From [Lactobacillus] rogosae (GTDB lineage: Bacteria; Bacillota; Clostridia; Lachnospirales; Lachnospiraceae), in contig FONU01000026.1 of assembly GCA_900112995.1 (NCBI GenBank), positions 1 to 42,751 on the forward strand: a stretch of DNA of 42,751 bases, given 5' to 3'. A model generated the notes under the pieces. The model ran no database searches, was not told the origin of the DNA, and saw only the letters and a program-made list of their open reading frames with translations. Below are positions 1-42,751 of the stretch, piece by piece; the first letter of the stretch is position 1; every line of letters begins with the position of its first letter. The position numbers were made by a program, and so were the translations under genes.

Positions 1-380
1 GGCAATAAGCACTCTGAAGACAGCCCTTGAAAAGGAAAACTACCCTAAAGTGATTTTGCATTCAGACCAGGGGGTACAGTTTACTTCATGGGAATTTGTA
101 AATTTTTGCAAAGAGAATAATATAACACAAAGTATGAGTAAGGCTGGCTGTCCTTATGATAATGCTCCCATGGAAAGATTTTATAACACTTTCAAAAGCA
201 ACTTTTATAACATAACTTCATTTTCAAATGTAGAGATGATAGATGAACTAACTATTAAATACATAAATTGGTATAACTATGTTCGCCCTCATTCATACAA
301 TAATTATTTAACACCAATGGAGGCTCGTTACAGGTAGGTATTTATCGAACAAAGTGTTACAAAAAAGCTTGACCACAACA
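1..380 (+). mobile_element. IS3-family insertion sequence, right end
   Basis: The transposase gene is followed by a short non-coding tail ending near CTTGACCACAACA at about 380. IS3 elements end in CA, and the leftward RepA_N-like gene loses its family resemblance at this point, so I place the end here. The left end lies outside the window, and neither the inverted repeat nor a target duplication can be confirmed. Confidence 0.5.
2..337 (+). CDS. IS3-family transposase OrfB, C-terminal part (cut by window edge)
   Basis: This is the C-terminal part of a DDE transposase of the IS3/IS150 type, which cuts and joins element ends. The frame is open from the first bases, so the gene starts outside the window. 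Visible motifs are HSDQGVQF with the second catalytic Asp, CPYDNAPMERF with the catalytic Glu, and the closing YINWYNYVRPHSYNNYLTPMEA typical of rve domains in this family (shown here in part as YNYVRPH). It stops about 40 bases before the inferred right end of the element. Family assignment is sure; the exact IS is not known. Confidence 0.88.
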   Translation, partial: AISTLKTALEKENYPKVILHSDQGVQFTSWEFVNFCKENNITQSMSKAGCPYDNAPMERFYNTFKSNFYNITSFSNVEMIDELTIKYINWYNYVRPHSYNNYLTPMEARYR

Positions 381-670
381 CGTCCTTTGTCTGCTCTTCG
401 TTTTTCTATCAACCCTGCTGATACAAGTTCATTCATGTTACTCTTGATAGCAGATACGCTTCTGCCAAGTTCCTGCGCCAAGTCCTCAAGCTTGTATAAC
501 ACATAGACTCTTCCAAACTCATCCACGCGATTATTACTGATGGATAGATTAGTTCGATTGAGAAGCTTTGCATATAGAACTAAGGCAGTGCTGCTTATTC
601 CAATTCCATATAAGTCATTAGGAACAACGGAGTAATTGGTAAGCTTCGTTTTTACATCTACAAATCTCAA
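308..670 (-). pseudogene. RepA_N-like winged-helix replication protein, truncated by the IS
   Basis: The protein resembles the N-terminal domain of plasmid and ICE replication initiators (RepA_N): VPNDLYGIGISSTALVLYAK, then DEFGRVYVLYKLEDLAQELG, then an HTH-like stretch SVSAIKSNMNELVSAGLIEK. Such proteins continue well beyond this domain. Here only about 97 family-like residues remain, and the last roughly 24 codons (308-380) read into the IS end. The best start is a TTG at 670 preceded by GGAG at 6 bases; an ATG at 685 has its GGGAGG directly against it. It overlaps the end of the next upstream gene, which suggests one operon. Loss of the C-terminus probably makes it inactive. Confidence 0.6.
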
Positions 671-1452
671 TAGTTGCTCCACCATCCTCCCGTCTTGTTC
701 AGATGATGGGTTGACTCGTAGTTTTCCAGACAGTTCTTAAGTCTTTCATACAAATCATTGAATTCATCAATTGGAACTAACATACACTTGTGATTCTTAC
801 CTTCAATCTCTGTAGTAATGAACCAATGACCAGAGACCATTTCCTGCGCAAGCATTCTGCGAATTCGATACTCTCTCCTGATTCTCTGGAACGGATTCCA
901 CCAACGTTTCAGACGTTTGATAGGCGAATCCATATCATTGGCTAAATCCTTCATACAGTCAGTTCCAATGCTAACGGTATCCAGATTCATGATTCGCTTC
1001 TCGCAGAACCCTGATAAGCGCTTACCTCGATAATAAGAAAGTCTCTCTTCCAAGTCTTTCATCTTCTCCTCGGATTCTCTTTTCTGCTTATCGAGTTCAT
1101 ACTGTAAATTTCTAATCTCATACTTGGCATCACTCAAGTCTGTTTCCAATCCTTTGATTTCATAAAATCTTTTGTCATACAAATTCCAATCAAAGAGCAA
1201 TTGCAAATTCTCCTCGAAGTCAAGGATTTCCTCCTTATTCAGTTCCATAGTTTCCGCTTCCTCATCTACGATAATCATCCCAGGATTACCTCCTCTGATT
1301 GCCGTAATATAGGAACACGCCGTTGACTCTGGTTTGTGACAATCCAGCATCAAATGTGCTTTGATATCGTCAAACGATACCGGACCATCATACAACAGTT
1401 CATAAATCTCGTTGTAGCTATATACATGCTTCAACTGTTCCACTAATTCCAT
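667..1452 (-). CDS. Coiled-coil protein of unknown function
   Basis: I do not recognise the 261-aa product. Residues about 1-95 look like a small globular domain (SFDDIKAHLML with a Cys/His pair). Residues about 100-145 are a clear charged coiled coil (heptad Leu with many Lys/Glu/Arg). A basic segment follows around 175-205 (SPIKRLKRWWNPFQRIRREY), and there is a C-terminal alpha/beta stretch. AAAGGAG lies about 9 bases before the ATG at 1452. The gene ends inside the start of the RepA_N-like gene, so the two are probably co-transcribed parts of a plasmid-like or ICE replication module. The basic patch could bind DNA, but that is a guess. Confidence 0.65.
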   Translation of the reverse strand: MELVEQLKHVYSYNEIYELLYDGPVSFDDIKAHLMLDCHKPESTACSYITAIRGGNPGMIIVDEEAETMELNKEEILDFEENLQLLFDWNLYDKRFYEIKGLETDLSDAKYEIRNLQYELDKQKRESEEKMKDLEERLSYYRGKRLSGFCEKRIMNLDTVSIGTDCMKDLANDMDSPIKRLKRWWNPFQRIRREYRIRRMLAQEMVSGHWFITTEIEGKNHKCMLVPIDEFNDLYERLKNCLENYESTHHLNKTGGWWSNY

Positions 1453-1733
1453 AATTCATCATCTCCTTTCACCCAAACTGAAATTAGTTGTAATTTATTG
1501 CTTACATAAGGTACTTGGAGCCTCAAAAAGCTGATTGCAAAAAATTCTCAAAACTTTTTGTAATTTCTCATCCGCTCCTTTCACAATACATTTGGGTTGA
1601 AAAAAAGCTGATTACTAAATCTGGCGCAAAAAAGTTGCAAATTTTTTAAAATTTCCTGTACTTTATGTTCGGACATTCCGAATTCATGCTTCCGCCACCT
1701 ACGGAAAATCTGAATTCGAAACTCCGGGCACGC

Positions 1734-1760
1734 AAAAAGAGCGATGGCCATTCCATCGCC
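1734..1760 (-). terminator. Rho-independent terminator
   Basis: On the minus strand GCGATGG pairs with CCATCGC across a 5-base loop (1741-1759) and is followed by TCTTTTT (1734-1740). It would end leftward transcripts from the hairpin-rich region upstream. Confidence 0.6.
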
Positions 1761-2010
1761 CTTTCGGATAATCTGAATACTTTATTTCATTTTTCTTCTC
1801 AAATTGTGTCGGAACACTTCATATCTCGTTCTGCAGAGACTCTGCAAAATCGCCTAAAGTTCTGTTCGGATGATCCAAATAGCGAACTCAATGTTTTAGG
1901 CGAATTTTCCAACAATCTAAACGCTTGCCGTGAAAGCCTAGTAAAATCAAGGCTTGCAGCAACTTTACAACTGATCTTCCAACAAGTGGATTTGGTCATA
2001 AACTAATAAC
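1734..2010 (-). ncRNA. Candidate structured RNA on the minus strand
   Basis: No convincing protein frame is present. Read leftward, the stretch has a stem AAGCC/GGCTT (about 1935-1957), a 9-13 bp stem TTTAGGCGA/TCGCCTAAA (1895-1903 with 1850-1858, extending with one bulge), a perfect palindrome TGCAGAG-A-CTCTGCA (1832-1846), and finally a terminator. Successive hairpins ending in a terminator suggest a small RNA or the 3' leader of a lost gene. I cannot name a known RNA family and see no clear promoter. Confidence 0.3.
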
Positions 2011-2102
2011 AGGATACGCATAAAGTTGTATGGCAATTTACGCAAGAAAGACGTTCTCCTATGTCGTCCGCAAAGGGAATTCCCTTCCCCTAAATATGGC
2101 AA

Positions 2103-2185
2103 AAGCACTTCTGGTCCAATGGACCAAAAGTGCTTAACTGTAAATTGAGACAAGTTTTGGTCAAGTTGACCAAAAGTACTTATCT
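2103..2185 (-). terminator. Tandem palindromes after the STAND gene, likely terminators
   Basis: AAGCACTTcTGGTCCA-A-TGGACCAaAAGTGCTT (2103-2135) is a 33-bp near-perfect palindrome with one mismatched pair. A second related palindrome (TTTTGGTCAA-G-TTGACCAAAA, about 2155-2175) lies 20 bp away. On the minus strand the 2103-2135 stem is followed by TTTT. They lie directly after the stop of the large leftward gene. They share the core GGTC..GACC, so they could also be paired protein-binding sites. Confidence 0.5.
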
Positions 2186-2202
2186 CTTAACCACAAAACA
2201 CA

Positions 2203-5200
2203 TTAACGCTCCATTAATTTTCTGCTCAAATCTCTTACTTGTCCAATTTGCTTTTCGAACATCACATCCCACAATCCCAAGCACTTTTCTGCTACATCCT
2301 GATCTAATCCATTGTCTGAATTAGCAGTTTCATCATATAATGCAATTATGAGTTTTGAAATATCGCTTTCTATTCCCCATTGAGTTGCTAGTTCTTCCAG
2401 AGGCGTACTAAGTACATTTTCACACAAAGCAATTATTACTTCAGCATAGTCTTTTACTGAGCATGCATTCTCTTCCAAAAAATGCACAAATGAATAAACC
2501 ATTCTTTTACTTACCTTTGATTTCATAATTTCCCTTAGGAATTCCGAATCACACCCTACATCAACAAGATTATCATAAAACATACTACCTAATGGCATTT
2601 CAACATCAACCTCAGAATTCTTGTACTTCAAAATAATTGCTTTACCTATTTCACGATATTCATCGAATCTAAGATATATGACCGCCATATGTAAAATCGC
2701 CTTTACTTGTTCTTCATTCAGTTGCTCCATATTAGACATCACATCTTTAAACTCGTTATACCTAATGTAAAATTCACAAATCGAATATCCACCCATTTGC
2801 ACAAGTCGCTTATCATTTGTCTCAAAACACCTTTGAATTATCAATAAAACACTCTCTTTATATTTGGAATATAATCTAAAAAACATACCCTTCGAATCAT
2901 AAAAGCCTGCCATTCTAACATCCGACTCATACACACGAAGTATTCTTTCTTCTGCCCATTCTCTATCAATATTATATATAGGCCATAATGCATAAAAGCA
3001 AGCCATTCTAACAGCCTCATCATCATCTAATGTGAGTTTATCTATAACATCTTTAAACTCTACAAACAACGCTTGATTATCCCATAGAAGATGACCTATT
3101 GCACTTATTGCATGACCTCTCATACAATTTAAAGATCTGCTTATCAACTCCTCACAATTCAATTCCTTATTATCTTTTATTTCCTTCTCTTCTTCTCCTT
3201 CTTCATAGTAAACAGCAATTTCCTTTAATTTCTCTATCACCTCATCAGACCAAGAATAAATCTTTACTTTTTCAATTATTCCGCAAAAATGTAACGCCCT
3301 CTGACTTCTCATATCACAAGGAAATTCACTAAACATTTGCTCCCAAAGATTTTTCTCAACTAGTTCAATAGCATCTGAAAACTCAGCACCCGAATACATT
3401 GCATCGATATAAGCTGGTACAACATTTTCTTTATTTTCAATGACAATTTTTATCATTTCAACAGGCTCATCTTTCACCGCAGACTGAAAATCTCCTACAT
3501 ACATGCTTAGTGAACTTTCTATAAATCCACCGTCCACTTCTTTCCAGTGTGAGCGATTTCTATCGGCTATTTTATCGTTTGTAATAATTTGTAGCCATTG
3601 TTTTTTTCCTATCCTTTTACCAGCAACAGGTGATTTTACCCAACCCGAATGTCCATCTCCATTGATATACCGGTCTGTTTTTCCTTGAAATTTTCTATCA
3701 AGCACATTTAATAAATCCCTATACTTGGATGTGAGGCGTTCATGCGTAACGCACTGTAATATATGATACTGAAAATCTCCCCAAAAGCTCCAATATACGC
3801 GTGAATATTCTTTTTGTTGATTATACTCTATTCTCCGCTTATACCATTCAGAACTTTGTGGCGAAACATATTTTTCCACTGCTCCAAGAAATGTATTCAG
3901 ACACTCTTCTGTGCAATATTTAGTATGAACCTTAAGGGCTTTCTTGACTAATTCTAATTGATCCTCTGCTCCACTTGTGCGATCGAATATCTTTTTATCA
4001 AAATCTCCCGTTAAATATTCAACAACCTGGTTACTATATGATTCTGGCAGAAACTGCAAACCATGCAAAATTAATTCGTTAAAAATAGCATAATTCCTCC
4101 CCATATAAGGAGCATAATATTTCCAAAAATATTCCGCGTCTGTCGCGATTATCGCAACATTAGCCTTTTTCAACAACTCAACAGCCGCTCTTTCCAAACT
4201 CCTACGCTGAAAAAAACTTCCCGACCAATCACTAAAATATAATTCATCTGCATCTTGTAACGGAATATATTGTGTCAATTCATCCAATACATACTTAGCC
4301 TCTTGCAACAAATATGAATCTGTTATAGCAAGAAGTTCTTCCTCATATCGATACACATTTTTTGCCTTAGATATAATTTTATTTTTTAACCAAAACGATA
4401 TCAGTCTAATCGTTCTTGATTCGCAATGCTTCATCATTGCTTTAACATCTATATACAGTTCCTGTGACCATACTGGATACTTATTATAAAACAACATTCT
4501 TAGTTCAAACAGCTCGTCACTTTCTTCCATGATATCATGCAAAAAGCATCCCATAAATTTTTTATCATCTTCTTCGTTTACAAATGAATGTTTTTTGATA
4601 AACGCAATGTCTTCAATATCCAAGTCCGGACTAATACTTTTAAGCAAAACAAAGACAGTACTTTTCTTTTTATCATCAGAAAACCACTGTTCCAAGATTC
4701 CGGATTCTCTTAATATAGTAATGTACGCATGTCTTCCGCACACAACATTATTTACAAAATAATCACGTTTGCCTTCATCTTTACATTCTCGTTTTACATA
4801 TTCTACAATCTTCTCATCTGGTTCGGATACTTGTCTCAAAATCTCATAAAATACATATTTTACATAAAATCTTATCTGTAAAGATTCTAATAATTGGATT
4901 CCGGCAGATAAAAAATCACCACTATCATAATCAAGCAAATTTTGCAAAAACATTTGAACCTGATAACGTTTACCTGGCGTTTGCTTATTTATTTCTCCTA
5001 CTATCTGTTCAATTTTATCTCCAGCAAAAAACTGCTCTGTCATCCTATTTGAAATAAAATAATCTAGAATCGATTGATGAACAAATCCAATTTTTTGTCC
5101 ATCTTTTATAAGCAATTCCGCATATACCAAATAGTCAAGTCCTCTTTCATCTACATTTAAGATTCTTTTTGGAGCGTATAGACGTCCTATTTTATCTAAT

Positions 5201-6330
5201 ACATCCACTGTATAATGCACTGTATCTCTAACTACTTTTTCATCTACACCAATGCTGTTACTTTTTTTGCAAATTTGCTGAAACCAAATATCTATCAAAT
5301 GACTAGTTGTCGTACAATCACCATATGTTGCCTCTTCATCTAGATGTTGCCATATATAGAGATTACTTGGCACTTGTAACAAACGCCTTGTTTTTAACGT
5401 TAAGTCCTCATATTTTTTCCCTACAACCCTTTTCACAACATTTTCATCAAAATCTTTTATTACTATTTTTTTCCATTCTACTCGATGAGTATCATCACCT
5501 TCTCTTTCAAACAAAGATTTAATATTGTTGTCATTGCGCAAATCATACTCTCTGCACACAAACACTATCACAATTTTCTTTGCTCTCTCATCGTTCAGAT
5601 ACCTAACTTGCCTAATCATTTCCATACAAACTGCCAATGCTTGGCTTGAATTGGCTTGTGTCCATCTCAATGCATCTAATTGATCCAAAACTAGCACTGC
5701 AGTTTTATCTTTAGAAATAGCATTAAGTGCATAAACTATTGAACCTGAAAAACCCAACTCTTGTCCCCAAATTTCGCTATTACCATGAGGAATTCTTCTA
5801 TCTAGTTTTATCGCAATGTATGGAATGTCCTCTCCCTCACAATAATTCAAAATAGCTTCTGTACATCCACTCTTTCCATATCCTGCATTTCCAGAAATAA
5901 CAAAAGATTGTTCATCATTTATTGCCTCAATACATTCTCCAAATTCATTTCTGTCAATTAAGCCTTCCTTCAATGGTTTAAAACTGCCTCTGTACTCCCT
6001 ATTGATTAGTTCAACCTGTGGAATAATACGTTTATCTCCATCCAACATACGCATACGTATGCCCTGTTTTGTAAAATATTCTCTTAACTCTAACGCGGTT
6101 ATTTCTTTCGCATAGATATCGGAATCAATAACCAATGCGACAAATGCATTGTATACACTCTCTTTATCTGTGGCAAAATAATAACTTATTTCCTGTGATA
6201 TGCTTTCTTGTAATGTATATTCTGACATTTGTTTAAAACTAGTACGTCGCAAAAAGTCGATACTCTTCGCTACACCTGCAGATTCAGAAACCTCTATCCC
6301 CATTCCTTTGCAAAAGTCTTTGTATGAATT
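2203..6330 (-). pseudogene. STAND NTPase with helical repeats: 3' part of an interrupted Avs-like defence gene
   Basis: This segment encodes the NTPase and sensor part of a large STAND ATPase. Counting from the internal ATG at 6303 (1366 codons), a P-loop GNAGYGKS lies at 138-145 and a Walker B LVLDQLD at 204-210, followed by a winged-helix-like region. The last roughly 900 residues are helical, repeat-like and without catalytic motifs, as in STAND sensors. No good start exists: AAAGGA abuts the ATG at 6303 with no spacing, and the frame stays open upstream for nine codons to a Gln codon at 6331-6333 where the integrated element begins. That codon is in frame with the nuclease fragment ending at 23096. 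Rejoined, the protein has about 1553 residues: nuclease, STAND, repeats. Known relatives (Avs proteins) sense phage proteins and cut DNA; that role here is inferred. As it stands the gene is split and probably inactive. Confidence 0.82.
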
Positions 6331-6333
6331 CTG
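6331..6333. other. Left attachment core of the integrated element (CTG)
   Basis: CTG here and at 23096-23098 is the only sequence common to both junctions in matching frame. Left flank TATGAATT-CTG joined to right flank CAATTTTAT gives the inferred empty site GAATTCTGCAATTTT. Serine recombinases cross over at a 2-bp core, so CT or TG would be the true core. The position is inferred from gene continuity, not from an observed empty site. Confidence 0.7.
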
Positions 6334-6388
6334 AATTTCCTTACCCCGTCTCCCTTAATTAAAGATATTGTTGGGTAAAAAAGAAAGG

Positions 6389-8011
6389 TCAGTCGATTTT
6401 GCCGATGAAGCGGTAGTAGATTTCTACTTCCTGCTCACGGCTTCCGTCCTCGCCCTTGACAGCTTCGTGGACGGTTATTTTTTCAATTAGAGTGTTCAGA
6501 AGTTCGGCGGTCAGCTCCACAGGGTTGACATACTGTTTCATCAGGGCAATCCACTTTTCAGCATCCGCTGCGGTCTGTACGGCGGCTTCCATCGTTTCGT
6601 GAAGCTGTCTTATTTTTGTTTCAAGCTCCTTTTGCTCGTTCTGGTACTTCTCGGACAGCATATTGAAGTTATACTCGGTTATGCGTCCGGCAGACCAGTC
6701 CTCATACATTTTAGCAAACAGCCCGTCAACCTCGGCTTTACGCTTCTCTGCCTTTTTCAGCTCCGCAGCCTGCTTTTTCTTCGCAGAGTTTCTTTCCCTG
6801 TCGCTGGCATTGAGCAGGCGTTTCAGCAGCTTGTCCTCGTCTTTCTGTGCCAGCATAGACCAGTATTGCAGTCTTGCAAGCACATAGGCATACAGTACAT
6901 CATAGCGGATATAGTGCATGGAACACTGGCGTAATCCCTGCCCGTTCTTGCTGCAATGGTAGTACCCGTATGGGTTCTTATTCTGCTTGTTTTCCCCATA
7001 GGCTAAAGACCATCCGCAGTCTGCACATTTTATCAATCCTGCGAAAATCTGTGTCGTACCGTTTCTGCGTTTCCTGCGTCTGCTTGCAATCAGCTCCTGA
7101 ACTTTTTGGAACACTTCTTCAGAAATGATGGCTTCGTGGGTATTTTCCACACGATACCATTCTTCCTGCGGCTTCCGCACCTTTTTCTTGTTCTTGAATG
7201 AAATGTTGCTCTGCTTGTTGTGAATGCTGTGACCGATGTAGGTTTCCTCTTTCAAAATGCTCTTGACCTGTGCTATCGTCCACGCATAGGCTTTTTCTGC
7301 GGGCGCACCGGCGTAGATATTGGCGAAAGTCCCGTATCTTTCATAGTTCAGCCAGCCGGGGGTAGGTACTTTTTCCTCCACCAGAATCCGTGTAATGCTG
7401 GCGGCTCCACGCCCGTGTACAGCAAGGTCAAAAATCTTCTCTACAATCCAGCGTGTTTCCGGGTCGATCAGAAGATGACCTTTTTTGTCCGGGTCTTTTA
7501 CATAGCCCAGCGGTGCATAGGCTCCATAGTGTGCGCCATTGGCAAATCTTGTGTGCATGGCAGCCTTGACCTTTTTGCTGGTCTGTCGGGCGTGCATTTC
7601 ATTCAGGATGTTTAAGAACGGTGCAAGCTCGCTTTCTCCGTTGATGGTGTCCACATTGTCATTGATGGCAATGTAGCGTACTCCCTTGCTGGGGAAATAG
7701 ATTTCCGTGTACTGACCGGTCAGGATATAGTTTCTTCCCAGACGGGATAAGTCCTTTGTGACAACGCAGTTGATTTTCCCGTCTTCGATGTCATCAATCA
7801 TCCTTTGGAAACTTGGACGCTCGAAATTTGTCCCACTCCATCCGTCGTCAATGTACTCGTCTACAACGGTCAGCCCATGCTCTGCGGCATACTGTCTAAG
7901 CATCATGCGCTGGGTCTGGATACTGCCGCTTTCCCCCTGTAATTCATCGTCACGGCTCAATCTCAAATATAGTGCAGTGTTATAAATCGTTGTATTGTAT
8001 GGTTGTTTCAC
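6389..8011 (-). CDS. Large serine recombinase (TnpX-like integrase)
   Basis: This 540-aa enzyme would cut and rejoin the element ends at a short core. The N-terminal resolvase domain begins ALYLRLSRDDEL with the nucleophilic Ser, then has SIQTQRMML, and VTKDLSRLGRNYI in the catalytic core. The recombinase domain follows (GAYAPLGYVKDPD). A zinc ribbon comes next (CADCGWS... then HCS...QCS), and a coiled coil at about 420-500 controls synapsis. The start is GTG at 8011, with AAGGAGG 10 bases upstream; the frame extends further up without a ribosome site. The gene is the first of the element and reads outward toward the left attachment site about 55 bp away, the usual layout. Direction control is probably by the excisionase at 13.0 kb. 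Confidence 0.93.
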   Translation of the reverse strand: MKQPYNTTIYNTALYLRLSRDDELQGESGSIQTQRMMLRQYAAEHGLTVVDEYIDDGWSGTNFERPSFQRMIDDIEDGKINCVVTKDLSRLGRNYILTGQYTEIYFPSKGVRYIAINDNVDTINGESELAPFLNILNEMHARQTSKKVKAAMHTRFANGAHYGAYAPLGYVKDPDKKGHLLIDPETRWIVEKIFDLAVHGRGAASITRILVEEKVPTPGWLNYERYGTFANIYAGAPAEKAYAWTIAQVKSILKEETYIGHSIHNKQSNISFKNKKKVRKPQEEWYRVENTHEAIISEEVFQKVQELIASRRRKRRNGTTQIFAGLIKCADCGWSLAYGENKQNKNPYGYYHCSKNGQGLRQCSMHYIRYDVLYAYVLARLQYWSMLAQKDEDKLLKRLLNASDRERNSAKKKQAAELKKAEKRKAEVDGLFAKMYEDWSAGRITEYNFNMLSEKYQNEQKELETKIRQLHETMEAAVQTAADAEKWIALMKQYVNPVELTAELLNTLIEKITVHEAVKGEDGSREQEVEIYYRFIGKID

Positions 8012-8118
8012 GGTTAAAAATCCTCCTTCTAAAAGAAACAACCCACGCTTATACAATACTCGCTGGTACAAGTATATCATAAGCGTGGGCTGATTGACAG
8101 TCGTTATTCCGTATTTTT

Positions 8119-8304
8119 TCAGGAAGCGGCGGCAGCGTGCTGGATCACATCTTCCAGCAGGCTGTCAAGCGGCTTCCCATCCTGTGCGAAATGCTCCGAT
8201 ACCTTGATACGGACTTTCCCCATGACAAAATACTGGGTGCCGTCTTTTTCGGTAAGCAGGGTGCCGCTGTTTTTGTTATTGCTCTCGTTTTTGCTTTTTG
8301 CCAT
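8119..8304 (-). CDS. tnpW: TnpW-like transposon protein
   Basis: This 61-aa protein resembles TnpW of Tn4451-type elements: a charged N-terminus, then TQYFVMGKVRIKVSEHF, then a short helical tail (PLDSLLEDVIQHAA). Its function is not established in the family. GGAGG lies 9 bases before the ATG. It sits directly upstream of the recombinase in the same direction and may belong to the excision or integration machinery. Confidence 0.75.
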   Translation of the reverse strand: MAKSKNESNNKNSGTLLTEKDGTQYFVMGKVRIKVSEHFAQDGKPLDSLLEDVIQHAAAAS

Positions 8305-8380
8305 AGGCAGTTACCTCCATAAATGAAATATGCCCGACAAGGGAATGTCAGACAGGTGTACAGCCGCAGACTGTCTCCGT

Positions 8381-8565
8381 GTCAACCAAACCGTGTCAAC
8401 CGGCAGAAAAGACTTTGAAAACAATCCATAGGCGCTCTATTATTACTTTTTACTTTTTCTTTGATTTCTTGGTTGACATGGTTGACAAAGGAGAGAAATG
8501 CCCCAAATATCAGGCTTTTCCCCGTCAACCGGCTGTCAACCAAAGCGTCAACCAAACTGTCAACC
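8381..8565. repeat. GTCAACC iteron-like cluster
   Basis: GTCAACC occurs at 8381, 8395, 8524, 8535, 8547 and 8559, with the complement GGTTGAC at 8471 and 8480. A ninth copy (8649) lies inside the vapE coding end. The four at 8524-8565 are spaced 11, 12 and 12 bp, one per helical turn. The cluster fills the gap between vapE and tnpW and flanks an AT-rich stretch (about 8440-8470). It looks like a replication origin or a multi-site operator. Confidence 0.6.
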
Positions 8566-8574
8566 GGTGGCTTT

Positions 8575-9972
8575 TCAGAATGGAAGTTCCATTTGCCGGG
8601 CTTCTTCTTCCGTGATTTCCTGAAAACCGTCCCCCTCCGGCGGAGCTTGGTTGACACGCTCCCAGCCTTTTTGAGAACCGTATTTCTTATACCGCTTCGG
8701 GCTTTTGTAGGCTACCCAGCCCTGTATGATGCCGCCCGCAATGCCGGTATTCATAATCTCGCAGATTGCCCGTGTCTCCCAGTCTGCCGGGGAATTTAAG
8801 TTCCCCAGCGCTTCCTCATAAAGCTGCTTGGAACATACCCTGTCGCCGGTGTAGTCCTCCAAATAGGCGTAGATCATGCCGGCCTGTGTGTCTTCCTGCA
8901 TAAAGTCCTGCTGGTGGGCGTTCAGGTATCGGTTCATTTCCATGCTGAATGACAGCTTATACTTCCCACTGCGATAAACCGTCATGGCTTCCGCCCACAT
9001 CTGTTCGATATACGCCCTCGCCGCCGCTTCATCGTCCAGTATGTGAACCTCCGCCCGTTCCGGGTACACCGTCACGGGGAGAAAGCGCCGGTTGCCGGTG
9101 CGGTCACGGGGCAAAAAGTCCTGCCGGTTGGTCGTCCCTCCAAATACACATTGCCGCAGCCGGTCTGCCGGATGTGTCTCATACGGCACTTTGTAGGTTT
9201 CTTTCTGGCGGCTTAAGAATGACTTGATTTCCTCAATACTCTTGGCGTTGGCTGTGGCAATCATCTCCGACATCTCGATAATCCAATGCCCTTGCAGCTT
9301 GCGGTACACATTTTCATCGTCCAGCTTTTTCAAATCGTCTGAAAACCATTCGTCCCTGCCTGCCAGCAGCCGGAAAAAGGTAGATTTCCCGGCTCCCTGA
9401 CCACCAACCAGACAGAGCATGACCTCAAACTTGCTCCCCGGTCTGAATACCCGCCGGATGGCTCCCATCAGGAACAGTTTCAAGGCTTCATAGGTGTATT
9501 CGTCCGTATCGGCTCCCAGAAAGTGATGCAGGGCGTAACGGATGCGCTCTGTGCCGTCCCATTGCAGGCTGTTCAGGTAATCCCTGACTGGATGGTAGCG
9601 GTTTTCATTGGCAACAATCTTGATGGCGCTCTGCACCTTTTTCTCGCTGGTAAGCCCGTAATTTTCTTCCAGATACAAAAGCAGGTAGTTCATGTCCATG
9701 TCGGTCAGCGTGGTACTGGTGCGCTCCCAGCCCAGCGGCTTCACAATGTCAATCTGCTCCGTCAAAAGGTTCAGGCGCAGCGCCCCGCGAAACAGAGGGT
9801 CACGCTGGAACACCGTCAGGCAGTTTCGGATGCTGTTCTTCACGCCGCCTTTCTGCGTCCCCTCTAATGTTTCCCGGATTTCTGCCGGTGTCTGCGCCGG
9901 TTCCATTGTGTCCATCGTCCTTTTGACCGCTTCCTGCGTTTCCGGCGGCAAGCTCTGAAATTCGCTGTTCAA
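8575..9972 (-). CDS. VapE-family virulence-associated E protein (SF3-like helicase)
   Basis: This is a 465-aa P-loop ATPase of the VapE family, found with primases in mobile elements and thought to act as a replicative helicase. The P-loop GGQGAGKST is at 190-198. Later come HWIIEMSEM (Walker B-like) and FGGTTNRQDFLPRDRTGNRRF, a family signature with conserved Arg fingers. The start is TTG at 9972, supported by AAAGGAGG 9-10 bases upstream. The first 58 codons overlap the primase gene in another frame. With the primase and the iteron cluster it probably forms an autonomous replication module for the excised circle. Confidence 0.88.
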   Translation of the reverse strand: MNSEFQSLPPETQEAVKRTMDTMEPAQTPAEIRETLEGTQKGGVKNSIRNCLTVFQRDPLFRGALRLNLLTEQIDIVKPLGWERTSTTLTDMDMNYLLLYLEENYGLTSEKKVQSAIKIVANENRYHPVRDYLNSLQWDGTERIRYALHHFLGADTDEYTYEALKLFLMGAIRRVFRPGSKFEVMLCLVGGQGAGKSTFFRLLAGRDEWFSDDLKKLDDENVYRKLQGHWIIEMSEMIATANAKSIEEIKSFLSRQKETYKVPYETHPADRLRQCVFGGTTNRQDFLPRDRTGNRRFLPVTVYPERAEVHILDDEAAARAYIEQMWAEAMTVYRSGKYKLSFSMEMNRYLNAHQQDFMQEDTQAGMIYAYLEDYTGDRVCSKQLYEEALGNLNSPADWETRAICEIMNTGIAGGIIQGWVAYKSPKRYKKYGSQKGWERVNQAPPEGDGFQEITEEEARQMELPF

Positions 9973-10540
9973 GCCGCAACACCTCCTTTCCCTGTGCGGC
10001 GATCAATGCCGCTTTTTCTTCTATTTCTCCGTATAACAAAATATCCAAAAGGTATTCTGTGTAGCTTATCCTCTGCAACGCTTCCACAAAAAGAGGATGC
10101 CAGATGGCATCCTGCGGCTGTGGGGCGTGTGCTGTTTTCCAATGCTCCAGCAGGCGCAGATAATCGCATAGCACCCGGAAACAATACCGTTCCGTTTCCT
10201 GAAATCTCTGCTCCGCTGATTTTTGTCGGGGCTGTGACCTGTTGTGACGCTTCCTATCTGGCGGCGCATTGCCGGATTTCTCATAGGAAACGCCGAAGTC
10301 CTCCGCAAGCCTGACCGCAGCTTCCCGTTTCCCCAATCCATGCAGCAAAGCGGCAAAGTCGATCACATCCCCGGAAGCCCCGCAGCCGAAGCAGTAAAAG
10401 CGGCTGTCCACTTTCATGCTGGGCGTGCGGTCATTGTGGAATGGACAGCAGACCATGCCGTTTCTCCCCACCCGGATTCCATAGAATGAAGCAGCCTGCC
10501 GGGTGGTAACAGACTGTTTCACCGCTTCAAATACATTCAA
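9800..10540 (-). CDS. CHC2 zinc-finger primase-like protein
   Basis: The 246-aa product carries the DnaG-type zinc-binding domain at residues about 30-60: CCPFHNDRTPS then FYCFGCGASGDVIDF, giving the Cys/His...Cys-x2-Cys set. The family uses this to recognise template DNA. No TOPRIM domain is visible, so this is not a full DnaG. The rest is helical with a coiled-coil stretch near 175-195 and a polar tail. That tail is encoded in the region shared with vapE (173 bp), which probably couples the two products. Confidence 0.85.
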   Translation of the reverse strand: MNVFEAVKQSVTTRQAASFYGIRVGRNGMVCCPFHNDRTPSMKVDSRFYCFGCGASGDVIDFAALLHGLGKREAAVRLAEDFGVSYEKSGNAPPDRKRHNRSQPRQKSAEQRFQETERYCFRVLCDYLRLLEHWKTAHAPQPQDAIWHPLFVEALQRISYTEYLLDILLYGEIEEKAALIAAQGKEVLRLEQRISELAAGNAGSGQKDDGHNGTGADTGRNPGNIRGDAERRREEQHPKLPDGVPA

Positions 10541-10587
10541 ATGCTCCCTCCATAAAAATACTGGTAGCGGTAAAGCTGCCGGTTATA

Positions 10588-12060
10588 TCATAGCTCCATC
10601 TCATGTTTCTTTCTCTGTACTGCCTGTGGCTGCTCCCTCCGGCGCAGTGCGGTATCTACGGCGTTCTGCACCTGCCGTAGCCGTATGACTTCCTCCCGGA
10701 GTGGCTTGTGCTGCGGAGACAGTTCGGCATACTCTGTTTTTAACTGTGCGTATTCCTGTTTCCATGCTTTCAGGGCAATGGGTTTTCCGTCCAGTTTTTC
10801 TTTCAAAATACGGCGGGCGGCATAAAACAGCCGTAACTCCGCATCGTGGGATGTTTCAAATTTCTCCCTCTGTTTCTTAAACTTGATATTGTTCAATTCC
10901 GTATGAACAGGTTTTAGCCGCTGGTAATTCTCGCCCTCCCGTATCAATTCCTGCAATTCCTTTATCCGGGCAGATTTCTTTTTCATGGAGTCGCTTAACG
11001 CTTCAAATTCTTCGTTGACAGAGGAAAGACGCTCCTGCAAATCCTCTAATGTGAGCAGCTTGTTTTCCGTCAGATAATTGACGGCTTCGGCAAACTGCTT
11101 TAAGTTTCCGGTTCTGGCTTTATTGCTCCATGCCCCTGCGTTGCGCTGGTTGTAATAAGCGATCAACAGGTCGGCAAGGCTCGGTGTCTGCGGTTTGGAA
11201 AGTTCTTCTTTTACCTCTGCCATCCAGACAAACAGGGCTTTGATCTTCTTCCTCACATCCTGCATGAGCCGGTTGGTGGCTTTAATCCAGCGGTTCAGTT
11301 CCCCTTTCTCGGTGCGGATGCCCTTTGCTTCCATCTGCCGGACATTAGCTCCCTCGTGGACAGTAGGTATCAGGTCAAGCCCCTGCCGCACATAGGAACG
11401 GTGGTCGATACGCACATCCAGCCCTTTTTCCTCAAATTTTGTATTAACGGCAGCCGCCCACTGCTCCCGCCAGTGTTCCAGCGTTTCCGGCTCATGCCAG
11501 TCTGTTGTATGGACAGCGTTAAACATATAATCGCCGTTTTTATCCCGGATTCGGTTTCCATCTTCATCAAGAAGATATTCCCGACGCTGTTTTTGTCCCC
11601 ATGTGCCATCCGGGTTCAAAGGGCGCATGGTTGTCATCACATGAAAATGCGGGTTAGGGATGCCGCCGTCCTCTTTCTCCGGGCTGTGAAAAGCAAGGTC
11701 GGCAATCATGCCTTTTGTCACAAACTGCTCCTGTACGAACTTCCTCGCCAGCTCCATGTTTTCTTCCAGCGTCAATTCATTCTGCATGGCAATATCAAAG
11801 GAATAGGCAAGCTGTGCTTTTGGATGTTTCTCGCAGTTCTCCACAGCATTCCAGAGGGTCGCCCGGTCAAGATATATTTCCGGCGCATGGGGCGGCAGCA
11901 TGATTTCCGAAGCGATCACGCCGCCCTTTTTGGTGTAGTCGCTGACTTCTCCATAGTAGCTGCTGTAAAGACGCTCCCCGGCTCGATAGGCTGCGCTGGC
12001 AATGGCGCTCTGACCGGCGCTGCGCTTGATCTGTGCGATTGAAAAATGATAAAGTGCTAT
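10588..12060 (-). CDS. MobA/MobL (MobQ) relaxase with ATA in place of the start ATG
   Basis: The enzyme nicks oriT and pilots the strand. In frame from 12060 the product reads IALYHFSIAQIKRSAGQSAI, the conserved MobA/MobL N-terminus usually written MALYHF. Then come ASAAYRAGE, PNPHFHVMTTMRP (the metal-binding His motif) and a long coiled-coil C-terminus. At the expected start the codon is ATA, with a TGA two codons upstream. The first standard start is GTG at 11919, which would remove 47 residues of the catalytic domain. Either ATA is used at low efficiency or the relaxase is crippled. The gene begins directly after the DUF3847 stop. Confidence 0.82.
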   Translation of the reverse strand: MALYHFSIAQIKRSAGQSAIASAAYRAGERLYSSYYGEVSDYTKKGGVIASEIMLPPHAPEIYLDRATLWNAVENCEKHPKAQLAYSFDIAMQNELTLEENMELARKFVQEQFVTKGMIADLAFHSPEKEDGGIPNPHFHVMTTMRPLNPDGTWGQKQRREYLLDEDGNRIRDKNGDYMFNAVHTTDWHEPETLEHWREQWAAAVNTKFEEKGLDVRIDHRSYVRQGLDLIPTVHEGANVRQMEAKGIRTEKGELNRWIKATNRLMQDVRKKIKALFVWMAEVKEELSKPQTPSLADLLIAYYNQRNAGAWSNKARTGNLKQFAEAVNYLTENKLLTLEDLQERLSSVNEEFEALSDSMKKKSARIKELQELIREGENYQRLKPVHTELNNIKFKKQREKFETSHDAELRLFYAARRILKEKLDGKPIALKAWKQEYAQLKTEYAELSPQHKPLREEVIRLRQVQNAVDTALRRREQPQAVQRKKHEMEL

Positions 12061-12062
12061 CC

Positions 12063-12380
12063 TTAGTCACCGCCTTTCTCCTGCCCGGAAATACGGGCGT
12101 GGTTCTCTGTGGCAGACCGGATGAAATGCTCCGCCTGCGGCAGATTCAAAATGCTTTCCATGAGGGAATAAAATTCCGCTTCGGATAGCTCCTTTGTCTG
12201 TGGTGCAATGCTCTCAATAGCTGCCCCACGGGTAATCAGCCGGTGCGTCCTCTGTTTCCGGGAACCGCTTTCCAGATACGCCTGCCGGTTTTTCAAACGC
12301 TGCATTTTCCGTTTTTCCTGTTCCAGCAGGACAGTGGTTTTTTCATATTCCTGCTTCAACTGTTCCAAAGATTTTTCCAT
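12063..12380 (-). CDS. DUF3847 protein
   Basis: This 105-aa protein begins MEKSLEQLKQEYEK; a coiled coil spans about 1-35, and the helical remainder carries THRLITRGAAIESI and NLPQAEHFIR. This pattern is typical of DUF3847, which regularly sits just upstream of MobQ relaxase genes and may be a relaxosome accessory. The ATG at 12380 has AAAGGATG a short distance upstream; the longer frame to 12419 has none. Confidence 0.7.
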   Translation of the reverse strand: MEKSLEQLKQEYEKTTVLLEQEKRKMQRLKNRQAYLESGSRKQRTHRLITRGAAIESIAPQTKELSEAEFYSLMESILNLPQAEHFIRSATENHARISGQEKGGD

Positions 12381-12419
12381 GTTCTCACATCCTTTGCTGA
12401 TAAGATAAAGAAAGACCAT

Positions 12420-12623
12420 CCGCAGACAGTCCGTGTGTCAGTGCTTCTATAAAACCCGATGAAAAGGGAAAACCGCAGAGCGGATTTCTCTTTGCGGCGG
12501 GTACACAGGGGATAGCCGCTTTAGCGGCGCAAGGGGGTGTAGCCACCTTGTCGGAGCGAAGCGAACGCAGACCTCGGATTGCTGATTTTATCAGCGGCAG
12601 AGGTAAGCTCCGCAGGACGCACG
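12420..12623. other. Hairpin-rich leader before oriT, no gene
   Basis: Non-coding stretch between DUF3847 and oriT. It contains short hairpins such as GCCGCTTTAGCGGC (about 12514-12527) and GCTGATTTTATCAGC (12581-12595), probably part of the extended transfer origin or folded mRNA leader. Confidence 0.45.
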
Positions 12624-12660
12624 ATACATGGTCTTTAGACTATGTATAGAAGTGCGCCCT
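12624..12660. other. oriT: Origin of transfer (IncQ/MobQ-like oriT)
   Basis: An inverted repeat, ATACATgGTC (12624-12633) and GACtATGTAT (12638-12647) around TTTA, is followed 3 bases later by AGTGCGCCCT (12651-12660). This is the arrangement of RSF1010-type oriT, where a hairpin precedes a nick region containing GTGCGCCCT. It lies upstream of the relaxase gene, as expected for MobQ. The exact nick position was not determined. Confidence 0.75.
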
Positions 12661-12666
12661 TAGTTC

Positions 12667-12870
12667 CTAAGGGATTTTGCCGTTTCCGGCAGTCTTGTCC
12701 TTTTTCTTGGAACGCTTGGAAAGATACTTCGGGCAGTCAACCACAACCGCCCGGAAGCTCTGTTTACATTCGTGCTGGCATTTCCGGCACAGTTCGTTGT
12801 AAGTGATACGGCTGCGGTCATTTAAGAAGAAAGACCATTCCAACCGCCGCTTGTTACTCATTCTTGCCAT
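12667..12870 (-). CDS. Small Cys-rich basic protein
   Basis: This 67-aa product has the segment NELCRKCQHECKQSF, which could bind a metal, and a strongly basic Lys/Arg tail (KYLSKRSKKKDK). AAAGGAG lies 6 bases before the ATG. It ends a few bases before the oriT nick region. Similar small proteins are common in this class of elements. A role in DNA binding at oriT is possible but not shown. Confidence 0.6.
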   Translation of the reverse strand: MARMSNKRRLEWSFFLNDRSRITYNELCRKCQHECKQSFRAVVVDCPKYLSKRSKKKDKTAGNGKIP

Positions 12871-13017
12871 AACCGGCTCCTTTCTCCGTTTCTATCTGAT
12901 GTACGCAGATAGGCTGTTTTGATGTAGCGTCTCGGTATCATTTTTAAGTTTTTTTCCCTCTGTATGCCCCTTTGGAAAGTGCGGCAGTATTGCAAGTCAG
13001 GGAATGATACCTCACGC

Positions 13018-13242
13018 TTATTTGTCGCTTCCCGGTACGGTTTCGGAGCCTTTTGCCATCCATTCAAAGAAAGCAATTTTGCTGACCTTGATAAGTCTGC
13101 CCCTGCGGAACGCTGGAAAGCCGGGTGTGTGTACCAGCTCATAGGCGCTCGCTCTTGAAATTCCCATAATCCGCTGAATGTCCGCCACATCCAGAACCAG
13201 CGGTAAATCCTCGTAGCTGTTCAATCTCTTTTTATCGTTCAT
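13018..13242 (-). CDS. Excisionase / helix-turn-helix protein
   Basis: This 74-aa MerR/Xis-like HTH protein reads LVLDVADIQRIMGISRASAYELV (first helices and recognition helix), then RRGRLIKVSKIAFFEWM, the wing typical of excisionases. GGGAGG lies 6 bases before the ATG at 13242; a longer frame to 13299 lacks a ribosome site. It probably sets the direction of the serine recombinase or regulates the mobilisation genes. It is the first gene of the leftward mobility block. Confidence 0.8.
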   Translation of the reverse strand: MNDKKRLNSYEDLPLVLDVADIQRIMGISRASAYELVHTPGFPAFRRGRLIKVSKIAFFEWMAKGSETVPGSDK

Positions 13243-13457
13243 TCTGTTCCTCCCATAAATCAAATAGGTTAAAATGCTTCCTGTTGCCGTTCTCCCCAAA
13301 AGCCGTTTTCCTGCCCCATTCCTGCGGTGTTTCCCTGCATTGGTGCGCCGAATGCGTCACTTCTCCTGCCGGTCATATCCCTTTTGGACGGTCATTCACT
13401 TGTCAAGGTACTGTGCGGTACGAAATTACCAACCGCAATCATCATAGCGTACTATCC

Positions 13458-13486
13458 TTGACAAAACAATGATTCTGCGATACCAT
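13458..13486 (+). promoter_or_regulatory. Promoter of the DUF6076 gene
   Basis: TTGACA (13458-13463), a 17-bp spacer, then TACCAT (13481-13486). Transcription would start after the first in-frame ATG at 13485, which supports the downstream start at 13545. The -35 forms an inverted repeat (CCTTGACA) with TGTCAAGG near 13400, a possible operator shared with the divergent excisionase gene. Confidence 0.5.
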
Positions 13487-13544
13487 GAGTGTAACGGATA
13501 TAACTGAATTATATAATTACCATAAACAAAGGCAGGGGATAGGG

Positions 13545-14585
13545 ATGGAGAATCAGTTTATACGGCATGAGCCATGTTTTGAGAGGATTTTGTTTGTCCT
13601 GACGCTGGACAGGAAGAAAATGAAAGAGCGGATTTTGATTGGGGAAGAACAGCAGATCCGCTTCCGTCTGAACGGGAGCCAAAACGCAGAGGTGCTTTGT
13701 GATATGACACGCCCACTGGGAACTTTTTTGATAAACTTTGAGCGTGACACGGACAGAGACTGGAACTTATACGGGCTTTCTCCGCTGCGGCAAGCTCTCC
13801 ACTCCAACCGATGGAAACAGCCGGAGCTGGAGCAGGCGGCAAGCGAATTTCTTTGGGAGAAATATCTTAGCAACGACCCTCTGAAAATGTATGTGGCGTT
13901 CCGTATCTGGAACAGCTATCTGCTTGCCAGAGAACCCCGTGACCGTAACGCTGCCTGTGACCGCTTCATGGATAAAATGAGCAGACTGACCGGGGTATTC
14001 CAAAACGAAACCATGAGCTTTGACAGGGAGACAGGAAAACCGAAACAATTTCAAGCTGGCAGCCTTTATTTCAAAGGCGCACCGTCAGAAGATACCCGGC
14101 TTGACCTCTGGTTCCCGGACAACCGGCGCACAGAAGAATGTGTGTCTGCCTATGCGTCCCTCTACCCGTTGATTACCTATTATCTGAACAGGCTGAATGA
14201 CTGGGGGCTTTGCTTCCGGCGGTGCAAGGTCTGTGGAAAATATTTTCTGGCAAAGAGCCAGCGGTATGAGCTGTGCAGCGACAAGTGCCGAAAAGCACAG
14301 GCGCTTCAAAACAAGCGGGAATTTGACGAGAGGTCAAGAGAAAATAACTATGACCTGCTTTATAAAAATGAATGCCAGAACTGGCGCAACAAAATAAACC
14401 GGGTAAAAAATACCGCAGGCTTTCCGGCTGACCGTCTGGAAAAAATACAGGCTTCCTTTTCCGACTTTAAGAAAGAAGCCTTACAGAGAAAAAAGGCTGT
14501 AAAAACAGGAACGGACAGCCCGAAAGAATTTACGGACTGGCTGTATCAGCAGAGTAATGTAATTGTTGAGCTGACCGAGATATGA
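13545..14585 (+). CDS. DUF6076 zinc-ribbon protein
   Basis: This 346-aa protein of unknown function is common in Bacillota mobile elements. The recognisable part is a zinc ribbon near the C-terminal third, RRCKVCGKYFLAKSQRYELC followed by SDKCRKAQ (four Cys). A basic helical segment with NWRNKINRVKN comes next. The N-terminal half is alpha/beta without catalytic motifs that I recognise. The start at 13545 is chosen because the upstream ATG overlaps the -10; AGGGGATAGGG precedes it. It is the only rightward gene of the element and lies between mobility and cargo blocks. Confidence 0.7.
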   Translation: MENQFIRHEPCFERILFVLTLDRKKMKERILIGEEQQIRFRLNGSQNAEVLCDMTRPLGTFLINFERDTDRDWNLYGLSPLRQALHSNRWKQPELEQAASEFLWEKYLSNDPLKMYVAFRIWNSYLLAREPRDRNAACDRFMDKMSRLTGVFQNETMSFDRETGKPKQFQAGSLYFKGAPSEDTRLDLWFPDNRRTEECVSAYASLYPLITYYLNRLNDWGLCFRRCKVCGKYFLAKSQRYELCSDKCRKAQALQNKREFDERSRENNYDLLYKNECQNWRNKINRVKNTAGFPADRLEKIQASFSDFKKEALQRKKAVKTGTDSPKEFTDWLYQQSNVIVELTEI

Positions 14586-14679
14586 AAAACTTTCTATCGT
14601 CAATTTCGCATTATTGCAATAACAGATTGCTTCTTCCATGAATGGTAATATTATCATCAAACTTTTGGAAGAACTATAA

Positions 14680-14741
14680 ATGTCCGAGGTGCCTTTGATT
14701 TCGACAAAAAAACAGGCTGAATTGTTACAAAGCTCGGACAT
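14680..14741. promoter_or_regulatory. Orphan copy of the response-regulator boxes
   Basis: ATGTCCG (14680-14686) and GAATTGTTACA-n5-CGGACAT (14719-14741) match the boxes before the exporter genes. No gene starts leftward of it; only the end of the DUF6076 gene follows. It is probably left over from a lost gene or from promoter duplication. Confidence 0.45.
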
Positions 14742-14766
14742 TTCAAAAATTTTTTGAGAAATGGCG

Positions 14767-14796
14767 AAAAAAGCGGGGCAGCACATGCCGCCCCGC
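14767..14796 (-). terminator. Terminator of the exporter operon
   Basis: On the minus strand GCGGGGC (14796-14790) pairs with GCCCCGC (14779-14773), followed by TTTTTT. It lies 14 bp after the permease stop at 14810. Confidence 0.85.
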
Positions 14797-14809
14797 CGAT
14801 CCCATACGG

Positions 14810-17188
14810 TTATTCCATCGCCCGCATTTGTTCAATCAGAGATTGTTTTTTCTGTCTGCGGATTGTCCATACAGACAAGATCAGTTCCATTCCGAATAAT
14901 ACCAGAATGAACAATCCCATTTCCAAAACCGGGAATTTGTAAGGTACTACATTTCCACCAAAAGTAGCTATACTTATTTCTCTACTTGCAACAATAGAAA
15001 TAGGAAATCCGACAATCAGGATTGCCAATGTTGCAAAGAACGCATAACACAGACCCTCGCATATATTCATTTTGCATAACTGTTTTTGTGTCAGACCAAT
15101 GGAACGCAAAACACTGTTTTCCTGTTTTCTGGACATCTGATTAGAAAGGGTCGTATTGATGAGGTTGATAACACCAAAGAGGAACACCAACCATGAAAGA
15201 ACCTGCATACTACCAAACGCCGCAGAATTTTGTGATTTTTCAGCCGCAATCGCTGTATCTATTTCATCTAAAGCAAGGTTACTGTGTTCGGCTACAATAT
15301 TTTTCAGTTCAGCTTTTACAGTTTCAGCTTTTTTCGGATTGCTTACAATGCTCCATGAGTAATCAAAGGTAGTAATTTCCGGGTACAGTTCGTAGAATAA
15401 ATCTTTTGGAGCAAAGAAAACAGAGCCATCTGTATGAGCGCGTCCATGCCCGAAAATCACAGGCATTTTTGAAGTGGAAAACACTCCCGATATTGTAACA
15501 GGGATGGACTGCTTACCATCTATTGAAGAAAATTCAACGGTGGAACCGACGCCCATATCTTCAAAATACGCTACAATCTGGTCGTGAATTACGATACTAT
15601 GAGAATCTGTCGGCATCGTTCCCTCTGTCAATGCAGCCTCAACCATAGCATAGTTCTGGTCAGTCAGCGTATCACATATTCCTGAATTTTGGTTAGCATC
15701 TGTTTTAATGCTGGTATGGAGCGATTGTCTGGCTACGATTATATCCGTAACACCATCAACAGATAAAACTTCCTGCTTTAGTTCCTCGTTTAGCGGATTA
15801 CCTTTTACTAACATTTCTTCCGATAGATCTTGGAGATATATTTTGTAATCGCTGTCAGGAAAATATAATCTTGCAATTTGTTCTGGTGAGCGCACTAAAA
15901 CAATGGAAGATACCACCATCAGCAAAATTCCGCCGATACTCAAAGATGCTACAATACTGATTGTCTTTTTTCGGTCACGCTTAAAATTCGCAATTCCCAT
16001 TGAAACAGGATTGAGCTTGATATTCTTTTTCCGGCTGCGGATGTCCTTTTGCACTGGGGTAAAACGGACGGCTTCAATGGGGGAAATCCCTGCCGCGATT
16101 TTCACCGGCTTACGGATGGAAATAGACACCATGATCCAACCGCTTATGAGTGTCAGGGAAACCATAACGGCATAGGAAACAGCGTTAAATCCCTTGGAAA
16201 ACAGAAGAAAACCGCAGCATACGCCCAGCACTGTACCAATCAAAATTCCGATACTGCCGAGTTTGCGTCCCTCCCGCTTTACAATCCGCTTGATTTGCTT
16301 TGGCGTTGCACCAATCGTCCGAAGCTGTCCGTAGCTCCTGATTTTGTCATTGATGGAGATACGGAAGATACTCTGAATCACAATATAGCCGCCGATCAGA
16401 ACAATAACAATCACACCAAAAATCGGTAAAAAATCAAAGGATTTAGAAGCATAAGCAAAATACTTGTTGTTCATGCTGGGATTAGGAAGCTGATATTCCT
16501 CTGCAATCTCTCTGCAATAAGAGGTTATCAGTTCCTCGCCCAACTGATCGCTGTTTTTGAAATGGACATAAGCGCGATACCCAGCCGGATCAAACCCTTT
16601 CCATTCTGTCAGGGCAGCTTTGGAAAGAATGATAGCGCAGGTATTCGCTTCTTTTTCATTTACGCTGTCCATAATGCCGGTAACGACATAATCACCATGA
16701 AAACTCTCGGTATCTAAGGTCACAGTGTCCCCGATCTTGGCATTGTTTCCATAGGTGGAGAGAAAGTATTCGCTTACGACAACTTCATTTGCTTTTTGGG
16801 GTAGATTCCCCTCCAATAGCTTCATTTGGTCGCGCCCAATCTCCATCATTTCTGCGTCATTATATACATAAGAGGCATGATAGCCCTGTTCCGAAAGTTC
16901 CTCGCCGAGCATATAGTAGCCGCCTACGCGCTCAAACTCCGGCAGTCCTTTCAGGGTTTCAATGTCGTTTTCCTCTACGCCCAGCCAGACCGCCTCATAA
17001 GTATCGACAACCTGATTGCGCTGCATTTGTGTCAGGGAGGTAGACACAATTCCCGTAAAGCAGATCAGAAACGCCGCCAGCGCAACGGCAATCACCACCA
17101 TCAGATTCCGGCGCTTCTCGCTTTGCAAACTTTTCTTTGCCAGCTTCTTTGTAATGGCGCTGGTATCATTTTCAAAAGGCCATGTCAT
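14810..17188 (-). CDS. FtsX-type ABC transporter permease, first paralogue
   Basis: This 792-aa membrane protein has two FtsX/MacB-type modules. A first membrane helix lies near 28-50, then an outside domain (about 55-250), a membrane block near 255-365 (IFGVIVIVLIGGYIVIQSIF), a cytosolic linker (NIKLNPVSMGIANFKRDRKK), a second outside domain (about 440-680) and three closing helices. The family exports or detoxifies peptides such as bacitracin and lantibiotics together with a cognate sensor. The N-terminus MTWPFENDTSAI is identical to that of the second permease (18261-20648), so the two arose by duplication. It lies 14 bp after the ATPase gene in one operon. The substrate cannot be read from sequence. 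Confidence 0.88.
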   Translation of the reverse strand: MTWPFENDTSAITKKLAKKSLQSEKRRNLMVVIAVALAAFLICFTGIVSTSLTQMQRNQVVDTYEAVWLGVEENDIETLKGLPEFERVGGYYMLGEELSEQGYHASYVYNDAEMMEIGRDQMKLLEGNLPQKANEVVVSEYFLSTYGNNAKIGDTVTLDTESFHGDYVVTGIMDSVNEKEANTCAIILSKAALTEWKGFDPAGYRAYVHFKNSDQLGEELITSYCREIAEEYQLPNPSMNNKYFAYASKSFDFLPIFGVIVIVLIGGYIVIQSIFRISINDKIRSYGQLRTIGATPKQIKRIVKREGRKLGSIGILIGTVLGVCCGFLLFSKGFNAVSYAVMVSLTLISGWIMVSISIRKPVKIAAGISPIEAVRFTPVQKDIRSRKKNIKLNPVSMGIANFKRDRKKTISIVASLSIGGILLMVVSSIVLVRSPEQIARLYFPDSDYKIYLQDLSEEMLVKGNPLNEELKQEVLSVDGVTDIIVARQSLHTSIKTDANQNSGICDTLTDQNYAMVEAALTEGTMPTDSHSIVIHDQIVAYFEDMGVGSTVEFSSIDGKQSIPVTISGVFSTSKMPVIFGHGRAHTDGSVFFAPKDLFYELYPEITTFDYSWSIVSNPKKAETVKAELKNIVAEHSNLALDEIDTAIAAEKSQNSAAFGSMQVLSWLVFLFGVINLINTTLSNQMSRKQENSVLRSIGLTQKQLCKMNICEGLCYAFFATLAILIVGFPISIVASREISIATFGGNVVPYKFPVLEMGLFILVLFGMELILSVWTIRRQKKQSLIEQMRAME

Positions 17189-17202
17189 AGCCTGCCACCT
17201 CC

Positions 17203-17868
17203 TTACTCCACGATCTTGCCGTCCTCAATGCGGACAATCCGATCTGCAAGACGGGCTATGTCGTCATTGTGGGTAATCATCACAACGGTTTGCCGGAACT
17301 CCGCACTGGTGCGCTTGATAAGCCCCAGCACCTCGGCGCTGGTCTTGCTGTCAAGGTTGCCGGTCGGCTCGTCGGCCAGTACAATAGCCGGTTTGGTAAT
17401 CAGGGCGCGGGCAATCGCCACACGCTGCTGCTGGCCGCCGGAAAGATTGTTGGGCATATTTTTCAGTTTATCTTCCAGCCCCAGCAGGTGAACGATCTCG
17501 TCCAAAAACTTCTGATCCACCGTGTCCCCGTCCAGCTCCACCGGCAGGACAATGTTCTCATACACATTCAGGATGGGAACAAGGTTATAGTTCTGGAAGA
17601 TAAAGCCGATGTTGCGGCGGCGGAAGATGGTGAGCTGTTCGTCGTTCATTTTCGACAGCTCTTTGTCCCGGACAATCACATTGCCGGAAGTAGGGGTGTC
17701 CAGCCCGCCCATCATGTGAAGCAGGGTGGACTTGCCGCTGCCGGAGGTTCCCACAACGGCCACAAACTCGCCGTCCTCCACAGAGAAGTTCACGCCGTCA
17801 AGGGCGCGGGTGATATTCGGCTCTGTACCGTAATACTTTTTCAGGTCGATCGTCTGTAAAATGCTCAT
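17203..17868 (-). CDS. ABC transporter ATP-binding protein
   Basis: This 221-aa MacB/LolD-type ATPase powers the FtsX permeases. Visible motifs are Walker A VVGTSGSGKST, the Q-loop in GFIFQNYNLVPILNVYENI, signature LSGGQQQR, Walker B AIVLADEPTGNLD and the H-loop VMITHNDD. The ATG at 17868 is chosen over an in-frame TTG at 17877 because AAAGGATTG precedes it. It lies between the small membrane protein gene and the first permease gene. The second permease has no ATPase of its own and presumably shares this one. Confidence 0.95.
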   Translation of the reverse strand: MSILQTIDLKKYYGTEPNITRALDGVNFSVEDGEFVAVVGTSGSGKSTLLHMMGGLDTPTSGNVIVRDKELSKMNDEQLTIFRRRNIGFIFQNYNLVPILNVYENIVLPVELDGDTVDQKFLDEIVHLLGLEDKLKNMPNNLSGGQQQRVAIARALITKPAIVLADEPTGNLDSKTSAEVLGLIKRTSAEFRQTVVMITHNDDIARLADRIVRIEDGKIVE

Positions 17869-17873
17869 AAAAT

Positions 17874-18134
17874 TCAATCCTTTCTTTGTTTGTTGTAAAT
17901 GTTGAACGCTGCTGCGCCGGTGGCCGCCAACTGTACCAGAATCAGCACAGCGAACAGGCCGAAGCTCTCATAGTAGAACAGTTCATCCCAAAACAGGAGA
18001 ACATCACAGAGAGCAGTCAAGGCAACCGTCCAGCGGATGTGCCGGGCCAGCCATTGCCGGAACACCAGCACAAGGACAGCAGGCGGGACGATCAGCAGCA
18101 CCAGATTCAAAATCAATGTCGGGGTCAGTTCCAT
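17874..18134 (-). CDS. Small membrane protein of the exporter operon
   Basis: The 86-aa product has three predicted membrane helices (LILNLVLLIVPPAVLVLVF, then WTVALTALCDVLLF, then FGLFAVLILVQLAATGAAAF) and no motif that I recognise. GAGGAGG precedes the ATG by about 7 bases. It is the first gene after the duplicated promoter at 18156-18260 and is followed at once by the ATPase gene. It may be an accessory subunit or an immunity-type protein. Confidence 0.7.
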   Translation of the reverse strand: MELTPTLILNLVLLIVPPAVLVLVFRQWLARHIRWTVALTALCDVLLFWDELFYYESFGLFAVLILVQLAATGAAAFNIYNKQRKD

Positions 18135-18155
18135 TGCGTCGCCTCCTCACTTTTG

Positions 18156-18260
18156 TTGATAAGGGTATTGTAAAACCCAAATGTCCGCGAAATGTTACAG
18201 CGGCCAAAAAATTTCATTGAAAATCGGGGTGAAATGTTACAACGCTCGGACATTTCAAAA
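18156..18260 (-). promoter_or_regulatory. Duplicated regulator-controlled promoter, copy A
   Basis: A 105-bp block almost identical to 20668-20772 (one difference seen, at 18188). Read leftward it holds CGGACAT-n5-TGTAACATTTC, a spacer, a second TGTAACATTTC-n-CGGACAT, then after 8 bases TACAAT (18172-18167) as -10. The two TGTAACATTTC boxes (18231 and 18189) are 42 bp apart, four helical turns. No good -35 is present, as expected for an activator-dependent promoter. Confidence 0.7.
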
Positions 18261-20648
18261 TCAGTCTGCCATTTTGATCCGTTCCACCAACGAATTTCTG
18301 CATTGAATTTTTAGACAGATAGCAGAAATTATAATAGGTGTTATTATTAAGCAGACACCGTAAATCAGTAATGGAATAAAAGGAAAAGTATATTGAAAAT
18401 AAGTTAATCCATTCGCAGACAATATCCGTACTAACAAATAACCCATCAAGGTTCCTGCCACAACCGTAATAATCAAGCATGGAATAATCAGTAAGACACT
18501 TTCATGCAGCAGCATTTTCTTTATCTGTTTTTTTGTCATACCGATAGATTCCAATATTCCAAATTCTTTTCTCCTTGTACTGATACGACTAATCAAGGTG
18601 TTTGTCAGATTAAAAATGCTAAACATAATGACAAAGGCAGATACCCCATAAACTTGTACGCTGGTATTATGAATCGTATTTGCCGAAGATGCTTTTACCT
18701 CTTGTAAGGTTTCCATTACCAAATCAGGGTGTCGGGACAGTATATTATTTAATTTGCTTTCTACTGATTTACCCACTTTTTCATATTCAGGTACGGACAA
18801 AGTTAAGGAAGCTGTTAAATCCATATCGCCCCACAACTTTTCTATGGTTTCTTTGGGGAGATAAAAGCCCTCATTCATACTTTTTTCGGAAGTACCGGCA
18901 ATCAAAATATCTATGCTGTGTTCAGCCCCATCAAACCATCGTAATGTCACTTTTTCTCCTATTGACGGGCAAGCATGATAGACTTCTTTCTGTACGCTTG
19001 TTCCTAATATAACCATAGCGTCTTGTTTCACCAATGTTTCGTATGTCCAATCAACAGGAAGCGTTTTCAAAATTTCCTCCTGATTATCAGGCGTAATCGG
19101 AATAATGGGAATTTCTAATTGTTCATCGTGATACTCAATAATGGCTGCGGTTCTCTCCGTAGCATAAATCTCTTTAACTTCCGGGATTTGTTGCAATTCT
19201 TCCATGAGTTCTTGTGAAAAAGGCGTATTAACTTGATACTCCGAAATACCATACGGTTTCGGGTTGACTAATGTATTGTGGTTAATCGTAATATAATATT
19301 CTCCATCTTCCAAATTCCCCATTCTTGCAAAGGAATCTGGATTCCATGATGATATAAAAGTGGCTCCAACCATAAATAAAATCCCGCCGATTGCAAGCGA
19401 GGCAATCGTCAGATTGTGTTTTTTTCGATTCTGCTTTTCGCTCAATACGGCTAAAGAATACGGTGAGAGCCGAATATGATTTTTCCTATTCTGCACTCTA
19501 CTTTCTTTTAGTTCTGGATCGTTTCCAACATATTTTGTTGCTTCAATAGGGGAAATATTTGAAGCTATTTGTGCGGGCTTGTATACGGAAATTTGTACGA
19601 TGATAATGCCTAATATTATTGCTAAAATACTTGTGGCTATGGCATTGATAATCGTTATTCCATTCGGCTCTAACAAATATGCAAATATGATACCTACTGT
19701 AATACCGGCAGGTATTCCGAACAGGCAGAAACGATACCCTTCTTTACGAATCATCCGCTTAATTTGTTTTTCTGTCATGCCAATAGTTTTGAGCTGTCCA
19801 ATCTGCGATACTTGATTTGATACCGAAAGGTAGAACACACTGTATATGACAATTCCGCTTGAAAATGCAATAAAAAGAGTAGCTAAAAGAACACCTCCCA
19901 TTCCTGATCCACTAATAAGTGAGGAACAGAATTTGCTATTAAAATAAAGTTGGTTCCTGCTTATGTCTTGGGATAAAGCCAGACGATATACTGTATTCTC
20001 AAAATCAATAAGTCCCATTTCCGTGGCACCATTTACACGAATCAAGGCACTATATGGAATATCCGATAATAACACACCCTGTTCTGCATACGCTGGGGAG
20101 ACATAAAAGTAAAATGTTCCTGTTTCCACATTATCAGTAAAACCAGTAATGATGAAATCCTCTGTTTTACTCCCCGCCGTTGGTAAAGTGATGGTATCTC
20201 CTATATTTAGCTGATACCCCAGCTCTAATTGAACATTTTTATCAATTACAATTTCATTGTACTGTTCTGGACAGGTTCCACTGACTAATTCATAGGATTT
20301 TATAATTCCAAAACCAGTCGGCATATAAACCGCTTCAAATTTGATCCCATCCATCAGAAAACTATCACTATGCTTATAGGGTACAATATCTTCAAGATCA
20401 GGTTCTTTTTTCAGAACTTCTATCTGTTCTGCTGTAAGCCCCCCGATGGTAGCTTGCTGCATTTGATTCAAAATCTTTTGTTCACTAATTTTGCTGCCTT
20501 GTTGGAATAAGGAGATTCCCACAATCAAACTAATTGCCAGCGCAATGGTCAAAACATTAAAAAAGCAAAAAATACGATTTGAAGATACATTGCGTTTTGC
20601 TAATTTCTTTACAATGGCGCTGGTGTCATTCTCAAAAGGCCATGTCAT
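18261..20648 (-). CDS. FtsX-type ABC transporter permease, second paralogue
   Basis: This 795-aa permease is built like the 14810-17188 protein: a first helix near 25-45, outside domain, membrane block near 240-360, a linker with HIRLSPYSLAVLSEKQNRKK, a second outside domain (about 430-660), and final helices including FVIMFSIFNLTNTLI. The ATG at 20648 has GGAGG 10 bases upstream; the frame also runs back through the promoter, which is not coding. It shares MTWPFENDTSAI with its paralogue but is strongly diverged and AT-rich. It is transcribed from promoter copy B, and its stop abuts promoter copy A. Confidence 0.88.
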   Translation of the reverse strand: MTWPFENDTSAIVKKLAKRNVSSNRIFCFFNVLTIALAISLIVGISLFQQGSKISEQKILNQMQQATIGGLTAEQIEVLKKEPDLEDIVPYKHSDSFLMDGIKFEAVYMPTGFGIIKSYELVSGTCPEQYNEIVIDKNVQLELGYQLNIGDTITLPTAGSKTEDFIITGFTDNVETGTFYFYVSPAYAEQGVLLSDIPYSALIRVNGATEMGLIDFENTVYRLALSQDISRNQLYFNSKFCSSLISGSGMGGVLLATLFIAFSSGIVIYSVFYLSVSNQVSQIGQLKTIGMTEKQIKRMIRKEGYRFCLFGIPAGITVGIIFAYLLEPNGITIINAIATSILAIILGIIIVQISVYKPAQIASNISPIEATKYVGNDPELKESRVQNRKNHIRLSPYSLAVLSEKQNRKKHNLTIASLAIGGILFMVGATFISSWNPDSFARMGNLEDGEYYITINHNTLVNPKPYGISEYQVNTPFSQELMEELQQIPEVKEIYATERTAAIIEYHDEQLEIPIIPITPDNQEEILKTLPVDWTYETLVKQDAMVILGTSVQKEVYHACPSIGEKVTLRWFDGAEHSIDILIAGTSEKSMNEGFYLPKETIEKLWGDMDLTASLTLSVPEYEKVGKSVESKLNNILSRHPDLVMETLQEVKASSANTIHNTSVQVYGVSAFVIMFSIFNLTNTLISRISTRRKEFGILESIGMTKKQIKKMLLHESVLLIIPCLIITVVAGTLMGYLLVRILSANGLTYFQYTFPFIPLLIYGVCLIITPIIISAICLKIQCRNSLVERIKMAD

Positions 20649-20667
20649 AGTTGTATCACCTCCATAT

Positions 20668-20772
20668 TTGATAAGGGTATTGTAAAACCCAAATGTCCGT
20701 GAAATGTTACAGCGGCCAAAAAATTTCATTGAAAATCGGGGTGAAATGTTACAACGCTCGGACATTTCAAAA
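20668..20772 (-). promoter_or_regulatory. Duplicated regulator-controlled promoter, copy B
   Basis: Same 105-bp block as 18156-18260, differing at 20700. It lies directly before the second permease gene (start 20648) and carries the same paired TGTAACATTTC/CGGACAT boxes and TACAAT -10. Confidence 0.7.
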
Positions 20773-20810
20773 AAATTTACGGCGGGCAGCCGGAAATGGC
20801 CGTCCGCCGA
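20769..20810 (-). terminator. Terminator after the small membrane protein gene
   Basis: On the minus strand a GC-rich stem (CGGCGGacGGCC with CCGGctgCCCGCCG, loop ATTT) is followed by a run of T after TAAA. It ends transcripts from the two-component genes just before the second permease promoter. Confidence 0.75.
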
Positions 20811-20828
20811 AACATACTACACGATCTT

Positions 20829-21245
20829 TTAGATAGATTGATTGTGAAATAATTTCAATCCAATCACCACATCTATCATAAGTTCCACAATGAGAATTAT
20901 ACTAATGGCAAAATTAAAATTACATAGGTTATATAATCCGATATAGATTTCACAAGTAAGAAATACAACTTGCAGACACAAATTTAAGTATGTCACTAAA
21001 TGCTCGTTAGTTCTATTCCACAATCTAAACAGGAACATTGTAAAAATAGGTTTTCCAGCAAAAGCAAAGAGTACTGACAATATCGGCACCAAAAATATAT
21101 AGTAAGAATCTACTGCATTGCTGGGGGTTGTACCTACCCATTGAATTGCTATATTATCAGGAACAACGAAAAATAAAACAATAGATAAAATAACATTGAT
21201 TATTAAGATGATTGTTGTTGCTTTGCAAAAATTGATTTTTTTCAT
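20829..21245 (-). CDS. DUF1648-like small membrane protein
   Basis: The 138-aa protein has four predicted membrane helices. The segment FFVVPDNIAIQWVGTTPSNA resembles the conserved DUF1648 start (PDxIAIHW). Such proteins accompany SdpI-type immunity and peptide-resistance loci, but the match is partial. It follows the kinase gene by 27 bp in the same direction and is AT-rich compared with the kinase, so it may have been acquired separately. Confidence 0.6.
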   Translation of the reverse strand: MKKINFCKATTIILIINVILSIVLFFVVPDNIAIQWVGTTPSNAVDSYYIFLVPILSVLFAFAGKPIFTMFLFRLWNRTNEHLVTYLNLCLQVVFLTCEIYIGLYNLCNFNFAISIILIVELMIDVVIGLKLFHNQSI

Positions 21246-21272
21246 GGTGTTTTCTCCTGTTATAAGTGTGCT

Positions 21273-22304
21273 TTATTTAGTCGGCAGCATAATGGAAAAT
21301 TCCGAACCCTTGCCCGGCTCCGAAACCACTTTGATATAGCCGCCCTGTCGCGTTACGATCTCGCGGGCCAGATACAGGCCAATGCCCACGCCCTGCTGTT
21401 CGTGTACTTCTTCCTCACGATAGAAGCGCCGGAAGATAGCGGCCTGATTGCTTTCAGAAATTCCTTTGCCAGTGTCGGTCACTTTGATCTCCACATACAT
21501 TTCCCACAGCACCACCGACACAGCGATTTTCCCGCCTGCCGGGGTGTACTTCACCGCATTGTCCAGCAGGTTAAAGAGGGCTTCGGATGTCCACTTGCTG
21601 TCATGGGAAACGGTCAAATCCTCCGGGCAGTCCACAGACACGGCGATTTCCTTTTTCTCCGCTGCATACACGATCCCACTCATGGCCTGCGCCACAGTAT
21701 CAAAGAGGCGGCCCGATTTCTTATCCAACTGGATCACGCCTGTTTCCAGCCGGGAGGTTTTCACAAGGGCCTGAAAGAGAAAGTCCAGTTTATCCGTCTG
21801 GCTGCGGATTCCCCGGATAAAGTCGGTGCGCTCCGCCTCGGTCATAGGCTTTTCCAGCAGGGTGTCCGTCGCCATTTTCAGATTGCTTACCGGCGTTTTC
21901 ACTTGATGGGAAATATCCGATACAAGGGTCTGTAACTCCTGCCGTTCCTCGTCCACCCGGCGGCGGTTCTCCTGCATGATCTGGTAAAGCCTTGCCAGCC
22001 GGTGTCCGATTCTGGCAAGCTGGGTTTCGCTGTCCTCTGGCCGCTGGGGTGCTTCATTTCCGGCGATCATGTGGTCTAAGGTCTGGCACAGGTCAGTGGT
22101 AAACTGCGACAGTCGCTTTCCAAACGCCTGCGTCAGTACAAAAATCCCTACAATGGCGCACAGCAGCAGCGCCCCGCCTGTCAGCAGCACCGCAATCTGT
22201 TTTGTCACAAGAAAAAGAGCTATGGTGATCCCGGACATGGAGAGGACAAGCTCCATTGCCACCCGGCCAAACAGCCGCTTTACCGAGAGGTTTTGAAACT
22301 TCAT
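21273..22304 (-). CDS. Sensor histidine kinase
   Basis: This 343-aa membrane kinase would phosphorylate the adjacent regulator. Two helices at about 16-58 enclose almost no outside loop, so the sensor probably reads the membrane or the exporter itself, as in BceS-type systems. The H-box SDISHQVKTP has its His at 133. The N-box is NLLDNAVKYTP, then DTGKGIS and GVGIGLYLARE as G-boxes. The ATG at 22304 overlaps the regulator stop by 4 bases (ATGA) and has GGAGG 9 bases upstream, showing translational coupling. Confidence 0.92.
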   Translation of the reverse strand: MKFQNLSVKRLFGRVAMELVLSMSGITIALFLVTKQIAVLLTGGALLLCAIVGIFVLTQAFGKRLSQFTTDLCQTLDHMIAGNEAPQRPEDSETQLARIGHRLARLYQIMQENRRRVDEERQELQTLVSDISHQVKTPVSNLKMATDTLLEKPMTEAERTDFIRGIRSQTDKLDFLFQALVKTSRLETGVIQLDKKSGRLFDTVAQAMSGIVYAAEKKEIAVSVDCPEDLTVSHDSKWTSEALFNLLDNAVKYTPAGGKIAVSVVLWEMYVEIKVTDTGKGISESNQAAIFRRFYREEEVHEQQGVGIGLYLAREIVTRQGGYIKVVSEPGKGSEFSIMLPTK

Positions 22305-22993
22305 TTTACCTCGCCTCCCGTCCATTGATACCCCATGCCGTAAACGGTCTTGATGTAGGGTGCGCCGCCGTCGGCTTCAATCTTGCTGCGAATACGGCTG
22401 ATGGAGGTTGTCAGGGTGTGTTCGTCCACAAACCGCTCGTCTATATCCCACAGCTTTTCCAAAAGCTGCCCACGGGTCAGCACTTGCCGGGGATTTTTAC
22501 GAAACAGGTTCAGCATTTTGTACTCCATCGGGGATAGAGTCAGGGGCTTGCCGTTTAAGGAAGCCGTCTGCTCCGAGAAGTCCAGAAACAACCGCCCGTC
22601 GTCGTAAATGTCCTTGGCCGGTTTGTGGTGTTCCAGCATGGCGAACATGGCTTTGATTTTTCGCTGCAAGGCCCCGATCACAAAGGGCTTTGTGATGTAG
22701 TCCACCGCGCCCACCTCATAGCCCCGTATCTGGTCGCTCTCCTGATCGTTGGCGGTCAGGAATATTACGATGGTGTCCGGGTGCTGGGGCTTTATCAGCT
22801 TGCACAGTTCAAAACCGTTCCCGTCCGGCAGGTTGATGTCCAGCAGCACTAAATCAAATTCCCGCTGGCGGATGGCTTCGGCTGCGGTTCTGGCATTTAG
22901 GGCAGAAGTCACGCCGTAGCCGTCTGCGGTCAGGTTATAGTCTAACATCTTATTCAAAAAACTGTCGTCCTCGACAATTAAAATCTGCTCCAT
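22301..22993 (-). CDS. OmpR-family response regulator
   Basis: The 230-aa product has a receiver domain with acidic EDD at 8-10, phospho-acceptor Asp in LVLLDINLP at 52 and the Lys in ITKPF. The winged-helix DNA-binding domain ends with TTSISRIRSKIE and TVYGMGYQW. The start is ATG at 22993 after GGAAGTGAG; a longer frame to 23074 overlaps the promoter. It probably activates itself and both exporter promoters through ATGTCCG/TGTTACA boxes. It is the last gene before the right end of the element. Confidence 0.93.
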   Translation of the reverse strand: MEQILIVEDDSFLNKMLDYNLTADGYGVTSALNARTAAEAIRQREFDLVLLDINLPDGNGFELCKLIKPQHPDTIVIFLTANDQESDQIRGYEVGAVDYITKPFVIGALQRKIKAMFAMLEHHKPAKDIYDDGRLFLDFSEQTASLNGKPLTLSPMEYKMLNLFRKNPRQVLTRGQLLEKLWDIDERFVDEHTLTTSISRIRSKIEADGGAPYIKTVYGMGYQWTGGEVK

Positions 22994-23021
22994 ATTCTCA
23001 CTTCCTTTGCTTTTTGCAGAT

Positions 23022-23054
23022 AGTATAACAGGCAAATGTCCGAGAATTGTTACA
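23022..23054 (-). promoter_or_regulatory. Promoter of the two-component genes with regulator boxes
   Basis: Read leftward: TGTAACAATTC (23054-23044), one base, CGGACAT (23042-23036), 8 bases, TATACT (23027-23022). Box order and the 8-base distance to the -10 are the same as at the two exporter promoters, which points to autoregulation. Confidence 0.65.
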
Positions 23055-23086
23055 AGGACAAATATATTTATCATTTTACAGCTTTT

Positions 23087-23629
23087 TTATGTGTACTGCA
23101 ATTTTATAAAAGAAAGGACAGCAGTATCATCAAATTGCTGTCCTTGCGGTTTATTATAGCTGGTAGTGTATAAGCGTGGGTTCATCATATTTGGTGTGGT
23201 ATCTTTAACTATGGGAAACTCCCCTGATTTTATTTGATACTCATAAAAATCATTCGGATTGTTAGTTGAATTTATTGCACGATTATGCAAATCAACGATA
23301 TGAGTGCATCCTACTGCACTTACCAACGCCACGTTTCTATCATCGCCTCGTTCTAATTGCTTCTTCCAGTTTTTCAATATATTACGTGATTTCAAATCAG
23401 CAATCGACCAATATTCTTTACTTGCATTTCGAACTTTACATTGTTGATGTTCTTTCCTCCCTTCAAAATCAGTAATCAGAATATCAGTTCCGACCTCATC
23501 ATCTCCAAGTGCTTCTATAACAATACTATAATTAACTTCTCTAAGAACTTTAAGCATCTCATAGATAATACATCTTATTTCATATCTATTACCCATTTTA
23601 TCCGCTCTTCCACCATTTTCTAACGGCAT
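23087..23629 (-). pseudogene. PD-(D/E)xK nuclease domain: 5' part of the interrupted Avs-like gene
   Basis: This 180-residue fragment begins MPLENGGRADKMGNRYE. A Glu at 17, GTDILI with Asp at 49 and HQQCK with Gln63-x-Lys65 form the E-D-QxK set of Cap4/DUF4297 and Mrr-like nucleases. Such domains are fused to STAND NTPases in Avs systems. The ATG at 23629 has GGGAGG 8-10 bases upstream, better than the ATG at 23647 inside that site. The native part ends at the Gln codon 23096-23098. Two element-derived codons and TAA follow. The frame continues exactly in the fragment 2203-6330. Alone it lacks the switch domain. Whether it is toxic or inert when made separately is unknown. Confidence 0.82.
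23096..23098. other. Right attachment core of the integrated element (CTG)
   Basis: Matches the CTG at 6331-6333. On the minus strand it is the Gln codon of AAA-TTG-CAG in the nuclease fragment, after which the element adds only Tyr-Thr-stop. Confidence 0.7.
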
Positions 23630-23647
23630 ATTAAAATCTCCTCCCAT

Positions 23648-24062
23648 GGAAAAAACAATAGAACATTATAAATTCCACTGGTTTTTTATCGCATTTTAAT
23701 AAAACACTTAATTCCAGTGTTTTGGATTCACTTTTATATAGCTTGGTGTAACAAATATACTACAAACATTACCCTCTTTATTAGTTGGTATTTCTATTAC
23801 TTGTCCCCCCCAACTAAACAACACTTTGTATGACTTATTTTAATCTATGAATACGCTCTATTTCTTCTACTGTTAGCAATCATGCCTTTCTGGTTTTATT
23901 GTCTTTTACAATATGCGTTGTCCGGTTAAATACACATCTAAAGAAAGCATTATTCTCGCTGACTTATCATAGGAATCAAACATTTAATCTACTTAAGTAA
24001 CTAATATTTATTTCTTCTGAATATGGTAACTGCATCTCTTCAATCCTTCTATCGGCAAACTG
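23648..24062. other. Gene-poor stretch upstream of the split gene
   Basis: No intact gene. The right half (about 23835-24060, minus strand) has protein-like stretches in different frames, one ending in LLTVEEIERIHRLK with an in-frame TGA just before it, another reading RRIEEMQLPYSEEIN. They look like a decayed gene that I cannot identify. The left half must hold the promoter of the nuclease-STAND gene; no clear -35/-10 pair was found. Confidence 0.35.
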
Positions 24063-24465
24063 TTACTCCATTGCCTTTCTAATCCTCTCAATAAGCGTAA
24101 TATCAGCCGGCAACCATTTCACATCCCCCAACTGTTCCTTAGTTAACCATCTTGCATCCTCATGCCTTTAACACAAGATCACCTTTCACAATTTCACACC
24201 AAAAACAATCCATCGAAAGATGAAAATCCGGATAATCATACTCTATCGTATCAATTAATTCTCCAACTGATATTTCCGTATCAAGTTCTTCCATGATTTC
24301 ACGCTTCAATGTTTTCTGTGTCGTTTCACCATCTTCTATTTTTCCACCTGGGAACTCCCAACCACCTTTGAAATCACCATAGCCACGTTGAGTTGCAAAA
24401 ATAATTTGTTCTCCTTTTTCGTTAACAGCCTTAATTACCGCTGCAACTACTCTTATCATTTTCAT
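24063..24465 (-). pseudogene. NUDIX hydrolase (MutT-like), frameshifted
   Basis: NUDIX enzymes hydrolyse nucleotide derivatives. The first 101 codons carry the box GGKIEDGETTQKTLKREIME followed by ELD, with the REIMEEL core intact. The frame then ends at TGA after GDLVLKA. In another frame the family-typical C-terminus follows at once: HEDARWLTKEQLGDVKWLP and on to a stop at 24063. A loss of two bases (or a gain of one) near 24170 explains it. The ATG overlaps the helicase stop by ATGA, so it is the last gene of the operon. A sequencing error cannot be excluded. Confidence 0.75.
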
Positions 24466-27417
24466 ATTACTTTTTCCTCCATTGTGTTTCCACTCTGAAG
24501 ATAACGCAGGATATCTTCTCGTACAGCGGTGTGCATTCTAAATTTCAGCTTACAAATTGGTTTTAGTATACCTCTGTTATTTTTCTTTTGATCCTCATAA
24601 GCATCCACAATATCAAACTCTCCCATATAGAAGAAATTGTTTTCTGCATCTGTTTTCTGAACTAAAAGATGCTTTCTAGACGTATTCAAAACCTTATCCA
24701 TATACGCGCCATCAAGCTTCTTGTCAATCTGAGAATCCCATCGAAAAATAACGTTGTCTACAAACTCATCTGCATAATCTGGCTTACCATCGACATATTG
24801 TTTTTTCTCATCTGTATTTTCTTCTTTATGATATGTAACAAAAATAAATACATCATCACCTAATCGAGACATTCCATATATGGTTGAAGATAAATCCTTA
24901 CCTGCATCCATAAGTAAACTAACATCTCTTCTTGAGTACTTCTCATAAAGAACAAATGGGCACTCCTGTCTATATGGCTTTGAATACTTATCCTTATATC
25001 TTGCCAAACCAACAGCAACAATGTCTCTAACCTGATCATAAAAATCCTTATGCGCCAAGCGTTCTGCATAGCTCAAAATTCTTTTTAGATAACCAGCCCC
25101 ATCTGCTTCTAATATATCGATATGACAGAACCTCTCTCGTTCCGCACTATTAGTAACAAATTCTCCTTTAAGGACATCACAAGCAGCATCAATCTTCTGA
25201 TTTGTTATCTCATAACCATAACGTTCTTTGCAATTATTAATTACTTCTGAATAAGTAATACGATTCTTCTCCAAAAACAATCTCAAAATTTCTAATTCAT
25301 CTGGTCTTACACCACTCAATATTGTTTTTGATAAATACTCGAGAGTCAATTTTTCTTGGTCTGTTAGATGAAACAATTTATCTGTTTTTTCCATCTGCTC
25401 TACAAATGAATAGTAAGTTTTGTACTCTCTAATTATTACAAGTGGATCTATTTCATCGTTTTCATAAAAGTCGATGAGCATTGGACGTCTTCCAAGTCTG
25501 TTTTTAAGATTAATATATCCTTCCTTTATCAGTTCCTTAAATGTGCTTGGCTTGATACAATCAATTGCATGGAAAATCTTGTCTTTTGATATTTCCACTA
25601 ATAACGTATTTTCTAATTACATCAGCATTGTAAGTACGATCTCCTGACAGTGCCACAGGAATCATAAAGTTATTGTCGTAATTACCAATGAAATCCAGAA
25701 TAACAACATACTCCTTACCATCAGCTTTACGCAATCCTCTTCCTAATTGTTGTATAAAAACAATCGGAGATTGTGTAGGACGCAACATAATAACCTGATT
25801 AACCTCAACAATATCAATGCCTTCGTTTAAAATGTCTACCGAAAAAATATAATCTAAAGGTTGTAACTCATCAGTTGCATCTTCTTTCTTCATTGCTAAG
25901 CGTTCAAACGCAGTTTCTCTAAGCCGCTGCGGTGTCTCATTTCTAAGCGCAAGTGTTCTATAGCCTCGCTCATTAAACATCTGGGATAATGTCTCACATT
26001 CTTTATTTCTACTACAGAAAATCAGTCATTTAACTCGATCTCCGCTGTATCCATAATACTGTGCTTGTTCAATCACATGATCCACGCGTTCTTCACTTGT
26101 AAGTTGATTAAAATCCTTCTCTGTAAGAGTCCTGCTTCTGAAAACTTTATCATCCACCAGTGCAATGTCGCTGATTCCAAAATAATGGAATGGACATAAC
26201 AAGTTATCTTCCATCGCTTTCTGTAAACGAATTTCATGTGCTATTTGATGATGAAAAAGTTCATAAACATTTCGACCTGCAATATGATCATCTCGCTTAT
26301 CTGGAGTCGCTGTCATGCCCAAAAATAACTTTGGTTTGAAATACTCCATGACTTTCTGATATGTATTCGCTGGACTATGATGTGCCTCATCCAAGATAAT
26401 ACAGTCAAAAGCATCCTTCTCATATTGGAACAAATGCTCATCCCTATTTAGTGTCTCAACCATTGCAAATACAAAGTCACAATCATATTCGTGTTTTCCG
26501 TCTCCTACAATTCCCATTGAAACAGAATTGTTAAATACTCTCTCGAATGATTTCTTCGCCTGCTTCGCCAATTGAGCTCTATGAACAATAAATAAAACTC
26601 TTTTAAATCCTAATTCCCGCATTGCAAATGCAGATGCATATGTTTTTCCTGTTCCTGTAGCCGAAATCAATAAAGCTCTTTCTTCACCTCTTTCAATTAT
26701 GCTTCGAAGATTAACTATAAACTCTTCCTGCATTGAATTAGGTTTTAAAGTATATTTTTCAAAAGAAGGAATCGCATCCTTTTTTGCTTCTTCACGCTGA
26801 TGCTTGATTATTTCATATCGTGCTTTGTAAATTTCAAAGAACATTTCGAAATCTAAGGCATACCTTGAGCACCAAAGGTCATTGAATTCTTTTACAATTT
26901 CACTTGCGACTTCTCCCTGTTCAGTAGATACAATTTTCGTATTCCACTCAATATTGCTTGTAAGCGCAGCACTTGTCATATTGGAACTACCAAGGATAAT
27001 CCGATAGACCTCTTCTTTCTTGAAAATGTATCCTTTTGTATGGAATCCATTATCTGCAGCTTCCACATCATACATTTTCAAAGTGATATTACTAAGCTCA
27101 TTCAGCTTCGCTAATGCTCTGGGTTCACTGAAATCCAAATAATTGGTTGTTAGGATTTCACCCGGAATTCCTTTTCGTTCCAGTTCCTTCAATGTCTGCA
27201 AAAGAGGTGTGATTCCTCCCATTGTTATGAAAGCCACACTGATCTGAAATTTCTCACATCTTAGTAATTCTTCTTCAATGGAAGATATAACCTTTTTTCC
27301 CTCTTCTGGATTATTTGACACGAAACTTGGTTTATACTCAAGATTTGAAGCAAGTGCTCCATTAATATAGGCTGTTTCAAAACCTTGTCTTAATTCTTTC
27401 ATTGTTTCATTTTTCAA
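24462..27417 (-). pseudogene. PLD-DEAD/DEAH helicase with DUF3427, broken in two places
   Basis: Domains in order: a phospholipase-D-like nuclease fold (FHTKGYIF and GSSNMTS, residues 125-149), an SF2 helicase with Walker A SATGTGKT at 252-259, DEAH at 343-346 and GMTATPDKRD, then the second helicase lobe (SVDILNEGIDI, QQLGRGLRKADG) and DUF3427. The start is TTG at 27417 after GGAGGGG. A TGA at 26026-26028 replaces a codon between GDRVK and LIFCSRNKE, most simply GGA to TGA. At about 25590 a frame change joins YVISGN to VEISKDKIF, with about 15 family residues missing, probably a deletion between GTGGAAAT repeats. Known relatives occur in defence islands. This copy is probably inactive unless the TGA is read through. 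Confidence 0.85.
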
Positions 27418-27435
27418 GACATCCCCTCCTCATAT

Positions 27436-27735
27436 CTAACGATTACCTTCCCAGTAAATCTTTTCCTTAAAAGCACCCCGTTTATCTCTCTTTCTATTTC
27501 GAACTTGTATTAATTCATCTATTGAATGTCCCCTTGCTTCGCAAATTGCCAATAACACCTCTAATACATCTGCCATTTCTTCAATTGACTTATCTGCCTG
27601 ATACTCCTGAACTTCCTCACTTAGTTTAATATCAAGTTCGTCTAAGTATTCTTCGTCATCCAAAATTCTTGTAATAGGTGTCTTTCCATCCTCTTTTATA
27701 ATTTCAGGAATCTTATCTCTAACAAGTTTTCCCAT
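27436..27735 (-). CDS. MazG-like nucleotide pyrophosphohydrolase (phosphoribosyl-ATP type)
   Basis: This 99-aa all-alpha NTP pyrophosphatase reads MGKLVRDKIPEII, then KLSEEVQEY and SIEEMADVLEVLLAI, giving the metal-binding ExxE...ExxD pattern of the MazG fold. The ATG at 27735 has GGGGAG 7 bases upstream; an in-frame ATG at 27750 lies inside the HNH gene end. It sits 18 bp before the helicase start. In defence operons such enzymes are thought to change nucleotide or signal pools; the substrate here is unknown. Confidence 0.85.
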   Translation of the reverse strand: MGKLVRDKIPEIIKEDGKTPITRILDDEEYLDELDIKLSEEVQEYQADKSIEEMADVLEVLLAICEARGHSIDELIQVRNRKRDKRGAFKEKIYWEGNR

Positions 27736-27737
27736 CT

Positions 27738-28877
27738 TTACGCTCCCCATCTATTAACCCATTTCTTATATCCTGCATTCTGTGCAGACATATAAAGAGG
27801 CTCTAATATTCTAAAAATACCTTCTTTGTACTCATCTTCTCCAATATTCATTGTATACAATTCAACCCTTGTAGTTGTGTCATTAAGATTATAGTTTAAA
27901 AATGAATCTAATAATTTCTTAATCTGCTTATTCTCTTCTGCTAGTCCAATCGCAACATGATGCTGATGCGCCATCAATTTCAAATCCACATTCAAGTCTG
28001 GCAAATTATTGCTCTTATCCAAATTTACTTTTTTAAAAGTCGGAGTAAGATTCCATATCTCATCACTTGCAATAAAGGCCCACAGAATAAAATGATCAAT
28101 TTCCAATTTACCAAAAGACTCAAAGCCTTCTTGATTCAGAATTTTTCCGGTATAGCAATCCTTTATTTCAGTTCTAGAAGTAACCGCCTTCCAGAAAACT
28201 TTTGCTTGCTTGAGATTACGCTTTTGGGGAGGCATGATCTTGTTAGGAATACCTGGTATAGTCGGATTACGACGTTGTAAATATTCAATAAGATTATACT
28301 GTACCCATCCTTCAAGAATCTCCCTGTTTTCGGAAAGATACTTGAACCAATCATCTTCCAGCATAATCTCAGTGTCATATTGCATATAGGCACTATAATA
28401 ATATAACAGTCTACGTTGTTGATTCAGTTCATGAATCCGTTCTTCTTTTCTTGAAGAAATCTTTGATAAAGTCGTATCATGCAAGAAACAAGATTGAATG
28501 CAATATGGCACATCATTAATCAGATTGCTTCGCAATTTAGTAATGTCCTTATGGCGATAATCCAAGAGCATTTCATATATCTTATCTATCTTCTCTGAAG
28601 GTTTCATTTTAGTCTGTTCAGCAATAATCCTTACAATCCGTTCCAAACTGTCATTGGGTCCTAAATTTAGATGATATTCATTAACCATGAAATAGGCATC
28701 TGCCATCATATGACAAATAAGCTCATTATAGGTAATATTCTGCTTACCGTCCTTCACCTTCTTCAGAATTGCTTTAAACCAAAAGAGTTTATAGCACTCT
28801 GATTTGTCATCAAAGATGCGCTGTAGATCTTCTATATTAAGTTTTTCTGATTCAGGTAATTGAATTCCCATTTTCAT
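27738..28877 (-). CDS. HNH endonuclease domain protein
   Basis: The 379-aa protein has a long helical N-terminus (about 1-225) that I do not recognise. The HNH core follows: CYTGKIL near 238, LEIDHFILWAF near 258 (the catalytic Asp-His), then WNLTPTFKKVNLDKSNNLP, where Asn and the later Lys-Ser-Asn complete the fold. HNH nucleases cut DNA with one metal ion. The gene lies between two MazG-type genes, with 2- and 5-bp gaps. It is intact and would be the second nuclease of the operon besides GIY-YIG. Confidence 0.82.
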   Translation of the reverse strand: MKMGIQLPESEKLNIEDLQRIFDDKSECYKLFWFKAILKKVKDGKQNITYNELICHMMADAYFMVNEYHLNLGPNDSLERIVRIIAEQTKMKPSEKIDKIYEMLLDYRHKDITKLRSNLINDVPYCIQSCFLHDTTLSKISSRKEERIHELNQQRRLLYYYSAYMQYDTEIMLEDDWFKYLSENREILEGWVQYNLIEYLQRRNPTIPGIPNKIMPPQKRNLKQAKVFWKAVTSRTEIKDCYTGKILNQEGFESFGKLEIDHFILWAFIASDEIWNLTPTFKKVNLDKSNNLPDLNVDLKLMAHQHHVAIGLAEENKQIKKLLDSFLNYNLNDTTTRVELYTMNIGEDEYKEGIFRILEPLYMSAQNAGYKKWVNRWGA

Positions 28878-28882
28878 TTCCC

Positions 28883-29203
28883 CTATAACTGATCGTATTT
28901 ATCCGATTTCCCCTTTGCCTTTTCAACAGGATACTTTGCCTCATTCTGTGCCATCTTCATGTTCACAATATCGTCTGCATCAAGGCCTAGCTTATCCAAC
29001 AGATTTTGACTATATACCATGACATCCGCTAACTCTTCTTTAATATGCTGCAAGTCATACTCTTCATCCGACCATTGAAAACACTCCAATAATTCTGCAG
29101 CTTCAATGACAATTGATTTTGCCAAATTTGCTGGTGAATGGAATTGATCCCAATCACGATCCTCTGTGAATTTCCTAATTCTATCTATTGTTTCTTGTTT
29201 CAT
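28883..29203 (-). CDS. MazG-family nucleotide pyrophosphohydrolase
   Basis: This 106-aa protein of the dCTPase/RS21-C6 group reads RDWDQFHSPANLAKSIVIEA, then AELLECFQW and IKEELADVMVYS, with the full E-x2-E and E-x2-D metal set. It differs clearly from the other MazG-like gene, so the two are not recent duplicates. It starts 2 bp after the helicase stop. Two nucleotide pyrophosphatases plus a NUDIX enzyme in one operon suggest nucleotide-pool control during response to invaders (inference). Confidence 0.88.
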   Translation of the reverse strand: MKQETIDRIRKFTEDRDWDQFHSPANLAKSIVIEAAELLECFQWSDEEYDLQHIKEELADVMVYSQNLLDKLGLDADDIVNMKMAQNEAKYPVEKAKGKSDKYDQL

Positions 29204-29205
29204 GT

Positions 29206-30789
29206 TTACTCCATTTCTATATACTGACTCAAATATTCTCTTAAGTCATAATCACACACATAAAGATATGTTCCTTTAATTCCACGTGTCATTAAGACAT
29301 AATAGACATTTGTTATGTACTCCAAAAGCTCTTCATATCCAGCTGTTCTCTTACCGTTTTTGTCAAAATAACTCTCTGGATGTACTACAATTTTTCCTGT
29401 TGCTTTGTCATATCCGATATCTTTACCTATAATTACAAATGCATAGTTTAAATCGTATCCCTGAATTGAATGAATGCACCCCACTTCATTGATTGCTTCT
29501 GGCGTGTGGACCCAGCCTTCCGTACAATGGTTCCACATCCGCTTTACGCCTTGAATTTCTATATCCTTTAGCGTCTGATCTTTCTTACTTATCCAAGGCC
29601 ATGCATAACCTGCAAGCATTCGCGATAACCCGGTTTCAGCTTCCTTTTCATACATATCCTTTTCAAACTTACCGAAATCAGAATACATTCTAAAACTATA
29701 TTTATCTGAAACATATTTGTGAGAACATTTTCCCGAAAGTATACTTTTGACAAAGTCTATATAATCATTTCCACCTTGCACTCTCATTTGCGTCAATAAA
29801 GTAAAATATGCTATCGTTCTCTTTTGAAAAGACTCTTCCATTTTCTTATCAAATCTCTCAAAATCAATTCCTGATGGTCCCACCACTTGCATGTTATCAT
29901 AAAATAGAACAGCACAATTCGATTGTTTTAGAACCCAATCAAGCTCATCTGCTTCTGTTGTAAGGCCAAGTTTTTCACAATTTTGTTTGAACGTTCCCAT
30001 ATAAGAAATATTCTTATACTGATGCAGCCTATGTGCTTCATCAACAATCAAAATGTCATATTTCTTTTTTGTAACATCCGATGGTGAAATAACTTGTGAT
30101 GGTGTAAGACCATAAATACTCTTGAAAATCATTTTCATAGTTTTTCGAAGTGACGTCTGTGGAACAACAAATCCTATTTCCTTTCCCGCATATTCTTCAC
30201 TATCGGCAAGATATTTCATAAGGTATACAGCAACAATAGTTTTTCCACTTCCTGGCATTCCATTTACTACCACTCGATTAACCGAACCATCTTTTATTTT
30301 TAGAAGGATTTCTTCTACAGCTTTTTGTTGGCTATCATTTAATTCCTTATATGGTGAGTACTTAAACAAATCTGAATTCTCGATTTCTTCAAGAGAATGT
30401 TTCACTAATTTTTCTTTCTGCAGTTTTTTCCAAAGTACTTCGAATTTTTCATCATACTCCTTCTTTTGATAGTACTGTTTGTCAGCTATTCCAGAATTCT
30501 TATTTGTAACTTGAAATAGTTCATCCGCAACAATATACTGAATCAGCTTCGATTCATAATCAAATGTTACCGACTGATTAAATAACTTAGAATATATGAA
30601 ATGCACTCTGTCAAAAATCCGTTTTTCTTCAACCGTTGCATGCTGTGTCATTCTAGTTTTTGCATGAGTCGATTCTCCAATGTATGCCTGTTTTCCATTT
30701 TCCAAAATGTAAAGCAGTGGCCAATTATCCAAATATTCTTCATTACTATATTGACTATCTTTAAAATTTCCTTCTATGATTTTAAACAT
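29206..30789 (-). CDS. GIY-YIG nuclease fused to DUF2075 helicase
   Basis: This 527-aa protein has two parts. The N-terminal GIY-YIG-like domain is at about 22-95: LLYILENGKQAYIGES, then the Arg in KTRMTQH and a Glu near 79. The DUF2075 (Schlafen group-3-like) P-loop helicase follows, with Walker A GMPGSGKT at 177-184, DEAH at 250-253, and C-terminal helicase motifs IHSIQGYDLNYAFVIIG and YVLMTRGIKGTYLYV. Such fusions occur in many phage-defence islands. It starts 3 bp after the HTH gene and heads the enzymatic part of the operon. It is intact. Confidence 0.9.
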   Translation of the reverse strand: MFKIIEGNFKDSQYSNEEYLDNWPLLYILENGKQAYIGESTHAKTRMTQHATVEEKRIFDRVHFIYSKLFNQSVTFDYESKLIQYIVADELFQVTNKNSGIADKQYYQKKEYDEKFEVLWKKLQKEKLVKHSLEEIENSDLFKYSPYKELNDSQQKAVEEILLKIKDGSVNRVVVNGMPGSGKTIVAVYLMKYLADSEEYAGKEIGFVVPQTSLRKTMKMIFKSIYGLTPSQVISPSDVTKKKYDILIVDEAHRLHQYKNISYMGTFKQNCEKLGLTTEADELDWVLKQSNCAVLFYDNMQVVGPSGIDFERFDKKMEESFQKRTIAYFTLLTQMRVQGGNDYIDFVKSILSGKCSHKYVSDKYSFRMYSDFGKFEKDMYEKEAETGLSRMLAGYAWPWISKKDQTLKDIEIQGVKRMWNHCTEGWVHTPEAINEVGCIHSIQGYDLNYAFVIIGKDIGYDKATGKIVVHPESYFDKNGKRTAGYEELLEYITNVYYVLMTRGIKGTYLYVCDYDLREYLSQYIEME

Positions 30790-30792
30790 ACT

Positions 30793-30969
30793 TTAATCCC
30801 TTTTCCTTGCTTTTCTTGGATCTCCTGGTTTTTCTGCATCAATTGGCAAAAACCATCTGTTACCAATTAACTCTGCTCCTGGTACACGTCCTTCTTTACA
30901 AAAGATTGCCACTCTTCTTTGCGAGATTCCCCATTCTTCCGCTTTGACTGATGATGGTACAAAGTTCAT
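30793..30969 (-). CDS. Small helix-turn-helix regulator of the defence operon
   Basis: The 58-aa protein reads SSVKAEEWGISQRRVAIFCK (HTH), then PGAELIGNRWFLPIDAEKP, an Xis/MerR-like wing, and a basic tail RKARKRD. The ATG at 30969 has GGAGG 6 bases upstream; an in-frame extension to 30996 is inside the leader. It is the first gene of the operon and probably binds the TTCGCGA repeats at its promoter. Confidence 0.78.
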   Translation of the reverse strand: MNFVPSSVKAEEWGISQRRVAIFCKEGRVPGAELIGNRWFLPIDAEKPGDPRKARKRD

Positions 30970-31008
30970 ACATTTCCTCCATATATAAAACAACAATACA
31001 CTACTTTT

Positions 31009-31060
31009 AGTATATTCCTTATCGCGAATAGTTTCAATGTTTTTTATTCTTTGTCGCGAA
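31009..31060 (-). promoter_or_regulatory. Defence-operon promoter with two direct repeats
   Basis: TTGAAA (31037-31032), 17-bp spacer, TATACT (31014-31009). TTCGCGATAAGGAATA (31028-31013) fills the spacer and touches the -10; TTCGCGACAAAGAATA (31060-31045) lies upstream of the -35. The repeats match at 14 of 16 positions and are 32 bp apart, three helical turns. A protein bound to both would block the polymerase. Confidence 0.75.
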
Positions 31061-31073
31061 CATTTTTTGTAAT

Positions 31074-31145
31074 AACAAACCCAGCCGTTCCTATCAAGTC
31101 TCCCACATCATCATGGTCATCTTGACAGTCCCGCCTGGGTTTGTT
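31074..31145. repeat. Long two-step inverted repeat before the defence operon
   Basis: AACAAACCCAG (31074-31084) pairs with CTGGGTTTGTT (31135-31145). Inside, TCAAG/CTTGA form a second stem. The 72-nt unit lies directly upstream of the operon promoter. It could be a terminator, a small RNA or an element edge. Confidence 0.5.
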
Positions 31146-31483
31146 GTGTAGTAATCAACCGCTTAAGGATAAGCGTGTTTCATTCACTTTTATTCAGTTT
31201 AATTATCGCCATGCCACACCCTTTTTTCATCATCCATAACATACTAACAAAAATCGAAAGGTGTACAAAAGGTGTATTTTCAAATCCCAAAGTCCCACAG
31301 CCATTGATTTACCTAGGTTCCTGGAAAAATCACCAGATGTTGCCGTGGCAGATAAATAATACTTTTATCATAGTTTTGTTTCTCCTTCATCCCTATGTAC
31401 AAATATATAAGTTACATCAATATTTTAATACAATTATATAAAGCACAATCCCAAAAGTCTATAACCAACATATTATATATCTA
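31146..31483. other. Non-coding boundary between accessory and core DNA
   Basis: No supported gene. A short hairpin CGCTTA-AGGA-TAAGCG lies near 31159-31174. Otherwise it is AT-rich and featureless. Confidence 0.4.
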
Positions 31484-31575
31484 TTAAATAAGAAAACCAG
31501 CAGCACCTCCCCAGCACCAAAACAAGCCCTTCATAAGCCAACCTTCAATGCCAGCGAAAGCCACTGCTGGTTTTC
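31484..31575 (-). terminator. thrS terminator with long loop
   Basis: On the minus strand GAAAACCAGCAG (31575-31564) pairs perfectly with CTGCTGGTTTTC (31503-31492), followed by TTATTT. The 60-nt loop can form further hairpins. It lies about 100 bp after the thrS stop. Confidence 0.65.
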
Positions 31576-31677
31576 ACCTATTATTTATTATATGTTTCTA
31601 AGATCCAAGTATTATAGATACAGCCACTATCTACACATTAGTAAATCTCTTAGCATGCACATCATGCATTTCTGTCA

Positions 31678-33435
31678 TTATCTTGCCTTATTCTTTATCT
31701 CTGTATCAATCTTTTCTACGAACTCATCAAGTCCAAGTGTTGTTGTATCCTGCTGTCCGTGAAGTCTGTATGATACTGTCTTGTTCTCCTGCTCGTTAAA
31801 TCCAATAACAAGAAGATATGGAACTTTCTGGATCTGTCCCTCACGCATACGGTAACCAAGCTTTTCTGCTCTGTCATCAAGTTCTACTCTTACATTTTTA
31901 GCTTCAAGAGCATCAACGATTTCGTGTGCATAATTCATAATCTCATCATTATCTGTCTTAACTGGCATTACTCTTACCTGAACTGGTGCTAACCATGTTG
32001 GAAGGTTACCCTTTGTTTCTTCAAGTATATATGCCATAAATCTGTCAAGAGAACCAAGTATAGCTCTGTGAAGTACAACCGGCGTCTTCTTCTCGCCATC
32101 CTTGTCAACATATGAAAGGTTGAACTTAGCTGGAAGACAGAAGTCTAACTGGCATGTAGATAATGTGATTTCATTACCAACAGCCGGCTTAACATTAACA
32201 TCAAGCTTAGGACCGTAGAATGCAGCTTCACCGATTTCTTCTGTATATTCAATACCAAGACTGTTCATAACATCTCTTAAAGCATTTTCAGCCTTATTCC
32301 ACATTTCATCATCATCGTGGTACTTAGTCTTATTTTCTGGATCCCTAAGTGAAAGAACGCAACGGTAATCTGTAATTCCAAAATCCTTGTATGTTGAGAA
32401 TATAAGGTCAACTACCTTAGATATTTCATCTTTAATCTGCTCCGGTGTTACAAAAAGGTGGGCATCATTCTGGCAGAAATGTCTTCCTCTTTCAATACCC
32501 TTTAATGTTCCACTTGACTCATATCTGAAATCGTGTGCTATCTCACCAATTCTTATAGGAAGATCCTTATATGAGTGAAGTCTGTTAGCATATATCATCA
32601 TATGATGAGGGCAGTTCATTGGTCTTAATACAAATGCTTCATCATCAACTTCCATTGCCGGGAACATATTTTCCTTATAATGATCCCAATGGCCTGATGT
32701 CTTATAAAGATTAACTGTACCAACACAAGGTGTCATAACGTGCTGATATCCAAGCTTTCTTTCCTTGTCCTTAATATAGTTCTCAAGTTCCTGCCATATT
32801 ATATAACCCTTTGGTAAGAACATTGGAAGACCACGTCCGATAAGGTCATCAACCATAAAGAGTTCCATATCCTTACCTATCTTTCTGTGATCTCTTTCCT
32901 TAGCTTCCTCAAGTTCCTGAAGGTGTGCTTCAAGTTCTTCTGGTGTTGGGAAACATACACCATATATTCTCTGGAGAACCTTATTATTGCTGTCGCCCTT
33001 CCAGTAAGCGCCTGAATGTCTGAGCAACTTAAAATTACGGCATAACTTAACATTATCAACGTGTGGTCCACGACAGAGATCTGTAAAATCTCCCTGCTCG
33101 TAGCAAGTTATTGTTCCATCTTCAAGGTTAGAGATAAGGTCTAACTTATATTCATCATCCTTGAACATTTCCATAGCTTCTTCTTTAGAGATTTCCTTGC
33201 GGATAATCTTCTTTCCTGACTTAGCTACCTTCTTCATTTCCTTTTCAATCTTAGGAATATCTTCATCTCTGATAACATCATCTCCAAGATCCACATCATA
33301 ATAAAAACCTTCTGCTACAACTGGTCCTACCCAGAATTTAGCCTGTGGATAAAGATGCTTAATTGCCTGTGCCATTAAATGTGCACAAGAATGGTTTAAT
33401 GTGCTTAACTGTTCATCTTCTTTAAAATTAACCAT
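31678..33435 (-). CDS. thrS: Threonine-tRNA ligase, form without TGS domain
   Basis: The enzyme charges tRNA-Thr. The 585-aa protein starts with the editing domain (HSCAH, later YEQGDFTDLCRGPHV with the editing Cys). The class II core follows, with zinc ligands in RPMNCPHHMM, CQNDAHLF and VLHRAILGSLDRF, then the anticodon-binding domain (VMPVKTDNDE to LGYRMREGQ). The usual 60-residue N-terminal TGS domain is absent. AAAGGAG precedes the ATG by 8-9 bases and no upstream frame adds the domain. Expression is controlled by the T-box leader upstream. Confidence 0.97.
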   Translation of the reverse strand: MVNFKEDEQLSTLNHSCAHLMAQAIKHLYPQAKFWVGPVVAEGFYYDVDLGDDVIRDEDIPKIEKEMKKVAKSGKKIIRKEISKEEAMEMFKDDEYKLDLISNLEDGTITCYEQGDFTDLCRGPHVDNVKLCRNFKLLRHSGAYWKGDSNNKVLQRIYGVCFPTPEELEAHLQELEEAKERDHRKIGKDMELFMVDDLIGRGLPMFLPKGYIIWQELENYIKDKERKLGYQHVMTPCVGTVNLYKTSGHWDHYKENMFPAMEVDDEAFVLRPMNCPHHMMIYANRLHSYKDLPIRIGEIAHDFRYESSGTLKGIERGRHFCQNDAHLFVTPEQIKDEISKVVDLIFSTYKDFGITDYRCVLSLRDPENKTKYHDDDEMWNKAENALRDVMNSLGIEYTEEIGEAAFYGPKLDVNVKPAVGNEITLSTCQLDFCLPAKFNLSYVDKDGEKKTPVVLHRAILGSLDRFMAYILEETKGNLPTWLAPVQVRVMPVKTDNDEIMNYAHEIVDALEAKNVRVELDDRAEKLGYRMREGQIQKVPYLLVIGFNEQENKTVSYRLHGQQDTTTLGLDEFVEKIDTEIKNKAR

Positions 33436-33505
33436 TATTATTAATCTCCTTTGCGTATTAGTCCGGACTTAGTTACCTGTTAAATGTGCTTTTTACCTGA
33501 CATAT

Positions 33506-33797
33506 AAAAAGCACCCACAAGGTACACTCTGCCATATACCTAAGGGTGCATTTGCACGGTTCCACCTTATTATTTCACTCTTACAGCCTGTAACGTATGC
33601 CACACGGTAACGCTTCAAGATTATATATTATAATCTCTTCTACGCACAGCTCAGGAATGGTCTTCATATAATAGTCACATAAGCTGATTTCACCACTACA
33701 GCTCTCTCTGTATGCTCCGCATATACTACTTTTTCCGTCATTGCTTTTATTTATTCAATCTGTCTGTCATTGTACCACGACACTTTATTTAAGGCAA
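33506..33797 (-). promoter_or_regulatory. Threonine T-box leader and promoter of thrS
   Basis: Promoter: TTGCCT (33797-33792), 17 bp, TACAAT (33774-33769), with TGG before the -10. The leader carries the T-box core AAGGTGGAACCGTGC (33568-33554), which pairs with uncharged tRNA. The competing terminator is GCACCC/GGGTGC with five T (33549-33506). A candidate specifier ACC (Thr) lies at 33661-33659 in GAAGACCATTCC. Uncharged tRNA-Thr would allow thrS transcription. Confidence 0.9.
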
Positions 33798-33874
33798 TAC
33801 CTGAATTAAAATACAATTTACAAAATATAATTTATAAAATACAGCTCTTTAAATATAATTTTATAAATGTATCT

Positions 33875-34324
33875 CTACAATTCAAGCTTTCCCTGATTAC
33901 ATATTTCAATTCTTACCTTACATTCACTCATCTGCTGCCCATTAACATCCATGGTGTATTCGAGTGCTATATTAATCTTATCTTCATCCCTTTCTATATC
34001 CAGCATGCTTGTATATATAGACATCGCAAGGCCTCCATAAGGTGTGTTATAACAGCTTACAGTCTTTTTATCCTGTATGAACTCCATAATTGTTGTTATT
34101 GCACCTTTTTTACTTATCTCAACTCTGTCCTCTGATATTTTAATAAGCGTGTCAGATTTTGCACTTTCTCCATCATACACTTCTTCATAGCGTATATATT
34201 CCTTGCCTGCCCTCCTAGTGTATCTTCCAACGCTTATTATCTCAATATCTTCTGCCTCTTTATAAGCATCGCCCGCCTCTTGTGCCGACAGTCCTCTTAT
34301 CTTAACATATACCTTATCATTCAT
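33875..34324 (-). CDS. DUF1934 protein (YwiB-like beta-barrel)
   Basis: This 149-aa cytosolic protein is of the lipocalin-like DUF1934 family, whose function is unknown. Strand-rich segments are KVYVKIRG at the start, then KEYIRYEEVYDGE, DRVEISKKGA and YNTPYGGLAMSIYTSMLDIE, the family hallmark. YwiB lies near argS in Bacillus; here it sits between thrS and spoIIR. AGGGAG precedes the ATG. Confidence 0.8.
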   Translation of the reverse strand: MNDKVYVKIRGLSAQEAGDAYKEAEDIEIISVGRYTRRAGKEYIRYEEVYDGESAKSDTLIKISEDRVEISKKGAITTIMEFIQDKKTVSCYNTPYGGLAMSIYTSMLDIERDEDKINIALEYTMDVNGQQMSECKVRIEICNQGKLEL

Positions 34325-34391
34325 ATTCTCGTGTGTACTCCCTTTCTTATTCTCTGATTATTGATAAATATAATCACCCTATATCAGTAAT

Positions 34392-34495
34392 TTCCTGATA
34401 CTTACAATCTTTTTATGCTTATAATTACTGAATGTCAACAATCGCCTTATATCCATAATCTTCTGATACTTACAATTATTTTATGTTTATAATTA
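34392..34495. repeat. Direct repeat of about 35 bp in the DUF1934-spoIIR gap
   Basis: TTCCTGATACTTACAATC... (34392-34427) and TTCTGATACTTACAATTA... (34461-34495) are near-identical copies about 69 bp apart. The gap has no gene. Confidence 0.55.
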
Positions 34496-34533
34496 ATTTT
34501 ACATTATTTTACAGGTTATTTTACATTTACAGC

Positions 34534-35172
34534 TTATTTCTTATTTAAAAATTTAAGATACTTGAATCTGTACTGTACCTTTTCTCCAGACACTACCCTG
34601 TACTCATCTTCTGTCAGTACATTTTTAAGCTCATCCTTTGACTCATCCGGCACAACACCATATACTGCATCCACAAAACATAATGGTGGATATAATACGC
34701 ACCACCAGTTCCTGCCTGAAGCCTCTCCTATATCTATTCTAAATGCCTCATATTCCCCTGGCGGAAATGTCATATCCCCGTAGCTTTTCATCGGAAAATA
34801 GCAATTTTCAAAATAAACGCTTACATCTTCCTTACTTCCAAGGCTCCTAAGCTTATCAACAGCAACATTCTTTATATTATCACTCTCATCACTTAAAATC
34901 TGTCTTGACTCCTCTAATGATACGGATTGTGAAAGCTTCGGACTTATATAATCAAGCACCGCTGCCTTAACAAGCATTTTATTATTCTGTGCCTCCTCAG
35001 AGTCGTCATTCGCCCTTATGTGAAATCTTATAATCTGCGAAGCTATATCTTTTTGCATAAATGCTGCATAAGTATCACTATACAATCGTATTCCTACAAT
35101 TACAAGCATAATAATGCTTAATGCCAGTATAATATAAGTTGATTTTGCACTTTTTTCATTTAATTTTAACAT
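34534..35172 (-). CDS. spoIIR: Stage II sporulation protein R
   Basis: SpoIIR is made in the forespore, is secreted and triggers SpoIIGA to process pro-sigma-E in the mother cell. The 212-aa protein has a signal-anchor helix (ILALSIIMLVIVGIRLY, about 16-32). The SpoIIR domain follows, with IIRFHIRANDDSEEAQNNKM and, near the end, YPPLCFVDAVYG and the segment PPGEYEAFRIDIGEASGRNW (family signature). AAGGGGG precedes the ATG. It shows that the host lineage sporulates or did so recently. A sigma-F promoter was not located with certainty. Confidence 0.95.
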   Translation of the reverse strand: MLKLNEKSAKSTYIILALSIIMLVIVGIRLYSDTYAAFMQKDIASQIIRFHIRANDDSEEAQNNKMLVKAAVLDYISPKLSQSVSLEESRQILSDESDNIKNVAVDKLRSLGSKEDVSVYFENCYFPMKSYGDMTFPPGEYEAFRIDIGEASGRNWWCVLYPPLCFVDAVYGVVPDESKDELKNVLTEDEYRVVSGEKVQYRFKYLKFLNKK

Positions 35173-35238
35173 ATATACCCCCTTGTTTGCTGGTAGTTTC
35201 TGGATGGTTCTGGGAAACGGAAATGGTTATGCACGGAA

Positions 35239-35433
35239 GGTGTGACGGACGGATAGTGTTAGTGTGACGGACGGACGTTGTTACATACGGACGTTGTGAG
35301 GACTTACTATATTACCGCTGGGCACGCCCCCGCTACTTGAAACCGTAGCGGACACGTAAGCGGCTAAGGAACAGCCGCTAAGTGCCGACGGTTTCAACAG
35401 TACCCAGCTTGCAATATAGTAAGTTCTCACAAC
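35239..35433. repeat. 141-nt long hairpin with short direct repeats at its edge
   Basis: GTTGTGAGgACTTACTATAT (from 35293) pairs with the complement ending CTCACAAC at 35433. Inner stems are TTGAAACCGT/ACGGTTTCAA (35337, 35388), CAC/GTG (35353, 35382) and AGCGGCT/AGCCGCT (35359, 35373). To the left, TGTGACGGACGGA occurs twice (35241, 35263), then ACGGACGTTGT twice. It is GC-rich against AT-rich neighbours. Confidence 0.65.
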
Positions 35434-35799
35434 TGGGCAGCGACTGAATTGCCAACTTTCCTCAGTCGTGTGGCGACTGTCCTTCAACCGCCGCCTCTCA
35501 CCTCCACCTAACGGCTATCTTTCAAGCCACACTTCCGACAACCTGCCACCACCAGAAATAACTTTCCATTAAATTATCCACTCACCTAAAGGCTTTCACC
35601 GCTGCGTGCGACACTTAAACGAAAGCGGGTCGCCGTTGCTTTTGCTGCTTTCTAACATCCCCGCCACAACCTTTAAGCTGCACCAGATAATTTATATGGA
35701 AATTATCCCCCAAAAATAAAAAGCTATACCCACCCCCTATCATTTTCATAGTATGGTGAATACAGCTTTCAGTTTTCAATAAATCACAATTTTATTTAA
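35434..35799. other. GC-rich non-coding stretch upstream of spoIIR
   Basis: No supported gene; base composition is unlike the adjacent genes. It continues from the long hairpin and may be the remainder of one repeat element or RNA. A pyrimidine-rich tract (about 35490-35560) is notable. Confidence 0.4.
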
Positions 35800-36468
35800 T
35801 TATATGTTAAGAAGTCTTATAATTCCCCTTTCCTGATTAGTAATATGCTGTCTTACTATAACCTTGGCTTTTTCGACATCCTTATCGGCAAGCTGCCTGA
35901 TTATATCGTTATGCTCACTTATAAGTATAGAATGTGTTCTTGCATCTTTAACATATTCAAGACGATATCTGTACATCTGCTCACTAAGACTGTTGACAAG
36001 CTGGATAAGTCTCTGGTTGTCTGTCATTGAATATATAATATTGTGGAATGCCACATCTGCATTAACTATAGCAACTACATCTTTAGATACAATAGCGGCT
36101 TCAAATACCCTGTTAGCCGTCTTTAACTCCTCTATATGTTCAGGTGTTACATTCTTGCAGGCAAGTGTTGCAGCAAGTTCTTCTAACGCCGAACGCACCT
36201 CAAGGACATCTCTCATATCCTTTACAGTTATATGTGCAACCTCAGCACCTTTTCTTGGAATCATAATAACAAGGCCTTCAAGCTCTAACTTTCTGATTGC
36301 TTCTCGTATAGGTGTACGGCTTACTCCAAGCTTGTTAGCAAGCTGTATCTCCATAAGTCTTTCGCCAGGTTCCATCTCTCCTGTAAGAATAGCCTGTCTT
36401 AATGTATTGAATACAACATCTCTTAATGGAAGGTATTCGTTCACATCCATTTTTAATTCGCCTTTCAT
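35800..36468 (-). CDS. GntR-family transcriptional regulator (FadR/FCD type)
   Basis: The 222-aa protein has the winged helix with AILTGEMEPGERLMEIQLAN, KLGVSRTPIREAIRKLELEG and the wing VIMIPRKGAEVA. The all-helical FCD effector domain follows, with VRSALEELAA, HNIIYSMTDN and a conserved SEHNDIIRQL; its Asp and His residues probably bind a metal and an organic acid. GGAGG lies 8 bases before the ATG. It follows ispE by 23 bp and may be co-transcribed. The regulated genes are unknown. Confidence 0.92.
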   Translation of the reverse strand: MKGELKMDVNEYLPLRDVVFNTLRQAILTGEMEPGERLMEIQLANKLGVSRTPIREAIRKLELEGLVIMIPRKGAEVAHITVKDMRDVLEVRSALEELAATLACKNVTPEHIEELKTANRVFEAAIVSKDVVAIVNADVAFHNIIYSMTDNQRLIQLVNSLSEQMYRYRLEYVKDARTHSILISEHNDIIRQLADKDVEKAKVIVRQHITNQERGIIRLLNI

Positions 36469-36491
36469 TGTCTAATCCTCCGTGTAGTAAT

Positions 36492-37355
36492 TTAATTAAA
36501 TGTCTCTGTTATATATACCTGTCTTGCATCTCCCTGACGCTTTAAATATTCTTTACAATTAAGTGCTGTCTGCTCATCAGGAAATATTCCAAATACTGTA
36601 GGACCACTTCCACTCATCATAGCATTGTATGCACCCTGACTTATCATATCCTTCTTTATCTTATCTATAACCGGATACAACGGAATAGTCACATCTTCTA
36701 ACACATTGCCCATACGCTCGGCAATCTTTATTACACTGCCCTCATTAATTGCCTCTATAATTCCATCTATATCAGGATGCTTTGTGATTGCACCTGAATC
36801 CAGACTGTCATACACCATCTTAGTCGATACATTAATAGGTGGCTTTGCTACAACCATATGACAAAATGGCATAGGTGCAAGTCTTGTAAGCTTCTCTCCT
36901 ATCCCTTCTGCAAGTGCAGTTCCTCTCATAATACAGTATGGAACATCAGCTCCAATCTTAACTCCCTGCTCCATAAGCTCCCTGTTAGAAAGTCCAAGAT
37001 TGAACAGCTTATTGATAGCAAACATAGCAGAAGCTGCATCTGTACTTCCTCCAGCCATACCTGCTGCTATCGGTATGAACTTATTAAGGTCTACCTCTAT
37101 TCCCCCCGAAAAGCCATACTCATCTTTCATAAGCTTGTATGCTTTATATATGAGATTATTCTCATTAACCGGAAGAAACTTAAGATTAATATCAATCCTT
37201 ATATCGTCTTCTGGTATCTTATTAATTATAAGACGGTCATATATACCTACTGTCTGCATAACCATTCTTACATCGTGATATCCATTATCTCTCTTTCCTA
37301 ACACATCAAGTCCAAGATTAATCTTGGCACGTGCCTTTAATCTAATTGAGTCCAT
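36492..37355 (-). CDS. ispE: 4-diphosphocytidyl-2-C-methyl-D-erythritol kinase
   Basis: IspE phosphorylates CDP-methylerythritol in the non-mevalonate isoprenoid pathway. It is a GHMP kinase: KARAKINLGLDVLGKRDNGY at the N-terminus, ATP-loop PIAAGMAGGSTDAA near 95-110, GADVPYC, and MSGSGPTVFGIF near the C-terminus. The ATG at 37355 is chosen because GGAG lies 8 bases upstream; in-frame ATGs at 37361 and 37385 fit less well. Length (287 aa) is usual. Confidence 0.96.
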   Translation of the reverse strand: MDSIRLKARAKINLGLDVLGKRDNGYHDVRMVMQTVGIYDRLIINKIPEDDIRIDINLKFLPVNENNLIYKAYKLMKDEYGFSGGIEVDLNKFIPIAAGMAGGSTDAASAMFAINKLFNLGLSNRELMEQGVKIGADVPYCIMRGTALAEGIGEKLTRLAPMPFCHMVVAKPPINVSTKMVYDSLDSGAITKHPDIDGIIEAINEGSVIKIAERMGNVLEDVTIPLYPVIDKIKKDMISQGAYNAMMSGSGPTVFGIFPDEQTALNCKEYLKRQGDARQVYITETFN

Positions 37356-37510
37356 ATTCATATCTCCAATATTGTATACATACATCTATTATATAAAACA
37401 GATTGTACAAAATCAAGTACATACTTTCAATTTCATATGATTATTACTAATCACCAGAAAATATATCCTGCAGAATGAATTATATATAACTATGATGCCA
37501 TTTTTATTAA

Positions 37511-37553
37511 CAAAAAATTCCCGAAACCAGAACAATCCGGCTGGCTTCGGGAA
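37511..37553 (-). terminator. Terminator after the MATE gene
   Basis: On the minus strand TTCCCGAAgCCAG pairs with CTGGtTTCGGGAA, followed by TTTTTT. It lies 37 bp after the MATE stop. Confidence 0.85.
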
Positions 37554-37589
37554 CATTTATAGGGAGCACAATATTTACTTGTAATCTGA

Positions 37590-39059
37590 TTAATTAACTG
37601 TCTGTATATTTGAAGAAACTTTTATATCTGAATCAGCCTCATTAAGAGACTTTACCTTTTCGTCTGAATTATTGCCTTCATCCTGTGTCTTTTCTATTTT
37701 AATAGTTGATTTCTTCCATATTCCTGTCCAATAGAGTATGTAGAGTATCAATGCTGATGTGGCATTACTTACAACTACCGCATACCACACACTCTCAACG
37801 CCCATTCCAAGCACATTAGCACATACCCACAATGTCAGGAACCTGAATATCCATATTCTTGTCGCATCAACTGCCATTGTTATCATGGTATGTCCACAGC
37901 CCTGAAATAACCCCTGCGTTACATTATAAAATGCATTCGTCCAGCAGCATATTGCCATAATTGACAGGAACTGTGTCGCAAGAGGCACTACCTGTTCATC
38001 TGATGTGAAAAATCTTACCATTGGTTCTGCTATGAATCTTCTTGAAAGTATCATTCCACATATGAATAAGAATACAGCTCCTATTCTCAGTGCAATATGG
38101 TATGACTTATCAGTTCTTTTAATATTGCCTGCACCCATATTCTGACCGACTATTGTAGATATTGCAGAGCCTATTCCACTTGCCGGCATTGTAATAATAC
38201 TGTTAATCTTATTACCGATACCATAAGCTGTTGTAGCTGTCGGACCATAGGCATTAACATTTTTAGTCATAAGAAGAAATCCGAACTGCATTGTACTTCC
38301 ACCTATTGCAGTTGGCAGACCAATTTTTAATATAGCAAGCACTTTATTTTTATCAAATTTGAAGTTCTTAAAGTTAATTCTGACAAGCTGGTTATTTCCC
38401 CTAAGTACAAGAACTCCAATAATCGCACTCGGTATCTTAGCAAGCAGTGTAGCAAGTGCCGCACCACCTATTCCCCAGTTGAATATAACAAGGAATAATG
38501 GGTCAAGTATCAGATTGATAGATACCCCAAGTATATTAAGAAGCAGAGGTCTTACTGTGTCGCCCTGTGCCTGCTTGACCGAAGTAAACAGATTAATCAT
38601 AAAAAGAAATGGAAGGTCTAACACTACAATTCTTATATATGTAAGTCCATATCTATATATTTCACCCTCAGCACCAAGCCATTTTACAAGTCCTGGTGAC
38701 ACAAGCCAGCATATAAATGCACATACAACCGAAAATCCAAGCGATGTTATACATATATGATTAGCCATAGAGTTCGCCTGTTTGTCTTCTTTCGCACCAA
38801 GGTACTGCGATATAAGAATAGCACCCGCTGTCGTTATGCCTGCTCCAAAGTTAATAAGAATATTCTGGAATGGTGACACAAGCGTTATAGCTGCCTGATT
38901 AGCTGTTCCTATCTTTCCAAGCCAGAACGTATCTGTAAGATTATACATTGACTGTATAAAGCTGTTAATCATAACTGGTATTGCCAATGTAAGAATTGCC
39001 CTGATAAGATTCCCGTTAAGAATCATATCTCTCTTGCCAGCACTTATTGGTCGTGCCAT
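37590..39059 (-). CDS. MATE-family multidrug exporter
   Basis: This is a 489-aa cation-coupled exporter with about 12 membrane helices in two bundles. The start MARPISAGKRDMILNGNLIR leads into ILTLAIPVMINSFIQSMYNL, typical of the NorM/DinF-like bacterial branch. GAVIL-type glycine-rich turns follow (NFGAGITTAGAILISQYLGA). A polar tail of about 45 residues closes the protein. AAGGG lies 8 bases before the ATG at 39059; the frame extends to 39143 without a ribosome site. It is divergent from the AraC-type regulator at 39241, which may control it. The substrate is unknown. Confidence 0.93.
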   Translation of the reverse strand: MARPISAGKRDMILNGNLIRAILTLAIPVMINSFIQSMYNLTDTFWLGKIGTANQAAITLVSPFQNILINFGAGITTAGAILISQYLGAKEDKQANSMANHICITSLGFSVVCAFICWLVSPGLVKWLGAEGEIYRYGLTYIRIVVLDLPFLFMINLFTSVKQAQGDTVRPLLLNILGVSINLILDPLFLVIFNWGIGGAALATLLAKIPSAIIGVLVLRGNNQLVRINFKNFKFDKNKVLAILKIGLPTAIGGSTMQFGFLLMTKNVNAYGPTATTAYGIGNKINSIITMPASGIGSAISTIVGQNMGAGNIKRTDKSYHIALRIGAVFLFICGMILSRRFIAEPMVRFFTSDEQVVPLATQFLSIMAICCWTNAFYNVTQGLFQGCGHTMITMAVDATRIWIFRFLTLWVCANVLGMGVESVWYAVVVSNATSALILYILYWTGIWKKSTIKIEKTQDEGNNSDEKVKSLNEADSDIKVSSNIQTVN

Positions 39060-39199
39060 ATTTAATCCCTTCTTTCCCAATAATCTATTGCATTTTTTCT
39101 CTTTTTTATATAATATATTAGCATAAAAAACAGTGATTTCCACTTATAAATACTATTATTTAATTAACTTTACAGAAAATGTATCCTAATTTCTTACAT

Positions 39200-39224
39200 A
39201 AGTATTTTTATAAATACTTTTTTT
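39200..39224 (+). promoter_or_regulatory. AT hairpin with T-run in the AraC leader
   Basis: AAGTATTT-TTAT-AAATACTT followed by T7 lies 6-10 bases before the GGAGG of the AraC gene. It could be a weak attenuator. The stem has few GC pairs, so it may only be AT-rich promoter DNA. Confidence 0.3.
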
Positions 39225-39240
39225 ACACTGGAGGCTTAAT

Positions 39241-40068
39241 ATGATACAGGATATGCAGAAGAATTTTGAAATCAAAAAAATTAAACGCTCGGCATTTAAA
39301 GCTAAAAAGGTTCACTCACACCCTTTTCACGAACTTTTTTATCTTGCCCGCGGTGAATGTACGGCATTTATCAGCCACAATATATACAAATTCCACCACG
39401 GAGATATTGTAATCGTCCCTGCCGGAACAATCCACAAGACTGATTATACAGGAAAAGGTATGCACGAGCGAATTGTAATAAGCTTTAAGCCAACCGTCAC
39501 AGAATGGCTCAACAATGTTGTCGGCACGGATATCGTGTCTGATGTTATGCAGGCAGGTGTTATCTCAATACCAGAAAAACGAAGAGATTATATAGAAAGC
39601 CTTCTTGAAAAGCTCCTCTTTGAAAATGAAGGACAGGATCCTTTATCTCCCGGCTTTGTAAGCGTTGCACTCGCCGAGCTTATGCTTTTTATAACCCGTT
39701 GTAAGAATTATGAAGAAAATGTAATAAAAGAGATTGACGTTAATAACAGAATTATGCAGGAGGTTGCAACTTACATTTACAACCATTACAGCGAAAGGCT
39801 TATACTTGAAGATGTGGCGAAAAAATTCAATCTCAGCCGTTCGTATCTTTCAAAGAAATTCAAGAGCGTTACCGGCTTTGGTTTTAAAGAATATATAATA
39901 AATGTCCGCATACAACACGCCTGCGAACTTCTTCTTAACACTAACAAATCAATAACTGATATTGCATTTGAGTGTGGTTTTAATGACAGTAATTATTTCG
40001 GCGATGCTTTCAGGCGTACCAAGGGTATTTCACCTAATAAATACAGAAAAAATAAAGAACATATGTAA
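39241..40068 (+). CDS. AraC-family transcriptional regulator
   Basis: This 275-aa regulator has an N-terminal cupin (about 20-100: HSHPFHELFYLARGE, GDIVIVPAGTIHKTDYTG), which would bind a small ligand, often a sugar. The C-terminal double HTH is at about 175-270: RLILEDVAKKFNLSRSYLSK, then KSITDIAFECGFNDSNYFGD and FRRTKGISPNKYRK. GGAGG lies 6 bases before the ATG. It is divergent from the MATE gene with a 181-bp shared gap. Confidence 0.94.
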   Translation: MIQDMQKNFEIKKIKRSAFKAKKVHSHPFHELFYLARGECTAFISHNIYKFHHGDIVIVPAGTIHKTDYTGKGMHERIVISFKPTVTEWLNNVVGTDIVSDVMQAGVISIPEKRRDYIESLLEKLLFENEGQDPLSPGFVSVALAELMLFITRCKNYEENVIKEIDVNNRIMQEVATYIYNHYSERLILEDVAKKFNLSRSYLSKKFKSVTGFGFKEYIINVRIQHACELLLNTNKSITDIAFECGFNDSNYFGDAFRRTKGISPNKYRKNKEHM

Positions 40069-40192
40069 ATAAAGCCTTACAAACAGCCGATTATATATAT
40101 AAAGCCACGGATGGTTTTATCAGATTGCTTTTATAAGCATTTAACTATTAATTATTACAAATTGTGCGTATGCACAGAAACGGAGGAATAAT

Positions 40193-40801
40193 ATGGAATT
40201 AAACGGAGTTAATTCTTATTACACAGGCTATGCTTCAACAGCCAGCCAGACTAATAAAGACAACAAGACATCAGGAACAGCTTCTACTAATAATTATTCA
40301 GATACTGCTGCCACTTATGAATCTTCTAAAGGCCAGACTGTTTCATCTGCTACATCAAAATCAACCAATCCTTCTTTAGTAGCACAGTTAAAAGCTGACT
40401 CTGACAATCGTATGCAGCAGTTACAGTCACTCGTAAGCAAGATGTTTGAAAAGCAGGGAATTACAATCGGAACTGCTGATGATATGTGGAAAGTACTTGC
40501 CAGCGGCAACTTCACAGCAGATGCTGATACAATTGCCAAGGCTAAAGAAGATATTTCAGAGGACGGATATTGGGGAGTTAAACAGACATCATCAAGAATC
40601 TTTGATTTTGCAATGGCTCTTGCTGGTGATGATGAAGAAAAGATGCAAAAGATGAAAGCCGCTGTAGAAAAAGGCTTTAAGCTTGCAACCAAATCATGGG
40701 GCAAAGAACTTCCAGACATAAGCAAGAATACATACAGTGCTGTTATGGACAAGTTCGATGATTATTTTGCTTCCAAGAAGACATCCACTGACACAGAATA
40801 A
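40193..40801 (+). CDS. Conserved protein of unknown function, DUF5610-like C-terminus
   Basis: The 202-aa product has a Ser/Thr/Asn-rich disordered N-terminus (about 1-60). The helical C-terminus includes DGYWGVKQTSSRIFDFAMAL, then AGDDEEKMQKMKAAVEKGF and ELPDISKNTYSAVMDKFDDY. I recall this pattern from uncharacterised proteins of clostridia and some flagellated Gram-negatives, but do not know a function. There is no signal peptide. GGAGG lies 6-7 bases before the ATG; a terminator follows, so it is probably a single-gene unit. Confidence 0.75.
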   Translation: MELNGVNSYYTGYASTASQTNKDNKTSGTASTNNYSDTAATYESSKGQTVSSATSKSTNPSLVAQLKADSDNRMQQLQSLVSKMFEKQGITIGTADDMWKVLASGNFTADADTIAKAKEDISEDGYWGVKQTSSRIFDFAMALAGDDEEKMQKMKAAVEKGFKLATKSWGKELPDISKNTYSAVMDKFDDYFASKKTSTDTE

Positions 40802-40834
40802 ATCATAACCAACACAGAATAATATTATAATAAC

Positions 40835-40900
40835 AAAGGCAGGAAAGTAAGAACCTCTTAAGCAATAACTTAAAGTTTCTCATATTCCTGCCTTTTTATT
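40835..40900. terminator. Two-sided terminator between convergent genes
   Basis: AAAGGCAGGAA (40835-40845) pairs with TTCCTGCCTTT (40885-40895), followed by TTATTTT on the plus strand. An inner TAAG/CTTA stem is in the loop. It separates the unknown gene from the convergent LuxR gene. Confidence 0.8.
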
Positions 40901-40916
40901 TTCTTTAATTGATAAT

Positions 40917-42317
40917 CTAATTCTCACTCCACGAATAGTAGAACTGTATAAGTCCTATTCTTGAACTTGTATCGGTCTTTTCATTGATAGCTGAAATGTG
41001 CCTGTACAATGCAGACCTTGACATACACAGCGTGCTGGCAAGTTCGGATACATTTCCGTCCGACTCTGTTAATACCTGAAGAACCTCTTTTTCCCGCTCT
41101 GTAAGTGAATATGCCTGAACAAATCTTTCTAATTTATAATTTACAGCAGGTTCAGTACTAACCGGCTCTTTAACACTAATTACAAGCTGTGTAGAATAAG
41201 CATAAATAGCAACGCTTATTAATGCAAATAAAACAAGTGCGACAACGCTTATTATCATTGTGTTTGCACTTGATAAAAGCAGTACTGATGTAAAGCTTGT
41301 TATAACTGCTCCTGCATTATTGACTGCCCTGCCCATTCCAGCCCATAATTCTGGAATATCTGTATTGTATGAGAACTGAATAAACATTGTTGTAAAGTAT
41401 ACAACGAAAAATCCAGCCGACATATAAAATGCAACAAGTCCTATCATAAACGGACCACCAAGTTCTATTACTGCCACACACATAACTGAAAGAAGTGTGA
41501 CACAGTACATAATAATATTAATAAACGCTCCTTTATTAATTCCAAACACATATCCTGCAACAAGACCGCTTACAGCAAGGATAACTCTTGGTGTTTGTCC
41601 AATATCGACACTTCCTTCCGCGTGTACAAGTGTTACGGCATTATCAAGTGTTGAAAATATACAAGTCATAAGTGCAACTATAATAATAAGCGTTATCCCT
41701 GCTGTTTTCTCATTCTTATAGACAATATACGAAGCTCTTCCATCAGCCGCTCTGGCACTATTAGCAGCCATGCTGTCAGTTCCAAAGCCGTAATACACAA
41801 GCACTATAAGCCCCACGCACAGCATTATACTTTCAGCTAAGTTATTATTAACGATATTATTAGCAATAAACTGTATAAGCACTCCAAGTGCATATGCAAT
41901 TCCTATCGCATAGGATACCGGCATAGAATAGTTGCTTATATTAACTGCAAGTGAATAGTGCACAGCACTTCCTACAATTCCCATTATCGCAAAGAATACA
42001 CAACCGCTTATGAATATTGAGACATAAGAGCTGTGTGTACCCATAACTGCTATACATATTATGCCAGTTATTACTACACATACTTTAAATATGTGCAGTA
42101 ACAGCATATTATTATTCTTTCTGTATACACGCTTTAACAACGGATACATAAGAAATCCGGCAACACTTACACCCAGAATATAATTCTGTGCATTTACTAC
42201 TCCATTTGAATTTATAACATATAACATCATATTATCATACATATATTCTGTACCAAGGAATACATAATTAAATAATGCAATAATGATAATGTTAATCATT
42301 GGTACTTTATTCTTCAT
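40917..42317 (-). CDS. Membrane-anchored LuxR-family regulator
   Basis: The 466-aa protein has about 12 hydrophobic helices (residues 1-390) resembling an MFS fold. A C-terminal LuxR/GerE HTH follows at about 400-460: SLTEREKEVLQVLTESDGNV, then SELASTLCMSRSALYRHISA and KTDTSSRIGLIQFY. It probably senses a compound in the membrane and binds DNA while anchored. Such proteins are frequent in gut Actinobacteria and Lachnospiraceae, but few ligands are known. The ATG at 42317 has GGAG 6 bases upstream; a TTG at 42344 is weaker. The hairpin-promoter array lies just upstream. Confidence 0.85.
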   Translation of the reverse strand: MKNKVPMINIIIIALFNYVFLGTEYMYDNMMLYVINSNGVVNAQNYILGVSVAGFLMYPLLKRVYRKNNNMLLLHIFKVCVVITGIICIAVMGTHSSYVSIFISGCVFFAIMGIVGSAVHYSLAVNISNYSMPVSYAIGIAYALGVLIQFIANNIVNNNLAESIMLCVGLIVLVYYGFGTDSMAANSARAADGRASYIVYKNEKTAGITLIIIVALMTCIFSTLDNAVTLVHAEGSVDIGQTPRVILAVSGLVAGYVFGINKGAFINIIMYCVTLLSVMCVAVIELGGPFMIGLVAFYMSAGFFVVYFTTMFIQFSYNTDIPELWAGMGRAVNNAGAVITSFTSVLLLSSANTMIISVVALVLFALISVAIYAYSTQLVISVKEPVSTEPAVNYKLERFVQAYSLTEREKEVLQVLTESDGNVSELASTLCMSRSALYRHISAINEKTDTSSRIGLIQFYYSWSEN

Positions 42318-42360
42318 ATTAATCTCCATTTCTAATTCACGCAATCCTTATGAATACATA

Positions 42361-42727
42361 CAAAGTTCCGCAAGGAACTTTTAAGATGAGCACTTTTGTG
42401 CTCATTATACCATATGTCCTGCGTTGCTTTTCCACGCATCCGAAGTTTCGAAGAAACTTCTAAGTGACTACGAAGTAGTCATATTATACCATATTTTCGT
42501 GCAGCCTTTCAGCACATCCGAAGTTTCGAAGAAACTTCTAAGTGACTACAAAGTAGTCATATTATACCTTATTTTCATGCAGCCTTTCAGCACATCCGAA
42601 GTTTCGAAGAAACTTCTAAGTGACTACGAAGTAGTCATATTATACCATAATTTTCGTGCAGCCTTTCAGCACATCCGAAGTTTCGAAGAAACTTCTAAGT
42701 GACTACGAAGTAGTCATATTATACCAT
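42361..42727. repeat. Tandem 78-bp array of paired hairpins
   Basis: Four near-identical units start at CATCCG 42437, 42515, 42593 and 42672 (period 78, 78, 79). Each holds GAAGTTTC-GAA-GAAACTTC, TAAGT, GACTAC-nAA-GTAGTC, then ATATTATACC. A diverged fifth unit (42362-42415) keeps the layout with different stems: AAAGTTCC-GCAA-GGAACTTT and TGAGCAC-TTTT-GTGCTCA, then TTATACCAT. On the minus strand most units contain TGGTATAAT, an extended -10. Confidence 0.85.
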
Positions 42728-42751
42728 TGCTTTTCTCACAAGTAAAAGCTT

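Follow-up and report, generated by a model that had tools for sequence, protein, structure and literature searches.

Regulated gene-splitting elements, such as skin in sigK and the prophage in comK, are each dedicated to one gene, which is split by recombinase-borne DNA and would rejoin in frame upon its loss. A similar arrangement occurs on contig FONU01000026.1 of [Lactobacillus] rogosae (the window, i.e., the whole stretch analyzed, is 42,751 nucleotides long), where a host gene lies in two pieces flanking a mobile element with a large serine recombinase of its own. Unlike the elements of sigK and comK, however, this element was found in many helix-turn-helix (HTH) genes and once in a nuclease-STAND gene, among the matches listed. 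Recombinases with a DUF4368 domain have been described as multi-targeting (PMC10083194), and MTI_1737 of the multi-targeting set has been reported with GG cores (PMC10083194, PMC13137831). The window element resembles this DUF4368/TndX-like clade in its DUF4368 domain, its dinucleotide core and its presence in different genes in different hosts, but differs in that its sites are mostly one XRE-HTH codon motif rather than loosely A/T-rich sequence. IME_Rho_tet (PMC12904643) is likewise an integrative mobilizable element of gut Bacillota that combines a serine recombinase and a relaxase with conserved inverted termini some 21 bp long; it inserts precisely within genes and has a very wide host range. 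It carries a tetracycline-resistance gene, whereas the window element has an ABC-transporter/two-component cargo and no tetracycline ribosomal-protection domain in its large ORFs, and it is found mostly in MAFF2 genes (45% of sites), whereas the window element favors XRE-HTH genes. The Tn4451/Tn4453-type elements are also clostridial serine-recombinase mobilizable elements, with low insertion specificity (PMC5704250); the window element differs from them in its strong HTH-gene preference and in the absence of a TnpW match among the small ORFs scanned.

With the element ends set as described below, the two pieces of the host gene match consecutive stretches of single uninterrupted homologues, L002 (1522 aa) and L003 (1560 aa), to which the 3' part is 62% and 55% identical, respectively, the alignment of this part beginning at the residues directly past the junction. 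Neither host part contains a stop or a frameshift, and the 3' fragment remains open along its whole length. The proposal of the initial annotation that one nuclease-STAND-like gene had been split by a recombinase-borne element is thus borne out. The disrupted gene is, as judged from its sequence, a probable anti-phage nuclease-STAND (Avs-like) gene. Its length of about 1520 aa and its layout, a nuclease-like N-terminus ahead of a STAND-like NTPase region, resemble those of the Avs-type nuclease-STAND proteins, but in contrast to these it has no full-length PADLOC match (PDC-M54A matched in part) and its nSTAND3 scores are weak (19.3 bits in the 3' piece of the window and 25.3 bits in L002, both below the Pfam cut-off of 27.2). 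A Pfam search of the 5' fragment gave no match, and its nuclease assignment was made by eye (GTDI...QCK) and not by profile. PDB entry 9n00 was a weak co-linear match (E 0.006), and no PDB entry matched when L002 was searched by itself at E values up to 1. The insertion point appears to separate the N-terminal nuclease-like region from the NTPase region. In a poor AlphaFold model of the L002 N-terminus (mean pLDDT 58.9) the junction, at about residue 140, would fall in a loop between two helices, a placement that is not relied on here. The product of the split gene is presumably inactive. Beside it, a type IV restriction-like gene (24462-27417) is broken into three ORFs by one in-frame stop and one frameshift.

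Table 1. Features of the split gene and of the inserted element, in window coordinates.
Feature	Coordinates	Strand	Basis
Split gene, 3' part (host DNA), with NTPase and C-terminal region of STAND-like protein	2203..6344	-	ORF 2203-6303 plus open upstream extension
Left CC core copy (GG on coding strand)	6345..6346		Both ends of the element compared across copies from other genomes
Mobile element	6347..23220		Ends common to other copies; 16,876 bp with one core copy (excised unit)
Element left end, imperfect inverted repeat of right end	6347..6367		Inverted repeat I21; conserved among other copies
Large serine recombinase (Resolvase, Recombinase, Zn_ribbon_recom, DUF4368)	6389..8080	-	Pfam
VapE-like protein	8575..9972	-	PF05272, E 2.5e-71
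CHC2 zinc-finger (primase-type) protein	9800..10540	-	PF01807
MobA/MobL relaxase	10588..11919	-	PF03389, E 1.5e-72
DUF3847 protein	12063..12419	-	PF12958
Excisionase-like HTH_17 protein	13018..13299	-	PF12728, 34.9 bits, cut-off 27
DUF6076 protein	13485..14585	+	PF19553, 25.0 bits
Cargo: FtsX-type ABC permease	14810..17188	-	PF02687
Cargo: ABC transporter ATPase	17203..17877	-	PF00005
Cargo: FtsX/MacB-type ABC permease	18261..20765	-	PF02687, PF12704
Cargo: sensor histidine kinase	21273..22325	-	PF02518, PF00512
Cargo: response regulator	22301..23074	-	PF00072, PF00486
Element sequence into which the ORF of the 5' fragment runs, giving a spurious C-terminal tail (PIVKD...FIKLQYT)	23087..23220	-	No homologue counterpart; within conserved right end
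Element right end, imperfect inverted repeat of left end	23200..23220		Inverted repeat; conserved among other copies
Right CC core copy	23221..23222		Both ends of the element compared across copies from other genomes
Split gene, 5' part (host DNA), with N-terminal, probable PD-(D/E)XK nuclease region	23223..23629	-	Aligned to N-termini of L002, L003, L006, L004

The ends of the element were set by the conserved ends of copies in other genomes, which put the junctions at 6344/6345 and 23222/23223 and reveal a common CC core (Table 1). The initial annotation had instead bounded the element at 6334-23098 and joined FIKLQ to NSYKDFCKG, giving a gene of about 1553 codons. At both of those edges, as it happens, the reading frame stays open as far as a CAG codon, and the two frames are compatible, but the last ~41 codons of the apparent 5' ORF (23087-23647), FIKLQ included, are element DNA: the sequence encoding this 41-residue tail is a conserved element end in other copies, the tail is missing from both homologues, and the product would exceed the homologues, which measure 1517 and 1518 aa (L002 and L003) when counted from the same methionine, by about 35 residues. 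The search for an uninterrupted homologue of about 1550 aa did recover L002 and L003, yet they do not align across the Gln junction, which was rejected and has next to no chance of being the true one. At the corrected ends, the empty site is in frame (4142 + 409 = 4551 nt, or 1517 codons including the stop, encoding 1516 aa), and the junction peptide QIKSGGKEIQNSYKDF is equal in length to QIKNSSKEFCNFYHNF of L002. This joined sequence would represent the pre-insertion state of the gene; the search for a close strain with the empty site found none. That the element was misjoined into the contig during assembly might be suspected from the draft state of the genome (49 contigs) and the occurrence of near-identical elements elsewhere, one of which (L039, in an HTH gene of G282) is 99.73% identical to the window element over 16,878 bp without gaps. 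However, both junctions show the expected core and ends beside complementary parts of one gene, which is unexpected from a misjoin and makes an artefact highly improbable.

The recombinase adjoins one end of the element, contains a DUF4368 domain (PF14287) scoring 82.2 bits against a cut-off of 25, and is matched over its full length, at 97-100% identity, in nine further genomes of the family; its identification as a large serine recombinase in the initial annotation is confirmed by Pfam. The excisionase named alongside it has a counterpart in the HTH_17 protein, but the NCBIfam excise model reached only 17.2 bits on the same ORF, below cut-off, and TnpW, also named, had no match in the part of the element's small ORFs that was scanned. 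No type IV secretion or conjugation genes were found among the ORFs scanned for domains. From this gene content the element would be integrative and probably mobilizable.

The usual target of the element is the W-E-x-G...P-D motif of XRE-type HTH genes. Among the matches listed, 119 distinct left flanks were counted, that of the window being one of them, and 112 carry this motif (123 loci were read, of which three short ones and one duplicate were dropped). In the collection scan the core was fixed within the search pattern, and the matches listed are a lower bound. When translated in the HTH frame, 112/119 flanks read G..(2-4)..P[DESTN], as compared to a mean of 4.1 and a maximum of 10 over 200 shuffles; the other GG positions did so in 93 of 2578 cases. 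The window is one of seven exceptions among the 119 listed flanks and the only one in which a nuclease-STAND site was recognized, the other six being without gene assignment. Of the 19 loci L008 and L039-L056, ten had both ends and could be used for a two-ended test, one end being missing or divergent in the other nine; some genomes are shared between L039-L056 and the flank set, and the two are not independent. In all ten, the empty site rejoins in frame and reads as an XRE-HTH protein unrelated to the gene split in the window, and the target sequences of these copies are visibly different by eye. No description of this target turned up in the literature passages searched, which included text of the recombinase survey. 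Among the side results of this analysis, the bias toward XRE genes is of most interest. A recombinase using the codons of a conserved protein motif would have a place to insert in a wide range of bacteria, in keeping with the broad taxonomic presence of the element (Lachnospiraceae, Oscillospiraceae, Erysipelotrichia, Dialister, and other records among the matches listed).

The window site departs from this pattern. It shares 19 of 52 positions with the HTH attB consensus, as against 32-42 for the ten sites from which the consensus was built, a model that partly mirrors HTH coding constraint, and 51 of the 1685 GG positions in the host DNA of the window score at least as high. The canonical landing pattern is absent from the host's own genome and present in 45 of 60 compared relatives (45/61 with the host included); this absence is not unusual, as 5 of 21 same-genus relatives also lack it. 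Among the 27 HTH_3 loci of the host genome, TGGGA[AG]NNNGG occurs in one only, which is a stub past that motif, and the narrower motif TGGGARASNGG is not enriched (seven sites versus eight in the reversed control). We therefore favor, with a probability of about 0.88, a secondary-site insertion by an integrative element, in which the DUF4368 recombinase would have joined attP to a secondary attachment site within the nuclease-STAND gene, recombining at the CC/GG core between the nuclease-like and NTPase regions. With no intact usual-site motif found in the host genome by pattern search, insertion may have been steered to this secondary site, from which the element could still excise. The suggested rule is that genomes without the W-E-x-G motif receive secondary insertions.

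The initial annotation had viewed the insertion as a reversible off-switch, the element being kept in a defense gene and leaving under some condition to restore immunity. In keeping with such a role, exact excision would give an in-frame gene, the 3' fragment is open over its entire length, an intact-looking recombinase and an excisionase-like ORF have been kept, and the recombinase of Tn4451-type elements excises without an added factor, according to a review (PMC5704250). The element is not tied to the split gene, however, 112 of the 119 listed flanks being HTH genes, and its cargo consists of unrelated transport genes. The exact in-frame rejoining noted initially does hold at the corrected ends, but is no special sign, because any exact insertion predicts an in-frame empty site, as in 10/10 other two-ended copies. 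The uninterrupted homologues L002 and L003 have no element in the gene, and the circular-junction pattern was detected in none of 397 family genomes and in no viral contigs, both of which are weak evidence either way; the empty-site pattern was also absent from viral contigs, which are a poor source of host empty sites. An off-switch is accordingly very doubtful, and there is equally little to recommend the fuller scenario in which the element would keep an anti-phage gene switched off at little cost and exit exactly, returning an in-frame immune gene to a subpopulation. The insertion has the look of an atypical place of integration more than of a switch shaped by evolution; as found, a single gene has been disrupted by a mobile element of a common class.

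Alternatively, the element might have struck a gene that had already escaped selection, its neighborhood being in decay before the element arrived. The state of the type IV restriction-like neighbor, with its stop and frameshift, would accord with this, but no such lesion occurs in either host part of the STAND gene and the empty site, once corrected, reads in frame, and prior decay is considered unlikely, if still worth keeping in mind.

Homologues of the 3' piece of the split nuclease-STAND-like gene were found, one protein per genome, in six of 299 Lachnospiraceae genomes, including the [Lactobacillus] rogosae draft itself (2.8 Mb; the window is its contig C37). Two are uninterrupted, L002 (1522 aa) and L003 (1560 aa counted from an early TTG), being 62 and 55% identical over the 3' piece, respectively; the others are spread over two frames (G009, which gave a second partial match in this search), confined to the last 107 residues (G031) or truncated by a contig end (G225). 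In alignment, agreement with the homologues ends at ...YQIK-SGEF in the 5' piece and resumes at RGKEIQNSYKDF... in the 3' piece; since the two match consecutive parts of the homologues, both pieces come from one gene, as the initial annotation had proposed. Residues PIVKD...FIKLQYT of the 5' fragment have no counterpart in the homologues, so that the Gln codon at which an exact rejoining had been placed is not the true junction.

The left ends of other element copies have in common CC followed by CGT[TC]TCCCTTA[AG]TTAAAGATATTG (two copies, L050 and L055, differ), and the right ends TATCTTTAACT[AT]TGGGAAACT followed by CC. These shared ends fix the boundaries tabulated below, replacing those first given for a 16.8-kb element, 6334-23098. 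Removal of the 16,876-bp excised unit restores a gene of 4551 nt (1517 codons including stop), so the rejoining is indeed in frame, with a junction peptide, NDFYEYQIKSGGKEIQNSYKDFCKG, equal in length to the NDFYNIQIKNSSKEFCNFYHNFCKE-type sequence of L002. A copy in genome G282 (L039), located in an HTH gene, is 99.73% identical to the window element over 16,878 bp, gap-free. The recombinase has full-length matches at 97-100% identity in nine other family genomes, and matches at E 1e-100 or better in 113/397. Alongside it the element encodes VapE-like, CHC2 zinc-finger, DUF3847 and DUF6076 proteins, a MobA/MobL relaxase and an excisionase-like HTH_17 ORF, with two FtsX permeases, an ABC ATPase and a histidine kinase plus response regulator as cargo, which fits a putative integrative mobilizable element. 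It resembles IME_Rho_tet, another gut element, which is bounded by inverted ends of 21 bp and enters mostly MAFF2 genes (PMC12904643). Repeats D1-D3 (47-105 bp), upstream of the cargo permease and regulator genes, are possibly operator sites of the element's two-component system.

Features of the split locus and its surroundings
Feature	Position	Remark
3' piece of split gene (ORF)	2203-6303	
Host DNA, left side	up to 6344	from ends of other copies
Left CC core	6345-6346	from ends of other copies
Mobile element	6347-23220	from ends of other copies
Repeats D1-D3	18156-18260, 20668-20772, 14708-14754, 23021-23069	
Right CC core	23221-23222	from ends of other copies
Host DNA, right side	from 23223	from ends of other copies
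Type IV restriction-like gene	24462-27417	adjoins split gene
HNH endonuclease gene	27738-28877	beside restriction-like gene
MazG-like gene	28883-29203	beside restriction-like gene
Schlafen-type helicase gene	29206-30789	beside restriction-like gene
thrS-like gene	31678-33435	after Schlafen-type helicase gene

A left-end pattern scan returned at least 119 stretches in genome contigs and 2 in viral contigs; adding plasmid copy L008 and the window itself brings the matches listed to 123 loci, of which 119 flanks were counted after three short flanks and one duplicate were left out. An HTH-frame reading (G, 2-4 residues, P, then D/E/S/T/N) occurs in 112 of these 119 listed flanks, 102 in the P-D/E form, against a mean of 4.1 and maximum of 10 in 200 rounds of shuffled-arm control and 93/2578 at other GG positions of the same flanks. 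The listed exceptions are L062, L069, L076, L100, L122, L177 and the window. Among the matches listed, this group (L057-L177 plus window 6345-6346) spans many Bacillota and a few other records; at L168 the same end lies in a contig of low coverage that carries the label Dechloromonas, and the assembly may be contaminated. In the 112 flanks the element thus lands where XRE-type HTH genes encode W-E-x-G...P-D. No description of this landing site was found in the literature searched, and it is the part of the result worth following.

In-frame rejoining is generic. All ten other copies with both ends inside the fetched DNA, including L056 from a more distant branch (~82% identical at the left end), have predicted empty sites yielding an uninterrupted XRE-type HTH protein, rejoined at K/R/N-W-E-x-G...P-D/E. 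The window site matches the consensus of these ten at 19/52 positions (the ten, 32-42) and scores -13.7 against their 41-59 bits, values flattered because the same ten built the model; it is thus not HTH-like, yet ranks in the top few percent where GG is concerned, 51/1685 GG-at-core positions and 283/51,540 positions overall in window host DNA scoring as high or higher. The pattern TGGGARNNNGG-N10-CCNGA fits all ten HTH sites and occurs in 45 of 61 searched genomes; the own genome, counted among the 61, has no match. Lack of the usual site may have driven insertion into the STAND gene, although the pattern is also absent from 5 of 21 same-genus relatives (present in 16). Among 27 HTH_3 matches in the own genome (26 over cut-off), one locus carries TGGGA[AG]NNNGG, and its gene stops directly after the motif; G008 carries an intact relative, and searches of the own genome, one of them lacking a positive control, did not recover the C-terminal part of that relative. 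At G000:C14:14216-14300 (L182, L212) and G282:C1:2510911-2510995 (L213), a different HTH gene gives way immediately after TGGGAA...GG to an 85-base sequence common to the two genomes (95.6% similarity over ~405 bp), which may mean that another mobile unit, unrelated to this element, used the same site.

The locus is very probably (about 0.9) a secondary-site insertion, in which a multi-targeting serine recombinase would have placed the element so as to part the nuclease-like N-terminal region from the NTPase region, presumably with loss of function. Random integration by recombinases of this kind, one of them with GG cores, is described in a study from 2026 (PMC13137831); a C. difficile island paper (PMC6814731) has no bearing on the target. 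The initial annotation had read the insertion as a reversible off-switch. Excision is possible in principle because the recombinase looks intact and the Tn4451-type enzyme, according to a review, excises without an added factor (PMC5704250). The gene split is real and its mechanism ordinary. The switch reading is nonetheless unsupported: in-frame rejoining is shared by 10/10 other copies, and neither the 397 family genomes nor the viral contigs showed an excised form, itself weak evidence as assemblies seldom show rare forms. Judged by titles and abstract openings, the literature searches yielded no fitting case of a defence gene interrupted by a serine-recombinase element, nor of such a switch.

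The restriction-like gene next to the split gene (PLD, helicase and DUF3427 parts) is distributed over three ORFs, with one in-frame stop and one frameshift; together with the HNH, MazG-like and Schlafen-type genes preceding the thrS-like gene, it probably forms a defence island.
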